Positions 1 to 64,000 of a stretch of DNA of 64,000 bases are shown one piece after another. The position numbers and the translations under genes were made by a program. Position 1 is the first letter of the stretch; every line of letters begins with the position of its first letter. Source of the stretch: Synechococcus sp. WH 8016 (lineage in GTDB: Bacteria; Cyanobacteriota; Cyanobacteriia; PCC-6307; Cyanobiaceae). Under the pieces are notes generated by a model. It was not told the DNA's origin. It worked only from the letters and a program-made list of their open reading frames with translations, and did no database searches. The stretch spans positions 558,001-622,000 of the forward strand of contig NZ_AGIK01000001.1 in NCBI RefSeq assembly GCF_000230675.1, written 5' to 3'.

Positions 1-574
1 GGCCGATCGAGCAAGCCGCCATCGCCTTCAGTGCTGATTCCTCAATCCAGACAGGCACCTCTGGTGTCTTGAAGATGAACAGCCAGGCTTGTTCGGGTGT
101 GTAGGTCTCCGGTGTTGATGAGAATCCGTGCTCTCCAAGAAGAACTTGGGCGCCCTCAAAGCTCAAGGGCGGGAGCATGAGTCCTCGGTTGACTTCATCC
201 CATCCCGTGGCATCAAGTTTCAAGCCTCTTGGTCCCGGCGTGCGCCGTGATGGATGAATTCGGTGGCCAACAAAAGCTGGAAAGTTCGTTGGCCAGCCTT
301 GGCGATTTACTCCGACAGAAAACAGTGACCAACCCCCCTCAGCCTGATCAGTTCTTTTTCTCCAGAGTGAACAGTTGTTGGAGCGCGTTACACATTGCCC
401 ATGGGATGTTTCAGCATTCTTTCCTACCAACCATTGGTCGAGCCCAGTGGTGTAGACGTCTGCAGGTCCTATCTCAATCGCGTTTGTATGAAAGATCATT
501 GGATCAATGCCATGATTTCTTAGGAGCTCCCCAACCGTTGGAAGAGGAAGGGCATTGGTGAGATTTTCCTTCAA
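1..574 (-). CDS. DUF3854-like (Toprim-related) protein, partial at left edge
   Basis: An open leftward frame of about 191 codons runs off the left edge, so only the N-terminal part is present. The visible end (roughly residues 165-191) reads FIFKTPEVPVWIEESALKAM, the pattern of DUF3854 domains (usually xPVxxxEGxKKAxA), which are Toprim-related and occur in plasmid and phage primase/helicase proteins of cyanobacteria. The family call rests on this short stretch and is an inference. The only start codon near the 5' end is TTG at 574; a TAG in the same frame at 601-599 bounds it upstream, and no clear ribosome-binding site precedes the TTG. It is divergent from the gene at 703. Context suggests the replication protein of a mobile element. 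Confidence 0.5.
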   Translation of the reverse strand, partial: MKENLTNALPLPTVGELLRNHGIDPMIFHTNAIEIGPADVYTTGLDQWLVGKNAETSHGQCVTRSNNCSLWRKRTDQAEGGWSLFSVGVNRQGWPTNFPAFVGHRIHPSRRTPGPRGLKLDATGWDEVNRGLMLPPLSFEGAQVLLGEHGFSSTPETYTPEQAWLFIFKTPEVPVWIEESALKAMAACSIG

Positions 575-702
575 GCGAGATCTAGCGACAACTACAAACT
601 ATCGGCGTTTATTATTAACTTCTTCTCGTTCTGCCGCAGGGTTGAAGTCACCTGCATCTAATTGCGATTCCTTGGAAGCCTGATGGAAAAGGCAATTGCA
701 CA

Positions 703-1212
703 ATGACATCTTTTTCTCAGCTTCCTGGCGAACCATCAGAAGCTTTTGAGCAGCTTGTCCTCCATCGTGCCTTCGGACCGAGCCGACAGTTAAGTCAGAC
801 AGCGGATGTTGTGGGCTGTTCCGAATCGACCTTGCGCCGACGAGCAGAACAGTGGCAATGGGCTGAGCGGCTAGAGGCATATGACTCAAGCGTTTTGAAG
901 AAGGTATCCGAAGCGCGAACCACTGAAGATCTCGCTCGCTACGCGCTGCGGCTCGAAACCTTCCGCCAGGAGCAGTTAGCACGGGCACGTTCGGTAGCAG
1001 AACGAGCGGACGAGCTGCTTGCCCTCGTCGAACGCAGCCTGAAACACCACCTCGAAGCCGGCACCGTCCTTCAGGGACGAGAGCTTCCTTCAGTAATGGC
1101 CGCTGCCTGCAAAGCCTTGGAAGGAGCCATGAACATTGAGGCAGCTGCTCTTGGTGTGGCAGCTTTTCTCGAGAATGAAGCATTGTCTATCAGCACAAAA
1201 AAGAGGCTTTAG
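703..1212 (+). CDS. Terminase small subunit-like HTH protein
   Basis: 169-residue protein. Residues about 25-65 form a helix-turn-helix followed by a Trp-rich segment (RRAEQWQWAERLEAYD). This order, a few residues, HTH with a Ser/Thr-Leu recognition helix, W-x-W-x-x-R-x-x-A-Y/W-D and then a long alpha-helical tail, is typical of small subunits of phage terminases and related packaging adaptors. The rest is predicted helical (Glu/Ala/Leu rich). No large terminase subunit is visible. Together with the DUF3854-like gene, the HTH gene at 1,260 and the recombinase at 21-22 kb, it points to a phage satellite or integrated element. A general phage HTH regulator is the alternative. Confidence 0.5.
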   Translation: MTSFSQLPGEPSEAFEQLVLHRAFGPSRQLSQTADVVGCSESTLRRRAEQWQWAERLEAYDSSVLKKVSEARTTEDLARYALRLETFRQEQLARARSVAERADELLALVERSLKHHLEAGTVLQGRELPSVMAAACKALEGAMNIEAAALGVAAFLENEALSISTKKRL

Positions 1213-1259
1213 AGGTACTGAATTCAACGCCGGTAGATTGACGTAGTGACTTAACTCAG

Positions 1260-1460
1260 ATGTCTGAAACGCCTATTACCTGGATGCGCACTCGAGAATT
1301 AGCTTCTTATCTCGGAGTTCATCGCAACACCCTGGGGAACATGCTTCGGGAAGGTCTATTGCGCGAAGGTATACATCGCCGAAAGATCAATCCACTGGCT
1401 CCACGGGGTGAATTTCTCTGGAATCAAGAAGCCGTTTTGATGACTCTCGGCCGTCTTTGA
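1260..1460 (+). CDS. Small HTH protein (AlpA/excisionase-like)
   Basis: 66 residues, almost entirely one winged-HTH-like unit: WMRTRELASYLGVHRNTLGN, then a basic segment (HRRKINP) and an F-L-W-N-x-x-A-V end. This layout is seen in MerR-type excisionases and AlpA-like regulators of mobile elements. It lies 47 bp after the terminase-like gene on the same strand, so the two may be cotranscribed. Function as recombination directionality factor or repressor is inferred from size and neighbours only. Confidence 0.5.
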   Translation: MSETPITWMRTRELASYLGVHRNTLGNMLREGLLREGIHRRKINPLAPRGEFLWNQEAVLMTLGRL

Positions 1461-1526
1461 CTTCTCGAGTACTCACATAGGGATCAGATGTTCAGAAGCT
1501 TAGTTATGCCAGTGACTCTTATTGGC

Positions 1527-2381
1527 TTACACAGCCTCTCTTGTTTTGACCTCTTTTGGTATCCATATCGTGGCGGTGTCATCCCCCAAGCCGAAGGTTC
1601 GATCTGAGAGGTGTTCGATGCCGATCCAGGCGCAGATCAGGCCATTGAGCATGTTTTCCACGGGCTTGAGTGAAGCCAGTGTTGTCACCTCGGATGGCGC
1701 GGGGATGAAGTCCGGTATGCCGCTGATATGGGCCTCAAGTCCAGTTCTGATGGCCTGGAATTGACCCTGTAACCGTTCAATTCGCTCGGTGCGTGTCAGT
1801 TTTTCCGCTTTCCAGTACTGGCCTGAGCGGCTCACCTTGTAGGGCACGCGGTAGTCCCGCTTGAGCAAGGCCAGCAGGGCAACGTGGGGATAACACTCGA
1901 TCAGGGCAGGGGCGGCCTGTTCGTTGCCGTTGGTGTGAAGGGGGTAGCCAAGGGCAGCGAAGTCGGCGCGCAGTTGATCGGCAATGGCGCCGGGGCGTTT
2001 GGCTGAGGGGCTGTGAACGGCGCAACCCTTGGGTCCGAACCGGCTCGAGATGGCGGTGTCTGCCGCCCGTCGACTGGTTATTGGTGTGGTCGCCAGGGGC
2101 ATGTCGACCGACACGCAGCTCACCTCTGTTGCAGCGAGCTGTTGGGAGGCCTGGAGCAGTGCGGTTGGGTCTGGCCTGCTGCCCGTGGCCTTCTGCTCTG
2201 GATCCCAGCTTTGGCCGGATGCCTGGTCGATGAAAGCTGCGTAGCTGGGGGCGATGGCCAGGCAGCTCCATCCTGTAGCCGTGTTCTTCGCCAGGGCGAC
2301 GCCGCTGGGCTGACGGGCCGTCCATGCCGCGTCAATGCCGAGGACGCAGATGCTCTTGCCCTGATCAGGGGTTTTGCCCAT
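1527..2381 (-). CDS. DUF429 family protein
   Basis: 284 residues. The N-terminus has CVLGIDAAWTARQPSGVALA, the ribonuclease-H-like opening (GID-x-A) of DUF429 proteins, followed by SVDMPLA and a late D-x-x-x-A-x-W-I region near residues 255-275. DUF429 proteins are predicted to bind nucleotide or nucleic acid; their biochemical role is not established. It overlaps the 3' end of the PIN toxin gene by 17 bp on the same strand, so it is probably the last gene of a small leftward unit with the toxin-antitoxin pair. Base composition is similar to the core genome. Confidence 0.75.
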   Translation of the reverse strand: MGKTPDQGKSICVLGIDAAWTARQPSGVALAKNTATGWSCLAIAPSYAAFIDQASGQSWDPEQKATGSRPDPTALLQASQQLAATEVSCVSVDMPLATTPITSRRAADTAISSRFGPKGCAVHSPSAKRPGAIADQLRADFAALGYPLHTNGNEQAAPALIECYPHVALLALLKRDYRVPYKVSRSGQYWKAEKLTRTERIERLQGQFQAIRTGLEAHISGIPDFIPAPSEVTTLASLKPVENMLNGLICAWIGIEHLSDRTFGLGDDTATIWIPKEVKTREAV

Positions 2382-2799
2382 TCATCTCCCATGGATTGAT
2401 CAACGACAGGCCGATGGCCTCGAAGTCAGCGGTGTTGCGGGTGGCCAGGTGTCCGTCATGGGCCAGAGCCGTCGCCGCGATCACGGCGTCGGCGGTGCTG
2501 ATCGGCCTTCCCATGCTTTCGCGATGGCTCACCAGGGCCACGAACCACTGCGCTGCCGCGCTGTTGAACGGCAACACCTGCTGCTGGAAAACGGTGCCAA
2601 GAAGCGTTCCCCAGCCCTGCTGCAGTTGCTCTCTGCGTTGGGAGTCAGGCAGTCGCGCGATGCCCTGCAGGATCTCGGCTTCGTTCATGGCTGTGATCGC
2701 TACGTCCTGCGCGCTGAGCTGATTCGCCCAGGCCAGAACAGCGTCGGCTGGTTGCTGTCTCATCAGTTCCGACAGCACATTCGTGTCGAGAACAATCAC
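2365..2799 (-). CDS. PIN-domain toxin, FitB/VapC type
   Basis: 144-residue PIN-domain protein. The acidic metal-binding residues are visible in order: LDTNVLSE (D5), MNEAEIL (Glu about 42), TADAVIA (Asp about 104) and TRNTADFE near 121-128, which is the full set for a VapC-like Mg-dependent RNase. Its start overlaps the antitoxin stop by 4 bp (ATGA), the standard coupled arrangement, so translation is linked to the antitoxin. FitB/StbB-type subgroup membership is suggested by ITAMNEAEILQGIARLP. Likely targets (tRNA or mRNA) cannot be read from sequence. Confidence 0.88.
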   Translation of the reverse strand: MIVLDTNVLSELMRQQPADAVLAWANQLSAQDVAITAMNEAEILQGIARLPDSQRREQLQQGWGTLLGTVFQQQVLPFNSAAAQWFVALVSHRESMGRPISTADAVIAATALAHDGHLATRNTADFEAIGLSLINPWEMNGQNP

Positions 2800-3050
2800 G
2801 ACTCAAGGCTCGGTGCTTTTGGCGTGTCGCTCCGTGATGGCAACTCCAATGCGACCCCCCCGAGCTGGGCAAAGTGGTTGTGAATGCGGGAGCCCAGGCC
2901 CTCGCTGGGCGCTTCTATATCAGCCGGTTTCACCACCTGGCGGAGGATCTGGCGCACCTCTTCCTCCATCGAGTGACCATGCGCGGCGGCGCGTTGCCGC
3001 AGGCGATCGCGCACGGCGTCGTCGAGGTTGCGGATCGTGAGGGTGGCCAT
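2796..3050 (-). CDS. FitA-like ribbon-helix-helix antitoxin
   Basis: 84 residues from the ATG at 3050, chosen because the family begins M-A-T-L-T-I-R-N-L-D; upstream in-frame codons to 3104 look non-coding. The N-terminal RHH motif (TLTIRNLDDAVRDRLRQRA, then HGHSMEEEVRQIL) is the FitA signature; the C-terminal tail should neutralise the toxin. RHH antitoxins usually bind palindromes in their own promoter. A cluster of near-palindromic TCCCTC...GAGGGA sequences lies upstream at 3,208-3,318 and is a candidate operator region. Confidence 0.85.
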   Translation of the reverse strand: MATLTIRNLDDAVRDRLRQRAAAHGHSMEEEVRQILRQVVKPADIEAPSEGLGSRIHNHFAQLGGVALELPSRSDTPKAPSLES

Positions 3051-3369
3051 GGGGCTGAAGTTGCCAGCAGTGCTGACATTGCTGTCAACGCTAGCGATGG
3101 TCATGGGCGGGGTCTGCCTGTGGTTCTGTTTGATCCATGCCCGGGGTGTCCCATGGGAAAGCTCCGCCGCAGGTGGTTAAAGGCATATCCCTCGCTCGAA
3201 GTCTTTCTCCCTCAAACGAGGGATACAGCGATCCATACGGATCCCTCAACTGAGGGAGATAAGAAGGGCCTGTGGCGTTCTTCGGAGCCTCTCAGAGAGA
3301 TCTCCCCCGGATGAGGGATTCCAATCCCAGTCCATCGATGCAACCTGAAGGGAATGGTTCCTTTGTGCG
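3051..3369. other. Regulatory stretch with palindrome cluster
   Basis: About 320 bp without a convincing gene, upstream of the fitA-like gene. It holds three near-palindromes of the form TCCCTC...GAGGGA (3,208-3,223; 3,242-3,257; 3,303-3,318) plus a half-site ATCCCTCGCTCG at 3,187-3,198. The middle copy, TCCCTCAACTGAGGGA, has perfect 7-bp arms around AC. Spacing is irregular (34 and 61 bp), arguing against simple iterons. Confidence 0.6.
3242..3257. repeat. Near-perfect palindrome TCCCTCAACTGAGGGA, left copy
   Basis: Perfect 7-bp inverted arms (TCCCTCA/TGAGGGA) around a 2-bp centre AC. The exact same 16-mer occurs in inverted orientation at 21,162-21,177, so the two copies bracket the ten-gene defence-like cassette. 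Related imperfect copies lie at 3,208-3,223 and 3,303-3,318. It may be an operator for a dimeric regulator or a boundary site. Confidence 0.7.
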
Positions 3370-3582
3370 ATGGCTCCCACCCTTCTGTTCATCACCGGCG
3401 TTATGGCCGGCTTAATCGCTGGCTTCATCCTCACCTTCCCCACCAGCTTGCTAGCGATCCTGAAGGGATTGGCGATGACGATTCAGCAAACGGAGGCCGC
3501 CAAAAACATCGGCCAGATTCAGGCACAGGCTGTGGAGCTGCACCTGGGACTACCTGCACGGGCGACGCAGCTCTGGTTCTAG
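3370..3582 (+). CDS. Small hypothetical membrane protein (uncertain)
   Basis: 70 residues with one hydrophobic segment at residues about 4-35 (LLFITGVMAGLIAGFILTF) and a Gln/Ala-rich soluble tail (TIQQTEAAKNIGQIQAQAVE). The segment reads as a plausible single-pass membrane anchor with normal codon use. No family is recognised. It stands alone between the toxin-antitoxin unit and the Z1 operon and has no strong ribosome-binding site, so it could be a chance frame. Confidence 0.35.
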   Translation: MAPTLLFITGVMAGLIAGFILTFPTSLLAILKGLAMTIQQTEAAKNIGQIQAQAVELHLGLPARATQLWF

Positions 3583-3863
3583 CCATAGTGGACCCTCTCA
3601 GGCAGCCGGCTCACCTGCAAGATAATCGGCACCTACGACAGACCCAAGTGTGACTCAGGCAGGGGCACAGCTATCTCTATCGCGATGGACAGGCCTGTGA
3701 GGAGTTGCGGGGGTTATGAAGATCCCGCATAATCAATAAGAGACGTTACTGGTGTCAATGAAAATATGTAGTCGATGAAATAACCTTGCAAGAGAATCGA
3801 AAAGCAGCGGTTCTTGATGCCTTAAAAATGTAAAAATTAATTTCTCAATTACACCGAAAAGCA

Positions 3864-6614
3864 ATGGACGACATCAGCGGGATCGTCATCCAACTCAAGA
3901 ACATGTTGAGAGCGGAACCGCTGGACATCAAGACGGCTGCTGAAAAGTTCAAAGAACAACTTGCCCCGATTCCAGATACATTTGCAGAGCGAGTAGACAG
4001 AGCAGCCGAAGAACTGGTTCGCCAAGAAACGCAGATAATTTCTTTTTACCCTGTACCACTTGTTACAGCTGCCAAACAGGGTCGATGGTACTTCGGCCCA
4101 GTAGACAATCAATCACCGAGCTGGCAGGCATACAGATCGCATCTTTCAGCCAAGGGTTGGAGTGAAGGGGTGATCAACTCTATTGATAGAGCATCCACAA
4201 AGATCACCAACGAGTTGCTATGTCCAACCGGGCCAAGAGAGGGGCGCTTCCAGGGTCTAGTGCTCGGATATGTACAGAGTGGCAAGACAGCCAGCATTGC
4301 AGCAACAATCGCGAAGGCCGCAGACAGCGGTTATCGCATGGTTATTGTTCTGTCAGGCATGACCAAGATTCTCAGGAAACAGACGCAGCTTCGTCTTTTA
4401 TCAGATGTAGTCAACCACAATCCGTCTTTATGGCTTGAAGGAACGACCGTTGAGTGTGACTTCAAGCCTGGAAGCAGTCCGAAACTTCCAGTCGCGAGCA
4501 AAGGTAACTGCTCTCTTCTTGTAGTCAAAAAGAATGCAGCTGTTCTGAGAAGGCTGAAGAAAGCACTCAACAAACTCTCTGAGATCGAACGCAAGGGAAT
4601 TCCGACACTAATGATCGATGATGAATGCGATCAAGCAAGCATTAATACAGCAGCACATCGAAGTTCAGTTACGCGGATCAACGGACTGATCCGGGATCTC
4701 TGTGAAAAGCTTCCTAGAGTCACTTACGTCGGCTACACAGCGACACCGTACGCGAATGTGCTGATGTCAGAAACCTCAGTTGATGGAAGCAGAGACCTTT
4801 ATCCGAGTGAATTCATCATCTCCTTAGATGAACCCGAAGGCTACTTTGGAGCGAGAAGACTTTTCGGTGTCGACGTCGATGCGGAAAATGCGAATGAGCT
4901 TCCATATATCAGGAGAGTTCCTGCTAATGATCGAGAATACCTTCAACCACCTTCTCGGAGGGAACGTGAGATCTTTACCCCCCAAATGACTGCCAGCCTC
5001 GAGGATGCCTGCGACTGGTTCCTTCTGTCGCTAGCTGCTCGAATGGCTCGAGGACAAGAGCTTTCACATTGCTGCATGCTGATTCATACAACGATTTACG
5101 CAGGATGTCATCGAAGCATCCGTACGATGATTAGTCGGTCGTGGTTAATGCCTATGCGTGATGCTCTACTGAATAACGATAAAGGAAGACTCGGTCAGCT
5201 TAGAAATCTTTGGAACAGAGAAAGCTCAGTTCTCAGCGTAGAAAGAAGAAAAGAGCTGGATTGTCCAGATACCTTGGAAAATTTTGATGAACTGATTCCG
5301 TTCCTTTTTTCAGCAGCAGAAAGCATCTCAATGACTGTTGAAAACTCGGAAAGCGAATTGTCCGAACGACTCGATTTCAATTCAGGTCGTCCTGTACACA
5401 CCATTGTGATTGGCGGCAATGTTCTGGCAAGAGGATTGACCATTGAGGGTCTTGTATGTAGCTATTTCATCCGCACAAGCTCGCAATACGACACGCTCAT
5501 GCAGATGGGCCGATGGTTCGGCTATAGACGCGGCTTCGAGGATCTACCTCGCATTTGGATGACAAGGGAACTTGAGAGTGCATTCAGGGATCTGGTCAAC
5601 GTTGAAGAAATGATCAGAGAAGAGATAGCAACCATCAGCCGTAAGGGGTGGACACCATCTGAGATGGCGGTAAGGGTGCCTCAGATCGCCGGATTGAGCA
5701 TCACTGCCCGCAACAAGCTCGTGATGGAGAACCTGGAAGAATGCGATATCGGGTATTACGGAACGTACGAGCAGACCACCAGTTTTCCAGTTGACCGCAA
5801 CTTTCACCACTCCAACTGGCATGCAGGTGTTGAATTGGTGAACGAAGTCATGGCCAATCGTAATATCAGCTTCAGCAAGGAACGTGCCTCATGTCTGTTC
5901 CGCGATGTTCCATATCGCTCGATCCTCCGATTCCTGCGTACCTACAGATTCGACCAAGAATCGATGACTAGTATTACTGAATTCCTGGAACGTGAAATCG
6001 ACGCTGGCGAGGAAGCAATGGAGATTTGGAACTTAGGCGTTATAGGTAGTAGCAAAGGCAAACAAAGCAGCTTCGGAGTCATCAAGGATCATTCCTTAAT
6101 CTCCCGCACAAAGGTTAATCCGAGTTACAAAAGTAGATTAGATGAGTCTTTGGATTTAGAGCTGAAGAGAGTGATCTACATCAAAGCATTGATGGGTGCG
6201 CGGGACATTTTGATTGACGTTGATCGCGATTCTTATCGTGAGTGGATGAAGACTGTCCCTGATCCTGACTTTGATCGCAAAAAGGATTCCTGGCGATCTA
6301 TCATGAGATACAGAGATTACGCACTCGGTTGCAGGCCCCTTCTGCTTCTCTATCCAATTGACAAAGATTCGAAACCGGGAGGATGGAAATCCGACCAAAA
6401 AGCCAGTGAATCCGTCCGTCTGCCTCTGCTCCACGGTCTCCATTCAGAAGATGATCTTTCTGATGGACTGCTTGGGGTCGGAATTGTGTTTCCGGAAGTG
6501 ACCACAAGCACCGCAAGGCATTTCCTCAAGGTCAAGCTCAACAGGGAGGTGGAGGGTGAGACTTTTGATGACGTTGATTATGAACTGATTGAACAACGTG
6601 AGGAGGAACAGTAA
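3864..6614 (+). CDS. Z1-domain ATPase/helicase-like protein
   Basis: 916 residues. Walker A GYVQSGKTAS at about 134-143, Walker B LMIDDECDQAS at about 249-259, YTATPYAN (motif III-like, about 292-299), then the Z1 signature GGNVLARGLTIEGL (about 516-529) and LMQMGRWFGYRRG (about 544-556). Z1 ATPases are SF2-like proteins found in R-M-linked gene sets with MutL/MORC-type ATPases (Iyer and co-workers) and in the Mza defence system. It is the first gene of the rightward operon; its TAA overlaps the next ATG (TAATG). Its upstream region is AT-rich and its codon use is visibly AT-richer than the genes at 13-17 kb, suggesting separate origin. A role in moving along or remodelling invading DNA is inferred. 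Confidence 0.88.
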   Translation: MDDISGIVIQLKNMLRAEPLDIKTAAEKFKEQLAPIPDTFAERVDRAAEELVRQETQIISFYPVPLVTAAKQGRWYFGPVDNQSPSWQAYRSHLSAKGWSEGVINSIDRASTKITNELLCPTGPREGRFQGLVLGYVQSGKTASIAATIAKAADSGYRMVIVLSGMTKILRKQTQLRLLSDVVNHNPSLWLEGTTVECDFKPGSSPKLPVASKGNCSLLVVKKNAAVLRRLKKALNKLSEIERKGIPTLMIDDECDQASINTAAHRSSVTRINGLIRDLCEKLPRVTYVGYTATPYANVLMSETSVDGSRDLYPSEFIISLDEPEGYFGARRLFGVDVDAENANELPYIRRVPANDREYLQPPSRREREIFTPQMTASLEDACDWFLLSLAARMARGQELSHCCMLIHTTIYAGCHRSIRTMISRSWLMPMRDALLNNDKGRLGQLRNLWNRESSVLSVERRKELDCPDTLENFDELIPFLFSAAESISMTVENSESELSERLDFNSGRPVHTIVIGGNVLARGLTIEGLVCSYFIRTSSQYDTLMQMGRWFGYRRGFEDLPRIWMTRELESAFRDLVNVEEMIREEIATISRKGWTPSEMAVRVPQIAGLSITARNKLVMENLEECDIGYYGTYEQTTSFPVDRNFHHSNWHAGVELVNEVMANRNISFSKERASCLFRDVPYRSILRFLRTYRFDQESMTSITEFLEREIDAGEEAMEIWNLGVIGSSKGKQSSFGVIKDHSLISRTKVNPSYKSRLDESLDLELKRVIYIKALMGARDILIDVDRDSYREWMKTVPDPDFDRKKDSWRSIMRYRDYALGCRPLLLLYPIDKDSKPGGWKSDQKASESVRLPLLHGLHSEDDLSDGLLGVGIVFPEVTTSTARHFLKVKLNREVEGETFDDVDYELIEQREEEQ

Positions 6615-7627
6615 TGATCCAGGAGATTAAAGAGATATGGGGTCAGATCAGGCAGAACCGTCCAGCTTCAGATGCGATCAGCGCACGCCCCCTTCCTGTC
6701 AGTGGTCTCGATCAGAACGATGTACTGCTTTGTATTACGCAAGACAGTAATGCTGGTCTCCTTCTCAGAAGCCAAGGTGGTAGTTCGCCCATGCCAAAGA
6801 CTGGCTGTGGCCGGCTGATAGTGAGACGTGAGCAGTTACTGAGGGAGGGTTCGATACCGGACGATTACATCAGGATCGAATGTCTGGAATCAGACCTTGA
6901 GACTCCTTTCGCATTGCTGGCCAGCCAGGTTGTCAGGCATCTTGCATCCGGTGCGACAGCCACCAAGGCGTGCATGGAAGCAGTTCGCGAATTCCGTAGC
7001 CTGCTTTCTAAAGGTGGCGGCCTTCTTCCTTCTGAAGAAGAGATCCTTGGTCTGACCGGAGAACTCCTACTGCTCAGAAGGTTGGTCAACACCAGACCGC
7101 ACCTCTGGGAGGGCTGGAACGGTCCTCTTGGATCGGCGCGTGATTACTCCTGGGGATCGGTCGATATCGAAGCCAAAGCATCAAGAATGGCTGGTGATTC
7201 AAAGCTCACTGTGAACGGGCTTGACCAGCTCCAACCGGAGGAAGGACGCGAGCTTCTCATTCACCATTCCGTTCTCACAGACAACCCCGCTGGATCGATT
7301 GATGTCCCTGGACTGGTTGATGAAATCAGGAATCAGATTGCTGACCCTGAAGCATTCGACACGAGACTGGTCAGCGCCGGATACCTCAGTGCGCAGAAAG
7401 AGCTCTGGCTCGAACATCGCTTCACCCTTCACGGATCCACCTTCTACAGGGTCTGTGATGGCTTTCCAAGGATCCGCAGGAGCGACTTCCCGGACGGCAA
7501 TCTCCCTGCTGGTGTGTCCAAACTCCGATATGAAATCCTGCTTTCTAACTGCTCCGAATTTCGTCTTTCGACTTCAGAAGAGGAATCACTTCTTGCCGCT
7601 CTGACAGGACAAGTGGACGCGACATGA
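6614..7627 (+). CDS. PD-(D/E)XK motif protein, DUF4420-like
   Basis: 337 residues. A PD-(D/E)XK nuclease-type core is visible: ILGLTGELLLLRRL helix (about 139-152, with the conserved Glu), then ARDYSWGSVDIEAKAS (about 175-190), giving the D...(D/E)xK pattern with E-A-K. This spacing and the E-L-x-x-L-R-x-L helix match DUF4420 (PF14390) proteins, which accompany Z1 proteins and MutL-like ATPases. It is translationally coupled on both sides: 1-bp overlap with the Z1 gene and 4-bp overlap (ATGA) with the ATPase gene. Likely the DNA-cleaving subunit of the system; the exact domain assignment needs a profile search. Confidence 0.75.
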   Translation: MIQEIKEIWGQIRQNRPASDAISARPLPVSGLDQNDVLLCITQDSNAGLLLRSQGGSSPMPKTGCGRLIVRREQLLREGSIPDDYIRIECLESDLETPFALLASQVVRHLASGATATKACMEAVREFRSLLSKGGGLLPSEEEILGLTGELLLLRRLVNTRPHLWEGWNGPLGSARDYSWGSVDIEAKASRMAGDSKLTVNGLDQLQPEEGRELLIHHSVLTDNPAGSIDVPGLVDEIRNQIADPEAFDTRLVSAGYLSAQKELWLEHRFTLHGSTFYRVCDGFPRIRRSDFPDGNLPAGVSKLRYEILLSNCSEFRLSTSEEESLLAALTGQVDAT

Positions 7628-9534
7628 CTCTGATACACCTTCATAGCGAACCCTTCAGCCGCGATGGCAACATTGCAGCGGATGGAGCAGCACGCCTCCT
7701 CGGTCAACCGGCACTCTCCCCTCTCGAGCTCGTCATCCGCGAGACCATTCAGAACAGTTGGGATGCATCACTCGAAATAAAAGGCACACCCCAATATTCA
7801 ATCCGTATCCGCCATCTCAGCTCCTCTCAGATGGAGGCGATGCACTCTTTTTTCCAAGAGCTTCCACCTGATCAGGCCAATGAACCTATCGCAGGAGTTC
7901 TCCGTCGATTCCTGGACTCACCTGGACTTGTGATGGAGGTCTGCGATGCACGGACTCAGGGGCTGGATGGACCCACATCCGCCTCAAGAGCTCTTGTAGA
8001 TGGCGAGTCAGCGAATTTCGTTAATTTCATCAGGAACATCGGCAGTGCAAGAGACGTTGCTCATGGTGGTGGGACTTACGGATTCGGTAAGTCATCCCTG
8101 TTCAAGATCAGCCGGTGTCAAACAGTTGTTGTCCATTCCGTTATCGCTACAGCGGATGGGCTTGAGCACCGCTTGATTGGCAAGGCTCTCGGCGCTGCGT
8201 TTGATCATGACGGTCGACGTTTCACCGGAAGGCACTGGTGGGGGGCAGCCGGTGAAGACGAAAGTGGTTCGGTGGATCCTGTTCTTAATGAAAGGGCGGA
8301 AGTAATCGCTTCTTCCCTCGGTTTCCAGAGCCGAACCACGCAAGAAGAGAGAGGAACCTCCCTGATGATCCTTGATCCGGATCTCGAGGAGTTCGACCCT
8401 TCCGGGGTTTTCGCGAACTCACCCTCAACAGAGATCCAGAACCACCTTGGAGCAAGGCTTCAGGACACGATCCTCTGGCACTGCTGGCCGAAATTCACCC
8501 GCCGTTCTGATGGGAGCCTGCCGATGGAATGCCGTCTGTCGATCCTGGGGGATGACTTCGCTCTACCGGACCCCGAGACCGTCTCGCCTCTCTTTCTGAT
8601 GACCAAAGCTCTGGCGATGGCACGTGACAAGGAAGAGCTGATTCACTGCCAAAGACCGAAGAAACTTCTCGGTTTCTTCGGACAGAGCAGCGCATCGTTC
8701 GAGCTCGCTGCTGATGACCGCTTCCGTCGTCACCTTCGAGATACGGCACTGATCCCTGAGCGGCTCCATCATGTCGCTCTTCTTCGGCCGGCAGAGCTGG
8801 TCGTCCGCTACATGGAGGGCTCGATCAACGAAACTGAGCAGCGTCAGTGGGCCGGTGTCTTCATCACCGATATCGGTAAGAACGCCGAGGTGGAGAAGGC
8901 TTTCGCCATGTCTGAGCCACCGGCACATGATGACTGGCAACCGAAGGCGGCTCAAGCTCTGACGCCGCACCAACGGACCTACGTGAATGTTGCACTCAGA
9001 CGGATACGGGAACGGATCAGCACCCTTTCAGGGAGCAACATCAGCCAGGGAGGTTTGCCTGGTGGTGAAGCCCGCAGTTCTCTTGCTGCCCTAGCCGGGG
9101 ACATCGGGCGCTCCCTGATCGGTGCAGGCCCCGGCGGAGCGGATGGCAGCAGACCCAGCAGCAGCAGCGGTACTGGTGGTCGAAAAGCCGCTCTCCGTCT
9201 CGGATCACCGGTGTCGGAAGGAACAAGCCTCCGCGACGGTCAGCTTGTGGCACGCTTCAGGGTCCGTCTCACTGGCCAGAGTGATACCAGGCCGTCAATC
9301 ACCTTCACACCATGGGTACAGATGGATGAGGGGGCCGGAGATCCTTTCGCTCCGAACGGAAAGTCACCCGAGGTGATCAGCGTTGAAATCGATGAAAACG
9401 AGGTGCCTCTGAGCGAAAAGGGATACATCTGTCAGGTGGCTCAAGGTGGCACGGATATTCAGGTTCTTGTGAGTATCCCGGATTATGTGGCAGTCGGCAT
9501 AAGCCCGGAGATCGTCGCAGGAGATGAGGAATGA
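7624..9534 (+). CDS. MutL/MORC-type GHKL ATPase, copy A
   Basis: 636 residues. GHKL Bergerat-fold motifs: N-box VIRETIQNSWDAS (about 37-49), a modified G1 VCDARTQGLDG, and G2 GGGTYGFGKSS (about 148-158). C-terminal to the ATPase are RPAELVVRYMEG and EPPAHDDWQP (about 430), both echoed in the second ATPase at 15,594-17,585 (RGAGMVVDYVDG, EPVTHDDW). A Gly/Ser-rich linker near residues 500-525 separates a C-terminal beta-rich region. Gyrase-Hsp90-MutL-type ATPases close as dimers on ATP; in R-M-linked systems they are thought to act as clamps or signal relays. Overlaps both neighbours by 4 bp. Confidence 0.85.
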   Translation: MTLIHLHSEPFSRDGNIAADGAARLLGQPALSPLELVIRETIQNSWDASLEIKGTPQYSIRIRHLSSSQMEAMHSFFQELPPDQANEPIAGVLRRFLDSPGLVMEVCDARTQGLDGPTSASRALVDGESANFVNFIRNIGSARDVAHGGGTYGFGKSSLFKISRCQTVVVHSVIATADGLEHRLIGKALGAAFDHDGRRFTGRHWWGAAGEDESGSVDPVLNERAEVIASSLGFQSRTTQEERGTSLMILDPDLEEFDPSGVFANSPSTEIQNHLGARLQDTILWHCWPKFTRRSDGSLPMECRLSILGDDFALPDPETVSPLFLMTKALAMARDKEELIHCQRPKKLLGFFGQSSASFELAADDRFRRHLRDTALIPERLHHVALLRPAELVVRYMEGSINETEQRQWAGVFITDIGKNAEVEKAFAMSEPPAHDDWQPKAAQALTPHQRTYVNVALRRIRERISTLSGSNISQGGLPGGEARSSLAALAGDIGRSLIGAGPGGADGSRPSSSSGTGGRKAALRLGSPVSEGTSLRDGQLVARFRVRLTGQSDTRPSITFTPWVQMDEGAGDPFAPNGKSPEVISVEIDENEVPLSEKGYICQVAQGGTDIQVLVSIPDYVAVGISPEIVAGDEE

Positions 9535-10451
9535 GCCGGATCGCTTTCCCCTATCCCACGCTGTTTCCTCATGTCCGTCAGCAGGGCTCCTGGGAAGCCT
9601 TCATCGACGGTAACCAGAGGCTTTTCAAAGATGGATCGGGGAGCTGGGACTACGACTCGGGGCTGGATGTCATCTGCCGATTTCCCTGGACAGCTGAAAG
9701 CTTGTTCGAGCAGGCGGAACTGACCCCACTGCTCGACAACGCCAGGCTTGCTCTGGTGATTTCCACGGGATCATCTGAAGGCACCGGCCGGCGTTTTGTG
9801 GCGACCGATCTGGCTGTGCGGGACTGTGCGGAGTGTGACGAAGGGGAGGGAACGATGCTCCGCATCAATCTTGAGTCGGCTCGCCTCTGCAACCGCATCA
9901 GAAGCTCTTTTTTTGTTTACAGCACCGGCGGAGAAATCGCCGGGATCAGACTTCTGGGTGGAAGCATCCTCTACAGAGAGGACGCCACACTGCAGCTTGA
10001 GGGGGATCTCGGCAGCTTCCCGATGCGATCCCTCGCCTTCCGCCCCCACAGCCTCGGAGACGGTCTGTGGCTCGTTGATTGTCATGCCGACAGCCCGGAA
10101 GATCCACTTATCTCCTCGGTTTCGTTGCTTCTCAACAGCGATCGACAGGTATTCATCGAACAACTGCAGAGCGAGGCAGAACAGACGGGCTTTCTGCGCT
10201 GGGCGGTTCGCGCTGATGTCATGGCAACGGTGCTGAGTTGGCTGCTGCTCAACGACGAATTCGGGTTCAACTTGGATCAGGAGTGGCCGGACGGCTCCGT
10301 CGGTGCCATCGCAACCGGATGGCTCATGAGCATGGGGGTGCAGGGTTGTTCGGCTCTGCAAAAGCTCACAGAGCAGATCAGGAGAGAGCCACACCGTTTC
10401 CGACAGCGTTGCCAGGCGGCCAGTGTTCTCTCGGCGACGGACTACCCATGA
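9531..10451 (+). CDS. Unknown protein, trio member X-A
   Basis: 306 residues, not recognised as a named family. The N-terminal two thirds look beta-rich (LALVISTGSS, LLGGSILYRED, LEGDLGSFPMRSLAF), the last third alpha-helical (FLRWAVRADVMATVLSWLLL). The leftward gene at 14,562-15,590 occupies the same place after the other ATPase and shares this plan (L-N-x-D/N then R-x-D-V/A...S); the two are probably distant paralogs. It is coupled by 4-bp overlaps to the ATPase and the DUF6339-like gene, so it likely works in a complex with them. No catalytic motif is seen. Confidence 0.7.
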   Translation: MSRIAFPYPTLFPHVRQQGSWEAFIDGNQRLFKDGSGSWDYDSGLDVICRFPWTAESLFEQAELTPLLDNARLALVISTGSSEGTGRRFVATDLAVRDCAECDEGEGTMLRINLESARLCNRIRSSFFVYSTGGEIAGIRLLGGSILYREDATLQLEGDLGSFPMRSLAFRPHSLGDGLWLVDCHADSPEDPLISSVSLLLNSDRQVFIEQLQSEAEQTGFLRWAVRADVMATVLSWLLLNDEFGFNLDQEWPDGSVGAIATGWLMSMGVQGCSALQKLTEQIRREPHRFRQRCQAASVLSATDYP

Positions 10452-11359
10452 CTCAGCTCATCCCGCAGATTCCGGCCGGGGTGGCTGAATCGCTTCTCTC
10501 TCAGCTTGCGCACTCCCGGTCCGCTGATCTTGATCCCGGCGATGAGCTCAGGATTCCGCAGGCCATCACCCAGCCGACGGGCGGCATGCCGATCACCGAT
10601 GCGCTTCTGAAGGAACTTCGCGTCTCGATCGTCAGTTCTGCCCGTAACCATGGCTTTCCCGACAGCCGACCGACGAGCTTCCTGCGGTTCGAACTGGAGG
10701 TTGCCGAGGCGCTTGCAGCATGGTCACCACTGTGGATAGAGGAAGGGGCTCCAACAGGGGAAGCGCTGCGCAACGACTGCTGGACATTCATCACCATCGT
10801 GGTGCTTCCGGATGTTGCGCTATGGCGCTGGCCTTCGAAAGGAGGAGAGGACGGATCAGGAAGCCGCTCGTGGAAAGTGAGGATGTTGGGAGGTTCTCGC
10901 AACACCTTCCAGCGAATCTTCCGACGGGTGATGTGTCTTGATCGTGGAGCGGAGCACCCGGATCGCTGGGGACTGATTCGCGAGCTGCAGGAGGATGATT
11001 TCAGTGCGATCCTCGAACGACCTGGCCTGAGCAGCAACCGAGATGTTGCTGTCTGCCTTGGGGAGGAATTCCTTGCGATGAATCAGCGTCTCAGCCAGTT
11101 CAGCAAAGGAAATCGAGTGGATATCTACCGTCAGGCCACGAAGGCCATCCGTGCCTATGGCGTTGTGCAACCTCTAGATCTGCTCTCGACCGAACAGAGA
11201 GAAACCCTCATTCGTTCGGCGTTCCTGCGTTACGAAGGCGATTTGGCTGCTGCCGCTGAACTGCCCATTGGCTCCGAAACAGGCACTCAGGCCAAGCAGG
11301 AATTGACGAGGAAACAAGTGCGGAAAAGTTTTCTCAAACGGATTCTGGAAGGTGGTTGA
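10448..11359 (+). CDS. DUF6339-like protein, copy A
   Basis: 303 residues from the ATG at 10,448 (longer frames start inside the previous gene). Conserved features: CWTFITIVVLPDVALWRWPS (about 112-131), a R-M-L-G-G-S-R-N-T-F-Q-R-I-F block (about 147-160), and IRAYGVVQPLDLL near 240. The gene at 13,849-14,565 has matching blocks (VWHWFCLVRHHDLVWRRW, RNTFARLF, RRLNGLGGSICLDLL), showing they are homologs. The pattern is that of DUF6339, a family of unknown function; the label is from memory and needs a profile search. Overlaps X-A by 4 bp and vsr by 8 bp. Confidence 0.7.
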   Translation: MTQLIPQIPAGVAESLLSQLAHSRSADLDPGDELRIPQAITQPTGGMPITDALLKELRVSIVSSARNHGFPDSRPTSFLRFELEVAEALAAWSPLWIEEGAPTGEALRNDCWTFITIVVLPDVALWRWPSKGGEDGSGSRSWKVRMLGGSRNTFQRIFRRVMCLDRGAEHPDRWGLIRELQEDDFSAILERPGLSSNRDVAVCLGEEFLAMNQRLSQFSKGNRVDIYRQATKAIRAYGVVQPLDLLSTEQRETLIRSAFLRYEGDLAAAAELPIGSETGTQAKQELTRKQVRKSFLKRILEGG

Positions 11360-11810
11360 AATTCATGTCCGCGAAACCACCATCACTGCGGCCCGCAGCC
11401 GCAACATGGCCGCGATCCGGGGACGGAACACATCTCCGGAGCTCAGGGTCCGCAGCCTTTTGCACGGCCTCGGCTACCGGTTCAGGTTGCACCGGCGTGA
11501 TCTCCCCGGATCACCGGACATCGTTCTGCCGAGACACAGAACCGTTGTGTTCGTCCATGGCTGTTTCTGGCATCGGCACCCAGGTTGTCGCTACACCACG
11601 TCCCCGAAAACCCGGGCGGATTTCTGGGCCAATAAGTTTGAGCAGAACATGGAACGGGATGAACGCCAACAGCACCAGCTTCGTGAGATGGGCTGGTCCG
11701 TAATGGTCATCTGGGAGTGCGAACTGCGAGACCTGAAAACACTCACGCAACGACTGGAGAAGATCAGACGGACAAGCGGGCAGATATTTTCTGATCAGGT
11801 AGATAGCTAA
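11352..11810 (+). CDS. vsr: Very short patch repair endonuclease Vsr
   Basis: 152 residues, GTG start overlapping the preceding gene by 8 bp. Family motifs are clear: SRNMAAIRGRNTSPE, LPGSPDIVLPRHRTVVFVHG (catalytic Asp in SPD), CFWHRHPGC (zinc/catalytic His and Cys) and RADFWANKFEQNMERD. Vsr nicks 5' of T in T:G mismatches that arise by deamination of 5-methylcytosine, protecting sites methylated by a C5 methyltransferase. It ends tail to tail (4-bp overlap) with the C5 methyltransferase gene, the expected partner, but as last gene of the opposite operon. Confidence 0.95.
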   Translation: MVEIHVRETTITAARSRNMAAIRGRNTSPELRVRSLLHGLGYRFRLHRRDLPGSPDIVLPRHRTVVFVHGCFWHRHPGCRYTTSPKTRADFWANKFEQNMERDERQQHQLREMGWSVMVIWECELRDLKTLTQRLEKIRRTSGQIFSDQVDS

Positions 11811-13849
11811 CCCACCTGCGCGCAGAGACCTGCGCAATACAGGGGACAGGGCCTTTCATCCGTCTCACGCGCCCCCTCACAGAAAGGTTTCGGTCCGCAC
11901 CAACGATCAGCCACGACAACAGCTGAGCGGTAGATCCGGCCATCCTCATCCCCGCCGAGCACTAGACCGAGGTTCAGCTCACGGTGCTGACGAGAGAGCA
12001 GCTGCTCCGATTCATCGCTGCCGTTGATCCGACCCACCATCCGCCCCAGCCCGATGCTGCAGCTCCGGTCCGTCGTGATGCCGACCATTGCCAGGCATTG
12101 CCGGATCCTGTCCCGGCCGAGGCCCTTGAGATCGGTGCGAACCCATTCCCTCCATTCAAGGCCTTCCTTCAACTGGATTGCCACCTGCTGAAGAAGGTTC
12201 TCGTTCTTCTCGAGGTGAAGGCTGCGGAAGGTTCTGCGCCGGCTGGGTTCGGCATCGGCGAGGAACGACTCATGATCGGGCCAGCGCTGAAGCACCCGTT
12301 GCCAGAACTGCATCTGCCTCTGTACAGGCAGCTGGGTCACCAGCAGTTCCCCGAGGAACACCCTCCAAGCTTTCAGCTCCTCGGGAATCTCCACTCCGTT
12401 CTCCTTTTGCCGTGCCCATGGCTGTAGTGCCACGACACCTTCATCGCGATACCAGTCGAGGAGTTCCTGACGGATCGTCTCAGGTGATCGCCAGAGGACT
12501 TCTTCGGTGCGTTGCTTGATCGCATCCAGCATCGCTCTGCCCAGCACTTCCCCCACCAGTGGGGCCACCGCCTCCCCCACCTGGTGGAAACGGTTTGAAG
12601 GTGTGCCGTGGAAGCGGAAGCCATCAGGGAACGACTGCACCCTTGCCGCTTCCCGGATCGACAGGGTCCTGTTCTGCTGGGGGTGGATGTACCAGTAGCC
12701 GTCCTTCGCCATGTGAGCCGTCACCGTCAGACACGGCTCCTTCCCCTTGAGGATGTTGTATTTGTTGCTGAAGCTGCTCTCCCGGTCCTTTCTGTTCAGC
12801 AGCTTTCCTTCCCTCTTGGCGCGGCTGGTGACGGCATAACGGCGCTGTTCCTCACTCAGCTCGTGATAGCGGAGACCTGTATCACGCATCAGCTGGAAGG
12901 TTTCCAGATCATCGCCTCGCACCTTGCGGGTGATGTGGTCGTGCAGGACATCCCGATCAACGGGAAGCCAGCTACGCATCAGCTTCTGGTAAGCGTTGCC
13001 CGGGCCGCGGTAATCGCAGGTCTCGTTCCACTTCTCCCACCAGTCACCTTTCAGTTCCGGCAGATCGCCGATGGCCTCCTCCAGGCTCACCGCTTCTTCC
13101 AGGGAACTGCAGCTGGGTTCCGGCCAGACCAGCGGTGAGCAGTAGCTGTTGCCTTTCGCATTAGGCAGTCGGGTGCCAGCAATGAATAGCCGCGGCCGAA
13201 GCTGGGGAACGCCGTGTTCCCAGGCATGCACGAGGCGTGCATGCACCCGGTAGCCGGCGGCTTCAGCACGGCTGACAATTCCACGGAACACCTCCTGGTC
13301 ACCCGTCTGGGCGATGTCAGGAACGTTCTCCATCAGGAAGGCACGCGGCATGACGCCCTCCACAACTGTGAGGAACGATTCCCACAGTTCGCGGCGGCCC
13401 TCGTTTAGCTCCTTGTGTTGTTCGATGACGTCATCGTCGTGCTTCCGCCAGCGGATGTTTCGGGAGAAGGGCTGACAAGGTGGCCCACCGGCTACGAGTG
13501 CAACTTCCCCACCGGCGTTGAGCTGGCGGCAGAGCTGCGCCAGCACCTCGGGGTCACTCAGATCGCACTGTTCCGAGCAGCCGCCGAAATGATGCCGGTG
13601 AGTCGCGATCGAGTCCGGCCGGATGTCGCAGGCCAGAACCACTTCGAAGCCGGCCCGGTGCAGGCCAAGGCTTAGACCTCCGGCACCGCTGAACAAATCC
13701 ACCGCAAGCGGGGTATCCGCAGCGATCGAGCGCATGTAGCCGGGCAATTCATCAAGGCTGCAGCTGGCTTGATTCGGCTCGAGAACCTGTTCGGGCCCTT
13801 TCAAGGCCTTCAACCGATGCGGATCGTCCGGGATCAGGCTTTTCACCAT
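11807..13849 (-). CDS. C5 cytosine methyltransferase fused to HhH-GPD glycosylase-like domain
   Basis: 680 residues. Methyltransferase part (about 45-445): motif I AVDLFSGAGGLSLG (49-62), motif IV GGPPCQPFSR with catalytic Cys about 125, ENV (174-176), VPQLRPRLFI (VIII) and FHQVGEAVAPLVG (X). The extra C-terminal 190 residues resemble EndoIII/MutY: WRVFLGELLVTQLPVQRQM (495-513), hairpin LKGLGRDRIRQCL (574-586), TTDRSCSIGLGRMVGRI with Asp about 594 in the catalytic position, and a Cys cluster CGPKPFC...CPLYCAGLC (651-676) like the 4Fe-4S loop. The hairpin lacks the Lys of bifunctional EndoIII. T:G glycosylases next to C5 methylases are known (Mig.Mth); here the two are fused. TGATG overlap with the upstream gene. 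Confidence 0.85.
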   Translation of the reverse strand: MVKSLIPDDPHRLKALKGPEQVLEPNQASCSLDELPGYMRSIAADTPLAVDLFSGAGGLSLGLHRAGFEVVLACDIRPDSIATHRHHFGGCSEQCDLSDPEVLAQLCRQLNAGGEVALVAGGPPCQPFSRNIRWRKHDDDVIEQHKELNEGRRELWESFLTVVEGVMPRAFLMENVPDIAQTGDQEVFRGIVSRAEAAGYRVHARLVHAWEHGVPQLRPRLFIAGTRLPNAKGNSYCSPLVWPEPSCSSLEEAVSLEEAIGDLPELKGDWWEKWNETCDYRGPGNAYQKLMRSWLPVDRDVLHDHITRKVRGDDLETFQLMRDTGLRYHELSEEQRRYAVTSRAKREGKLLNRKDRESSFSNKYNILKGKEPCLTVTAHMAKDGYWYIHPQQNRTLSIREAARVQSFPDGFRFHGTPSNRFHQVGEAVAPLVGEVLGRAMLDAIKQRTEEVLWRSPETIRQELLDWYRDEGVVALQPWARQKENGVEIPEELKAWRVFLGELLVTQLPVQRQMQFWQRVLQRWPDHESFLADAEPSRRRTFRSLHLEKNENLLQQVAIQLKEGLEWREWVRTDLKGLGRDRIRQCLAMVGITTDRSCSIGLGRMVGRINGSDESEQLLSRQHRELNLGLVLGGDEDGRIYRSAVVVADRWCGPKPFCEGARETDERPCPLYCAGLCAQVG

Positions 13850-14565
13850 CAGGCGTTGTTCCCCTCGTCGTTGCTTCGGATCAGGTCCGCGATCTCGCCT
13901 TCCTCCAGCAGGTCGAGACAGATCGATCCGCCGAGGCCGTTTAGGCGGCGGACTCCCGCACGAACCCTCAGATCAGGAAGATCCGCCAGTTCACCTGTGA
14001 GCACCCTGTTCACCGCCGGCAGCAGGCCGTATTCCCGGTCACTGATGCCGAGATGCAGCTCCTGGCTGGTGAACAGCCGCCTGACGAGATCGTAGTCCTC
14101 GCCTTCGGGGCCGATAAGCCTCTGAGCGGCGAAGAAGAGACGGGCGAAGGTGTTGCGGCCGTGGCCGTTGATCGAGGCGGTGCCCAGAAAACGAACCGCC
14201 GGCACCGGACGATGCCCTTTCCCGCTGAGGAATCCGTCCTCGGGATCGGCGGGTGCGCTTCCCCTCCATCGCCTCCACACCAGATCGTGATGGCGAACAA
14301 GGCAGAACCAGTGCCAGACGCGCATGTCGGTGGTCACCGATTCAGGCAAGTGTCGCAGGGCTCTGTGCAGTGGCTCCACTAGAGCGCCATCCATCGCGGA
14401 CTCGCGGACATCACTGCTGAGCAGTTGCTCCAGTGCGGCATCGAAACCCGAGAGGTCCACCTCGGCATCCACCCGTTTCACCTCCAGCAGATGGGGATCG
14501 CGAAGCGCTTCCACAAGCCCCTGTTCACTCACCGGATGCACGAGCCGGAACAGATCGTTGCTCAT
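13849..14565 (-). CDS. DUF6339-like protein, copy B
   Basis: 238 residues. It shares blocks with the 303-residue copy A: VWHWFCLVRHHDLVWRRW (about 82-99), AVRFLG...RNTFARLFFAAQRLI (about 123-146), YDLVRRLFTSQELHLGISD and RRLNGLGGSICLDLLEEGEI near the C-terminus. It is about 65 residues shorter, mainly at the N-terminus. Function unknown; the RNTF-aromatic block and the WRRW motif are the most conserved points. The start overlaps the upstream gene by 4 bp and the stop overlaps the methyltransferase start by one base, so it is part of the leftward operon. Confidence 0.7.
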   Translation of the reverse strand: MSNDLFRLVHPVSEQGLVEALRDPHLLEVKRVDAEVDLSGFDAALEQLLSSDVRESAMDGALVEPLHRALRHLPESVTTDMRVWHWFCLVRHHDLVWRRWRGSAPADPEDGFLSGKGHRPVPAVRFLGTASINGHGRNTFARLFFAAQRLIGPEGEDYDLVRRLFTSQELHLGISDREYGLLPAVNRVLTGELADLPDLRVRAGVRRLNGLGGSICLDLLEEGEIADLIRSNDEGNNA

Positions 14566-15590
14566 GCCGCCTCCGCTTCGATGGCCGCCTCAGCCTCCGC
14601 CGCTGGGTGAACCTGCTGGGCATCGGCCATTGCCTCGGCAAGTGTCACCAGACGTGTCTCTTCCTGAATCAGTGCCGGCATCCTCAGCATCAGGCGCATG
14701 AATCCTCCCGGGCTGTGGAGTTCACGCACGAGCAGGGGAAGGGCGCTGTGGGCAGGCAGATCAGCGCCGGTTAGCCCCGGAGCGAACAGCCCGAGCAACC
14801 GGCTCTGCCAGCTGTTCATTGATGCGATCGCCTCTTCGGGATCGATGCTCCGGTCCTGATCCACGATGCGCTGCAGATCGGCGAGTGCTCCGGAGACAAA
14901 CAGAGGCCAGACGCCTGAGCAGATCGCCATGAACACAGCATCACGCTGCAGCGCCGGACCGTTGCGGCGTCTGCCGCGGCTCATCAGCAGCCTCCGCAGG
15001 GGAGCCGAGACGTTGGCGTTGAGTTCAAGCACCGGCGGCTCGCCGGGCTGAAGCCGCCAGAGCTGCTGGCTCGCTCCACTGGGGAAGTCGGTCCAGCGCA
15101 GCTGGAACAGGGCTTCGCTCTTCGCACTTCTGCTTGTGAAGCGCACCGTATGAATGCGGCTGCGGCCGACGATCTGTCCCTTCTTGTCGGCGAACCCTTC
15201 GCTTGGCTCTTCCGCTGCTGCCGTACGGACCAGAAGAGCTTCGGCTCGGATCTCCTCTCCATCAAGAAGAGCTGAGAAATCATGCTCGGCGAACCACAGT
15301 CCGAGGCCGTCATCCTCAAGCGGCACCACGATTCTGCGACCGGTTGATCTGCTGATCAGGCGGCAGATGAAGCGAGCGGGGGGCTGCTTCTGTTCCTCAG
15401 CAGGGAAACAGTCTTCCCAGCCCCATGGCGGTGTCAGCAGGATCTCCAGACGGACGGCTTCTGTCGCACTGCTGAAACGGAAGGTGACCGCGTTGCTCAC
15501 CTCCTGAATCACCTCTTCGGAAATGCTTTCCGGAGCGGTGACGCGGAAGGCGCCATCCAGGTCGACTGTCTTCCAGGGAAGGAATTCCAT
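14562..15590 (-). CDS. Unknown protein, trio member X-B
   Basis: 342 residues, no named family recognised. The N-terminal part is beta-rich with several W-G-W/F-R segments (LLTPPWGWEDCFP, FQLRWTDFPSG); the C-terminal part is helical (LQRDAVFMAICSGVWPLFVSG), ending in an Ala/Glu repeat tail. Position and layout match X-A at 9,531-10,451, including a L-N-x-N-V-x-A-P...R-R-L-L segment before the R-D-A-V helix. It begins 3 bp after the GHKL ATPase stop. Likely the structural partner of ATPase B. Confidence 0.65.
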   Translation of the reverse strand: MEFLPWKTVDLDGAFRVTAPESISEEVIQEVSNAVTFRFSSATEAVRLEILLTPPWGWEDCFPAEEQKQPPARFICRLISRSTGRRIVVPLEDDGLGLWFAEHDFSALLDGEEIRAEALLVRTAAAEEPSEGFADKKGQIVGRSRIHTVRFTSRSAKSEALFQLRWTDFPSGASQQLWRLQPGEPPVLELNANVSAPLRRLLMSRGRRRNGPALQRDAVFMAICSGVWPLFVSGALADLQRIVDQDRSIDPEEAIASMNSWQSRLLGLFAPGLTGADLPAHSALPLLVRELHSPGGFMRLMLRMPALIQEETRLVTLAEAMADAQQVHPAAEAEAAIEAEAA

Positions 15591-15593
15591 GGC

Positions 15594-17585
15594 TCAACCC
15601 CCCTGCCGGAAACCGGCCAGTGTCGGGTCAACGCCCGCCGGTGGCCGGACCAGACAGCGGAACGGGAGTGTGCCGAAGCCTGAGCTCACCGAGAAGACGA
15701 AGCGCCTTGCATCGGAATCATCAAGGCTCACTTCGCTGACGGAGCCCATCAGTTCGAGGTCGCTGATTCTCCAGGCCTCTCCCTTGCCGGAATCGGCCAG
15801 GCTGCTGAAGCTGAGGCCTGCGGTGGCGCTTGCCTCTCCCTTGCCATGGCGGATCAGCTCACCCTGGAGCGACCACCCTTCCCGTGATGGATCAAAGCAG
15901 CATCCATCTCTGTCCAGAACGATTTCCAGTCGCGGTCGTTCGCCGCGTTTCTGCTCCGAAGGCGAGCTGACAGCCCGGCCGAGATTGAGCATCCGTGCCA
16001 GCAGTTCGGGGCCTTCATCCGGTGACGGTTCATCTGCAATCAGCAGTTTCTGGATCACCAGCTGCCGCAGCTCCGAGCGAAGGCCCCTCAGTCGCCCGGC
16101 CGATCCACGCCAGTCGTAGCTCTCCCTAAGACGCCGGGTCGTCGGCAGCCAGTCGTCATGGGTGACGGGCTCCGCAGCCCGGAAGTACTCCTCCACATCC
16201 GCCGGCACTGCGCTCTGAGCATCCATGGCTGCGGAAGCCGGGATGTGCTGAATGGCATTGCCCACCAGTGCAGCTGCGCAGTAGGCACCTCCATCGTTCA
16301 GACGGTTTCCGTCGACATAGTCGACGACCATGCCCGCGCCGCGGATCAGAGCGATGGTGGATCGGCAGGGCAGGCAGCCTTCGGTCGGGCTGACTCTGGT
16401 CACACCGAGGCGGATGGTGGTTTCCGCGGGCTTATGCAGCAGGTCAGGCCGATCCTCAGGGTGGATTCTCCTGGGGAGGGGAAACCCGGTCAGATCCAGA
16501 GCGGCGGAGTCTCCGGGTTCCAGGGCGGCAACGGTGCCAGGTTCGGTCCGGCTGGCGGCGAGGAAGGGGGCCCAGACGCCGTTCACTTCGGCACGGCACA
16601 CATGGCTCGGATGTGTTTCTCCGCTGCGGAAGACACGGGCCTGAACCTCGAGGCGCCCCCAGCTGATCGCTGGCCAGAACCATTTCGCTGCAGCATCGGT
16701 CAGGTCTGCGCAGAGCTCCTCAGGATCACGGATGCCGAGTTCTCCGGTGTCCTCCCGATCCGGTTCATGGAAGGCGGGAATCAGCAGGGTCGTTCCGCTT
16801 CCGCTGAGCCCGGCCCGGTCCAGTTTCAGATCGATACATGCTTCCTCCGATCTCCAGTCAGACAGAGCCACATCGATTCCGTCGCGGAGACCGGGTGAGC
16901 CGAGATAGGCCCCATCCAGAAATGAAGCTCCGTCGAGCTCATGGGCCGGGATCTCGCTTCGCCCGAACACCCTCAGGCCTTCCTGTTCCCTGCCATGCAC
17001 GCGCGAGGAGAACAGAACCGTGAGCAGGCGGGAATGCATCCAGCTCACCGCCTTGCCGAGCCCGAAGCTCCCACCTCGCCCGGTGTCGTTGCCCGTGGAG
17101 AAATTTTGAATGCAGAGGCGGCGGAAGTTGCCGGCCTCATCCCAGTCATCACCCGACAGCCCTTCAGTGCCGCTGTCGCTGATGCGCAGGCAGACGAGCG
17201 TGTCGGCTGCCATGGCCTGGACCCCTGCCCTGAGAGTGAGCGCAGCGCCACTGAGCCCGCTCACCGCTTCCATATGTGGACTCAGGCCATCCCAGTTCGC
17301 GGCTCTAAGGAATGCTTCGCGCTCTTCGCCCTTCAGCAGCAGCAGGTCGAAATAGACGGATGCTTTTTGAGAGCCGGTGCGCTGATCGCAGCTGTTTTGG
17401 CAGATCTCCCGGACAAGCGTTTCAAGAAGGGGCCTGCGCCTCTGAGTGCTTCCCGTCTCGAACAGTTCGGCCGCAGTGCTCCCGCCGCTGGCACGGCCCT
17501 GACCCAGTGCCGGAGTCGATACCCACTTAAATGGTGCCGGCATGAAGCTTTTCAGGCGTGGTGGCACTGTATCTGGTGTCTGCAA
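15594..17585 (-). CDS. MutL/MORC-type GHKL ATPase, copy B
   Basis: 663 residues. N-box TLVREICQNSCDQR (about 57-69), G1 RISDSGTEGLSG (135-146), G2 GRGGSFGLGKAVSW (170-183), then GSGTTLLIPAF. The distal region carries RGAGMVVDYVDGNRL and AEPVTHDDW, shared with copy A. G1 is closer to the canonical D-x-G-x-G than in copy A, so this copy may be the more active ATPase. Unlike MutL it lacks a visible C-terminal endonuclease motif. It starts 55 bp downstream of the helicase-nuclease stop and is followed 3 bp later by X-B. GC content is clearly higher than in the Z1 gene. Confidence 0.83.
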   Translation of the reverse strand: MQTPDTVPPRLKSFMPAPFKWVSTPALGQGRASGGSTAAELFETGSTQRRRPLLETLVREICQNSCDQRTGSQKASVYFDLLLLKGEEREAFLRAANWDGLSPHMEAVSGLSGAALTLRAGVQAMAADTLVCLRISDSGTEGLSGDDWDEAGNFRRLCIQNFSTGNDTGRGGSFGLGKAVSWMHSRLLTVLFSSRVHGREQEGLRVFGRSEIPAHELDGASFLDGAYLGSPGLRDGIDVALSDWRSEEACIDLKLDRAGLSGSGTTLLIPAFHEPDREDTGELGIRDPEELCADLTDAAAKWFWPAISWGRLEVQARVFRSGETHPSHVCRAEVNGVWAPFLAASRTEPGTVAALEPGDSAALDLTGFPLPRRIHPEDRPDLLHKPAETTIRLGVTRVSPTEGCLPCRSTIALIRGAGMVVDYVDGNRLNDGGAYCAAALVGNAIQHIPASAAMDAQSAVPADVEEYFRAAEPVTHDDWLPTTRRLRESYDWRGSAGRLRGLRSELRQLVIQKLLIADEPSPDEGPELLARMLNLGRAVSSPSEQKRGERPRLEIVLDRDGCCFDPSREGWSLQGELIRHGKGEASATAGLSFSSLADSGKGEAWRISDLELMGSVSEVSLDDSDARRFVFSVSSGFGTLPFRCLVRPPAGVDPTLAGFRQGG

Positions 17586-17639
17586 ATTTTAAAGATCAGA
17601 TGTACTCCTGTCACCGGTTATTGCCCCTGCTGTATCAGC

Positions 17640-20600
17640 TCAGTTCATCAATGTGCAGAGCCGATTGATCTGCTCGGCCTCCGCCACCGTGTTGGCAACA
17701 CCACTGGCCAGGCCAGGTGATCCCACTACGACCGAGAGGCACTGAGCTCGGCTGATCGCCACATTCAGGCGGTTGGGCTCGAGCAGGAAGCCAACCCCGC
17801 GCGGGGCGTCATCACCAGTGCTAGCCGTGAGCGAGTGAATGGCTACTGGGGCCTCCTGGCCCTGGAATTTGTCCACCGTGCCCACCCGAGCTCGGCCGTG
17901 CAACCGTTGTTGCAGCCGGTTCACCTGCACGTTGTAAGGGGCTGTCACCAGGATTGTGTTGGCATCGAGCACGCCTTCTTCTGTGCGGTTACCGCGGGCG
18001 ATGGCGTAACGGCTGCCCAGCAGCGCACAGACCAGCTGCTCGATCCGATCGATCTCTTCTGGAGCATGCACGCTTCTGCCGCTATGCCCTACCGCCTCAA
18101 ACACCAGGCCTTGCGCCGGGTATGGCTCACCATCGCTGCCCTGGCAGGCAATGGGCGAGACAATTCGGTTCGCATAATTATCAGGGTGGGCTCGGAGACG
18201 GTCTTCGTAAAAGAGTTCGCTCACCATTGATGTGAGCCTCGGTTCCATCCGCCAACAAGTAGGCAAGAACACTCCACGATCGTTGGGCACCACGGCTTGT
18301 CCTTCGCCCATCAGGTAATCCAGGCAGCTTTGGCCGGCATCCCCCGGGTGATCCGCTTTTGAGGGTTGCGCCAACTGCTGTTGGTCGCCCACCAGCAGGA
18401 TCGACTGCGCACACCGTGCCATGGCCAGCAGATTGGCGAGTGACAGCTGGCCTGCTTCATCTACCACCAGCAAATCGAACTCCGAGGCAAGCTCTGGCAG
18501 GCAGAGCTTCCAGGCTGTTCCTCCCACGACCCGTTCAATTCCGTTCAGCTTTTTGGGTGCAATGCAGGCAATGCCCTGGTCGTTGAGTTCTTTTTCCCTG
18601 CTGCCGGTCTTGACGATCTGAGCATCGGAACCTGAACCCTCCAGTGCTTCTTTGGTCTTCAGCAGCAAGCTGTTGATGGCGGCATTGCCGTTGGAGCTCA
18701 CTGCAATGCGCTGGCCTTGTTCAACAAGCTGAGCAATTAGTTGGCTGGTCACCGTTGATTTGCCTGTGCCGGGTGGCCCTTGCAGCGTCACGGTAATGCC
18801 GTTGTGCTGGCCAAAAAACCGAGCAAGTTCGCTTGCAACCTGATTGGGGTTGCCATTGATTGCGCTGTTCACGTCTTCCAGCTCGGGGAGAGCGCTTCGC
18901 TCGAGGATCTGCACCATTGCTGGTGAAAGCGACTGCGAGCCTTCCAGCCATGCCAGGGATTGTTCTTCCAGACTGTCCAACACTGCTTCCGATGGCAGCG
19001 ATGGTGTTTTGATCAACGGTGTTGGGCCTTTGGGGATCGGCGGATCAAAGCCATTGGCCCGTCGTTTGTCGCGGCTGCTCCATGGATCTTTCAAAGTGAT
19101 CGATCCTGCAGATTCGTTCAGGTCGTCGATCACCAGCTGCAGGCCTGTTTCGGCAAACTCCACTTTTTGCGGGAACCCCCCTGGTTTCCACTTGAACTTC
19201 AGCAGCTGGTTTGGGTCAAAGCGGAAGTGGTGGTAGTCAGCACCGGCCCGCGCACTTTCTTGAGCCGCGGTGCTCACCCATTGCGCATCGGCGACGGCTT
19301 CTCCTTCATCGCTCAGGTCGCTGGGGTTGGTGAGGGCTTGTTCCCGCCGATCGAAGAACGCCCACCAAGCCACATTGTTTTCGCGGATGTGGAAGGGCAG
19401 CAGCTGCGCCACGAGTTCATGGGCGTTCCAGCTGAGTTGAAGCGGGCTCAGCCCCACACGCTCGGACGGTTCAGCAGGGATTTGGGCCAGGAGTTGTTCG
19501 CTGAGCTGCTCGAGTGGCTTCAGCTCCCGTGGCTCGGCGTTCTCCGTTGCTTTCGAATCAACGAAGTGATCGGGCAAGCCTTGCTGTTGGCGGAGATCGC
19601 ACAACCAGTCGTGGAGATAGGTCGTCGATTCACAGTCTTCTTCGTTGTAGTTCTCGATAGAAAGAAGTTGTGGGCTGCCATCCGGTTCATGGCCTGGACA
19701 CGCTGGCTCGCCTGAGTCGATCCATCGTTGGTAGGCGACCACTGAATCGCCTGCGTTGGTGACACCTGCCTGGCGTGCACCCATGTAGAGGTGCTCCACC
19801 GATTTGATCGAATAGTTCGGTTCCCCCAGCACAATTGCGTGCTTAACGATCGGGCGAAGATCCACTAGCACGTTCTTGCTCAGCCATTCGCTGATTTCGC
19901 GTTCGCGTGTGGCGTGCTGTTGCGACAGGCGCCGCATCGCTGATTTTTCGTAGTCGGCGTAGTGATAAATCCGCAGGCCGGGGTGTTGACGCCTGCGTTC
20001 TTCGACCCAATCCACCCATGCCTGGAACGCTGTTTTTTCCTCGACCGGTGAATGAGCCCACCAGGCTTTGAACTGGGGTGTTTTGTCTTCCCTGTCGCGA
20101 TAACAGGCACCAAACAGGTATTCGAGCTTGGTGCCGAGCACCGGGTCATGGAATCCTTCCATGTCGAACCAGATGTCACCTGCATTGGCTGCCGGCAGTG
20201 CGTACAACCCTTTCCCTTCAATCAATGATCTGAGGCGATAGGCCGGTCGCCCTTTTGCGTCTTTGGGGGAGCACTGCACTTCGGCTTGCTCCTGCAGCCG
20301 TTTGAAAATTCTTGGATCCAGTTGGGGGATCTCTGCGTTCTCTGGGCTATTGGCGAGTTGATCAATGCTGGTGATTCCTGCCGCGCGCAGTTTCTGCCGT
20401 TGGCTCTCTCGCATGTCTGCCACAAGGATCAGATCGCGCTGGCCCATGAGCCGTTCTTCGATGAATGCCGACCAGCTGCCGTGGTCTCCCCGCTCGTCTT
20501 CAGGAATGGCATGCGGATCGAAGGACTCGAGAAACTCTTCGTAGCGATCTCTCAGTTGCTGATACCAGGCCCAGAAGTCCTTCGTTCGGAATTTCTTGAA

Positions 20601-21122
20601 CGTGGCGCCACCTAGATACAGCTCGAATTCTTCTGGCCTGTTGCCGAGATGCGGAGTGAGCAACTCGCAGTAGGCCAACGCTTGAACCAGAAAAGTGGTT
20701 TTGGGCTTGCTGGCTAGCTTGCATTCGATTGGGATGTAGCTCCAGCTGCCAAGCGATGAGGGTTGTTCTATGCGCTTGAGCAGGTCGGCACTGCCGCGCA
20801 TGGAGTTATTGCGCAGTGATGCCTGGTGGATGTACTCCACCCCTCGGTGCATGGCGTCTTGCGTGGCGTCGTAATCGGCGTCTGATTGTTTTCCAAACAG
20901 TCGCGCGATGCTGTGGCCATTGGCCTTAAGTCTTTCCAGCAGCACTTCTTCATGGCGTGCTCCGTCTGATCGGAGTTGTTTCTCCAGTTCGCTCGGCTCT
21001 GGTTTGCTTGCCTCAAAAAGCTTGTGCGCCTGCAGCTCCTCCCACCAGGCTCCGATCACTGGGCTGATGCTGAACAGCGACAGCTGGCTGGGAGTGATCA
21101 GGCGGGTGGACATGCTCCACAT
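17640..21122 (-). CDS. RecB-like nuclease / RNase H-like / SF1 helicase (TM0106 family type)
   Basis: 1,160 residues, start at 21,122 or the ATG at 21,113 (MSTRLITPSQL). The N-terminus resembles TM0106-family RecB-like nucleases, with a GSADLL acidic motif and IECKLAS (E-x-K, about 128-134). A middle part has DIWFDMEGFHDP (RNase-H-like, D-x-E). The C-terminal half is a UPF1/Dna2-type SF1 helicase: GPPGTGKST (about 781-789), VVDEAGQLS (about 885), VGDQQQLAQP, TVDKFQGQE and EPNRLNVAISRAQ. Such fusions process DNA or RNA ends and recur in defence islands. It heads the leftward operon; a palindrome lies 40 bp upstream of the start. Confidence 0.85.
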   Translation of the reverse strand: MWSMSTRLITPSQLSLFSISPVIGAWWEELQAHKLFEASKPEPSELEKQLRSDGARHEEVLLERLKANGHSIARLFGKQSDADYDATQDAMHRGVEYIHQASLRNNSMRGSADLLKRIEQPSSLGSWSYIPIECKLASKPKTTFLVQALAYCELLTPHLGNRPEEFELYLGGATFKKFRTKDFWAWYQQLRDRYEEFLESFDPHAIPEDERGDHGSWSAFIEERLMGQRDLILVADMRESQRQKLRAAGITSIDQLANSPENAEIPQLDPRIFKRLQEQAEVQCSPKDAKGRPAYRLRSLIEGKGLYALPAANAGDIWFDMEGFHDPVLGTKLEYLFGACYRDREDKTPQFKAWWAHSPVEEKTAFQAWVDWVEERRRQHPGLRIYHYADYEKSAMRRLSQQHATREREISEWLSKNVLVDLRPIVKHAIVLGEPNYSIKSVEHLYMGARQAGVTNAGDSVVAYQRWIDSGEPACPGHEPDGSPQLLSIENYNEEDCESTTYLHDWLCDLRQQQGLPDHFVDSKATENAEPRELKPLEQLSEQLLAQIPAEPSERVGLSPLQLSWNAHELVAQLLPFHIRENNVAWWAFFDRREQALTNPSDLSDEGEAVADAQWVSTAAQESARAGADYHHFRFDPNQLLKFKWKPGGFPQKVEFAETGLQLVIDDLNESAGSITLKDPWSSRDKRRANGFDPPIPKGPTPLIKTPSLPSEAVLDSLEEQSLAWLEGSQSLSPAMVQILERSALPELEDVNSAINGNPNQVASELARFFGQHNGITVTLQGPPGTGKSTVTSQLIAQLVEQGQRIAVSSNGNAAINSLLLKTKEALEGSGSDAQIVKTGSREKELNDQGIACIAPKKLNGIERVVGGTAWKLCLPELASEFDLLVVDEAGQLSLANLLAMARCAQSILLVGDQQQLAQPSKADHPGDAGQSCLDYLMGEGQAVVPNDRGVFLPTCWRMEPRLTSMVSELFYEDRLRAHPDNYANRIVSPIACQGSDGEPYPAQGLVFEAVGHSGRSVHAPEEIDRIEQLVCALLGSRYAIARGNRTEEGVLDANTILVTAPYNVQVNRLQQRLHGRARVGTVDKFQGQEAPVAIHSLTASTGDDAPRGVGFLLEPNRLNVAISRAQCLSVVVGSPGLASGVANTVAEAEQINRLCTLMN

Positions 21123-21161
21123 TCAGACTCTTCAGATTGGCATTCGATGGCCTAGGTGGCA

Positions 21162-21177
21162 TCCCTCAGTTGAGGGA
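21162..21177. repeat. Palindrome TCCCTCAGTTGAGGGA, right copy
   Basis: Exact reverse complement of the 16-mer at 3,242-3,257 (centre GT instead of AC). It lies 40 bp upstream of the leftward helicase-nuclease gene, in the place of an operator or promoter element. No other copies were noticed by eye between the two. Confidence 0.7.
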
Positions 21178-21247
21178 CTTTTTTGTAACTGATCCCATTG
21201 GAATACCTGCAGCACTTGGCACTGGAAGAAGTAGATATCCTTTTGAG

Positions 21248-22471
21248 CTACCCAAAAACTTCGCGAATGATTTCGTGTGACCGGAATCGGTGATGGTCGG
21301 CGTAGGTGCGCCTCAACATCTCTTCGGATGTGGAGAGCAGGCCGGCAATCTGCAGTAGGTCTAACTGCTTCACCTCGAGGAGGCGTCGTGCAGCGTTATG
21401 TCGCAGTGTGCGCAGTCCAATAAGTTCTCGGTCTGCCTTGAGGCCTTTCTCATCAGAGAGCTCTCTCCAGAGCCAGCCGTGAACGGCACCAAGCTCTTGT
21501 TCTGTTTTCCGTTGCTGATCCTGAGTGGGTTTGTCGTCCCAAGGACTTGCGGCGTTGCGTAGCCGTTGAGGTGGCTGTTGCAGTCGTTCTACGCCGACGC
21601 TCTCTAGTAACCCCCGCCAGGACGGGCAAAGATTTGCTGGTCGGTTTCTGCCTCGCTTGCTGTCCCGACAGCGCACGTAGCTACCTACAGCAACTTCAAC
21701 CTGACCAGGTTTTTTCCAAAGGAGTTCCGAGGCCATCACCATGGCCCCTCTGGCACCCGTTACGGCAACCCAAGTCGTGATCCAGGCGCAAGCATGAGCG
21801 AGCTCTGAAGTTTTAGAGCGGTCCCAAAGGCCCAGGATGATGCGCTCTATTTCGGCAGGATCGACTGGTTTTCCCTGCCCTGCAGCGGGTTCTTGATATC
21901 CGTTTTCTCTCCCGGGATTGAGCCTTTTCCCATCCGTAGCGATGTCGAATAAAAGGCAAGCTGCTGAGATTGCATCACGCCGGCTTCGAGCTTCAGCTGG
22001 CCAGCTCTTGATCCACTCCAGAAGGGCATCTCTGCTGTTGGCCTTGCTGTTGTGTTCTGCGAGCCACCGAACACATGATTGGACCCATTTCACCCGCCTT
22101 GCAGCGTGTTTCTCCGAATTCCCTGCGCTCTCAATTCGGCCCAAAGCTTCCCGCTGGTAGATCCCTAATGAGCTGCCAACGGGGCCGCCTGCGTTCCTTT
22201 TGAGGTTGTTGTCGAACTCGGCGAGTGCTGTATCAACTGCGGTTGAGATCACGACGTCCCCGTCTTGGTATGACGCGTTCAACTTCAGCCACTTCTGGTC
22301 ACCACTTCCGTCAGGCCTGGAGTTGAAGGTCAGGTAGATCAACTCCTCTCCACTGGGCCTCGTCTTGCGTCGCAGTGACAGACCGAAGCGGTCAGAGTGC
22401 TTGGTGCGGAGATACTTGGCTAGGCCCTTCAGCCTTGCGCTGTTGCGGCGAAGCCCAGTGGCTGCTGTCAT
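21248..22471 (-). CDS. Divergent tyrosine recombinase (integrase)
   Basis: 407 residues. Tyrosine-recombinase catalytic positions are readable: Arg I in VTGARGAMVMASELLW (about 231), the second box as GLRTLRHNAARRLLEV (the usual H-x-x-R-H appears as R-T-L-R-H, about 362-366), and the nucleophile in RRTYADHHRFRS (Tyr about 391). The N-terminal half matches SAM-like/core-binding domains only loosely. It sits between the defence-like cassette and core genes, so it probably mediated integration of the island. No tRNA gene lies next to it. Replacement of the first box-II His may indicate a distinct subfamily or loss of activity. Confidence 0.75.
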   Translation of the reverse strand: MTAATGLRRNSARLKGLAKYLRTKHSDRFGLSLRRKTRPSGEELIYLTFNSRPDGSGDQKWLKLNASYQDGDVVISTAVDTALAEFDNNLKRNAGGPVGSSLGIYQREALGRIESAGNSEKHAARRVKWVQSCVRWLAEHNSKANSRDALLEWIKSWPAEARSRRDAISAACLLFDIATDGKRLNPGRENGYQEPAAGQGKPVDPAEIERIILGLWDRSKTSELAHACAWITTWVAVTGARGAMVMASELLWKKPGQVEVAVGSYVRCRDSKRGRNRPANLCPSWRGLLESVGVERLQQPPQRLRNAASPWDDKPTQDQQRKTEQELGAVHGWLWRELSDEKGLKADRELIGLRTLRHNAARRLLEVKQLDLLQIAGLLSTSEEMLRRTYADHHRFRSHEIIREVFG

Positions 22472-22585
22472 ACAGGGACAGAGTGGCTTACACGCCTAGC
22501 CTATCCCTGTTTTGTCCCTAAAGCCACTCGCACAAGGTTGTGCCCAGTTGCACAACTTGAGACCACGAGACAGCTAAATCCAGTC
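22472..22585. promoter_or_regulatory. Inverted-repeat-rich gap between integrase and DUF4336 gene
   Basis: 114 bp between divergent genes. ACAGGGACA at 22,472-22,480 has inverted partners TCCCTGT (22,504-22,510) and TGTCCCT (22,513-22,519). GAGTGGCTT (22,481-22,489) is inverted at AAGCCACTC (22,521-22,529). A further palindrome GTTGTGC-N6-GCACAAC spans 22,537-22,556. Candidate integrase binding/att sites or operators; no tRNA-like fold is seen. Confidence 0.5.
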
Positions 22586-23782
22586 ATGGCAGGAGATCTG
22601 AGTGCAACTGAGGGCATCTCGCCAGCCGACCAACACTGGCCTTGGTGGCCGCTGCTGCCGTTGTATCCCTATGGCAAACGCCCCACCCATTTTCAAGAGC
22701 TGATCCCTGGCCAGCTGTGGAGCTTCGAGCAGCTCCAGGGCATCTATTACGTGGCGGTGCCAATTCGGCTCACCGTGGTGAAGGTGCCCGGCGGCTTGAT
22801 GCTGGTGAACCCCTTGCCACCAACGGCTGAATTGGTCGCTGGCCTTAGGGCCCTGGAAGCGGACCACGGACCCGTGTGCACGATCGTGCTGCCCAGCGCA
22901 TCCGGTTTGGAGCACAAACTTCCACTTGGGCCGCTCGCTCGCAAGTTTCCCAAGGCTGAGGTGTGGGTGTGTCCAGGCCAGTGGAGTTTTCCGGTGCAGC
23001 TGCCCCTGAGTTGGCTCGGGGTGCCGGCTGAACGCACCAAATTTTTGCTCAGCGATGGAGTGCCCCATCCGGAGGTGTGCCAATGGATCTCGCTTGGCCC
23101 CCTCGATCTCGGTGTGGGCCGTTTTCAGGAGATCAGCTGCTTGCATCAACCCAGTGGCGCCCTCTTGATTACCGACGCCCTCGTGGGCATTGAGGCCACA
23201 CCACCCGCGATTTTTGATCGTGATCCCACACCCTTGCTGTTCCATGCCCGCAACCGTGGAGATCAACCGCTGAGTGATTCCCCCGAGGCTCGCCGGCGTG
23301 GCTGGGCGCGCTTGGTGCTGTTTGCCTCTTTCCTCCGTCCCCATTGCCTGCGCGTGCCACCCATTGCCGAGATGCTTGGCCATGCCTTCCGGCCAGGATT
23401 GCGCTCATGGAAAGCCCACTTCGGGCTGTATCCCTTCGATTGGCAAGACGGTTGGCGTGACGACGCTGCGGCCTTAATGGGAGACGAGGCCGCCAAAGTG
23501 CAGGTGGCTCCCGTGCTTGAACGGCTGGTGTTACCGCGAGCTCAACAAGCGATCAACGTCTGGCTTCAACAACTGGAATCCCGATCAGATCTCCGCTGGT
23601 TGATCCCCGCCCACTACAGCGCACCCCTGTCCTTCACTGCTCAACAGGCAGAGGCTTTACGAACGGAACTGCAACAAAAAAACTGGGCACCCAATGAAGG
23701 AAATTGGAGCTTCCTCGGTAGCATCGATCAGCGCCTTTTAAAGCTTGGCGTTGTCCCCGAAAACCCCCTTCAACAGGATTAA
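22586..23782 (+). CDS. DUF4336 family protein
   Basis: 398 residues from the ATG at 22,586; an earlier in-frame start at 22,538 is possible but the family opens with D-x-x-W-P-W-W-P-L-L-P-L-Y-P-Y-G, found shortly after this ATG. DUF4336 proteins are widespread in cyanobacteria and plants and have a metallo-beta-lactamase-like fold by similarity, though function is unknown. Motifs visible: LYPYGKRPTHFQEL, PGQWSFP, GALLITDALVGIE. It is the first core gene after the island. It converges with the DUF760 gene at 23,866. Confidence 0.85.
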   Translation: MAGDLSATEGISPADQHWPWWPLLPLYPYGKRPTHFQELIPGQLWSFEQLQGIYYVAVPIRLTVVKVPGGLMLVNPLPPTAELVAGLRALEADHGPVCTIVLPSASGLEHKLPLGPLARKFPKAEVWVCPGQWSFPVQLPLSWLGVPAERTKFLLSDGVPHPEVCQWISLGPLDLGVGRFQEISCLHQPSGALLITDALVGIEATPPAIFDRDPTPLLFHARNRGDQPLSDSPEARRRGWARLVLFASFLRPHCLRVPPIAEMLGHAFRPGLRSWKAHFGLYPFDWQDGWRDDAAALMGDEAAKVQVAPVLERLVLPRAQQAINVWLQQLESRSDLRWLIPAHYSAPLSFTAQQAEALRTELQQKNWAPNEGNWSFLGSIDQRLLKLGVVPENPLQQD

Positions 23783-23808
23783 TTGGATCAAAAATAGGGG
23801 ATGATTTG

Positions 23809-23827
23809 AAACGATCCGTGATCGTTT
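23809..23827. terminator. Hairpin between convergent genes
   Basis: AAACGATC-CGT-GATCGTTT, an 8-bp perfect stem with a 3-base loop in the 83-bp gap between the convergent DUF4336 and DUF760 genes. It lacks a long T-run, so intrinsic termination is only likely from position. Confidence 0.4.
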
Positions 23828-23865
23828 GAAAGGCAAATTTTCCTTCCAAACGTTTCAAGAAAGCC

Positions 23866-24219
23866 CTACAGATTCAGATCGTCGTCTGGATTAACAGCCA
23901 TTTCATCATCCGCGAACAGCGTTTCTTCCAACTCCTTGCGCTGCTCCATCTGACGCAAGAAGTAGCCCGTCATCATCGCGGAGGCCAGCATGTTGGCCAA
24001 GTTGTCGCGATTAGCCGTTACTTTCACTTCGAATTGCTCGCCGGGGAGCATCCCCAACAAACCCTGCACGTTATGGCGAATGATGTCCTGAATATCGTTG
24101 CTGGCGGATCGAGCCACCCTCTGCAGAACATCCGGAGATTGGTCCTGGAGGTATTGGATCAAGCTGTTAACGGGCTGGCCGTCCTGGCTGTCCGTGGTTA
24201 GGAATTCTGGATTGAACAT
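23866..24219 (-). CDS. DUF760 family protein
   Basis: 117 residues from the ATG at 24,219 (MFNPEFLTTDSQDG); the frame extends three codons further to 24,228. DUF760 proteins occur in cyanobacteria and plastids; the plant relatives include a chloroplast regulatory protein, but no role is established in cyanobacteria. Visible pattern: NSLIQYLQDQSPDVLQRVAR, then V-K-V-T-x-N-R-D-N-L-A-N-M-L-A-S-A-M-M-T-G-Y-F. The C-terminus is acidic (ADDEMAVNPDDDLN). It follows lepB on the same strand and may be cotranscribed. Confidence 0.85.
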   Translation of the reverse strand: MFNPEFLTTDSQDGQPVNSLIQYLQDQSPDVLQRVARSASNDIQDIIRHNVQGLLGMLPGEQFEVKVTANRDNLANMLASAMMTGYFLRQMEQRKELEETLFADDEMAVNPDDDLNL

Positions 24220-24234
24220 CCTGCCCACCTTTCG

Positions 24235-24849
24235 TCAGTCGTAAGACCTTATCGCAGCTGCGATGGGCGGAAGCTCGGAATCTTGGTGTGAGAACCGAAT
24301 CGGACCGAACCTGTTCAAGGGCCAGTAACGCCAAACCGCGGTACCAATCACCCTCTCGTCAGGCAGAGCACCCCACACGTGAGAATCCAGGCTGGCATTG
24401 CGGTTGTCGCCCAACACCCAGTACTGCCCTGGCGGCACGTTGAGCGGTCCTTGGTTGTAATCCATGGCCGCAGGCATCCAGTCTTCTGGCACAGGGATGT
24501 CGTTGCGCAACAACTGCCCATCTCGCACTTCAATCGTGTCTCCAGGACGTCCCACGACGCGTTTAATCAAGGCCGCGTTGGCGTCGTAACCAGCCTCCAC
24601 AAGCTGAGGTGGCACGGCGAACACCACGATTTGGCCCAAGCCGATCGGCTTGTGGCGTTGGCGATTCAATCTCGGCGTGATTTTTTCCACCAAAATCCTG
24701 TCCTGCAGATGCAGCGTGGGCAACATCGAACCGGAGGGGATCCAACGGGGTTCAATCACCTGCCAGCGCAGAAGCAGGGCCAACACCACCCACACCACCA
24801 GGCCTTTCCAACCGTTGCGCTTGGGTTCTGAGTTGGGAGTAGGTGCCAT
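24235..24849 (-). CDS. lepB: Signal peptidase I
   Basis: 204 residues from the ATG at 24,849 (the frame also opens at 24,894). One membrane anchor (WKGLVVWVVLALLLRWQVIEP), catalytic Ser in PSGSMLPTL, catalytic Lys in ALIKRVVGRPGDTIE, and boxes D and E in YWVLGDNRNASLDSHVWG. It cleaves signal peptides of exported proteins at the outer face of the plasma or thylakoid membrane. Size and motifs are normal. Its 5' region is divergent from and very close to menD. Confidence 0.95.
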   Translation of the reverse strand: MAPTPNSEPKRNGWKGLVVWVVLALLLRWQVIEPRWIPSGSMLPTLHLQDRILVEKITPRLNRQRHKPIGLGQIVVFAVPPQLVEAGYDANAALIKRVVGRPGDTIEVRDGQLLRNDIPVPEDWMPAAMDYNQGPLNVPPGQYWVLGDNRNASLDSHVWGALPDERVIGTAVWRYWPLNRFGPIRFSHQDSELPPIAAAIRSYD

Positions 24850-24935
24850 GGCCGGTTCTGCGTTAGCCGAGGATCGCATTAGCCACCGCCGCATTCCTGA
24901 CCCAGGCCCTCGCCAATCTGCAGGCTTCTGTCCTG

Positions 24936-26678
24936 TTGCTCCAGACCCTTCATCAACAGGGCCTGCGCCACGTGGTGCTCTGCCCTGGCAGTCGCTCCGG
25001 CCCCTTAGCCCTTGCCGCCGCAGGATTGCAGCACGCCGGGCTGATCACGCTCAGCACGGCGATCGATGAACGATCAGCTGGATTTCATGCCCTCGGCCGA
25101 TCCAGTGCATCGGGTGTTGCCACGGCCGTGATCACCACCTCCGGAACCGCGGTGGCCAACCTGTTGCCGGCCGCCGTAGAAGCGGATCGCTCCAACCAGC
25201 CCCTGTTGCTGATCAGCGCGGATCGCCCCCTAAGGCTCAAAAACAAAGGGGCCAATCAAACCGTGAATCAAGAAGCCTTTCTCACCCCGGTTTGCCATTG
25301 GTGTGGATCCGGGCCCTTGGATGGCGTCAGCAACGGGCTGGATCACGAGCTACGAGCCCTCGCTGAGACCGCCTGGCGGCATCTGCATCAGCAGCCAGGT
25401 CCTGTGCATCTCAATTGCCCCTTTGAGGAGCCCCTGCTCCCCGATCTGCCTCAACAGAAGGCGTTTTGGACGCAATGGAACAGCTCCGAGGCCCTCGCTG
25501 CTGATGCCGCTAACCCTGAGCTCTGGACTTCCACCCCCCAAACCGCCGCACCAAGCCTGGATCCTGATCAACCCGGTGTGATCGTTGCCGGGCCCTGGCG
25601 GGGACTAAGCCTCCACCTTGAGGCCTACCAGGCCGCCTTGATCGCCTGGCAACAACGCAGTGGCTGGCCCGTGCTCACCGATCCCCTCGCGGCGATCCCG
25701 AGCGGCTTAGGAGGCGTGATCCGCCATTGGGATCTGTTGCTCCCCAACGGTTTAAGCCAGCTGCCAAGCCATGCCCAGGTGTTGCGGTTGGGGTCGATGC
25801 CGGCCAGTCGTCGCCTCGAGGCCTGGCTTGCCAGCCAAAAGGGCCCACAGCTGTTGATCACAGAGGGGGACCCACGGCCCCTTGACCCCCTCGAGGTCGC
25901 GCAGCAGTGGAGCGGCGGCATGGCGCGTTGGTGGCAAGAGCTCAGCCCTCAACTCACCCCCCAGCTCACCCCCCAGCTCAGCCCCAAACCCAACGCTGTT
26001 GAACCAACACTCATTCAGGCCTGGAGCAAGGCAGATCGTGATCTCCAACAGCGCCTCTCCCAGCTGCTGCCAGCCCATGGAGCGGCCAACGAACCCGCCT
26101 TGATGCTCGCCTTGGCTCAGCTCTTGCCAGCTCAGCTGCCCGTGATGCTCGCTGCCAGCAGCCCGGTGCGCGATTGGCAAGCCTTTGCCGCAGGCGATAC
26201 CGGCCGCAGGCGCTGTTACAGCTTTCGGGGCGCCTCCGGCATTGATGGCACCCTCTCTCTGGCCCTGGGCCTAGCGGCTGAGCTCGGTCCAACGCTGCTG
26301 ATCACAGGAGATTTAGCGCTCTTGCATGACAGCAATGGCTGGCTCCTGGCCAGCGCCGCTCAGCTGCCCTTATTTGTGCTGTTGATCGACAACGCCGGCG
26401 GCGGCATTTTTGAACAGCTGCCGATTGAAACCCCCTCCAGCGATGGGTTGAACCAGCTGTTCGCCATGCCCCAACAGGTGGACCCCCTCGCTCTCGCCGC
26501 AGCCCATTCCATCCCTGGACGTCAGCTCGCCTGCCTGGATGATCTCCCCACCGCTCTGGAATGGGGGTTGGATCGGACTGGCCCAGCCCTTCTGCGGGTT
26601 TGCACCGATCGCAGCAGCGACGCCCAACGTCGCCTCGATCTCCGTGAGGCGTTACAACAGAGCATCAGCCTTTCCTGA
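24936..26678 (+). CDS. menD: SEPHCHC synthase MenD
   Basis: ThDP-dependent 2-succinyl-5-enolpyruvyl-6-hydroxy-3-cyclohexene-1-carboxylate synthase of phylloquinone synthesis. Motifs: [28 protein letters not shown] (ThDP-activating Glu), [18 protein letters not shown] and the C-terminal ThDP/Mg segment [14 protein letters not shown]...NAGGGIF. The N-terminus is uncertain: 24,936 is TTG and the coding signal appears to run upstream to about 24,880 ([11 protein letters not shown]) without an in-frame ATG or GTG. A 12-bp unit is repeated four times at 25,941-25,988. Followed 5 bp later by menB. Confidence 0.95.
25941..25988 (+). repeat. 12-bp tandem repeat inside menD
   Basis: Four adjoining 12-bp units (CTCAGCCCTCAA, CTCACCCCCCAG twice, CTCAGCCCCAAA) encode [16 protein letters not shown]. 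It keeps frame and sits in a linker between MenD domains, so it is probably a slippage-driven length polymorphism. Confidence 0.8.
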
Positions 26679-26683
26679 TCGCC

Positions 26684-27559
26684 ATGCCAGAGCCCGTCAT
26701 CCGACAGGTGCTCCCAGGATCCAGCGGGGTGAACTGGCAGCCCTGGGGAACCTACGAAGATGTGCTGCTGGATCGGTGTGATGAGGGCATCGCCCGGCTA
26801 GCGATCAATCGGCCCACCAAGCGCAATGCCTTCCGGCCCCGCACGGTCTCGGAGCTCTGTGATGCCTTTGCCCGGATCCGCGATGACAGCCGCATTGGCG
26901 TGGTGCTGCTCACCGGTGTCGGACCGGCAGCCGATGGGGGCTACGCCTTTTGCGCAGGCGGCGATCAAAGCGTGCGCGGCGATGGGGGTTATCTCGACGA
27001 AACAGGCCTGCCACGCCTCAACGTGCTCGACCTTCAGCGCATCATTCGCAGCTTGCCCAAGGTGGTGATCGCCCTAGTGGCGGGGTACGCGATCGGTGGC
27101 GGTCAGGTACTTCACCTGCTCTGCGATCTCAGCCTGGCGGCGGACAACGCTGTGTTTGGTCAAACCGGGCCGCGGGTTGGCAGTTTTGACGGCGGCTTTG
27201 GGGCCGGTTATTTGGCTCGCGTGGTGGGACAACGCAAAGCCAAGGAGATCTGGTTCCTCTGCCGTCAGTACGGCGCTGACCAGGCCCTAGGGATGGGACT
27301 GGTGAATGCGGTGGTTCCGCTCGACGCCCTGGAAAGCGAAGGGGTGCGCTGGGCCAGAGAGGTGCTTCAGCACAGTCCCACAGCCATCCGCTGCCTCAAA
27401 GCAGCGTTCAATGCCGAAACCGATGGCTTAGCTGGCATCCAAGAGTTGGCCGGACAGGCCACCCACCTGTTTTATCGGACGGAAGAGGGCCAGGAGGGGC
27501 GCAATGCCTTCCTCGAGAAACGCAATCCTGATTTTTCCGACACCCCATGGCTGCCTTAG
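26684..27559 (+). CDS. menB: 1,4-dihydroxy-2-naphthoyl-CoA synthase MenB
   Basis: 291 residues, crotonase superfamily. Motifs: [12 protein letters not shown], the oxyanion/substrate loop [34 protein letters not shown], and [21 protein letters not shown] with the Asp used in ring closure. MenB converts o-succinylbenzoyl-CoA to 1,4-dihydroxy-2-naphthoyl-CoA, the step after menD, menC and menE in phylloquinone synthesis for photosystem I. Same strand as menD with a 5-bp gap, so likely one operon. Confidence 0.96.
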
Positions 27560-28320
27560 TCGCAAAACTCGCTAAAAATTGGAAGCCCGTTTCGCCTGCT
27601 CCGATGCGTTGTCAACAGCAAGCTTCCGCCCTGGGACTGCGTGCTGCCCTGCTGGCTTCCACCCTCTATCTGCTCGTTGGAGGAGCAGGCGTTGGATCGG
27701 CAGGCGTTGGCTCAGCGCAAGAGTTACGGGGAGAGACCCCAGCAGGGAGTGAGGGCGAGTTGTTGGTGAAGGTTAAGGAAGAGGTCCCAAAACGCAAATC
27801 CGATCCGATTCCTCCCCTGGCGATCCCCTTAAGCGATGCGGCCTCGCTGGCCCGCATTCCCGATGATGTGATGGAGCGCAAGGGGTTGCAGCTCGTGCTC
27901 GACCGCAAGCACCACCAACTCCTGGTGCTGAAGGATGGCCTGATGACGCGCCGCTTTCCAGCGGCGGTGGGCACCACAGGCTGGGAGACCCCTGCCGGAC
28001 GCTTCAGGGTGTTTGAAAAGGTGAAGGAACCGTTGTGGACCCATCCGGTGAGCGGTGAACTTGTGGATGCAGAAAGCGAGAAGAATCCTCTGGGGTCACG
28101 TTGGATTGGCTTCCACCGCGATTGCAAGGGGCGCACTGGCTGGGACGGGGAGCAATACCTCGATATCAATGGCTGCACCGTGGCCGGATTCCACGGCACA
28201 CCCTTTCGCTGGACGGTTGGACGGGCCGTTTCCCATGGCTGCGTGCGTCTTTATGAGGAGAACGTTCAAGAGGTGTTCGATCTCGTCCGCGTTGGAACTC
28301 AGGTGACCGTGCTCCCCTGA
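27547..28320 (+). CDS. L,D-transpeptidase (YkuD domain)
   Basis: 257 residues from 27,547, overlapping menB by 13 bp; the ATG at 27,604 ([11 protein letters not shown]) is an equally likely start and gives a cleaner signal peptide ([18 protein letters not shown]). The YkuD domain shows [15 protein letters not shown], a TPAGRF strand and the catalytic [20 protein letters not shown] (His and Cys). It cross-links peptidoglycan or anchors proteins in the periplasm. A duplicated GVGSA sits just after the signal peptide. Confidence 0.88.
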
Positions 28321-28378
28321 AAGCGATCACAACGCGGTAAAGCGTCTACAGTCTCGCGGCTTACAGGTTTGATCGACC

Positions 28379-29935
28379 ATGCGCGTGCTGTTTGCCGCCG
28401 CTGAATGCGCCCCCATGGTGAAAGTCGGTGGGATGGGCGATGTGGTCGGATCCCTTCCCCCGGCTTTGAAAGCTCTTGGGCACGACGTGCGCTTGATCAT
28501 GCCGGGATACGGCAAGCTCTGGTCTCGCCTGGAGATCCCTACGGAACCGATCTGGCGTGGCCAGACCATGGGAACCGATTTCGCGGTCTTTGAGACCCGT
28601 CATCCCACCAACGGCCTCACCATCTACCTCGTCGGCCATCCGGTCTTTGATCCTGAACGGATCTATGGCGGAGAGGATGAGGATTGGCGCTTCACCTTTT
28701 TTGCCAGTGCTGCGGCTGAATTTTCCTGGAACGTCTGGAAGCCGAATGTTCTCCATTGCCATGACTGGCATACCGGGATGATTCCGGTCTGGATGCACCA
28801 AGACCCTGAGATCAGCACCGTCTTCACCATCCACAACCTGAAATACCAGGGCCCCTGGCGCTGGAAGTTGGACCGGATGACCTGGTGCCCTTGGTACATG
28901 CAAGGCGACCACACCATGGCTGCCGCCCTGCTCTACGCCGATGGCGTGAACGCGGTGTCACCCACCTACTCCAGAGAGATCCGCACCTCGGAATACGGCG
29001 AAAAACTGGATGGGTTGCTCAATTACATCTCCGGCAAGCTGCGCGGCATCCTCAACGGCATTGATCTTGAGGCCTGGAATCCAGCCACCGATCGGGCCTT
29101 GCCCGCCACCTTCAGTTCCGATGATTTGTCCGGTCGCGCCCGCAACAAGCAGGTGCTCCAGGAGCGCATGGGGCTTGAAGTCAGACCCGATGCCTATCTG
29201 CTGGGCATGGTGAGCCGTCTGGTTGATCAAAAAGGCGTCGATCTGCTGCTGCAAGTAGCCGATCGATTGCTCGCCTACACCGACACCCAAATCGTGGTGC
29301 TGGGCACCGGTGATCGCGGCTTGGAGTCCGGTCTGTGGCAGATGGCTTCCCGCCATCCAGGACGCGTGTCGGTGTTCCTCACCTACGACGACGACCTCTC
29401 ACGTTTGATTTATGCCGGCAGTGATGCCTTCCTGATGCCCAGTCGGTTTGAGCCCTGCGGCATCAGTCAATTGCTCGCCATGCGCTACGGATGCGTGCCT
29501 GTGGTGAGAAAGGTGGGTGGTTTGGTCGATACGGTTCCGCCGCACGATCCAGCCCAACAAAGCGGCACGGGCTTCTGCTTCGATCGGTTCGATCCCGTGG
29601 ACTTCTTCACCGCTCTCGTGCGCTCCTGGGAAGCGTTCCGCCATCAAGACAGCTGGCGCGAACTGCAGAGACGTGGCATGGAGCAGGACTACAGCTGGGC
29701 GCGTTCAGCCCTGGAATACGACCAGATGTACCAGGAGGTCTGTGGCCTCAAGGAGCCAGGTCCCGATGCCGCTGTCGTTGAACAGTTTTCCCAAGGCCAG
29801 GATGCGGACCCATCCTTAGCTCAAGGCCAACGCGAAGCCCCAACCAGCAGCTCTGAACAACCCTCGGACGACCTGTCCAAGGGTCCGGGTTCACGCAACC
29901 CCATAGCCAGACTGTTTGGTGGTCAGCGACGCTGA
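28379..29935 (+). CDS. glgA: Glycogen synthase GlgA
   Basis: 518 residues, GT5 family. ADP-glucose-binding motif [13 protein letters not shown] at 15-27; HCHDWHT; C-terminal GT-B motif [19 protein letters not shown]. It transfers glucose from ADP-glucose to glycogen chains. The core enzyme ends near residue 470; the last 45-50 residues (from about [12 protein letters not shown] to LFGGQRR) are a polar, low-complexity tail typical of marine Synechococcus enzymes. Clear ATG start with a promoter region of about 58 bp upstream. Confidence 0.96.
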
Positions 29936-29953
29936 TGGTGCAGGCAACCACGA

Positions 29954-30829
29954 ATGCAGGATTCCTTCGAACCGCAATCCTCTGACAACGAAAGCGCTCT
30001 TCCGGCTCCTTACAACAGTCCCTGGAAGGCCCTTGGCCAAGATCTGCAGGCCGTAAGCGCCGATCTGCGCTTACGGAGCCAAGAGCTCTGGCGCCGAAAC
30101 CGTGAGGGCGATCTTTCGGTGCCAGCCTTCTGGCCAGAGCCACTGGCGTCCCTGTTTTGGCCTGCGCTGCTGGGGTTCCTCCTCACGTTGCTTGTCCTGG
30201 GCGGGATTCAACTGCGTGAGATCCTTCGCGATCAGTCGCCGCCTTCACCTCCAGAGGTAGAGCGCGTCCGCACCACCCCTTTCCCTGAAGCGCGTCCCCT
30301 GCCCATCCCCACGAACCTGCAGACCGATCTCGACAACGAGGGCATGGTGGGCGCCCCAACGGACACGAATCCCAGCAGCTCCAGCAGCAGCTCGAGCACC
30401 AGCTCCAGTGGACCAGAAGCGCTCAGCACCACGGAACAAGATCCTGACCTGAGCAACCTGGAGCTCGAACCGCCTTCGGCAGAGCCAACCTCAGATCTGT
30501 TGCGCTTTGATCCTCTCCTCGAGCTTCTGGCAGAAGAGAGCAGCTCCGATAGCAGCACAGCTGGCAGCTCAGCTAGCAACCAGGGATCAGCCTTGATTGT
30601 TTCGGCCCAACCCCAACCGGAGCGCAACGCCGTGACCCTGGTCATCGATGCGGAGGCTTGGAGGCAACGGTCTCCAAAGCAACGCCAACAATTGGCCGAA
30701 GCCTGGTGGAACCGACTGGAAGACCAGGGATACGCCGATCTTCGTCTTGTGAATGACCAACAAGATCTCTTGGCTCGACCGGCAAGGATCGGTGGAGGCA
30801 TGATCGTGTTCGATCCAAAGAGGGTTTGA
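29954..30829 (+). CDS. Hypothetical single-pass membrane protein with Ser-rich linker
   Basis: 291 residues. A soluble N-terminus (WKALGQDLQAVSADLRLRSQELW), one membrane helix at about 62-85 (FWPALLGFLLTLLVLGGIQL), a long Pro/Ser/Glu linker including a run of eight Ser (about residues 138-145), and a small folded C-terminal part (VTLVIDAEAWRQRSPKQRQQL...GGGMIVFDPKRV). No family is recognised. It lies 18 bp after glgA and its stop overlaps the murF start, so it may be a cell-envelope protein cotranscribed with murF. Confidence 0.75.
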   Translation: MQDSFEPQSSDNESALPAPYNSPWKALGQDLQAVSADLRLRSQELWRRNREGDLSVPAFWPEPLASLFWPALLGFLLTLLVLGGIQLREILRDQSPPSPPEVERVRTTPFPEARPLPIPTNLQTDLDNEGMVGAPTDTNPSSSSSSSSTSSSGPEALSTTEQDPDLSNLELEPPSAEPTSDLLRFDPLLELLAEESSSDSSTAGSSASNQGSALIVSAQPQPERNAVTLVIDAEAWRQRSPKQRQQLAEAWWNRLEDQGYADLRLVNDQQDLLARPARIGGGMIVFDPKRV

Positions 30830-32202
30830 AGGTGCTGGATCTCGCTGATCTCGTTTCGCTCTGGGGGCCTCCACAACGGGGTGATGGCGCAGCGCCCAAC
30901 CTCCAACAACGTTTGGGACCGATCTGCACGGATAGCCGACTGCTCACTCCAGGCGACTTTTTTGTGCCGTTACGCGGTGAACGCTTTGATGGCCATCGCT
31001 TCCTCGCATCTGCCACGGAGCAAGGAATCCAGGCCGCTGTGGTCGCCCGAGATAGTGAGATCCCAGTGCCGCAAAGCTTGCTCCACTGGAGCGTGGACGA
31101 CACGCTGGAGGCCTACCAACAGATCGCCTGTCTCGTGCGGCGCAACCTGAGCTGCGCTGTTGTGGCCGTCACAGGCTCCGCCGGAAAGACCACCACAAGA
31201 GAGCTGATTCGCGCCGCACTGGCACCACTGGGAGCCGTTCAGGCCAGTATCGGCAACAACAACAACGACGTTGGTGTTCCACTCACATTGCTCGGGATAG
31301 AAGAGCACCACGCCGCTGTCGTGGTGGAGATGGGGATGCGCGGGCCCGGGGAAATTGAACGCTTGTCGCGTTGTGCAGAACCAGAGATTGCCGTGATCAC
31401 CAATATCGGCACGGCACATATTGGTCGCTTAGGCAGTCGCGAGGCGATTGCCTCGGCCAAATGCGAGATCACAGCAGCCCTTGCAACCGATGGCCTTGTC
31501 ATCATTCCCGCTGGAGACCCGCTGTTGGATGCAGCCCTTGCTCGCTGTTGGAGTGGCCGCGTCCGGCGTGTGGCCCTGGTCGACGATGCCAACCACTCTG
31601 ATCAAGGGGCTGATGATCTCGGTGATTACAACCCTTCCACTGGGCAGATCACTCTCCGGAATCACCTCTATCACTGCCCCCTGGAAGGAAGACATAATGC
31701 GCGCAACCTGATGCTGGCGCTCGCCGTCGCCGACAGTCTCGGCGTGTCTCCTGCAGATCTTGAACAGCTGGATGTAGACGTACCAGGAGGTCGCAATCGC
31801 CGGCGACAGATCGGTGCATTAACGATTCTCGATGAGACATACAACGCTTCACCGGAAGCGGTGTTGGCGGCGTTGGATTTATTGGCATCTCAACCAGGTC
31901 GACGCTTTGCCGTGCTCGGCACCATGCTGGAGCTCGGGGACGACAGTGTTCGCCTGCATCAGGCGATCATCGATCACGCTGCAAGCTTGAACCTGGATGG
32001 ATTGGTGGCTGTCGCTAGCGGACGAGAAGCCCAGGCGATCACAGATGCAAGTTCGACCTTGTCACGGTTTCGCTTGGTAGAAACGCCCGAGCAGGCTGCT
32101 GAACCTCTGATGGAATGGCTGAAACCTGGAGACACCGTGCTTTTGAAAGCCAGTCGAGGGATTGCCTTGGAACGGTTGCTGCCGTTACTGCCAGAGCTCT
32201 AG
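30826..32202 (+). CDS. murF: UDP-MurNAc-tripeptide:D-Ala-D-Ala ligase MurF
   Basis: 458 residues, TTG start overlapping the preceding stop (TTGA). Mur-ligase motifs: DSRLLTPGDFFVPLRG, ATP loop VTGSAGKTTTRELI (about 105-118), NNNNDVGVPLTLL, EMGMRGPGEI, NIGTAHIGRLGS, and ETYNASPEAV/VLGTMLELG. It adds D-Ala-D-Ala to the peptidoglycan precursor in the cytoplasm. Normal length. Confidence 0.95.
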   Translation: MKVLDLADLVSLWGPPQRGDGAAPNLQQRLGPICTDSRLLTPGDFFVPLRGERFDGHRFLASATEQGIQAAVVARDSEIPVPQSLLHWSVDDTLEAYQQIACLVRRNLSCAVVAVTGSAGKTTTRELIRAALAPLGAVQASIGNNNNDVGVPLTLLGIEEHHAAVVVEMGMRGPGEIERLSRCAEPEIAVITNIGTAHIGRLGSREAIASAKCEITAALATDGLVIIPAGDPLLDAALARCWSGRVRRVALVDDANHSDQGADDLGDYNPSTGQITLRNHLYHCPLEGRHNARNLMLALAVADSLGVSPADLEQLDVDVPGGRNRRRQIGALTILDETYNASPEAVLAALDLLASQPGRRFAVLGTMLELGDDSVRLHQAIIDHAASLNLDGLVAVASGREAQAITDASSTLSRFRLVETPEQAAEPLMEWLKPGDTVLLKASRGIALERLLPLLPEL

Positions 32203-32203
32203 G

Positions 32204-32398
32204 TCAGGCGGCTTTGGTCACATCCGCGTGCTCTTCGCAGCGGATCAAATCAATCGCATGGGGATGGTCATGGATGTAGCGAATTTCCTCCATCGCTAAA
32301 ACCCGCGCTTCAAAGGCATCGCCGGCATAAAAGGACTGTTCGTGGCGATCGCTACTGGCATCGCGATAACGAACGGTAAAAAGCTTTTGATCAGACAT
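32204..32398 (-). CDS. Small conserved-type hypothetical protein
   Basis: 64 residues from the ATG at 32,398 (MSDQKLFTVRYRDA), chosen over an upstream ATG at 32,422. The fold looks like a small alpha/beta unit with YAGDAFEARVLAMEEIRYIHDHPHAIDLIRCEE. No named function; size and tail-to-tail placement against murF are ordinary for picocyanobacterial small proteins. The His/Asp-rich segment is the only conspicuous feature. Confidence 0.7.
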   Translation of the reverse strand: MSDQKLFTVRYRDASSDRHEQSFYAGDAFEARVLAMEEIRYIHDHPHAIDLIRCEEHADVTKAA

Positions 32399-32525
32399 GG
32401 AACTCATAACCTGTCGCCCCACGCTTACGCATCAACGAACGCTGGCCAAGGGAACGCTGTGAAAAAAGTCTGTTGATTCAAATCCGCCTTCAACAGACCA
32501 GCGATCAAGATCGAAATGAATGGCC

Positions 32526-33869
32526 CTAGGCGTTCCATCCTTCCTTGGTGAATTGCTTGGCACGACCGATCGCAAGCGAACCATCTGGAACAGCTTTGGT
32601 GATCGTGGATCCTGCCCCAATCGTGACATTTTTGCCGATCACAACAGGAGCAACTAGCACAGAATTGGCCCCCGTTTTACTTCCCTCACCAATCACGGTG
32701 AGATGCTTCTTCTTGCCATCAAAATTGGCGGTAATCGTGCCAGCTCCCACATTCACATTGGCGCCTAATTGAGCATCACCGATGTAACTGAGGTGATTCA
32801 CCTTGCTGCCAGATGTGATCACACTCTTTTTAATCTCAACAAAATTTCCAATCTTGCAGGAATCACCAATCTCCGAGGCTGGTCGGATATGGGCGAAAGG
32901 CCCGATCGCTACATCGTTGCCAACCCATGCATCGCGCACCACGGATTGCACAACCGTGACATCGTTACCGAGTTCGGCATTGTCAAGCAAGCTGCCTGGG
33001 CCTAGGCGACAGTGATTGCCAATGCGGCAGGCTCCACGCAGATGCGTTTGTGGTTCGATCACAACATCACTGCCAAAGCTGCAGTCCTCACTGAGGGTGC
33101 AACTGGCAGGATCCACGAAGGTCACACCCTCGTCCATCCAGTGATCACGAAGGCGCTGTTGCAGAACGCCCTCACACTGAGCCAATTGCCTGCGGTTGTT
33201 GATTCCATTCACTTCATCGGGATCACTCACCTCCATCTGCATCGCAACATCTAAGAGCTGCACTGTGTCGGTGAGGTAGAGCTCGCCCTGATCGTTATCG
33301 GTGCTCAATTTCGGCAAGACCTCGGCCAATTTTGCCCAGTTGAAGCAATAGATCCCGGCATTGGTGAGGTTGTTGGACCGTTGCTCATTGCTGCAATCAC
33401 GGTGTTCAATGATTCCGCTGACACGACCATTCGCATCAGCAAACACCCGGCCATAACCAGTGGGATCCTCAAGCCTTGCCGTTAACAAGGTCACATCCGC
33501 CTTGCTATCGCGGTGGGAGCGGACCAAGGCATCAATCGTCTCCGCACGCAAAAGAGGAACATCCCCGTTGAGCACCAACAACTCACCCTGAAAGCCCTTG
33601 AGGGGAGCCATCAATTGCTGAACGGCATGGCCTGTTCCGTTCTGCGGCTGTTGGAGCACAAATTCGAGCCCGCCAATGGAGCTGAGCTGCGCTTCCACCC
33701 GTTCAGCTTGATGGCCAACGATTAAGAGCCGGCGCTCTGGCGCGAGATTGCGGGCGCTGGAGAGCACGCGTTCCACCAAGGTGGCGCCCGCTAGAGGTTG
33801 CAGCACTTTCGGAAGCGCACTTTTCATGCGGGTGCCTTTCCCAGCAGCAAGAACGGCAACAGCAAGCAT
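32526..33869 (-). CDS. glmU: Bifunctional GlmU (UDP-GlcNAc pyrophosphorylase/acetyltransferase)
   Basis: 447 residues. N-terminal nucleotidyltransferase motif [17 protein letters not shown]; metal/substrate residues in [14 protein letters not shown]-terminal left-handed beta-helix hexapeptides ([29 protein letters not shown]) and [13 protein letters not shown]. It makes UDP-N-acetylglucosamine for cell-wall and lipopolysaccharide synthesis. Standard length; ATG start. Confidence 0.96.
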
Positions 33870-34224
33870 GAGACGGGGGCAAGACCGGCGAAATCTACCG
33901 GTGATACCTCACGCTGGGAACACACCATCAGTCAGCTGCTGCAATCAGATCCGCAGACAACCCTTGAGGGTGAGGGGAAAAGCAATGCCGCCAAACCATT
34001 TCAGCCGAACAAGCAACGCTCAAGACACGAAGCTGAGAGAGACAAAAAACTCAACACTGTTCCTTATCGAAAACCGCTAGGAATCAGCAGCATGCACAAT
34101 CAAGACCCATCAGCAAACAGCCCTTCTGATCGGAAAGCTCAACATCCCAAAACACAGACCATGGCGCGAGACAATGAGCAAATCAGACAAGCTTGAAACA
34201 CAGATTTAGAAAAGAAAAACAACC
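33870..34224. other. 355-bp gap without recognised genes
   Basis: Between glmU and the COQ4-like gene. The first part is GC-rich and the last 150 bp become A-rich (AAAGAAAAACAACC before the start codon at 34,225). No RNA gene, repeat or strong terminator was seen; the A-rich end probably holds the promoter of the next gene. Confidence 0.5.
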
Positions 34225-35265
34225 ATGTTAAACTCAAGAAAAGAGACAAAGAAAGTGCTCAATAATCCTCATCGCCACTCCCTCGTTGCTGGTCTTAAAG
34301 ACCTGATCGATTGCGGTGATCAAGGCACTCAAGAGCAAATCAGTGTGCTCAAAGCGATCGCCTTAGGGATTTTCAAAATACCTCTTGAAACCTATAACAA
34401 CCTGCAATCCGTCAGCCAACATCAACTAGCAAAGACGGTGGATGAGCCATTCCTACGAAGGCGCTACATCCAACTCGCCATCATGCTTGAACTCTGCAGG
34501 CACCCAAAATCCCAACAACAACTCAGCAAGCTTGAATCAGCAGCCGAATTACTTGGCCTCAAGGGAGATGCATTAACCGTTTGCAGAAACATGATTGACT
34601 CCTCGGCCCTTGAAGCAACCACGGATTACATCAGACGCTATGAACAATATTTCTTAGCCCTACAGGAACAGCATGGACCTGAAACGTTTAATCACGAAGG
34701 TAGCCGCCAATATGATGACTTATTTTTTCAAACACTCGATTCCTTTTCCAGCATGAGCCCAGGCAGCTTAGGCCGGGAATTTTTCAACTTTTACGAGCGC
34801 AATGGAATGCGCTTGCCGAGCAGAACATCGATCAACCCTGGTTACTATGTTTGTCATGATATGAACCATGTCATCGCCGGCTATGAACCAACAGGGATTG
34901 GAGAAATTTGCCTAGGTGCTTTTAAATTGAGCATGAATGATTCTGATGCCAATTGGATGGCATCCATGACCAACTTTTTAATCCATGAAGCCGGTGTTTT
35001 TAAACCTGGACATAGCGCTCAATATGAACCCGTCGGCGCCGATGGAGATCCATTTGACGGCCTGAAGGGTCAGCGCGGTGTCATGACCCTAAAAGGAGCT
35101 CCTGAAATGTTGGCTGATGCCTTGGAAAGAGGATCACAATGCCCGATGGATTTCAGCACGATGGATCATATTGAAATGGCTACGATCCCCCTAAAAGAAA
35201 TACGCGAAAAATATAATGTTGTTCCTCCAATCATGGGTCTTGCGGATGCAAGTATTCGTTGGTGA
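34225..35265 (+). CDS. COQ4-motif protein (HDxxH-x11-E)
   Basis: 346 residues. The central region has VCHDMNHVIAGYEPTGIGE (about 211-229), an exact match to the HDxxH-x11-E metal-binding signature of COQ4. The N-terminal 130 residues are helical and resemble TerB-type domains (SVLKAIALGIFKIPLETY, LELCRHPKSQQQLS). COQ4 acts in ubiquinone synthesis in mitochondria, where it removes C1 of the ring; cyanobacteria make plastoquinone, so the substrate here is unknown. Codon use is AT-richer than its neighbours and it stands alone, suggesting acquisition. Confidence 0.75.
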   Translation: MLNSRKETKKVLNNPHRHSLVAGLKDLIDCGDQGTQEQISVLKAIALGIFKIPLETYNNLQSVSQHQLAKTVDEPFLRRRYIQLAIMLELCRHPKSQQQLSKLESAAELLGLKGDALTVCRNMIDSSALEATTDYIRRYEQYFLALQEQHGPETFNHEGSRQYDDLFFQTLDSFSSMSPGSLGREFFNFYERNGMRLPSRTSINPGYYVCHDMNHVIAGYEPTGIGEICLGAFKLSMNDSDANWMASMTNFLIHEAGVFKPGHSAQYEPVGADGDPFDGLKGQRGVMTLKGAPEMLADALERGSQCPMDFSTMDHIEMATIPLKEIREKYNVVPPIMGLADASIRW

Positions 35266-35325
35266 CCCAAACGAACCATCAGCTCAAAAGAGGGCGGAAG
35301 CTCTTAGTCCTTAACAACAAGCCAA

Positions 35326-35679
35326 TTAACGTTCATCGATCGGGTCAGGCCAGATCTTCTTACATCCTGGATCTCGGGTTAAGGCGGTGGCCTTCACCTG
35401 CTCCAGATTCAGATGGCCGATTTGATGGCCTTCAATCAATAGCAGCAAGCGATTTAAGGCCTGCCGACCCTGATCAGGTTGAAGCCAACCGAGGCCGTAA
35501 TACGTGCACGTGGCATTCAGCCAACCTTGGGCCTCACCGCGCAACTTAATCTCCAAATCGTCGAGAGCAGGAATCGCGACCGAAGGCGTGGCAGAGAGCA
35601 GACACGTTGCGACAACCACCATCACAAGCTTGCGCAATGGAAAACCTGCTAAAGACTCAGTATGAACGCGTCCATTCAA
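35326..35679 (-). CDS. Small secreted hypothetical protein
   Basis: 117 residues with a signal peptide (FPLRKLVMVVVATCLLSATPSVA, cleavage after SVA likely). The mature part is about 75 residues with two Cys (NATCTYYGLGW, DPGCKKIWP) that could form a disulphide, and a helix ALNRLLLLIEGHQIGHLN. The true start may be the ATG near 35,625. No family recognised; looks like a small periplasmic protein. Confidence 0.65.
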   Translation of the reverse strand: MNGRVHTESLAGFPLRKLVMVVVATCLLSATPSVAIPALDDLEIKLRGEAQGWLNATCTYYGLGWLQPDQGRQALNRLLLLIEGHQIGHLNLEQVKATALTRDPGCKKIWPDPIDER

Positions 35680-35727
35680 CGAGCCTTTTCCTCCAAGGCC
35701 GGAAGACGAAAGCCAACCTCAGCATCG

Positions 35728-36636
35728 TCACTGCGCTGCAGGATCTCTCCACTTTCGCTGCCATGCACTGGTGCTTGGACGATCAGCGAAAGCCTGTTCT
35801 TGTTGGCGGCGATTCAAAATCAACGCAGCTGCATCCGTACCGGTGGGATCTCGGTAGGGCACCCCGGCACAGGTCTGTAGATGCTCTTCTTCCATCACGC
35901 TCAAACCACGCCAACCAGGTCCGATTGCGGGACAAGGCTGATGATCATCGCTAGGGCGTAACGCCAAGGTTCCCGCACTCCAGCCTGAACCTTCCCTTGA
36001 TTTCGGTAAAAGCGAGCGCAAGCCAAGACCGGCATGGCGCAGGCTATTTCTAACGGCTGCTGCTCTGCAATAGGTCAGCAACCGTCCACTAGGGGCAAGC
36101 AAATCTGCAAGGCTCTGCAGAAATTCCTCACTCCAGAGCTGGGGACATTTGCTCGGCGAAAAAGCGTCTAAAAAAATCAAATCGAACCGACCATCCGCTG
36201 GCAATTGCCGAAGCTGCTGACGCGCATCGCCCCAGAGCATCTGAACAGACTGCTGACGATCCGAATCCTGCCAGCAGCCCTCAGCAGAAAGTGCCCCTAA
36301 GCAAGCCACAACGTGAGGAGGCCAAAGGGCTTGGAAGGTCGGCTCAGCCAGGGCCAACCGCAAAGGAGATCGATCGAGTTCTAACCCCCAACATTGCAAG
36401 CTTGGACCACCTCGGTGGGGAAGCGCCGACATCAGAGCAGCCGTGTTGTATCCCAGCCCAAAGCAAACGTCTAAAACGCGCAAATCCCTGCCATCAGGAA
36501 AGCGATCCAGCTGGGCTGGCAGAACAAACTTGCTGTTCGCTTCTTCGAGGGCACCGTCAGAACTATGGAAGCTTTCGGCAAAGCTGTCGCTATGCAAACT
36601 GAAGCTTCCGTCTGCGGTAAAGCGAGCACTCAGCAC
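35728..36636 (-). CDS. MnmC-like SAM-dependent methyltransferase
   Basis: 302 residues. N-terminal TADGSFSLHSDSFAESFHS and VLDVCFGLGYNTAALMSAL (SAM-binding motif I, about 54-72), then WGLELDRSPLRLAL and DLIFLDAFSPSKCPQLWSEEFL, the catalytic motif of the MnmC methyltransferase domain (DUF752/Methyltransf_30). In bacteria this domain methylates aminomethyl-U34 of tRNA; here there is no fused oxidoreductase domain. It is followed by a gap of only 7 bp from aroA, same strand, so the two likely form an operon. Confidence 0.85.
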   Translation of the reverse strand: MLSARFTADGSFSLHSDSFAESFHSSDGALEEANSKFVLPAQLDRFPDGRDLRVLDVCFGLGYNTAALMSALPHRGGPSLQCWGLELDRSPLRLALAEPTFQALWPPHVVACLGALSAEGCWQDSDRQQSVQMLWGDARQQLRQLPADGRFDLIFLDAFSPSKCPQLWSEEFLQSLADLLAPSGRLLTYCRAAAVRNSLRHAGLGLRSLLPKSREGSGWSAGTLALRPSDDHQPCPAIGPGWRGLSVMEEEHLQTCAGVPYRDPTGTDAAALILNRRQQEQAFADRPSTSAWQRKWRDPAAQ

Positions 36637-36643
36637 AGAGGGG

Positions 36644-37963
36644 TCAGCAACGCAATCTCTCGAGATCGTCCCAAAAATTGGGATAACTCACAGCCGCTGC
36701 TTCGCTGCGGCTCAACCTTGAATGCCCCTCGGCCATCAAACCAGCAACCGCCAGGCTCATCGCCACACGATGATCGGTCTCACTATCCAATTCAGCACCC
36801 TTCAGGGACTGACCGCCTCGAATCGTCAAACCATCCGGATCCTCATCGATATCGGCGCCCATCGCTTTGAGTTGCCTCGCCATCACAGCCAGTCGATCCG
36901 TTTCTTTCACACGCAACTCAGCAGCACCGCTGATACGACTTTCACCATCACAAAAACAAGCCGCCACACTCAGGATTGGAACTTCATCCACCAAACGGGG
37001 CATGATCTCTTCTCCAAACTGAAAAGCCTTCAGGGGACCGTGGCTCACCTGAAGATCACCCACAGGTTCACCGGCAACATCACGCCGATTCAAAACCTGA
37101 ACAGAAGCACCCATCAAGTCCAAAACTTCGAGAATGCCAGTGCGCGTGGGATTTAAGCCCACATTTTCCACCGTGATATTGGCTCCAGGAACGAGGGCAC
37201 CAGCCACGAGCCAGAAGGCAGCCGAACTGATATCGCCTGGCACCACAACATGTTGTCCCTTCAAGGTGGCGCCTGGTCGCACCACAATGTGACGACCCAT
37301 CTCACCACCCACTTCAAGGTCAGCACCAAAAGCTTTGAGCATGCGCTCGCTGTGATCTCGAGAGGGCGCTGGTTCGATCACGCTCGTTGCTCCCTCAGCG
37401 GTGAGGGCAGCAAGCAAGATGGCAGATTTCACCTGGGCGCTGGCCACAGGTGTTCCCACCACAGCACCTCTCAGCCTTTGACCTTGAACAGAAAGCGGGG
37501 CCAAATTCCCGTGGTCGCGCCCGCGCACATCGGCCCCTAATAAAGACAAGGGTTGTCCAACCCTGTTCATCGGACGACGACGGAGTGAGGCATCACCGGT
37601 CAACACAAAATGGCGACCCTGCCTGCCGGCGAGCAGACCAAGCATCAGCCGCATCGTGGTTCCGGAATTGCCGCAATCGAGAATCTCTAAAGGCTCTTGC
37701 AAACCATCGAGACCAACGCCCTCGATGGTCACAATTTCACCACTCTGAATAGGGGAAATCGTTGTCCCCATCGAGCGCAAACAGGCAGCCGTGCTAATCG
37801 GATCCTCAGCGGGCAAGAGACCTTCAATGGTGGTTGTGCCCTCTGCGATGGCGCCAAAGAGGAGCGCACGATGAGAAATGGATTTATCTCCTGGAACGCG
37901 GACCCGGCCACGGAGGCTGCCACCTGCCTTCAGATCCCTTGGGGAGCCATTTGATCCAGACAC
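36644..37963 (-). CDS. aroA: 5-enolpyruvylshikimate-3-phosphate synthase
   Basis: 439 residues. Motifs: [73 protein letters not shown], and [20 protein letters not shown]. Sixth step of the shikimate pathway for aromatic amino acids and prenylquinones. Length normal; upstream of the MnmC-like gene in the same transcription direction. Confidence 0.97.
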
Positions 37964-38376
37964 CGTTGAACAGCCTGTGGTTGATTGAAATCAATCCTAT
38001 TAGCTCATTCTTCAAACGCTCTGGACTCGAGTTGAAGTTGTCACCAAGGCTTGGTGCAAACAGCAAAAGACACGCCTAAGCACACACAAACCCCTATTTA
38101 AAATAATCCGAGAAAGAGATAAAATATCAACAACAGCGAGCCCCATTGAAGAGCCAGAACAAAATCAGAAGCAATCAAATGGGATCAAACGTGCTAAAGA
38201 TTTAACCAACATTCAGCAAGAAGATCAACGAGGATCAAAAGAATGGAGAACAACAGTTAAGCCCAAGCAAAAGCCATTACACACAGAAATCATTTTATAC
38301 AATCTCGTGATTCATTTGATAGCCATTGGCGCAAATAAAATAGATAGAGTCAGCAGAACAGAGAAACAGACATCCA
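37964..38376. other. 413-bp AT-rich gap
   Basis: Between divergent aroA and the Crp-like gene. The sequence turns strongly A-rich from about 38,050 (AAAATAATCCGAGAAAGAG and similar) and contains no recognised RNA, repeat or gene. It marks the start of an AT-rich stretch that continues through 39,200. Confidence 0.5.
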
Positions 38377-38973
38377 TTGCATTGCCTCAAAAGAGGTCAG
38401 AGTTTAGATATCACGTTGTTGGATCTTGATGAGACCAAAGCCGCTAGTTACATACACATAAAAGAAGGGGTCGTACAAGTCTGCCTCGTCTCAACAATCA
38501 ATCACGAGCTTTTCCCGATTGGATTTATTGGGGCAGAGTCTATGAAGATAGAAAAAGTCAGGCTAGGGGAGTATTCACTGCGGCTAGAAGCCTTAAACAG
38601 AGTAAAATTTCAAATTTCACCCAACGACGGTTGCAGCAAAGAAACAGATTCTGTCTTTAATAATCGTTGGCTTTTGATATTATGCATGATCAAGTCATCA
38701 ATGCAAATCGAATTTCGCATCAGTCGTTTAATCACAATCCTAATCTATTATTTCGGAAAAAGGGGCAAAGAAAATTACACCCTTCCATTCGAGTTAAGCC
38801 ATTCACAAATCGCCTTATTAGTCGGCTGCACCCGCTCCACTGTTACACGACAAATAGGGTTAATGAAAGAAAAGGGACTCGTCAGCTCTGACAAAAGAAA
38901 CAAAGAAATCCTCGTCAGCGAACGATTAATGAAGCAAGAATCTATCTTTATTGAGCATCTACAGTGGATGTAA
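38377..38973 (+). CDS. Crp/Fnr-like transcription regulator
   Basis: 198 residues, TTG start (the only start after an in-frame TAG at 38,341). The N-terminal 110 residues look like a reduced cyclic-nucleotide-binding-type barrel (YIHIKEGVVQVCLVST, FIGAESM, LGEYSLRLEAL). The C-terminal wHTH is typical Crp: LSHSQIALLVGCTRSTVTRQI. No cAMP-binding R-S/T signature. Base composition is AT-rich compared with core genes. Adjacent to the ferritin and metal-related genes, so a role in iron or redox control is inferred. Confidence 0.8.
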   Translation: MHCLKRGQSLDITLLDLDETKAASYIHIKEGVVQVCLVSTINHELFPIGFIGAESMKIEKVRLGEYSLRLEALNRVKFQISPNDGCSKETDSVFNNRWLLILCMIKSSMQIEFRISRLITILIYYFGKRGKENYTLPFELSHSQIALLVGCTRSTVTRQIGLMKEKGLVSSDKRNKEILVSERLMKQESIFIEHLQWM

Positions 38974-39126
38974 TCAACCTCGACCACATTTGCAATGGCC
39001 ACCCTTCCATTTAGAACATTTGGATTTTTTACAGCCCTTTTTCTTGCTAAAAAGGGTAACGCTTGAAACCCTTTTTGTAATTTTTTCAATGCCAAGTCCT
39101 TCCTGAGAACCCTGAGGTCTTGCCAT
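38974..39126 (-). CDS. Small Lys/Cys-rich hypothetical protein
   Basis: 50 residues if started at the ATG at 39,126 (MARPQGSQEGLGIEKI); the frame continues upstream to 39,216. The C-terminus is KKKGCKKSKCSKWKGGHCKC, four Cys and one His in 13 residues, a pattern able to bind zinc, copper or iron. Its stop abuts the Crp-like gene stop in convergent orientation. No family name is known to me; similar basic Cys-tailed peptides are known from marine picocyanobacteria. Confidence 0.5.
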   Translation of the reverse strand: MARPQGSQEGLGIEKITKRVSSVTLFSKKKGCKKSKCSKWKGGHCKCGRG

Positions 39127-39255
39127 TCGTACCGTGTTGAGACTGACTCTCATTATACATGGTCGAAAGCGCACAAATGAATCAGAACTGCTTGACGAAA
39201 TAGTCAAAAAAGTCAATAATTCGAAGGTGCTTTTTGATTCGTAGGAATGTTCAAT

Positions 39256-39831
39256 ATGTCAACAACAAATTCACCGATACAGAGTTCAACCGAAGTGATG
39301 GCAGGCCCTAACGGACGTGCATTGGCCGAATCCATGAATCCAGATTTGCTCAGCGCCATTCAGCAACATATTTCGATGGAGAGGCATGCCTCCATTACCT
39401 ACTTAGCGATGTCGATTTGGTGCGCGGAACGAGAACTGGCAGGGTGTTATCAGTTTTTTGATGCCGAAGCGAAAGACGAACAGTCGCACGCCGTGCATTT
39501 CACTCAATATTTGATTGCTCGAGGTCAGTCCAACAATCTGCAATCACTGGAGGCACCACGGCAAACCTGGGAGAATTTAGTCTCGTTGATGGAAACAGCC
39601 TTTCAGATGGAAGCCGACACAACGTCGTCGATCCAAAGCGTGTACGCAATGGCTGAACGCAATAGCGATACCAGAACAACCGTGTTCCTAGACCCATTGA
39701 TGGAAGCCCAAATCCAATCCGAAGATCAATTCGCTTATTTACTTGGACGAGTAAAGTTCGCGAATGGTGACCCCACAGCTTTGCTCGTGATCGACAACGA
39801 ATTAAGAGCAGGTCAAACGCAACGAGGTTGA
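39256..39831 (+). CDS. ftn: Ferritin (prokaryotic, SynFtn-like)
   Basis: 191 residues from the ATG at 39,256, chosen because AGGA lies about 10 bp upstream, whereas the ATG at 39,247 is only 0-2 bp from it. Ferroxidase ligands: [15 protein letters not shown] (Glu), [12 protein letters not shown] (E-x-x-H), [11 protein letters not shown], and [13 protein letters not shown]. It resembles the ferritin of Synechococcus CC9311, which oxidises Fe(II) rapidly for storage. The 3' end overlaps the convergent hypothetical gene by 30 bp. Confidence 0.95.
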
Positions 39832-40098
39832 CCTCCGGAGTGCTCGTTTGTTTTGCTCATAGAGCAAACGAGCACCGAGGGGAAGGTGCTCAAGATCAAG
39901 AGCATCAAAAGTCTTATATATTTCTTCGAGTCTCTGATGAATCATCTCCATATCATCCTTTAAACGCTGTTTCAATGATGGACTGATGGATTTAATGATG
40001 CGTTCAATGGCAATGCACTGATAATTCGCTAAATGTTCAACCTCATGACTCAACGTAAGCATGAGGCTTTCACTTGTATTGCAATGCATCGGATTCAT
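39802..40098 (-). CDS. Helical hypothetical protein downstream of Crp regulator
   Basis: 98 residues, mostly alpha-helical with several Met/His near the start ([23 protein letters not shown]) and a long charged helix ([22 protein letters not shown]). The start codon overlaps the stop of the upstream Crp gene (TAATG), so the two form an operon. The 3' end overlaps ferritin. Function unknown; co-location suggests iron-related regulation. Confidence 0.65.
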
Positions 40099-40691
40099 TA
40101 AAAGCCCAGAGGACTGGATTCAATGAATTGGGGAGACAGCTTCATGGTGGCTTCTCCGGAATGAGTCACCAACATTTCACCATTGCGCAGCTTGGAGATT
40201 AAACGCGTAGACGTCACTCTGGTGGATCCAATCAATTCACCAATTCGATCGTGAGTGAGACGAAAAGGAAGATTGCACCATTCTCCATAGCGCTTCCCTA
40301 GCCGATTCACCAACAGACTCAACAAGGCATGAAGCCTCTGTTCTGCCTGCCCTAAATGACGGATTCTCAGGAGTTGCAACGTCCACTCATTCACGGAGTC
40401 ATAACCATTCGGAGACGGCTCCATCGATTTGGTCTCGATCCTCAAAGGCGTCATCGCCTCCACGCAAATACCGTCACTGCATAAGCAATCCGTTCTGAGC
40501 TGATCGCCCGTCTGCAAGAAGGCAAGGGTCATTCCCTCTGTTTCTTCACAGGGGCAATACACCCTGGCAATACCCTCGAGCACATTCAATTTCATGCACT
40601 CGCTGCGTCCGTGCGTGTCAACAAGCACGGTTTGCCCCGTGGGGATTTGGATCGAAGACGTGGGGTCGTCTGGCAGAAAGCGGAAGCTCAC
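40098..40691 (-). CDS. Crp/Fnr-like regulator with Cys-rich sensor domain
   Basis: 197 residues. The C-terminal wHTH is LTHDRIGELIGSTRVTSTRLI. The N-terminal half holds seven Cys in about 50 residues: RSECMK, RVYCPCEE, TDCLCSDGICVE. Clustered C-x-C and C-x-C-x4-C patterns suggest metal, Fe-S or redox sensing, although the spacing is not that of classical Fnr. An unusually large inverted repeat (40,703-40,721/40,753-40,771) lies just upstream of the start and is a likely operator. Cotranscribed with the 98-residue gene. Confidence 0.8.
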   Translation of the reverse strand: MSFRFLPDDPTSSIQIPTGQTVLVDTHGRSECMKLNVLEGIARVYCPCEETEGMTLAFLQTGDQLRTDCLCSDGICVEAMTPLRIETKSMEPSPNGYDSVNEWTLQLLRIRHLGQAEQRLHALLSLLVNRLGKRYGEWCNLPFRLTHDRIGELIGSTRVTSTRLISKLRNGEMLVTHSGEATMKLSPQFIESSPLGF

Positions 40692-41119
40692 GGAGTGGAT
40701 TAAACGCTAATGAGAATTGATAGCAATATACCCGAATTTGAGCCCTTCTGCAATCGATTCTCAATAGCGTTACCTTGTTGAAGAGGATTGTGTGCGAATT
40801 CGACCCTTCCTGCCCCAAAACGACTGCATTTTCCTCTTGCCATCACGAAGGCAACTGCCACAAGCGCAGCCAGAGCCATCAAAGACGCTCTAAGAATGAA
40901 TTTTGTATTGTCCAATTCTCAAATAAATAGCCACGTCATTGTCTAGCCACTGAAACAGACTTGCCAAGGCACGTAACAAATGGCACGTAAAAATGTGCCT
41001 TTTGACAAAAAGAATAGTGCTGTACAGGGGGAGAAAGTGTCATTTTTTTATCGCAACATCAGGAAAGAACAATTAAATTTCTGTCGACGCATTTTGCGTC
41101 CACTTATGTGAGGATCATT
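40692..41119. other. Intergenic region between Crp-like regulator and porin
   Basis: 428 bp between divergent genes. It holds a 19-bp inverted repeat pair (40,703-40,721 and 40,753-40,771, 17 of 19 matching), and two direct copies of GGCACGTAA (about 40,972 and 40,983) upstream of the porin. An open frame at 40,700-40,915 with one hydrophobic stretch overlaps the inverted repeat and is probably not a gene. Confidence 0.6.
40703..40771. promoter_or_regulatory. Large inverted repeat upstream of Cys-rich Crp gene
   Basis: AACGCTAATGAGAATTGAT (40,703-40,721) and its near reverse complement at 40,753-40,771 (17 of 19 positions) are separated by 31 bp. It begins 12 bp upstream of the regulator start. 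The half sites contain GAGAATTGAT, reminiscent of Fur-type AT-rich boxes. Candidate operator for Fur or autoregulation. Confidence 0.55.
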
Positions 41120-42760
41120 TTGAAACGTTTCCATCAACTGCTGGTGGCCCCAGCGGCCCTGGGCCTTTTGGCTCCTGTGGCTGCTAATGCCACTGACTTC
41201 AAAGCGACTGAGCTGAACATCAACGCTGTTTCTGACTACGCCGCCAGCTCTGCATCGAACAGCCGCGAGCAAGTCACCAGCATCACTCAGTTTTCCGACG
41301 TTTACCCAACCGACTGGGCTTATCAGGCTCTTAGTAACCTGATCGAGCGCTACGGCTGTGTGGCTGGTTACCCCAACGGCACCTATCGCGGTAACAGGGC
41401 GATGACCCGCTATGAAGCGGCTGCTCTGTTGAACGCTTGTCTCGACCGCGTCACCGAAGTGACCGACGAGCTGAAGCGCCTGATGAAAGAGTTCGAAAAG
41501 GAACTCGCCATCCTCAAGGGCCGTGTTGACGGTTTGGAAGCTCGCGTTGGCGAACTGGAAGCAACTCAGTTCTCCACCACCACCAAACTCACCGGTAAGG
41601 CCGAGATGACCATTGGTGCCACAACCTATGGAGGGGATGAAACCAATTCCCTTCAAGATGAAGATGGAAATTATTTAGGCGACACGGGAACAACGTTCTC
41701 GTATCGCACCACCCTCAACCTCAATACAAGCTTCACCGGAAAAGATCTGCTCTACACCCGCCTGAGAACGGGTAACTTCAACAACAACGCATTCTCTGGC
41801 AGCGGTTACACCGGTAAGCAAACACAAATCGAAGCATCCAAGAGCAGCGCAAACAGCCTGAAGGTGGACAAGCTTTGGTATCAGTTTCCCCTAGGAAACG
41901 ATTTCCAAGTGTTTGCTGGCCCCCTGATCGAAAACTATTACATGCTGGCCGCCACTCCTAGCGTTTACAAGCATGTGCTTAAGCAGTTCAAGCTCGGTGG
42001 CTACTACGGTGCCTACGGCGCGAGTACATCACCTGGTGCAGGGATCAACTGGATCAGCAACAGAAATGCTAATTACCTCGATCCTAAGTTCAAAGTTAGC
42101 GCCAACTATGTCGCTAAAAATGGCACCAAGAGTGATCCCAATGATGGTGGTATCGCAGGCGATCGTTCCAAAGGGAAGTTCCTTAGCCAAATTGCCTACG
42201 GAACACCCTCATGGCAAGTCTCTGCTGCCTATGCCTATTCCCAGGCAGGCATGACTGTTGGTGGCGGTGGTACCAAAGCTGGACTAAATAAAGGTGGTTA
42301 TTCTGATGCCAATCAGTTCAATTTAAATGCTTACTACCAGCCCTTAGACAGTGGTTGGATTCCTAGCATCAGTGTTGGTTGGAGCATCACCAGCTTCAAC
42401 AACAAAGAGGGTTTTGATGCTGGTGATGTCACGCAATCTCAAGGTTGGCTTGTTGGTCTTAACTGGCAAGATGCCTTCATGCGTGGCAACCGCTTAGGGT
42501 TTGCTGTGGGTCAACCTCAGTTCGCGACAGCTCTGAAAAATCAGGGTAAAGATGGCAATGGATATGCAGACGATGGCAACTATGCTTTCGAACTGTATTA
42601 CGACTTCCAGGTCACCGATAACATCACCGTGACGCCTGCTTTGTTCTACTTGAGTCGTCCGTTCGGCCAACAAACAGGATCGAGTGCCTCCACGGGTGGC
42701 ACTGGTGCCGACACCTTCAGTACCCTGGGTGGTCTGGTCTTGACAACATTCAAGTTCTGA
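41120..42760 (+). CDS. SomA-type outer-membrane porin (SLH + OprB)
   Basis: 546 residues from TTG 41,120 (MKRFHQLLVAPAALG), preferred over GTG 41,108 because GTGAGG then serves as ribosome-binding site and the peptide has a normal signal (LLAPVAANA). Order: signal peptide, SLH domain (FSDVYPTDWAYQALSNLIER...RAMTRYEAAALLN), coiled-coil (DELKRLMKEFEKELAILKGRV) that spans the periplasm, then an OprB-type beta-barrel ending in F-K-F. Porins of this group pass inorganic ions, including iron. The first 450 bp are nearly identical to the other porin at 62-64 kb. Confidence 0.92.
   Translation: MKRFHQLLVAPAALGLLAPVAANATDFKATELNINAVSDYAASSASNSREQVTSITQFSDVYPTDWAYQALSNLIERYGCVAGYPNGTYRGNRAMTRYEAAALLNACLDRVTEVTDELKRLMKEFEKELAILKGRVDGLEARVGELEATQFSTTTKLTGKAEMTIGATTYGGDETNSLQDEDGNYLGDTGTTFSYRTTLNLNTSFTGKDLLYTRLRTGNFNNNAFSGSGYTGKQTQIEASKSSANSLKVDKLWYQFPLGNDFQVFAGPLIENYYMLAATPSVYKHVLKQFKLGGYYGAYGASTSPGAGINWISNRNANYLDPKFKVSANYVAKNGTKSDPNDGGIAGDRSKGKFLSQIAYGTPSWQVSAAYAYSQAGMTVGGGGTKAGLNKGGYSDANQFNLNAYYQPLDSGWIPSISVGWSITSFNNKEGFDAGDVTQSQGWLVGLNWQDAFMRGNRLGFAVGQPQFATALKNQGKDGNGYADDGNYAFELYYDFQVTDNITVTPALFYLSRPFGQQTGSSASTGGTGADTFSTLGGLVLTTFKF
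41141..41590. repeat. Inverted near-identical copy with 63,551-64,000
   Basis: About 450 bp encoding signal-peptide end, SLH domain and coiled-coil. In the 200 bp compared base by base (63,781-64,000) only a handful of differences were seen, several synonymous. The other copy lies on the opposite strand at 63,551-64,000 and extends beyond the window. Confidence 0.9.
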
Positions 42761-42784
42761 ACCATCAATCGCTTGTTTAGTCTC

Positions 42785-42809
42785 AAGGAGGGGTTAACCC
42801 TCCTTTTTT
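42785..42809 (+). terminator. Intrinsic terminator after porin
   Basis: Stem AAGGAGGG-GTTAA-CCCTCCTT followed by TTTT. It is 24 bp downstream of the porin stop. Confidence 0.9.
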
Positions 42810-42826
42810 GATGATTTATTTCCATG

Positions 42827-42853
42827 AAAAAGGAGGGTTGAATAAACCCTCCT
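42827..42853 (-). terminator. Intrinsic terminator for the leftward secreted-peptide gene
   Basis: On the minus strand AGGAGGGTT-TATTC-AACCCTCCT followed by TTTT. It shares the AGGAGGG stem core with the porin terminator 40 bp away. Confidence 0.85.
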
Positions 42854-42878
42854 ACAAAGCCCTCTAGCAGGCTTCGCC

Positions 42879-43118
42879 TTACCAGCAATTCTCACCCTCA
42901 CCAATGGGAATACAAATATCTTGCTCTGCGGCTTTTTTAGCTGCGGCCTTGGCATCAGCATCTTTTTTAGAGGCTGCATCAAGATCTTGGTCCGTGGACC
43001 ATTCCTGAAGGCCTCCGCCGGGCGCTTGATCCGCCTGAACGGGTTCCACGCTTGCTAGCTGACCTGACAATGCAGCTGCACTAGCAAGAAAGATGGAAAG
43101 AGCCGTCGTCTTTTTCAT
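42879..43118 (-). CDS. Small secreted peptide with C-terminal Cys pair
   Basis: 79 residues. Signal peptide MKKTTALSIFLASAAALSGQL, then a mature part that is Ala/Asp/Lys rich (DLDAASKKDADAKAAAKKAAEQ) and a conserved-looking end DICIPIGEGENCW with two Cys spaced by 9 residues. Likely periplasmic. No named family. Followed by its own terminator. Confidence 0.75.
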   Translation of the reverse strand: MKKTTALSIFLASAAALSGQLASVEPVQADQAPGGGLQEWSTDQDLDAASKKDADAKAAAKKAAEQDICIPIGEGENCW

Positions 43119-43183
43119 GAGATTGGTGCATCCACTTCAGCTTACTGAACAGAATGCAATGGCCCGAATCTTTTTATACATGC

Positions 43184-43846
43184 CTAGCCACCTAATCTCC
43201 GTAACAGATTGGTGTAGGCCAAGAAGATCAAATCAAGTTCGTCACTACGACCGTGCTTTGCCAAAACCGCTCGCGCACCACTTTCCAGCTGAAACAAACA
43301 AAGGCGATCATTTTCAGCCTGCACATAACTCTCAATCCAACCCACACAAACCGTGCGAACACCTCTCGTGACAGTACAAACGCGATGCAACGATGTACTT
43401 GGATAGATCACAATTTCACCCTGCTTAAGCCTGATCGGAAATGACTCAGAAATACTATCGATCTCCAGCTCACCACCCTCATACCTCGTGTCATCCGTTA
43501 AGGAGAGCGTAAAAGATAAATCACTTCTTCCACTGCTCATATAGGCATTATCAACATGGGTGTCATACCCACCTTCCTTTTCTGTTTTTGTAATTAAGAA
43601 TCGGTGAAGCTTGCGAGGAAGGCAAAATCCTTTCACGACTGGATGGTTCCACATGGCATGTTCGACACGCTCATGGATGTCTTTTCGCAATGGAGAATCG
43701 TAGATAATTTGTAAATTTCTTTTTCCTCCCTTCGCGTGAGCACCAGCTGTGAGTGAACCATCCTGCCATTCTGCTTCCTGAGCAAGTTTCTCAAGCAAGT
43801 TTTCACAGGTTTCTTGGTCAAGTAATGGCAAGCGCAAATGATTCAT
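43184..43846 (-). CDS. piuC: Fe(II)/2-oxoglutarate dioxygenase (PiuC/PKHD type)
   Basis: 220 residues. Fe(II) ligands: H and D in YDTHVDNAYM (about 95-101), distal His in TSLHRVCTVTRG, and Arg for 2-oxoglutarate in RGVRTVCVGWIES. Size and motifs match PKHD-type hydroxylases (PiuC in other bacteria), often linked to iron uptake porins. It is divergent from futA with about 100 bp between, consistent with shared iron regulation. Confidence 0.9.
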   Translation of the reverse strand: MNHLRLPLLDQETCENLLEKLAQEAEWQDGSLTAGAHAKGGKRNLQIIYDSPLRKDIHERVEHAMWNHPVVKGFCLPRKLHRFLITKTEKEGGYDTHVDNAYMSSGRSDLSFTLSLTDDTRYEGGELEIDSISESFPIRLKQGEIVIYPSTSLHRVCTVTRGVRTVCVGWIESYVQAENDRLCLFQLESGARAVLAKHGRSDELDLIFLAYTNLLRRLGG

Positions 43847-43925
43847 TGTTCAGCCCTTTCATCTCTGGCATGGTTGACGAGCATGGTCATGTGACAAATG
43901 ATTCGGTTGCATCCCAACAGGCTCC

Positions 43926-43931
43926 TATAAT
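43926..43931 (+). promoter_or_regulatory. Candidate -10 box of futA/idiA
   Basis: TATAAT at 43,926-43,931, 21 bp upstream of the ATG at 43,953. No clear TTGACA at the ideal distance, as expected for a regulated promoter. Confidence 0.5.
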
Positions 43932-43952
43932 AAAAGATGCTGCTTTATTGAG

Positions 43953-44957
43953 ATGAAACGTTTTTTGTTTCTCACATCTCTTTTGCCACTCGTTCTTCAT
44001 ACACCAGCACTTGCGGCAGGAGAAGTGAGAGTGTATTCAGGTCGTCATTACAATACTGACCGTCAAGTTTATAAAAAATTTTCAGATCAAACCGGCATTA
44101 AGGTTCGCTTAGTGGAAGCCTCAGGGATTTCATTGGTTCAAAGGCTAAAAAGTGAGGGAAAAAACACAAAGGCAGACGTTATCATTTTAGTTGATGCTGC
44201 ACGCATCAACAATGCAGCCAATGCTGGACTCTTTGGAACCATTCAATCGTCGTCTTTAAATAAATCTGTTCCTTCTCGTTATCGAGATCCCAAGAAAAGA
44301 TGGTTTGGTCTAACGCGACGCGTACGCTCGATCATCGTGAATCCAGCCATCGTTGCCCCATCCTCAGTGACATCATATGCAAAACTTGCAAGCCCATCTT
44401 TAAAAGGCAAAGTATGCCTAAGAAAGCGTAAGAATGTGTACAACCAATCACTGGTTGCTGATCAATTAGCACTGAAAGGGACTGGCAAGGTTAAATCTTG
44501 GCTAAAGGGTCTTACCCGCAATGTGAGCCAGCCCTATTTTGGCGGCGATATCGGATTGATCCGTGCTGTTGCCCAAGGCCAGTGTGGCGTTGGAATTGTG
44601 AATCACTACTACCTGGCACGCATGCGAGCAGGAGTTAACGGAAAAAAAGATCAACAATTTGCCAACAAAGTTAAAATCGTAATGCCAAAACCTGCTCACG
44701 TTAATATCAGCGCTGCAGCGATTTCACGCTATTCGAACAACAAAAAAAATGCGATTAAATTGATTGAATTTCTAGCATCTCCTCAAGGAAGTTCTGGGCT
44801 AGCTGGACCCACCTATGAGTTCCCACTTAAAGGGGCTGGAGGATCAACGTACTTGAAGGGAATGACAAAATTCACTCCTGATCGGGTCACGATTTCGCAG
44901 CTAAGTAACTACAACAAACAAGCTATCCAGCTCATGACCGAGGCTGGATGGAAATAA
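43953..44957 (+). CDS. futA: Periplasmic Fe(III)-binding protein FutA/IdiA
   Basis: 334 residues. Signal peptide MKRFLFLTSLLPLVLHTPALA; mature start GEVRVYSGRHYNTDRQVYKKF is diagnostic of FutA/IdiA. Iron-binding Tyr are in GRHYN and NHYYLARM. SBP_bac-type fold with a Cys pair (GKVCLRKRK, GQCGVG). It captures Fe(III) for the FutABC transporter; the other subunits are not in this window. The last 26 bp overlap the convergent ubiD gene. Confidence 0.95.
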   Translation: MKRFLFLTSLLPLVLHTPALAAGEVRVYSGRHYNTDRQVYKKFSDQTGIKVRLVEASGISLVQRLKSEGKNTKADVIILVDAARINNAANAGLFGTIQSSSLNKSVPSRYRDPKKRWFGLTRRVRSIIVNPAIVAPSSVTSYAKLASPSLKGKVCLRKRKNVYNQSLVADQLALKGTGKVKSWLKGLTRNVSQPYFGGDIGLIRAVAQGQCGVGIVNHYYLARMRAGVNGKKDQQFANKVKIVMPKPAHVNISAAAISRYSNNKKNAIKLIEFLASPQGSSGLAGPTYEFPLKGAGGSTYLKGMTKFTPDRVTISQLSNYNKQAIQLMTEAGWK

Positions 44958-46491
44958 GCTTGTCCAATACATAACCAAACAAGGCAGGATCTGGTTCAGC
45001 ATGATCCAGATCTGCCAAGCCAAGCTCCTCGAGCCGGTCCGATACTTGTTGCTCCAACTCCGCTGGTCGGCTTAAGGGTTCACCCCATTCATGATTCTTC
45101 TCAGGTCCGATCTTGGTGGTGGCATCAACGGCCATTCTTCCACCAAGTCCGAGTTGTTCGCTAGCAAAATCGAGCGTATCAAAAGGAGTATTTTCTAAGA
45201 CAAATAGGTCTCTCTGAGGATCCACTTGGGCAGCAATAGCCCAAACAACCTGACGGGGATCCCGCACATTGATGTGCTTATCAACCACGACAACAAACTT
45301 CGTGTAAGTAAATTGCGGGAGAGCACTCCAGAAAGCCATCGCAGCTCGTTTGGCCTGACCTGGATAGGCTTTATCAATAGAAATAACTGCCAATTTATAA
45401 CTTAGCGCCTCCATTGGCAGGAAGAAATCTCTGATTTCAGGGATTTGTTGACGCAAAATTGGCGTATAAATTCTGTTTAAAGCAATGGCCAGCATCGCCT
45501 CTTCTTTCGGTGGCCGGCCACTGAATGTGGTGAGAAAAATCGGCGACCGCCGCTGGGTCATGCAGTGGAAACGCACCAAAGGTGAATCCTCCACACCCCC
45601 GTAAAAACCCATGTGATCACCAAAGGGGCCATCTGGGCTGACCTCTCCTGGAGTAATCGTTCCCTCTAACACCACCTCACTGCAACTTGGCACCTGCAGA
45701 TCAATTGTTTTGCAGGGGGTGAGCCGCACTCCCTCCCCTGCATAAATGCCTGCGAACAACCATTCACTGAGTTGCACAGGGATCGGTGTTGCTGCCGCCA
45801 TCACAAGCAGAGGGTGAACACCAATGGCGATGGCCACCTCCAGCTTTTTGCCCATCGCCGCTGCCTTCCGCAGGTGACGGGCCCCACCACGAACGCTCAA
45901 CCAATGCACCGTCATGGTGTTCACCGATTGACGCTGCAGGCGATACACCCCCACGTTTGGGACACCGGTTTCCGGATCTTTCGTAATCACAAGGCCCAAG
46001 GTGATCACACCACCGGCATCCCCCGGCCACGGTCTGATCAGGGGGATTTGATCGAGATTGACCTCATCTCCCAAAAAGATCTGCTGCCGGCAGGGAGGGG
46101 CGAGATCGCGGTCTGGTCGTGCCTTCACCAGGTCCCAAAACACCCTGGCAAATTGCTTGGTCTCCTTGAGGTCTTTTGGAGGCCTCGGTTGCTGAAGGAT
46201 GGCAAGTCTGGATCCAAGCTCCTCAAGCTGTTCAGCCCGCTCCAGGCCCATGCTCCAAACCACACGCTCCACAGTGCCGAGCGTGTTGACGGCCACCGGC
46301 ATGCTGGAGCCAATCACATTTTCAAACAGCAGGGCTGGACCACCGGCAGCAAGCACCCGATCAGCAATGGCTGCCAGCTCAAGGTCTGGATCCACGGGTG
46401 CCGTAATCCGCCGTAGCTGACCACGCTCCTCCAGCAGCTTGAGAAAGTCCCGCAGATCTCTCGTTCCAGGGCCGGGTCCAATCAAAGCCAT
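44932..46491 (-). CDS. ubiD: UbiD family decarboxylase
   Basis: 519 residues from the ATG at 46,491 (MALIGPGPGTRDLRDFLKLL); the frame can extend to 46,518. UbiD/prFMN motifs: TDLRDFL N-terminus, NVGVYRLQRQSVNTMTVHW (prFMN-binding Arg/Asn), HLRKAAAMGK, GPFGDHMGFYG and RPPKEEAMLAIAL. In cyanobacteria UbiD decarboxylates the prenylated 4-hydroxybenzoate in plastoquinone synthesis by inference from UbiD of E. coli. Normal length. Confidence 0.93.
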   Translation of the reverse strand: MALIGPGPGTRDLRDFLKLLEERGQLRRITAPVDPDLELAAIADRVLAAGGPALLFENVIGSSMPVAVNTLGTVERVVWSMGLERAEQLEELGSRLAILQQPRPPKDLKETKQFARVFWDLVKARPDRDLAPPCRQQIFLGDEVNLDQIPLIRPWPGDAGGVITLGLVITKDPETGVPNVGVYRLQRQSVNTMTVHWLSVRGGARHLRKAAAMGKKLEVAIAIGVHPLLVMAAATPIPVQLSEWLFAGIYAGEGVRLTPCKTIDLQVPSCSEVVLEGTITPGEVSPDGPFGDHMGFYGGVEDSPLVRFHCMTQRRSPIFLTTFSGRPPKEEAMLAIALNRIYTPILRQQIPEIRDFFLPMEALSYKLAVISIDKAYPGQAKRAAMAFWSALPQFTYTKFVVVVDKHINVRDPRQVVWAIAAQVDPQRDLFVLENTPFDTLDFASEQLGLGGRMAVDATTKIGPEKNHEWGEPLSRPAELEQQVSDRLEELGLADLDHAEPDPALFGYVLDKLISIQPRS

Positions 46492-46556
46492 GGAGATGAA
46501 AGGGTGATCAGGAAGCAATCTCGTTACTGTGACGCACGCTGATCGAGATCGTGGCC

Positions 46557-47297
46557 ATGAAGGTGTCCTATTTCCACGTTGCTGGTGAAGTGCCAGACAC
46601 CATCAACGGTCCAGAGGGTCCTGACGCCGCTGTTGTGATCGATGTCCTGCGCGCCACCACCACCATTGCCTGGGCGTTGCACAACGGAGCAGAGGCGATT
46701 CAAACCTTTGCTGATCTCGATGAACTGCGCTCAGAAGCCAACGCCTGGCCCGAGCAAAAGCGCCTGTTGGTAGGCGAACGGGGAGGGGCAAAGCTCGATG
46801 GATTTGATCTCGGCAATTCCCCCGTTTCCGTGGTCCCCGAGACCGTGCAGGGCAAGCGCCTGTTCATGAGCACCACCAATGGCACCCGCTCCTTGCACCG
46901 GGTCCGAGAGGTGGCCTGTGTGCTCACGGTGGCCTTGCCGAACCGGGAAGCGGTGGCAAAACAATTGATCCAGGATCAGCCCGAGCAGGTCTGGATGGTG
47001 GGAAGCGGCTGGGAAGGCACCTACTCCTTAGAGGATTCCTTAGCAGCTGGTGCCCTCGCCGAATCGCTCCTGGCTGCAGGGGCCAGCGTGGCTAACGACG
47101 AAATGCAAGCAGCACTCGCTCTGTGGGCTCAATGGAAAGACAATCCCGAGGCCTGTTTACGGATCGCATCCCATGGACAGCGCTTGATTCGCCTGGGGGA
47201 TCACGACGCTGATTTCCAACGCTGTGCTGGTCTTGATCAGCTCTCGGTGGTGCCAACACAGGCTGAGCCAGGCGTGCTTCGTGCCGTTTCTGGGTAG
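46557..47297 (+). CDS. comB: 2-phosphosulfolactate phosphatase ComB-like
   Basis: 246 residues from the ATG at 46,557; GTG 46,551 is possible. Motifs: [37 protein letters not shown] and [12 protein letters not shown]. ComB hydrolyses 2-phosphosulfolactate in coenzyme M synthesis in methanogens; cyanobacteria make no coenzyme M, so this likely serves sulfolactate or another route. Assignment to the ComB family is firm, substrate is not. Confidence 0.88.
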
Positions 47298-47344
47298 CCG
47301 GACGGCAATAAGCCAATACCATCTGCCAATCGGAAAGGACGCAC

Positions 47345-48166
47345 GTGAGTGACTTTTTGGCTGCGGCCCTGCAACTCACCAGCACAACTGACCCTGAAAG
47401 CAATTTTGCGGCCGCTGAAGAGCAGATCGATTTGGCGGCGCGTCGTGGCGCAGAGCTGATCGCTTTGCCCGAAAACTTTGCCTTCATGGGTGACGACGCG
47501 CAGCGACTCGAGCTGGCACCGGCATTGGCTGACCAGGCGGCGCGCTTTCTGGTCACCATGGCCCGTCGCTATCAGGTCGTGATCCTGGGTGGTGGATTCC
47601 CCGTTCCTGTCGGTGATGGCCAACGCCACTTTCAAAGGTCACAGCTGGTAGGCCGTGACGGTCAAGTGCTGGCTAGTTACGACAAGATCCACCTCTTTGA
47701 TGTGGACCTCCCAGACGGGAGCTCCTATCGGGAATCAGCGAGCTTCAGCCCGGGGACATCCCCCCCACCCGTCGTGGATGTGCCTGGACTATGTCGGGTG
47801 GGGCTGTCCATTTGCTACGACGTGCGCTTCACTGAGCTCTATCGCCACCTCGTTGGAGCCGGAGCTGAGTTGTTAATGATTCCCGCTGCCTTCACAGCCT
47901 TCACAGGGAAGGACCATTGGCAAGTTTTGCTCCAATCACGGGCGATCGAAAACACGGCCTACGTGCTGGCTCCAGCCCAGACAGGCGTGCACTACAAGCG
48001 ACGACAGAGCCACGGGCATTCCCTGGTGGTTGATCCTTGGGGCACGGTGTTGTCCGATGCCGGGGTGGCTCCAGGGGCCGCCATCGCTCCCATTGACCCC
48101 AGCCATCTCCAGCGCATTCGCGGGCAGATGCCGAGCCTGCAGCACCGCCAACCCTCGCTGTTCTGA
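47345..48166 (+). CDS. Nitrilase-family (C-N) hydrolase
   Basis: 273 residues, GTG start. Catalytic triad: Glu in LPENFAFMG (about 42), Lys in ASYDKIHLFD (about 117) and Cys in RVGLSICYDVRF (about 157). The Glu-Lys-Cys set and the IHLFD motif match the Nit1/Nit2-like branch (deaminated glutathione amidase or omega-amidase). Follows comB by 47 bp. Soluble. Confidence 0.9.
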   Translation: MSDFLAAALQLTSTTDPESNFAAAEEQIDLAARRGAELIALPENFAFMGDDAQRLELAPALADQAARFLVTMARRYQVVILGGGFPVPVGDGQRHFQRSQLVGRDGQVLASYDKIHLFDVDLPDGSSYRESASFSPGTSPPPVVDVPGLCRVGLSICYDVRFTELYRHLVGAGAELLMIPAAFTAFTGKDHWQVLLQSRAIENTAYVLAPAQTGVHYKRRQSHGHSLVVDPWGTVLSDAGVAPGAAIAPIDPSHLQRIRGQMPSLQHRQPSLF

Positions 48167-48171
48167 AGGGC

Positions 48172-49266
48172 ATGGCTCCGCTGACCTTCCGCTTCAGTGC
48201 GCTCATTCTTTCGGCGGCTGTCCAAGCGTCATCCCTGCTTCTCAGCCTGCCGGCCCAAGCCGCCAGTGCCCTGGCGGCCTGGAAACTCAGTTCTTCAGGG
48301 GAGCTCCTGCTGCGCACCGCAGCGGGTGCGCGACTTCAAGCCTTCTTCGAAGCCGGGGATCGCACCCGCGGTCCAAGGGTATGGATCGATTTTCCAGGTG
48401 AGCTCAGTCGATCGAGAAGCCTGCCCGGGTCCGGCCCCGTTCGCGAAATTCGGCTTGGAAAACCGAGCGCAGGTGAAACCCGATTGGTGATCGAGTTTCA
48501 GCCAGGGGTCGATCTCGATCCCAGTCAATTGAAATTGATCGGTACCGCTTCCAATCGCTGGAAGCTCAGCTTTCAAGGGCTTTCCACCACAGGGTTAAGT
48601 GCGATCGGGGAAGGAGATCTCAACCGTGCATCCTCTGGGTCCTGGGCGGGTGGCCTGCGCATCCAACCCAGCAAAACTCCTGTGAATGCGGCGGGCTTAC
48701 CCACCGTGACCCGAGGCAAATATCGCGTCGTTATCGACCCAGGCCATGGTGGTCCCGATCCCGGCGCTGTGGGAATCCGAGGGATCAGGGAAAGTGAAAT
48801 CGTTCTCGATATCTCCCTGCAAGTCGCTCGATTGCTGGAAGCCAAGGGGGTCCAGGTGATCATGACGCGAACAGCTGAAGTGGATGTCGATCTTCCGCCT
48901 CGGGTTTCAATTGCCAATCGGGCTGGTGCGGATGCTTTCGTCAGCATTCATGCCAATGCGATCAGCATGGCCAGGCCTGATGTAAACGGGATCGAGACGT
49001 TTTTTTACTCCGACCGTCGTTCCGCCCGCTTGGCCGCTCACCTTCAGCAGCAAATGCTAAATGTGTCCCCCGGCAGCCCGAATCGAGGTGTTAAGCGAGG
49101 TCGATTTTTTGTGATTAGGCGCACCACAATGCCAGCAGCTCTCGTGGAGATGGGATTCGTCACTGGCAACATTGATTCTCCGCGCCTGGCCACCTCGTCC
49201 CACCGTCAGAGGCTGGCTTTAGCCCTTGCCACCGGCATCCTCGATTATCTGAAAGGAGTGCGTTGA
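48172..49266 (+). CDS. amiC: N-acetylmuramoyl-L-alanine amidase (AMIN + Amidase_3)
   Basis: 364 residues. Signal peptide (ALILSAAVQASSLLLSLPAQA), an AMIN domain (about 30-150, targeting the septum) and Amidase_3 zinc domain: VVIDPGHGGPDPGAVG, E-S-E-I-V-L-D, VIMTRTAEVDV, SIHANAIS, and ALVEMGFVTG. It splits peptidoglycan during cell separation. Six bp after the nitrilase stop and overlapping murI by 4 bp (TTGA). Confidence 0.93.
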   Translation: MAPLTFRFSALILSAAVQASSLLLSLPAQAASALAAWKLSSSGELLLRTAAGARLQAFFEAGDRTRGPRVWIDFPGELSRSRSLPGSGPVREIRLGKPSAGETRLVIEFQPGVDLDPSQLKLIGTASNRWKLSFQGLSTTGLSAIGEGDLNRASSGSWAGGLRIQPSKTPVNAAGLPTVTRGKYRVVIDPGHGGPDPGAVGIRGIRESEIVLDISLQVARLLEAKGVQVIMTRTAEVDVDLPPRVSIANRAGADAFVSIHANAISMARPDVNGIETFFYSDRRSARLAAHLQQQMLNVSPGSPNRGVKRGRFFVIRRTTMPAALVEMGFVTGNIDSPRLATSSHRQRLALALATGILDYLKGVR

Positions 49267-50054
49267 CCATTCGTCTCGGACTGTTTGACAGTGGCATTGG
49301 CGGGCTCACCGTTTTGCGCAGAATCCTGGAGCGTCACGGTGCCGTGCCGGTGACCTACTTAGGCGACACCGCCCGTGTTCCCTACGGAAGTCGGTCTCCT
49401 TCAGAAATCCGTTCGATTGCCGCTGAAGTGGTGGCCTGGTTGCGAGTCCAAGAGGTCTCCACCGTTGTGATGGCCTGCAACACCACCAATGCTCTCGCCA
49501 GAGATGTCACCGAGGGGCAAGCCGGCGTTCCCGTTGTAGGGCTGATTGGCGCTGCCGCTGCCCTCGTGAAAGAGTCGAGAGTGGGCGTTCTCGCGACCCC
49601 AGCAACGGTGGCCTCAGGCGCCTATCGGGAGAGCATCGAGGCGCTCCATCCAGGAACCTTGGTGGTTCAACAGGCCTGTCCAGATTTTGTTCCGCTGATC
49701 GAGGCCGGAGATCTCGGTTCCGATGAACTGCGCGAAGCGGCGATTCGATACCTCCAGCCCTTGCTTGAAGCCTCGGTTGATTCGGTGGTGCTTGGTTGCA
49801 CCCATTACCCCCTGCTAGTGCCGCTGCTCGCGAACTTATTGCCCCCTCACATGCGTCTGATCGACCCAGCTGTCGCCGTCGCCACCCAACTCGATGCCTT
49901 TCTTGGCCAACCCTTGCCTGGAAGTCAAAATCAGCCGGTATCACTGGCCGCAACGCATATGTGCGTCACAAAAGACGCCGCAGGGTTTGCCGAGAGAGCC
50001 ACGGCTTGGCTGGGGCAAAGGCCTTGCGTTGATCTGGTGAATCTGCAGCCATAG
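49263..50054 (+). CDS. murI: Glutamate racemase MurI
   Basis: 263 residues, TTG start overlapping the amidase stop. Catalytic Cys pair: VVMACNTTNALA (about 75) and VVLGCTHYPLL (about 184), with FDSGIGGLTVLR near the N-terminus. Supplies D-glutamate for peptidoglycan. Coupled to amiC. Confidence 0.95.
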   Translation: MTIRLGLFDSGIGGLTVLRRILERHGAVPVTYLGDTARVPYGSRSPSEIRSIAAEVVAWLRVQEVSTVVMACNTTNALARDVTEGQAGVPVVGLIGAAAALVKESRVGVLATPATVASGAYRESIEALHPGTLVVQQACPDFVPLIEAGDLGSDELREAAIRYLQPLLEASVDSVVLGCTHYPLLVPLLANLLPPHMRLIDPAVAVATQLDAFLGQPLPGSQNQPVSLAATHMCVTKDAAGFAERATAWLGQRPCVDLVNLQP

Positions 50055-50091
50055 GTCTGCATTTCCTAGGATCTCTGCACCGAGGGGATTC

Positions 50092-51063
50092 ATGGCCACC
50101 GTCACCGAGTTGCTGCAGCCGGTCGAGGCGGATCTTGAGATCCTGCTAAGCGACCTCCGCAGCTTGATAGGAGCCGGTCATCCGATTCTCCAGGCAGCTG
50201 CTGAACATCTTTTCAGCGCTGGAGGGAAGCGCCTCAGACCTGGAATCGTGTTGCTGATTTCGAGGGCACTGTCCGCAGACGGAGAGTTGAGCTCACGCCA
50301 TCGACGTCTGGCAGAGATCACGGAGATGATCCACACCGCCTCGCTCGTTCACGACGATGTTGTGGATGAAGCCTCAACACGGCGGGGCGTTGAGACCGTC
50401 CACAGCCGATTTAATTACAGAGTGGCCGTTCTCGCCGGTGACTTCCTGTTTGCCCAGGCGAGTTGGCACCTGGCCAATCTCGACAATCTCGATGTCGTGA
50501 AGTTGCTCAGTCGCGTGATTATGGATCTCGCCGATGGAGAGGTGAAACAGGGCTTGTTTCGCTTCGATACCGGCCAGTCATTCGAAACCTATTTCGAGAA
50601 GAGCTACTGCAAAACCGCTTCACTCATTGCCAATAGCGCCAAAGCGGCTGGTGTTTTAAGCGACTTGTCGGAGCCTCAGCTCGAGTCTCTGTACCACTAC
50701 GGCCGGCAGCTGGGTCTGGCCTTCCAGGTTGTGGATGACATCCTTGATTTCACCGGCAGTGATCAACAGCTCGGCAAACCAGCAGCCAGTGATTTATCCA
50801 GCGGTTATCTCACAGCTCCCGCTCTTTACGCCCTTGAGGAACGTCCTGCTTTATCGGGTTTGATTGAACGCGAATTCAGCGGAGAGGGTGATCTTGAAAC
50901 CGCTTTGGCGTTGGTTCGTGAGTCGGAAGCCATTCCTCGCACCCGTGAACTCGCCAAAACGTTTGCACGCGAAGCACGCGAAGCCCTGGATTGGATGCCC
51001 GAATCCCCATCACGGGCGGCCTTGCTGGAGTTACCAGATTTCGTTCTTAGCCGTCTGTACTGA
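50092..51063 (+). CDS. sds: Long-chain polyprenyl diphosphate synthase (solanesyl type)
   Basis: 323 residues. First Asp-rich motif HDDVVDEASTRRG (about 84-96), second VVDDILDFTGS (about 217-227), GGKRLRPGIVLLIS near 43. Makes the C45 side chain of plastoquinone by elongation of IPP on an allylic primer; chain length is inferred from close similarity to cyanobacterial Sds proteins. ATG start. Confidence 0.93.
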   Translation: MATVTELLQPVEADLEILLSDLRSLIGAGHPILQAAAEHLFSAGGKRLRPGIVLLISRALSADGELSSRHRRLAEITEMIHTASLVHDDVVDEASTRRGVETVHSRFNYRVAVLAGDFLFAQASWHLANLDNLDVVKLLSRVIMDLADGEVKQGLFRFDTGQSFETYFEKSYCKTASLIANSAKAAGVLSDLSEPQLESLYHYGRQLGLAFQVVDDILDFTGSDQQLGKPAASDLSSGYLTAPALYALEERPALSGLIEREFSGEGDLETALALVRESEAIPRTRELAKTFAREAREALDWMPESPSRAALLELPDFVLSRLY

Positions 51064-51751
51064 GGCTGTGCCGGAGTTGCTCCTCTCCCTGCCCCAAGCT
51101 GGTGATGAGCGTTAAACGAGGATGTTGCATCGCAGGGGGTTGGATGACAGCGGTTTCACTGAGCGTTTCGACCAACTGCCAGACCCAACAGCCCGCCGCT
51201 AAGGCAGACTGACAGCCCGCGGGTGAATCCTCAAAGACCCAGCATTCACGGGGAGACAACCCCAGCCTTTGGGTTGCCAGCAGATAGGGATCAGGAGCTG
51301 GTTTTCCTGCACGCAGGTCCATGTCATCGCCCAACACACGGCTTTGAATTAAATCCAACCAAGGGTGGCCAGAGATTTTGTAGAGAAGGGATGCCTCCTT
51401 GCTGCTGGTGACCAGCACCATGGGCAAATGCTGGGAACTGCAAAACCGGATCAGTTGCTCAGCGCCCGGAACCGCTGGAGCCTCAGCGACTAAACGCTTG
51501 GCAATGGGCTCCCGCGCTTTCAGGAGTTGCTCCGCTGAAACCGACTGCTGCAACCATGAGCAAACCAAGTTGGCATTATCATCTCGGCGACGTCCCTTGA
51601 GCTGTTGAAGTTGCTGCGTCGAGAGGGATCCGTTGAAGCACGCTGCCGCTGCTTTCCAAGCCTCTGCCTGCAACGGTTCGGTATCCAGCAGGAGACCATC
51701 AAGATCAAACAGGCATGCTTTTGGCGCTGACAAAGATCCAGCCTTTGGCAT
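51047..51751 (-). CDS. HAD-family phosphatase (CbbY/phosphoglucomutase type)
   Basis: 234 residues from the ATG at 51,751 (MPKAGSLSAPKACLFDLDG); the longer frame to 51,871 would overlap acs. HAD motif I FDLDGLLLDTEP, motif II VTSSKEAS, motif III region AGKPAPDP and VFEDSPAGCQSALAAG. CbbY-like phosphatase; likely sugar-phosphate clearing. Overlaps the 3' end of sds by 17 bp (convergent). Confidence 0.9.
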   Translation of the reverse strand: MPKAGSLSAPKACLFDLDGLLLDTEPLQAEAWKAAAACFNGSLSTQQLQQLKGRRRDDNANLVCSWLQQSVSAEQLLKAREPIAKRLVAEAPAVPGAEQLIRFCSSQHLPMVLVTSSKEASLLYKISGHPWLDLIQSRVLGDDMDLRAGKPAPDPYLLATQRLGLSPRECWVFEDSPAGCQSALAAGCWVWQLVETLSETAVIQPPAMQHPRLTLITSLGQGEEQLRHSLSTDG

Positions 51752-51851
51752 CGTTGCCTGATCACTGTTCTGTGGATTCTGACAACGCGACTGGTGCGGA
51801 TGCAGAAAGCGTCGATAGTGTTGTGCTGTCAGTGCATTTGAGCAGCAGGCG

Positions 51852-53822
51852 ATGAGTGAGGGTTCCACCATTGAGAGCGTGCTTCAAGAACAACGGGTCT
51901 TTGAGCCACCAGCGGATCTCGCCAGGGATGCGCGAATTTCTGGGATGGAGTCCTATCGCGCTCTAGCTGAAGCGGCCAAATCTGATCCAGACACGTTCTG
52001 GGGAGACGCGGCACGGCGTGAACTGCACTGGTTTGAACCGTTTCACACCGTTCTCGACTGGGACAACCCTCCCTTTGCGCGCTGGTTTGAGGGGGGAACG
52101 ACCAATCTTTCCTACAACTGTCTTGACCGACATCTCAATGGACCCAAGGCCAATAAGACAGCCCTGATCTGGGAAGGCGAGCCAGGAGATGTGCGCACCT
52201 TCACCTACCAGGAGCTGCATGCTGAGGTGTGCCGTGCGGCCAACGCCCTCAAGGCCATGGGAATTGGCAAAGGCGACCTTGTCGCTCTGTACATGCCCAT
52301 GGTGCCGGAGGCCGCCATCGCGATGCTGGCCTGTGCGCGCATTGGTGCTCCTCACTCCGTGGTGTTTGGTGGCTTCTCAGCGGAAGCCCTGCGTGATCGC
52401 CTGATCGATGGTGAAGTGAAAGCGGTGATCACCGCTGATGGCGGTTTCCGTAAGGACAAGCCCGTGTCGCTGAAGCCTGCGGTGAATGCAGCGCTTGCCG
52501 ATGGTGCTTGCCCAACGGTGAAGTCAGTGCTCGTCGTGAAACGCACCGACCAACCGGTGGAGATGGTGCCTGGGCGAGATCAGTGGTGGCACGAAATCGT
52601 CGCCAATCAATCCGAAGCCTGCATCGCTGAGCCGATGGCGAGCGAAGACAGGTTGTTTGTGCTCTACACCTCTGGCTCAACAGGAAAACCCAAAGGGGTG
52701 GTCCATACCACCGCGGGTTACAACCTCTGGGCCCATTTGACGTTTCAATGGATCTTCGACATCCGTGACGACGATGTGTTTTGGTGCACAGCCGATGTGG
52801 GCTGGATCACCGGACACAGCTATATCGTCTACGGGCCTCTGTCGAACGGCGCCACCACCGTGATGTACGAGGGTGCTCCTCGACCCTCCAAGCCAGGGGC
52901 ATTCTGGGAGCTGATCCAGAAACATCGCGTCAGCATTTTCTACACCGCTCCAACGGCCATTCGTGCCTTTATGAGGAGTGGCCGTGCGGTGCCAGATCAA
53001 TACGACATGAGCAGCCTGCGCCTGCTTGGCACCGTCGGGGAGCCGATCAATCCTGAAGCCTGGATGTGGTATCGCGATGTGGTGGGCGGTGAGCGCTGCC
53101 CCATCGTCGACACCTGGTGGCAAACCGAAACCGGTGGCGTGATGATCAGCCCCCTTCCGGGAGCAACCCCCACCAAGCCAGGCTCTGCCACCTTGCCCTT
53201 GCCTGGGATTCAAGCCGACATCATCGATGCAGAGGGCAATAGCTGTGGACCCAATGAAGGCGGGTACCTGGCAGTGCGAGCGCCCTGGCCAGGCATGATG
53301 CGCACCGTTCATGGAAATCCCCAGCGTTTCCGAGAGAGTTACTGGGAAGCGATTCGTCCTGCAGATGGATCGCACCTTTACTTCGCTGGTGATGGGGCAC
53401 GCCGGGATGACGACGGCTATTTCTGGGTGATGGGGCGTGTGGATGACGTGATCAACGTCTCTGGCCACCGTCTGGGCACGATGGAAATCGAATCGGCCTT
53501 GGTGAGCCATCCCGCCGTCGCTGAAGCCGCCGTGGTCGGTCGGCCCGATGATCTCAAGGGTGAGGGCATTGTTGCCTTCGTCACGCTGGAACTTGGACGT
53601 GAGTCAACCGACGCCCTCGTCGCTGAACTGCGTGCCCATGTCGGCAAGGAGATCGGGCCGATCGCAAGGCCAGACGAGATTCGCTGCAGCGATGCCTTGC
53701 CTAAAACGCGTAGTGGCAAGATCATGCGCCGGATTCTGCGCGCTCTCGCAGCCGGTGAGGAGGTCACTGGCGATACCAGCACGCTGGAAGATCGCTCCGT
53801 TCTTGATCGTTTACGCGGCTAA
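51852..53822 (+). CDS. acs: Acetyl-CoA synthetase
   Basis: 656 residues. Adenylate motif [42 protein letters not shown], and C-terminal [14 protein letters not shown] whose Lys is the acetylation site of Acs. Converts acetate, ATP and CoA to acetyl-CoA. Full length. A strong hairpin follows. Confidence 0.96.
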
Positions 53823-53832
53823 GGCCAACCAA

Positions 53833-53868
53833 CCCATGCAGGAGCAGCCCTGGCTGTTTCTGCATGGG
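53833..53868. terminator. Long hairpin between acs and convergent gene
   Basis: CCCATGCAG and CTGCATGGG form a 9-bp perfect stem around an inner CAGCC/GGCTG stem. No T-run. It sits 11 bp after acs and just before the end of the leftward gene, so a bidirectional terminator is likely. Confidence 0.55.
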
Positions 53869-53875
53869 AAACCAC

Positions 53876-54352
53876 TCAAATCATCGGGAAATCTGGTGGA
53901 AGAAGCGCTTGATCGGGCCATCCATCCTTTCCATAAATGGCGTCCAAAATCACGTTGAGAAGCGAACGTTTCTGTTGGAGCTCCTCTTTTGCAGCCCATT
54001 GAATTTCACTTAATTCTTCGTCCGAAACTTGAAGAGCTTCAATCAACTCGCGATAGGCCAAACGCTCTTTTGGATTGATATCCGATTCATCGCCTGGATT
54101 CCTTGACACGCCTGCCACCAAGCAAGCCACTCTCACCGCTGTGCACTGATCGGTGTGATTTGTCAGCAACGTGGCGAGCTCTGTCAAACTCTGTGGCTGA
54201 TTGGGCCTGTAATCAGGGGTGGCTTCCTCGAGATAGAGACGCTCAGGCAAGTCTTTAAGCAAACGATCTTCCTCATCAGAAATAGTGCCATCACTCAGAG
54301 CGATGCATCGAGCAATCTGAAGAAGAACGTTTTGTGTTTTGTTGTCGCTCAC
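53876..54352 (-). CDS. TerB-like helical hypothetical protein
   Basis: 158 residues, mainly helical. ALSDGTISDEEDRLLKDLPE and KERLAYRELIEALQVSDEEL resemble the acidic metal-binding repeat of TerB-like proteins. Two D-x-E patterns near 20-30 could bind a metal. No biochemical function is assigned. Same strand as the DUF1350 and bcp genes upstream. Confidence 0.65.
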   Translation of the reverse strand: MSDNKTQNVLLQIARCIALSDGTISDEEDRLLKDLPERLYLEEATPDYRPNQPQSLTELATLLTNHTDQCTAVRVACLVAGVSRNPGDESDINPKERLAYRELIEALQVSDEELSEIQWAAKEELQQKRSLLNVILDAIYGKDGWPDQALLPPDFPMI

Positions 54353-54377
54353 AACGATCTGAAAAGAGCTTTCTCAA

Positions 54378-55121
54378 TCATCGCTGACGTTCAATACCGA
54401 GCCCCACGTTGCCAATGGATTGAATCAGTTCTCCGATCACCCTGGCTCTAGACGGATCATCGGCCCAGTCCCCCAGAAGCCCCTGTCGAAGGCCAGCACT
54501 GGCAGGGGTGAGGTGATCTCCCTTCATGGGAACAAACTGACTTTGATCACCGGAGCGCTTGCTTAACGCCTGCATCAGGTCCTGGCTCTGGTCCAACTGA
54601 TCAGCCCCAAAGCGGATCACCAGGTTGTGGGGCTGGAGGTAATAACGTTCGATCAAGCGCAGAGTTTCCTCGGGTCCAGGGCTGAATTCCGTCACCACGC
54701 CAAGGCTTGGCGCCAATGTGCCAAGCAGAGGAATCGAGCGTTCAGCGGTGAAGTTGTTGAAACTCAAAGCGGCCATCGCAAGACTGTTTCTCCCGCCATC
54801 CGGGGCCAACAAATGCAGCTTGCAGCCCAAGCTGTGGCCCACACGGACCGGAACAAGATCTTTGCCTAAGCGCTGATGAAGCGCTGATCGACAGGCGCGT
54901 AAGGCCTGCCAACCTTCCCGCGCCTGCAGTTGATGATCAAACCCAGGGACGTAACTCCAGGCGTGAACCGCAAGCTGACGAGCCGCCAACCCTTCCAACA
55001 ATCGTCGGTAACTGATCTGGGGATTGGTGGCTAGGTAGCTCCCCCCAATAAATTCAACCAACCCTTTTGCGGAAGCAGGCCAGAGGCACCAACAGCCCTG
55101 TTGTCGCTGCCAGCGGCTCAT
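54378..55121 (-). CDS. DUF1350 family protein
   Basis: 247 residues. Opening WCLWPASAKGLVEFIGGSYLATNPQISYRRLLEGLA and VRVGHSLGCKLHLLAPDGG (alpha/beta-hydrolase-like G-x-S-x-G) match DUF1350 proteins of cyanobacteria and plants. Role unknown; the nucleophile motif suggests a lipase/esterase-like fold. The start overlaps the bcp stop by 4 bp, so it is coupled to bcp. Confidence 0.85.
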   Translation of the reverse strand: MSRWQRQQGCWCLWPASAKGLVEFIGGSYLATNPQISYRRLLEGLAARQLAVHAWSYVPGFDHQLQAREGWQALRACRSALHQRLGKDLVPVRVGHSLGCKLHLLAPDGGRNSLAMAALSFNNFTAERSIPLLGTLAPSLGVVTEFSPGPEETLRLIERYYLQPHNLVIRFGADQLDQSQDLMQALSKRSGDQSQFVPMKGDHLTPASAGLRQGLLGDWADDPSRARVIGELIQSIGNVGLGIERQR

Positions 55122-55576
55122 CCTTGGGACAACTCCTTCACGATCCGTTCGGCTTCACGCACGTGCGCAGGACCATCGAGCATGTTGTTGAAAATATGGC
55201 GAATGGTTCCCTCGGCATCAATCACATACGTGACCCGTCCTGGAAGCAATCCCAGAACTTTGGGAACCCCAAAACGCGTGCGTAGCTGCTGCCCCTGATC
55301 ACTGAGGAGGGGGAACGGCAGCTGATAACGCTGAGCGAATTTGCGATGGCTCACGGCATCGTCGCTGCTCACACCCCAAACCACAGCACCAAGGGTCTCG
55401 AGTGAGGAATGGGTGTCGCGAAAAGCACAAGCTTCAGCCGTACATCCAGGGGTGTCGTCTTTGGGATAGAAAAACAACACCAACACCTTGCCTTGCAACT
55501 CTTCGCGACGTCGCATCACGCCGTCTTGATCTTCGAGGGCAATCTCTGGTGCCCGGTCTCCGATCGTGAGAGCCAT
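55118..55576 (-). CDS. bcp: Peroxiredoxin Q/BCP
   Basis: 152 residues from the ATG at 55,576 (MALTIGDRAPEIAL); the longer frame is not coding and would overlap the exonuclease gene. Peroxidatic Cys in DDTPGCTAEACAFRD (two Cys, about 43 and 48), as in PrxQ. Removes hydroperoxides with thioredoxin. Normal size. First gene of a three-gene leftward run with DUF1350 and the TerB-like gene. Confidence 0.93.
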   Translation of the reverse strand: MALTIGDRAPEIALEDQDGVMRRREELQGKVLVLFFYPKDDTPGCTAEACAFRDTHSSLETLGAVVWGVSSDDAVSHRKFAQRYQLPFPLLSDQGQQLRTRFGVPKVLGLLPGRVTYVIDAEGTIRHIFNNMLDGPAHVREAERIVKELSQG

Positions 55577-55657
55577 GGAGGAAATCAAGAATTTCAGGCA
55601 CCCTAGGAAGCACCTAGGGCTAGACGGGAGAATGGTTTTAAGAATGAACGAGCTGCA

Positions 55658-56452
55658 GTGATGGAGTCGGGCGCTGTTCCTGGTCAGTTGAATCTTCTGG
55701 GTGAATTTGAGATGGAAGAGCCGCAACCTCTCCCCGTATCAGAAGGAGAAGCAGGCGATCCCTCCCCAGCGCACACCCTGTTGATCCTCGATACGGAAAC
55801 CTCTGGGTTAGAGCCTGAAGAGCATCACTGCCTTGAAATTGGGGCGATTTTGTTTGATGTCCCAAGCCGGCAGATCTTGGCCCAGATGTCTTGCCTGTTG
55901 CCCGTTGATTCGAATGCGGCGGAGGCTATCAACCGCATCCCCGCCGCCGTTACACGTCTGCCCCAACCCTGGAAACCAGGGCTGGACTACTTCCAGGAAT
56001 TGCTGAACGCAGCCGACCTACTGGTGGCACACAACGCAGCCTTCGACCAGCAGTGGTTTGGCAGAGGGTCTCTTCCTACCACCGATCGTCCGTGGCTCTG
56101 CAGCATGGAGGACATCCGTTGGCCTTCCGAGAAACAACTCAGGCCCCGCCCTTCCGTTCGAGACTTGGCCCTCGCCTACGAGATTCCGGTTTGGGCAGCC
56201 CACCGCGCACTGACCGATTGCATCTATTTGGCCGAAGTGTTCCGCCGTTGCGATCAACTTGAAAAGCTGATTGAACGAGGACGGGAACCCCGTTCCCTGA
56301 TGCGAGCACAGGTGTCCTACGACGATCGCCAACTCGCTCGTGAGGCGGGATTCCGCTGGAATGATCCCGTGAAGGGGGCCTGGACAAGACGTCTCAGCGC
56401 GCGCGAAGCAGCGGAGCTGCCTTTTCAAGTGGTGACTCAAGACGCGATTTGA
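55658..56452 (+). CDS. DEDDh 3'-5' exonuclease (DnaQ-like)
   Basis: 264 residues, GTG at 55,658 or ATG at 55,661. Exonuclease motifs: ILDTETSGLEP (Exo I, D-x-E), VAHNAAFDQQW (Exo II) and WAAHRALTDCIYLAEVF (Exo III, H-x-x-x-x-D). A C-terminal helical extension (ARQL/EAGFRWNDPVKGAWTRR) resembles small DNA-binding or DUF3820-like tails. Could act in repair or RNA trimming; not the Pol III epsilon subunit by length and tail. Confidence 0.87.
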   Translation: MMESGAVPGQLNLLGEFEMEEPQPLPVSEGEAGDPSPAHTLLILDTETSGLEPEEHHCLEIGAILFDVPSRQILAQMSCLLPVDSNAAEAINRIPAAVTRLPQPWKPGLDYFQELLNAADLLVAHNAAFDQQWFGRGSLPTTDRPWLCSMEDIRWPSEKQLRPRPSVRDLALAYEIPVWAAHRALTDCIYLAEVFRRCDQLEKLIERGREPRSLMRAQVSYDDRQLAREAGFRWNDPVKGAWTRRLSAREAAELPFQVVTQDAI

Positions 56453-56600
56453 AGCCAAGCATCCAGTTTTGTTTCAGCAATCCGAAGCCACATAGGGGAT
56501 TTTTCACGGAGAGGGTCCGCGGCATCAGGCTGTCAGTACGGTTGTTCTCTAACTACGGCTCAGCGTGCAGAGACCTCTCAGCCACTGCGAATTCCGGAGC

Positions 56601-56867
56601 ATGGATCCCTTGCGGCGTCGCCTGCGGCGCTGGCAACAGGTGCGCACTTGGGCTCGTTTAATCCGAGAAGCCGAATCGCTTTGGCACGTTGATGTTCGCG
56701 AGTTAAGACGGCTTGGAGCGATTGAACTATCCCAATTGCTTGAGGAAGTGCCGCCTGTACAGCGCATCCGAGTCAATCGCTGGCTCAATCGCTACGCCGT
56801 CGCAACGCGTTTGATTTGCCCTCAAAACTACAAAACCAATCAGCTTCAAGACACGCCCAACGCATGA
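56601..56867 (+). CDS. Small basic hypothetical protein
   Basis: 88 residues from the ATG at 56,601 (MDPLRRRLRRWQQVRTWARL); frame extends to 56,565. Strongly basic N-terminus with Trp, then helical ELRRLGAIELSQLLEEVP. No known family; possibly nucleic-acid-binding. Conservation cannot be judged from this window. Confidence 0.6.
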   Translation: MDPLRRRLRRWQQVRTWARLIREAESLWHVDVRELRRLGAIELSQLLEEVPPVQRIRVNRWLNRYAVATRLICPQNYKTNQLQDTPNA

Positions 56868-56934
56868 CCGTCCGGATCCATTGTTGAGATCTCACTGCCT
56901 CAAAAAAGCAGAGACAGAGGGAACTGATAACCAG

Positions 56935-56953
56935 TCCTTAATGCATCCTTTAA
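56935..56953 (+). promoter_or_regulatory. Candidate Pho box of pstS
   Basis: TCCTTAAT-GCA-TCCTTTAA: two 8-bp units with 11-bp periodicity, close to the cyanobacterial PhoB consensus (C/T)TTAACCT. It begins 68 bp upstream of the pstS ATG. A third weaker unit (CTGATAAC) lies 11 bp before. Confidence 0.5.
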
Positions 56954-57002
56954 TTGGTAATGAAGATCAGCATTTAAAACAAGCGGGCAGTAATTGCACA
57001 GC

Positions 57003-58007
57003 ATGCGTCGCCCTTTCCCAATTCGCTCATCCATCACTCTCATGGGTGTGGCTGCAGGCCTCAGCCTTGCAGCGTGTACAAGCACAGAAAACAGCAAAAG
57101 CAACATCGAAGGGACTCTTTCGGCAGCAGGAGCTTCCTTTCCAGCTGCGATTTATCAGCGTTGGTTTTCGGACTTAGCGCCGCAGGGAATCCAAGTCAAT
57201 TACCAATCCGTAGGTTCTGGGGCAGGTGTACGCCAATTCACTGCCGGCACAGTGGACTTCGGGGCTTCTGACAAGCCAATGAAACCCGAAGCCATTGCAA
57301 AAATAAGTCGTGGTGTCGTGCAGATCCCAATGACAGCTGGTGCTATCGCCGTTGCATACAACAATGCAGGCTGTGAACTAAAGCTGACACAAGATCAATT
57401 AGCCGGCATCTTCTTAGGCTCGATCAAAAACTACAGTGAGCTCGGATGCGATTCAAAAGCGATCAAGATTGTGCATCGCTCGGATGGATCCGGAACCACC
57501 TACAACTTCACCAAACACCTTTCAGCGATTAGTCCTGAATGGAAAGACAATGTAGGCGCTGACAAATCTGTCCAATGGCCTTCAGGAATTGGAGCCAAAG
57601 GAAATGAAGGTGTGTCTGCTCAACTTCAACAAATCGATGGTGGCATTGGCTACGTCGAGCTGGCCTATGTAAAAGGAGATCTCCAAGCAGCGGCTGTGCA
57701 AAACGGCTCAGGTGAAAAAGTTGTCCCCACGAACAAAACGGCCAGTGAAGCGCTGGGATCCATCGATCTCGGTCCAGATCTGATCGGTGGCAATCCAAAC
57801 CCTATGGGTGGATATCCAATCGTGACGTTCACTTGGGTGCTGGCCTATGCCAACAACAATGCTGAAAAGTTACCTCTTCTTCAGAAGACCTTTAACTACA
57901 TGCTCTCGGACGAGGCCCAGTCCAAAGCTCCTGAACTTGGCTATGTTTCACTTCCTCCAGAAGTCATTAGCAAAGCCAAAGAAGCCGTTGCAACCATCAA
58001 GGAGTAA
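57003..58007 (+). CDS. pstS: Phosphate-binding protein PstS
   Basis: 334 residues from the ATG at 57,003. Lipoprotein-like signal (LMGVAAGLSLAACTS). Phosphate-binding segments: LSAAGASFPAAIYQ, SVGSGAGVRQF, HRSDGSGTTYNF. Periplasmic phosphate receptor. A candidate Pho box precedes it and a strong terminator follows, so it is a single-gene unit; no pstCAB here. Confidence 0.95.
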   Translation: MRRPFPIRSSITLMGVAAGLSLAACTSTENSKSNIEGTLSAAGASFPAAIYQRWFSDLAPQGIQVNYQSVGSGAGVRQFTAGTVDFGASDKPMKPEAIAKISRGVVQIPMTAGAIAVAYNNAGCELKLTQDQLAGIFLGSIKNYSELGCDSKAIKIVHRSDGSGTTYNFTKHLSAISPEWKDNVGADKSVQWPSGIGAKGNEGVSAQLQQIDGGIGYVELAYVKGDLQAAAVQNGSGEKVVPTNKTASEALGSIDLGPDLIGGNPNPMGGYPIVTFTWVLAYANNNAEKLPLLQKTFNYMLSDEAQSKAPELGYVSLPPEVISKAKEAVATIKE

Positions 58008-58038
58008 TCCTTAGTCAAGCAACGTATCAGGATAAAAC

Positions 58039-58072
58039 AAAAGGGGGGAGAGTCATTCTCCCCCCTTTTTTT
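58039..58072 (+). terminator. Strong intrinsic terminator after pstS
   Basis: Stem GGGGGGAGA/TCTCCCCCC with loop GTCAT, flanked by AAAA and followed by seven T. It lies 32 bp after pstS. Confidence 0.95.
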
Positions 58073-58124
58073 AATGCCACAAGACATCCAATGACAAGCA
58101 AATCAAAAGCAGCCACAATAGAAA

Positions 58125-59372
58125 TTAAAGAGGCTGCATGGATTGTCTAGGCGGAATAGGCAATTTACAGCTGCTCAAAAATGCCAATCCCACAAGAAGG
58201 CAAGACATCCACAAGCAAGCCTGCATGCCTCCGACAAGAAAAATAGCTCCCGACAGCAAAGTACCCGTTAAACGTCCAGCGGCATTCGCCATGTAATAGA
58301 AGCCAACGTTGAGGCTAACGTTTTCGGAATCGGTATAAGAAAGAACCATGTAGGAGTGAATGGAGGAGTTCATTGCAAAAACAACACCAAACGCAGTCAA
58401 TCCAGCAGTGATGGCAACCGACACATCGACTTCACGCCAAAGGGCAATCGCGATGAGAGCCGGTATCGCCGTTAACAGGGCACTCCAAAACTGCACAGAA
58501 GAAACCCCAGGTGGAGTGGTCTTTCCCCAAAGACGACGCAATCCAGGAGCAGACCCCTGAACAATGCCGTAACCGATCACCCAAAGGCCTAAAAAGCCTC
58601 CAATTTCCCAGAAGCTCCAGCCCAAAGAGGCCTCTAGAAAAACGGGTAAAGCCACCACAAACCAGACATCTCTGGCACCAAACAAGAAAAAACGAGCCAA
58701 TGACAAGACGTTGATTCCTTGGGATTTGGAGAAGAGGGACGACAGAGAAGGCTTGTCCTTCATCTGTCCAAAATCACCTGGCAAAGCCAAGGTTGGCAGG
58801 AATGCTAATGCCAAACCTGCTGCCAACAAACCAACGGCAACATTGAAGCCAAAAGAGGTTAAAAGCAAACCACCAAGAAAAAAACCAACCCCCTTGAGAG
58901 CATTTTTGGATCCAGTAAGAATGGCAACCCATTTAAAAAGTTGTAGATCCCCGGTCTGAACATCATTATCACGAACGGGAACAACAACCTTAATGGCACT
59001 TTTCGCACTCATTTTGTTGAGATCCTTCGCGATGCCGCTAACCGCCTGAGCGACCATCACATAGGTCACACTCAACAACTTTGGCCAGCTGGCAGCAACA
59101 GGGATCAACATCAACAACGCAAGGATCTGCAGCAACGTGCCAACCCACAACGTGAAACGCAGTCCAGACCGAGCAGCAATCAAACCGCCATAAAGACTCG
59201 TTAGGATCCCAAAAAACTCATAAAAGAGAAACAGAAAGGCAATTTCGAGTGTGGAATATCCAAGCTCATGAAAGTGAAATAGAGCCAACATACGCAACGC
59301 TCCATCAGTGAGCGTAAATGCCCAATAATTTGCAGTCACGATGCTGTATTGCTGCAGCGAAGAGAGCCTCAT
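58125..59372 (-). CDS. arsJ: Organoarsenical efflux MFS permease ArsJ
   Basis: 415 residues, about 10-12 membrane helices, MFS fold. The opening YSIVTANYWAFTLTDGALRML and GIAKDLNKMSAKSAIKVVVP are the ArsJ signature. ArsJ exports 1-arseno-3-phosphoglycerate, formed by the coupled GAPDH. It overlaps the GAPDH gene by 4 bp; the two are one operon. Neighbouring phosphate-stress genes fit arsenate entry through phosphate transport. Confidence 0.9.
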   Translation of the reverse strand: MRLSSLQQYSIVTANYWAFTLTDGALRMLALFHFHELGYSTLEIAFLFLFYEFFGILTSLYGGLIAARSGLRFTLWVGTLLQILALLMLIPVAASWPKLLSVTYVMVAQAVSGIAKDLNKMSAKSAIKVVVPVRDNDVQTGDLQLFKWVAILTGSKNALKGVGFFLGGLLLTSFGFNVAVGLLAAGLALAFLPTLALPGDFGQMKDKPSLSSLFSKSQGINVLSLARFFLFGARDVWFVVALPVFLEASLGWSFWEIGGFLGLWVIGYGIVQGSAPGLRRLWGKTTPPGVSSVQFWSALLTAIPALIAIALWREVDVSVAITAGLTAFGVVFAMNSSIHSYMVLSYTDSENVSLNVGFYYMANAAGRLTGTLLSGAIFLVGGMQACLWMSCLLVGLAFLSSCKLPIPPRQSMQPL

Positions 59373-60391
59373 TCCTCGAGAGAAGCTATATGACAGGCCA
59401 GATCAGCCATGCGTGAACTGTACCCCCACTCATTGTCATACCAGGCATAAATCTTTACTTGCGTACGGTTAACAACCATCGTGGACAACGCATCAACGAT
59501 AGTGCTTCGGTTGTCATTCACATAATCGACGGACACCAACGGGCGGGTTTCATAACCAAGAATGCCGCGAAGATCACCATTGGCAGCCGTTTCAAAGGCT
59601 CCATTAACATCCTCTATCGTCACATCCTTCTCCAATTCAAACACTGCATCAGTGAGGGAAGCATTTAAGAGAGGCACACGCACCGCATGACCATTCAGCT
59701 TGCCCTCTAATTCAGGAAAAATTAGGCCGATCGCCTTTGCTGAACCAGTCGTTGTGGGGATCAGACTTTGCATGCAGGAACGAGCACGTCGCAAGTCATG
59801 ATGAAAACCATCCACAACAACCTGAGTGTTGGTGACATCATGCAAGGTCGTAATCGAGCCATGCTTAATCCCAAAACTGTTATGAATGACCTGAACAATC
59901 GGTGCTAAACAGTTGGTTGTACAAGAGGCAGCTGTCACAACTCTGTTGAGATTTGGATCATAGAGGTGATGATTAATCCCATACACAACATTGATTATCT
60001 CAACACCATCAACAGATCCTTTTACAGGACAAGCAACAAGAATTCTCTTTAATTTTAAAGCATCTAACAACCTTTGAAGTGATTCTGGTTGCTTGTAGTT
60101 TCCACTACATTCCAGCAACATCTCCACCCCGGATTGAATCCACGGCGCACTCGATGGATCACTCTCTGAGCTAAACCGAACTGGCTGATTGCCAATAAGA
60201 AACCCATTTGGATGCGGCAGAACCTCTGGATGCCAGCGCCCATGTACAGAGTCGAATTGGAGAAGGTGGGCAGCAGCAGCAGCATCACCAGCGCAATCGT
60301 TTACATGAACAATGTCAATCCCTGAACGGCCCCATAAAGCACGAAAAACAAGTCGACCAATGCGGCCAAAACCATTGATGCCAATACGCAT
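59369..60391 (-). CDS. ArsJ-linked glyceraldehyde-3-phosphate dehydrogenase
   Basis: 340 residues. NAD-binding INGFGRIGRLVFRALW, catalytic Cys in AASCTTNCLAP (about 152), and SLTDAVFELEKDVT. In arsJ operons this GAPDH uses arsenate in place of phosphate to give 1-arseno-3-phosphoglycerate, which ArsJ expels. It is distinct from the glycolytic copies by context. A candidate Pho box (60,444-60,462) lies 53 bp upstream. Confidence 0.92.
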   Translation of the reverse strand: MRIGINGFGRIGRLVFRALWGRSGIDIVHVNDCAGDAAAAAHLLQFDSVHGRWHPEVLPHPNGFLIGNQPVRFSSESDPSSAPWIQSGVEMLLECSGNYKQPESLQRLLDALKLKRILVACPVKGSVDGVEIINVVYGINHHLYDPNLNRVVTAASCTTNCLAPIVQVIHNSFGIKHGSITTLHDVTNTQVVVDGFHHDLRRARSCMQSLIPTTTGSAKAIGLIFPELEGKLNGHAVRVPLLNASLTDAVFELEKDVTIEDVNGAFETAANGDLRGILGYETRPLVSVDYVNDNRSTIVDALSTMVVNRTQVKIYAWYDNEWGYSSRMADLACHIASLEE

Positions 60392-60443
60392 CGAAACTGA
60401 AAAAAGAATCCATCCACACCTACTCGTCCCAAGCTCGAAGTGT

Positions 60444-60462
60444 GTTTAGAAAGGGTTAAAGC
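60444..60462 (-). promoter_or_regulatory. Candidate Pho box of the GAPDH-arsJ operon
   Basis: On the minus strand GCTTTAAC-CCT-TTCTAAAC, two 8-bp units at 11-bp spacing resembling CTTAACCT repeats. A second candidate CCTTAAAC-AAA-CCATTACC lies at 60,572-60,590 on the plus strand, facing the PtrA-like gene. Confidence 0.4.
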
Positions 60463-60654
60463 ATTCCCCAGAGCAGGTAAAGATCAATCCAGACGGGTCG
60501 CGAGAGATCAAGATCAGAGCATAAAAGCGATATTGATGACCATTCAAGGGCTCAGCGCTAGAGACGAAGACCCTTAAACAAACCATTACCAACTCTTTGC
60601 TCAGTGCTGAATTCAGCTCCATAGCCTTATTTCACACCAAGAGCACACTGCGAA

Positions 60655-61314
60655 ATGGTTTGCAGCCCTAGCAGCTCCAGCGGTTTTCTAGGAGATTTAG
60701 AGAACAGCTATCGACGTCGCTCCATTCATTTTGATGCAGGGGTCAACATCCCTATGCTCCCAGAGCATATTTGGATCGTTGTACGAGGCATCGTGAAATT
60801 AAGCTGCCTGAATGAGCAAGGTGATGATGTGTTAATTGCGATTGCAGGTCCAAATGAACCCTTTGGTGATCCGCTAACACAACTCGACCTCTACCAGGCC
60901 ACCACGCTTGATCATTGCGACTTGCTTGGTCTATCGATTCAAGATGTGAATTCAACGCCTCATCTGGGCAACAATCTGATGAAGGCGATGATCAGAAGAA
61001 CCCATCAGTCAGAAGCTCTCATTGCTCTTTTAGGACTGCGTGGTGTAGAAAATCGTGTAAAAAGGTTTTTAGAGTTATTAGCAGAAGATTATGGCAATCC
61101 ATGCAATCAAGGGCTAAAATTAGATTTACGCCTTACCCATCAGGAAATAGCGAGTGCTGTCAGCACCACCCGAGTTACCGTCACAAAGATATTAGGCCAA
61201 CTCAAAGAGAGTGGTTGGCTTCAATATGATAGCCAACAAAAGATGGTTATAAGTCTTCTTCCAAAACGGAATAACCACCAACAGCAAAATAATGGATTAA
61301 TTCAAGCCAAATAA
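60655..61314 (+). CDS. ptrA: PtrA-like Crp-family regulator
   Basis: 219 residues. Crp fold: beta-barrel segments HIWIVVRGIVKLSCLNEQGD and IAGPNEPFGDPLTQ, dimer helix, wHTH LRLTHQEIASAVSTTRVTVTKILGQL. No cAMP ligand set. Size and neighbourhood (pstS, arsJ, PhoB-like gene) match PtrA, the phosphate-acquisition regulator of marine Synechococcus. The assignment is by context and pattern. Confidence 0.8.
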   Translation: MVCSPSSSSGFLGDLENSYRRRSIHFDAGVNIPMLPEHIWIVVRGIVKLSCLNEQGDDVLIAIAGPNEPFGDPLTQLDLYQATTLDHCDLLGLSIQDVNSTPHLGNNLMKAMIRRTHQSEALIALLGLRGVENRVKRFLELLAEDYGNPCNQGLKLDLRLTHQEIASAVSTTRVTVTKILGQLKESGWLQYDSQQKMVISLLPKRNNHQQQNNGLIQAK

Positions 61315-61417
61315 ATAGGAAATAAATGCAAAAAAAGTTGCAAGTGAGAACGCAAAACGCTTTACACGACCAAACTAATTACCTAGAAGTTGAATCAACA
61401 ACCTCAACAATATTTAA

Positions 61418-62131
61418 TCAGCAAAAGCGGTAACCAAAACCACGAACCGTAAAGATCTTAGCTGGACTAGAAGGATTAACTTCAATTTTTTCACGCAGCC
61501 AACGAATATGAACATCAACCGTCTTTCTATCACCGATATAGTCGACACCCCAAATCTGATCAAGCAATTCGTCACGGCTCCACACTCTCTTTGGGTGCTG
61601 CATGAACAACTCTAAAAGTTTAAATTCTTTAGGTGAAAGTTTAATATCACAGCCATCTCGAGAAGCCCTACATTCATCCGGAAAAAGCTTGAGATCACAG
61701 CATTCAAACTTTGCAGAAATAGGTGCCGCTCCACTTGATGGATGGCGCCGTAAAAGGGCTCTGCAACGAGCCAAAAACTCACGATATCCAAATGGCTTGA
61801 TCAAATAGTCGTCTGCACCAACTTCAAGACCCATGACACGGTCAGCTTCCGTATTTAAACCACTAGTCATTAGAATAAGAGATTGATTATTTTGCATTCG
61901 AAGTTTTCTACAAAGGTCAAAGCCGCTGACCCCGGAGAGCTTACGATCAAGAATAATTAACTCAAACTCTTCTTGCTGTAAAAGATCCCATGCAATCAAT
62001 CCATCACCCAAAGATTTAACCTCAAATCCCTCCTCTTTGAGAACGCCACACATGAGATCACGAGTTTCTTGATCTTGATCAACAACCAAGAGACGGGCCC
62101 CTTGCGAGATATCAAAAAAATCGGTGGTCAT
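61418..62131 (-). CDS. phoB: OmpR/PhoB-type response regulator
   Basis: 237 residues. Receiver: LLVVDQDQETRDL (acidic pocket has D-x-D rather than D-D), phospho-acceptor Asp in LIILDRKLSGVSG (about 60), Lys in DYLIKPF. Winged HTH: LSPKEFKLLELFMQHPKRVWSRDELLDQIWG...VDVHIRWLREKI. Followed by a porin on the same strand; no kinase gene in view. PhoB identity is inferred from the cluster; other OmpR members are possible. Confidence 0.8.
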   Translation of the reverse strand: MTTDFFDISQGARLLVVDQDQETRDLMCGVLKEEGFEVKSLGDGLIAWDLLQQEEFELIILDRKLSGVSGFDLCRKLRMQNNQSLILMTSGLNTEADRVMGLEVGADDYLIKPFGYREFLARCRALLRRHPSSGAAPISAKFECCDLKLFPDECRASRDGCDIKLSPKEFKLLELFMQHPKRVWSRDELLDQIWGVDYIGDRKTVDVHIRWLREKIEVNPSSPAKIFTVRGFGYRFC

Positions 62132-62264
62132 AAAGACTCGGACACCTTTGAAACTTCGTCAACGGAATTCTTCTTTAGCTTAGCCAACCAGCACCCCGTC
62201 TGCACGTTTGTCTATGCCCATCTTTCGAGAAAGTGATTGGTGCCATGCAGCAAGGAGCACAAAC

Positions 62265-62295
62265 AAAAAAGACCCTCAGCAAGAGCAGAGGGTCT
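62265..62295 (-). terminator. Intrinsic terminator of second porin gene
   Basis: AGACCCTC/GAGGGTCT stem with a 10-base loop; on the minus strand it is followed by six T (plus-strand A-run 62,264-62,269). It lies 42 bp downstream of the porin stop. Confidence 0.9.
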
Positions 62296-62336
62296 AAAAA
62301 TCAACAATCTTAGTTGAGATAGATTCTAGGCAGCAT

Positions 62337-64000
62337 TTAGAATTTAAATGTTGTCTGGACCAACCCACCAAAAACATTGAATTGGCCATCGTAGCCACTT
62401 CCGTTCTTCACGAAAGCTTGTGTGTCCTGTCCCTCAGGACGAGATAGATAAAACAGTGCTGGTGTAATAGCAATGTTATCTGTCACCTGGAAGTTGTAAT
62501 ACAACTCGAAGACATAGTTGCCATCGTATGGAGTATCACCACCCTTAAGAGCCGTCGCAAACGTAGGTTGGCCAACAGCAAAGCCAAGATCATTGCCTTT
62601 TAAGAAGACATCATCCCACTTAAGGCCAGCCATCCAGCTCTGAGTCGTCAAAGGAGTTCCATCTGCCTTGTCGTTAGAACTCACCGTATTCAAACCCCAA
62701 CCAAGAGAGATGGAGGGAATGAAGCCTGGATCTTCAGGAGCCCAGTAAGCATTAATCGCGTAACTGTTCGAGCTGCTGGCACGACGAAGTGAATCTTTTT
62801 CGCCATATTCGCAGTCATTGTTCCAGTCATCAGACTTTGCAAAACTGGTTCCACGACGGAGGCCATTACCGCTATCGCATTGCCCATAGCGGTAGCCAAG
62901 AGCGACACCCCAGCGAGGACCGGCGTAACCCACTTGAGCCATCAAGCTGGCTTCAGAATTGGAAGTCATGAAACCTCCTTTATTGGGGTCAGAGATATTT
63001 CCATTCTTGTCATCAGCAACATAGTTGACAGAGACACTGAAGTTGTTATCTCCCTTGTCAACTTTCTGTTGCCAATAAGCACCAATCAGCTGTCCAGTTT
63101 CTTTGTTGTAAACACCACTGGTTCCCATCAATGCCGTCCAATCAAGGATTTTGGCACCACCTTTATTATACTTAGAAGGCCACAGAGCGATCGACTCAGT
63201 ATTACGAGCAACGGCACCAGCAATCACGGTGAATTGATCGCCTACAGGAAACTTGTAGTAAAGGCGGTCAACAATCACATTATTGCTGAGAGCGCTGTCA
63301 ACAGCACCCGAGTCGGTCGCAACGTCCAGTGCGGCGAGGTTTACACCTGCACCAGCAAAAGCATTTTTGCCCTTTTTAAAGTTGCCAGCCCGCAAACGAG
63401 CAAGCAATTTATCTTTGCCTGTAAAACTAGTATTAAAAACTAAGCGTTGATCGTAGTTGAAAGTGGTAGCACCAAAAGCACTGTTGTAAGCATCAGCGCC
63501 AGCCTTGCTACCACCAGCATTCGTCGCACCGATCACAAAGGTGGATTGTCCCTTCAGTTTGGTGGTGGTGGAGAACTGAGTTGCTTCCAGTTCGCCAACG
63601 CGAGCTTCCAAACCGTCAACACGGCCCTTGAGGATGGCGAGTTCCTTTTCGAACTCTTTCATCAGGCGCTTCAGCTCGTCGGTCACTTCGGTGACGCGGT
63701 CGAGACAAGCGTTCAACAGAGCAGCCGCTTCATAGCGGGTCATTGCCCTGTTACCGCGGTAGGTGCCGTTGGGGTAACCAGCCACACAGCCGTAGCGCTC
63801 GATCAGGTTGCTAAGTGCCTGATAAGCCCAGTCGGTTGGGTAAACGTCGGAAAACTGAGTGATGCTGGTGACTTGCTCGCGGCTGTTCGATGCAGAGCTG
63901 GCGGCGTAGTCAGAAACACCGTTGATGTTCAGCTCAGTCGCTTTGAAATCAGTGGCGTTTGCAGCCACAGGAGCCAAAAGGCCCAGGGCCGCTGGGGCCA
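62337..64000 (-). CDS. SomA/SomB-type porin, 5' end beyond window
   Basis: The visible 554 codons encode the end of a signal peptide (APAALGLLAPVAANA), an SLH domain, a coiled-coil and an OprB barrel ending F-K-F. The start lies just outside. About the first 150 residues are nearly identical to those of the porin at 41,120 (differences at a few codons, e.g. NGVSD versus NAVSD), whereas the barrels differ strongly. It shares the phosphate cluster, so it may serve phosphate or other anion uptake, but substrate cannot be read from sequence. Confidence 0.9.
   Translation of the reverse strand, partial: APAALGLLAPVAANATDFKATELNINGVSDYAASSASNSREQVTSITQFSDVYPTDWAYQALSNLIERYGCVAGYPNGTYRGNRAMTRYEAAALLNACLDRVTEVTDELKRLMKEFEKELAILKGRVDGLEARVGELEATQFSTTTKLKGQSTFVIGATNAGGSKAGADAYNSAFGATTFNYDQRLVFNTSFTGKDKLLARLRAGNFKKGKNAFAGAGVNLAALDVATDSGAVDSALSNNVIVDRLYYKFPVGDQFTVIAGAVARNTESIALWPSKYNKGGAKILDWTALMGTSGVYNKETGQLIGAYWQQKVDKGDNNFSVSVNYVADDKNGNISDPNKGGFMTSNSEASLMAQVGYAGPRWGVALGYRYGQCDSGNGLRRGTSFAKSDDWNNDCEYGEKDSLRRASSSNSYAINAYWAPEDPGFIPSISLGWGLNTVSSNDKADGTPLTTQSWMAGLKWDDVFLKGNDLGFAVGQPTFATALKGGDTPYDGNYVFELYYNFQVTDNIAITPALFYLSRPEGQDTQAFVKNGSGYDGQFNVFGGLVQTTFKF

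What the first reader, a model, noticed from the sequence alone, without database searches (positions are those of the whole stretch)
3864..21122. Two convergent operons with a duplicated MORC-like ATPase / X / DUF6339 trio
Seen: the rightward operon (Z1, PD-(D/E)XK, ATPase A, X-A, DUF6339-A, Vsr) and the leftward operon (RecB/SF1 helicase, ATPase B, X-B, DUF6339-B, C5 MTase-HhH) meet tail to tail with a 4-bp overlap. The trio ATPase-X-DUF6339 occurs in both in the same order, with shared motifs (HDDW and xVVxYxDG in the ATPases; RNTFxRxF and W-R-W in the DUF6339-like proteins). Almost every junction is an overlap of 1-8 bp. Known: GHKL ATPases with Z1 and R-M genes form mobile defence systems. 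Inference: two paralogous clamp complexes, one coupled to methylation and one to cleavage or mismatch nicking, may distinguish self from foreign DNA.
Basis: partly seen in the sequence, partly recalled or inferred. Interest (0 to 1): 0.9.

Follow-up and report, generated by a model that had tools for sequence, protein, structure and literature searches.

The report
Two-part restriction system with swappable cutter
This is a bacterial self/non-self DNA defence locus in which one half, built around a DNA-methylating enzyme, stays nearly the same between strains while the facing half, which should do the cutting, is exchanged like a cassette; that suggests the two halves work as one machine.

Summary
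Two tightly packed operons meet tail to tail with a 4-bp overlap, and all three trio members are paralogous by profile comparison: ATPase 3.6e-24, DUF6339 1.8e-10, X 2.4e-7 (nine control pairs 0.13-0.97). The ATPases fit paraMORC2 (Iyer 2008), not MORC proper. The flanking helicase is not part of the conserved unit.

New: in picocyanobacteria the leftward half (ATPase-X-DUF6339-C5 methyltransferase) is constant, while the facing half is a replaceable cassette: Z1-DUF4420-trio, a PDC-M33-like trio, or MzaBCDE. In Prochlorococcus the exchange falls between the 3' ends of vsr and the methyltransferase gene, and the methyltransferase hardly changes. Of 21 genomes, 17 are readable: 16 have a GHKL-bearing partner alongside; the 17th has the window-type operon on another contig. 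A Synechococcus elongatus plasmid carries both operons divergently. Many haloarchaeal loci hold two or three trios near a methyltransferase, of separate origin.

Best reading: a C5-methylation-based, ATP-dependent restriction system with a constant modification half and an exchangeable cleavage half. Function is inferred; nothing was tested biochemically.

The parts
3864..6614 (+). Z1 superfamily-2 helicase (MzaC-like); cassette half
   Evidence: Pfam Z1 8.2e-62, PADLOC MzaC 9.4e-85; GYVQSGKT, IDDE and DTLMQMGRWFG motifs present
6614..7627 (+). DUF4420 PD-(D/E)XK nuclease (MzaD-like); cassette half
   Evidence: Pfam DUF4420 1.9e-45; E150, D177, E186 and K188 invariant in 9 of 9 aligned sequences
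7624..9534 (+). ATPase A, GHKL paraMORC2-like; trio A
   Evidence: Homologous to ATPase B, 3.6e-24; PADLOC PDC-M33A 4.9e-10; N-box RETIQNSWD, GGTYGFGK, EPPAHDDW
9531..10451 (+). X-A; trio A, no Pfam or PADLOC family
   Evidence: empty for it; profile match to X-B 2.4e-7
10448..11359 (+). DUF6339-A; trio A
   Evidence: Pfam DUF6339 0.018, below cut-off; profile match to DUF6339-B 1.8e-10
11352..11810 (+). Vsr mismatch endonuclease (GTG start)
   Evidence: Pfam Vsr 1.5e-28; TIGR00632 3.2e-44, above cut-off; seen in 13 of the 17 readable picocyanobacterial loci, the window included
11807..13849 (-). C5 cytosine DNA methyltransferase with a C-terminal HhH-GPD/MutY-like domain ending in a Cys cluster; constant half
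   Evidence: Pfam DNA_methylase 1.4e-47; C-terminal MutY match 3.2e-5, below cut-off; PPCQPFS, MENV and CPLYCAGLC present
13849..14565 (-). DUF6339-B; constant half. Predicted all-helical
   Evidence: Pfam DUF6339 5.8e-15; PADLOC PDC-M33C 1.7e-8; AlphaFold2 pLDDT 86.0, pTM 0.85
14562..15590 (-). X-B; constant half. Predicted Ig-like beta sandwich plus C-terminal helical bundle
   Evidence: AlphaFold2 pLDDT 79.6, pTM 0.65; homologous to X-A
15594..17585 (-). ATPase B, GHKL paraMORC2-like; constant half (TTG at 17585; the start may be the ATG at 17543)
   Evidence: PADLOC PDC-M33A 2.5e-19; the Prochlorococcus relatives align from residue 16-18; GHKL motifs intact
17640..21122 (-). Neighbouring helicase: TM0106 RecB-like nuclease plus SF1 helicase; not part of the conserved system
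   Evidence: TIGR03491 6.7e-63; matches in 48 of 151 family genomes, 16 of them at E = 0, and a second copy in the same genome; no match beside ATPase B in the relatives' loci read
21248..22471 (-). Possible tyrosine recombinase near the right edge of the island (my reading of its C-terminus; no family match)
   Evidence: No family; similarity to a relative lacking the system begins at 22626

Best explanation
The locus is an ATP-dependent, C5-methylation-based restriction-modification system in two halves. The constant half (ATPase B, X-B, DUF6339-B, C5 methyltransferase with an HhH-GPD-like domain, usually with Vsr nearby) marks the host DNA and, with its repair enzymes, copes with the T:G mismatches that 5-methylcytosine produces. 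The facing half (here Z1 helicase, DUF4420 nuclease and a second trio) attacks DNA that lacks the mark. Both ATPases should work as ATP-gated dimers, in the manner of MutL and other GHKL proteins (general knowledge, not tested). The methyltransferase barely changes while the facing half is swapped between very different engines, so what decides which DNA is 'self' probably rests with the constant half, directly or through contact between its GHKL ATPase and the one that every cassette read here brings. Shown: paralogy, intact motifs, in-place exchange, co-occurrence, separate doubling in haloarchaea. Inferred: cleavage of unmethylated DNA, contact between halves, location of recognition.
For: Domain hits and intact motifs. 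In-place exchange: L012 compared with nine Prochlorococcus loci; against the seven that are not type I, DNA identity of about 81-96% runs to near the vsr 3' end and resumes inside the methyltransferase 3' end, with no match reported (E 1e-10, 80 bp or more) across the roughly 7.6 kb between. C5 methyltransferases of 11 Prochlorococcus loci are 81-98% identical; the presumed target-recognition stretch averages 91.2% between partner types and 93.0% within. Partner type needs 10 changes on the B-half tree of 17 loci, and 83% of label shuffles need no more. A GHKL-bearing partner in 16 of 17 readable loci; the 17th genome has the A operon elsewhere. Strong A matches: 7 genomes in a draw of 400, all among the 21 with B. 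Divergent A+B on a S. elongatus plasmid. Two or three trios near a C5 methyltransferase in 12 of 19 haloarchaeal loci, of separate origin. CglI/NgoAVII, a C5-methyltransferase R-M with a Z1 helicase, hydrolyses ATP on DNA with unmethylated sites (PMC4267653, passages).
Against: No phage challenge, methylome or biochemistry. The A cassette could recognise the same site by itself. That every cassette has a GHKL ATPase may only reflect that MZA and PDC-M33 systems have one anyway. X and DUF6339 have no fold match that hints at function. The last 20-odd codons of the methyltransferase differ between partner groups, and also between two kinds of type I, so the constant half is not wholly constant; a recombination edge or a fitted interface. 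Outside haloarchaea and picocyanobacteria, single trios are the rule, and 21 of 47 such loci show no C5 methyltransferase match in the stretch held, some of them short. One family genome (G596) has a divergent single trio beside a C5 methyltransferase without a second trio in 20 kb. Haloarchaeal second trios come with proteins of no known family, so a cleavage role there is by position only.
Confidence: 0.6

Rival explanations
1. Two self-sufficient restriction systems share one methyltransferase. The B trio with the methyltransferase is a complete R-M system, and the A cassette (or its PDC-M33 or MZA substitutes) is a second, independent engine that is only viable where the same methyl mark protects the chromosome.
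For: Single trios beside a C5 methyltransferase are common elsewhere (26 of 47 loci outside haloarchaea and picocyanobacteria). MZA and PDC-M33 are listed by PADLOC as systems or candidates in their own right. One genome has A and B on different contigs.
Against: Needs very different cassettes to respect the same mark without sharing a recognition part. The B half has no recognisable nuclease besides Vsr. All seven strong A matches lie in genomes that also have B, although phylogeny is not corrected for.
Confidence: 0.25
2. The B trio serves methylation upkeep and repair (a MutL-like partner of Vsr and the HhH-GPD-like domain), not restriction. Only the facing cassette restricts.
For: B genes sit with a methyltransferase that carries an HhH-GPD-like domain, and Vsr is close by. 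MutL works with Vsr in very-short-patch repair (stated in PMC2292703).
Against: Homologous trios occur with restriction engines such as PLD-helicase and HNH genes and in the A cassette itself. Vsr was seen in only 13 of 17 readable loci.
Confidence: 0.12
3. An ordinary defence island in which two unrelated systems landed side by side by chance.
For: The locus is not at the corresponding place in a same-genus relative, and defence genes cluster in islands.
Against: The pairing recurs in several genera, in divergent order on a S. elongatus plasmid and in trans in one genome.
Confidence: 0.03

Closest known systems
GHKL/Z1/RE-fold R-M operons with MORC and paraMORC ATPases (Iyer, Abhiman and Aravind 2008, PMC2292703; three of four text parts read)
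   Same: SF2 helicase with the DThhQXuRhFG motif, an RE-fold nuclease with E-D-ExK, Vsr, cytosine methylase, and a GHKL ATPase with ExxxH. The paper already notes some neighbourhoods with two different GHKL proteins (MORC plus paraMORC1) and argues that one GHKL family can take another's place in related operons
   Different: The parts that I read do not describe X or DUF6339 proteins, a doubled trio, or a constant methyltransferase half with exchangeable facing cassettes
PADLOC candidate PDC-M33 (A, B, C)
   Same: ATPase A and B hit PDC-M33A; DUF6339-B hits PDC-M33C
   Different: X-A and X-B do not hit PDC-M33B directly; here two such trios lie together with Z1, DUF4420 and a C5 methyltransferase
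MZA system (PADLOC/NCBIfam MzaB-E)
   Same: Z1 and DUF4420 are MzaC/MzaD relatives; MzaBCDE relatives occupy the same slot in other strains (for L051, others by similarity)
   Different: MzaB (MutL-like GHKL) and MzaE (AIPR) are absent here, replaced by a trio
CglI / NgoAVII R-M systems (PMC4267653, passages)
   Same: C5 methyltransferase with a Z1-domain helicase; ATPase on DNA with unmethylated sites
   Different: Their nuclease is a PLD-B3 protein; no GHKL ATPase or trio is mentioned in the passages read
VcSduA / Shedu type I-D (PMC12137116, passages)
   Same: A paraMORC GHKL ATPase proposed to control a nuclease in phage defence
   Different: Single fused protein of the paraMORC3 type with a DUF4263 nuclease; no methyltransferase partner in the passages read
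Z1 / DUF4420 / C5-methylase island of Corynebacterium (PMC5379612, passages)
   Same: Z1 helicase, DUF4420 and a Dcm-like methylase in one island that stands in for other genes in sister strains
   Different: The passages name an EcoRII-like nuclease and unclassified proteins, no GHKL trio, and the methylase moves with the island rather than staying constant

Membership tests
MORC family proper | GhXhhpXXRhl motif in the S5 domain (PMC2292703) | tested here: not met
   Regular-expression scan finds no such motif in ATPase A or B
paraMORC2 (PMC2292703) | GHKL ATP-binding motifs | tested here: met
   N-box, G1 and G2 residues conserved in 15 aligned ATPases and present in A and B
paraMORC2 (PMC2292703) | Conserved ExxxH towards the C-terminal end of the S5 domain | tested here: met
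   E472/H476 invariant in 15 of 15; EPPAHDDW and EPVTHDDW. Whether this region folds as S5 was not tested
MZA system | MzaC (Z1) and MzaD | tested here: inconclusive
   PADLOC 9.4e-85 and 6.5e-6; NCBIfam scores far below the equivalog cut-offs
MZA system | MzaB (MutL-like GHKL) and MzaE (AIPR) | tested here: not met
   No such hits shown among the ten window proteins scanned (25 of 60 rows shown for the methyltransferase); both found in L051
PDC-M33 (PADLOC candidate) | PDC-M33A ATPase | tested here: met
   4.9e-10 (A) and 2.5e-19 (B)
PDC-M33 (PADLOC candidate) | PDC-M33B middle protein | tested here: inconclusive
   No direct hit for X-A or X-B; X-B profile matches the X group of PDC-M33-type loci at 7.5e-7, X-A only at 0.00041
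PDC-M33 (PADLOC candidate) | PDC-M33C (DUF6339) | tested here: met
   DUF6339-B 1.7e-8; DUF6339-A has no direct hit and matches only by profile
CglI/NgoAVII-type R-M | C5 methyltransferase plus Z1 helicase | tested here: met
CglI/NgoAVII-type R-M | PLD-B3 nuclease subunit | tested here: not met
   No PLD or B3 hit among the window proteins scanned; the nuclease is DUF4420
DISARM | DrmA and DrmB core | tested here: not met
   No DrmA/DrmB hit shown for the ten window proteins scanned; the methyltransferase hits DrmMII among many C5 methyltransferase models (best 25 of 60 shown)
Restriction-modification (any) | Methylation protects DNA from cleavage by the same locus | not testable with these tools
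   Needs methylome and restriction assays

The most novel reading that the evidence does not exclude
A defence architecture in which a constant, methylation-linked GHKL complex (trio B) decides self from non-self and licenses whichever GHKL-bearing effector cassette is plugged in opposite it, through contact between the two GHKL ATPases (a mixed clamp comparable to MutL-alpha). Populations then change their weapon without changing their methyl mark, and haloarchaea reached a similar two-trio design independently.
Probability: 0.3. Interest if true: 0.82.

Novelty: new variant of a known kind. Interest (0 to 1): 0.63.

Why it matters
In the usual view a methyltransferase and its restriction enzyme must match in specificity and so evolve together. 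Here the methyltransferase stays nearly fixed while the facing half is replaced in place by very different machines, which points to a separation of 'who is self' from 'how to destroy'. It also gives a concrete test of what the paraMORC ATPases, predicted in 2008, do in restriction, using natural comparisons: Prochlorococcus strains that share the frame and differ in the cassette. If recognition sits in the constant half, new weapons can be acquired without the danger of cutting one's own genome.

Tried and rejected
Pairwise BLASTP was too weak to prove X paralogy; a first profile comparison gave X A-B only 0.0023, and more sequences raised it to 2.4e-7. Sequence searches of the PDB with the ATPase and X profiles found nothing at E 1 or better, and with the DUF6339 profile nothing better than 0.067; the 257-aa haloarchaeal protein gave at best 0.013, to a protein-A entry. 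Fold searches: the X model had one Foldseek match below 0.001 (3.7e-4, an oligosaccharyltransferase chain, TM 0.21, rmsd 38.6, so not credible) and otherwise mostly Ig-like or similar beta-sandwich domains (best VIA Z 9.0, rmsd 3.6, 111 aligned, model residues 8-157; the helical part was barely tested). The DUF6339 model had no Foldseek match at 0.001 and best VIA Z 4.5. This does not show new folds.

Helicase as part of the unit: rejected; most of its 48 matching genomes match only in part or weakly. Local tandem duplication: rejected, because A and B do not group as sisters (midpoint-rooted FastTree, some weak inner supports). The HEF_HK/Response_reg_2 systems of PMC8011034 (passages): no such Pfam hits in the ten window proteins. 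Phage carriage: a scan of viral contigs gave 5 distant matches, 24-32% identity, not followed. Rfam and tRNA searches of the window were empty. A promoter-like site upstream of ATPase B (17614-17586) is no more than chance: 3 found in the region against 5.5 expected. The type E partner (L011/L041) has a GHKL ATPase (PADLOC PDC-M33A 9.3e-18), but its second and third genes show no detectable kinship to X or DUF6339.

Rows set aside: in the partner count, three loci end before the partner (L046, L056, L059) and one is a remnant (L060), 4 of 21. For the ATPase tree, rows from L061-L073 were dropped as near-duplicates of picocyanobacterial rows already in, though two of those loci (L065, L068) had no twin among them. 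Of 14 family genomes matching ATPase A at 0.001, seven match weakly and were not counted as A operons; one of these, G596, is a single trio with a C5 methyltransferase, the others were not read for this, except G266, G537 and G614, which are B-half genomes. The hypergeometric value ignores phylogeny, and I do not rest the case on it. Loci are the best 71 by similarity, not a random sample; the 19 haloarchaeal loci are fewer genomes (L093/L103 share a contig, L079/L083 an organism). On re-checking I added Iyer's precedent of two GHKL proteins in one neighbourhood and the trio loci without a methyltransferase; I lowered the interest score from 0.66 to 0.63 for this and left the probabilities, which concern the window's own lineage.

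Full report
Observation. Eight of ten junctions overlap by 1-8 bp, including the 4-bp tail-to-tail overlap of Vsr and the methyltransferase. Families: Z1 8.2e-62, DUF4420 1.9e-45, Vsr 1.5e-28, DUF6339-B 5.8e-15, DUF6339-A only 0.018, C5 methyltransferase 1.4e-47 with a C-terminal stretch resembling MutY (3.2e-5, below that model's cut-off). Key motifs are intact in both ATPases, Z1, the methyltransferase and DUF4420. X-A, X-B and the two ATPases have no significant Pfam family.

Paralogy. Alignments of relatives compared profile against profile give ATPase A-B 3.6e-24, DUF6339 A-B 1.8e-10 and X A-B 2.4e-7; nine X-against-DUF6339 control pairs gave 0.13-0.97. The trio is therefore doubled in full, in the same order. 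In a tree of 99 ATPases the A group (local support 1.00) and the B group (1.00) lie apart. This is not a local duplication but two old trios brought together.

Who has it. In a draw of 386 genomes of the phylum, 9 match ATPase B at 0.001, the window's own included and three of them distant; in a draw of 400 genomes of the family, 21. I fetched all 20 relatives of the family draw and read the gene order. Partner of the constant B half, window included: type I (Z1-DUF4420-ATPase A-X-A-DUF6339-A) 6; a PDC-M33-like trio of type C 3, of type D 1; a trio-like set E 1; MzaB-C-D-E 5; no partner alongside 1; contig ends too early 3; remnant 1; total 21. The Mza and PDC-M33 names come from PADLOC scans of L051, L013 and L016 and, for set E, a PDC-M33A hit of its ATPase; the other loci were assigned by similarity, profile or gene layout. 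Each of the 16 adjacent partners brings its own GHKL ATPase. The one genome without a neighbouring partner (G672) carries the full A operon on another contig. Strong ATPase A matches (41% or more over most of the protein) occur in 7 genomes of a 400-genome family draw, all 7 among the 21 with B; the uncorrected hypergeometric value is 3.8e-10. Seven further genomes match weakly; one of them, G596, holds a divergent single trio with a C5 methyltransferase and no second trio in the 20 kb read.

In-place exchange. I compared one Prochlorococcus locus (L012, type I) with nine others by DNA. Against the seven with another partner or none, matches of about 81-96% identity run up to near the vsr 3' end and resume inside the methyltransferase 3' end, then continue through the B half; no match is reported across the roughly 7.6 kb between. 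In five of the nine (L014, L057, L013, L058, L053; types I, I, C, C, III) the chromosomal flanks match on both sides, so different cassettes sit at the same place. Against the two other type I loci the cassette matches only in part, at about 64-74% DNA identity. The final 20-odd codons of the methyltransferase differ between partner groups and between the two kinds of type I; L054, which has no neighbouring partner, has a tail like the type C loci, as if a type C cassette had been lost. The methyltransferases of the 11 Prochlorococcus loci are 81-98% identical; my presumed target-recognition stretch (window residues 241-390, an estimate from motif spacing) averages 91.2% between partner types (43 pairs, lowest 81.9) and 93.0% within (12 pairs). 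On a tree of the concatenated B half of 17 loci, partner type changes 10 times, and 83% of random relabellings need no more, so partner type follows no detectable phylogeny.

Beyond picocyanobacteria. A 50-kb plasmid of Synechococcus elongatus carries the A operon (ATPase A 41%, Z1 41% identical to the window) and the B operon (ATPase B 44%, methyltransferase 46%) back to back in divergent order. So the pairing survives a change of orientation and replicon. In haloarchaea, of 19 loci examined, 12 hold two or three full-length trio ATPases near a C5 methyltransferase and 7 hold one; of the seven, three lie near contig ends and one has a second ATPase split into two frames. One haloarchaeal ATPase group sits beside the methyltransferase; another has a roughly 508-aa gene just upstream (tagged in 9 cases), in L078 and others together with a 257-aa gene; neither protein of L078 has a Pfam or PADLOC match. 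These two groups form separate clades (1.00 and 0.98), with a third haloarchaeal group (0.98), inside a haloarchaeal grouping (0.96; one further haloarchaeal ATPase falls just outside), apart from picocyanobacterial A. Among the other 62 loci only five have two such ATPases, all picocyanobacterial. Doubling therefore seems to have arisen at least twice. Results against a general rule: of the 47 loci that are neither haloarchaeal nor picocyanobacterial, none shows two trios in the stretch held (for the S. elongatus plasmid the second lies across the record's start), and 21 show no C5 methyltransferase match (some stretches are short). These loci are the best matches to the query, not a random sample.

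Repair parts. The methyltransferase C-terminus ends in a Cys cluster and resembles MutY. In haloarchaea a separate HhH-GPD gene (1.2e-14 in L078) lies at or near the methyltransferase in several loci (the others by sequence likeness). With Vsr in 13 of 17 readable loci, this fits care for T:G mismatches left by deamination of 5-methylcytosine (established role of Vsr; the inference for this locus is mine).

What is not part of it. The helicase at 17640-21122 is a TM0106 RecB-like/SF1 protein. It has matches in 48 of 151 family genomes, 16 of them at E = 0, and a second copy in this genome, and no match beside ATPase B in the relatives read. In a same-genus relative without the system, an 18-kb stretch shares DNA with the first 27 kb of the window only from 22626 on, so the system, the helicase and a possible recombinase probably lie in an island at least 22 kb long; its left end was not found.

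Mechanism. Shown by sequence: paralogy, intact motifs, constant half against exchangeable half, recurrence. From the literature: Z1 helicases act in C5-methylation-based restriction with ATP hydrolysis on DNA with unmethylated sites (PMC4267653, passages); MORC and paraMORC ATPases were proposed to loop DNA between recognition and cleavage sites (PMC2292703, three of four text parts); a paraMORC3-type GHKL-nuclease protein defends against phage (PMC12137116, passages). Inference: the cassette is the cleaving half; the constant half marks and probably recognises; the two GHKL ATPases may meet. The main rival, two independent engines under one methyl mark, remains open.

Novelty. Parts and general context have been known since 2008, including loci with two different GHKL proteins and the idea of GHKL families replacing one another (PMC2292703); in-place replacement of a defence island with Z1, DUF4420 and a methylase is also described (PMC5379612, passages). 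I found no paper in the library on DUF6339 or PDC-M33, and searches on MORC/Z1/Vsr, MZA terms, paraMORC, picocyanobacterial defence and shared or modular methyltransferases gave listings in which I saw nothing describing this arrangement; subscription papers and preprints are mostly not in that library. I file it as a new variant of a known kind.

Noticed in passing
window 2365-3104, - strand: A VapC-like PIN toxin (NCBIfam 1.2e-14, below cut-off) overlaps by 4 bp a small upstream gene with no NCBIfam match, probably a toxin-antitoxin pair beside the island.
   Followed up: no
window 21248-22626: Right edge of the island: similarity to a same-genus relative begins at 22626, just beyond a possible recombinase gene that has no family match.
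   Followed up: partly
L078, L089, L093, L091, L022 (haloarchaea): The trio away from the methyltransferase is preceded by a conserved protein of about 508 aa, and usually a 257-aa one nearby; those of L078 have no Pfam or PADLOC match; candidate new effectors.
   Followed up: partly
L020:1-19200 (Halobaculum plasmid): A single trio and a C5 methyltransferase lie near DrmB (9.5e-130) and DrmC (4.3e-44) genes, so the trio may also pair with DISARM.
   Followed up: partly
L123:6324-13426 and L120:7302-13473: Single trios beside helicase-nuclease genes (PLDc_2 plus ResIII in L123, PADLOC mREase_IV in L120) and, in L123, an HNH protein with a weak EVE match: the trio may be an adaptor for many engines.
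   Followed up: partly
3' end of the methyltransferase gene in L012, L013, L014, L015, L051, L053, L054, L055, L057, L058: The last 20-odd codons differ between partner groups; either the recombination edge or a fitted contact surface.
   Followed up: partly
L060:8884-9309: A 142-aa ATPase B fragment (67% identical) without the rest of the B half nearby: a decayed copy.
   Followed up: no
G000 contig C4:156127-159594: A second full-length copy (63% identical) of the RecB-like/SF1 helicase elsewhere in the same genome.
   Followed up: no
L141:9741-14942 (G596): A divergent single trio-like set (ATPase, DUF6339-like) followed directly by a C5 methyltransferase in a family genome without the window's B half.
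   Followed up: partly
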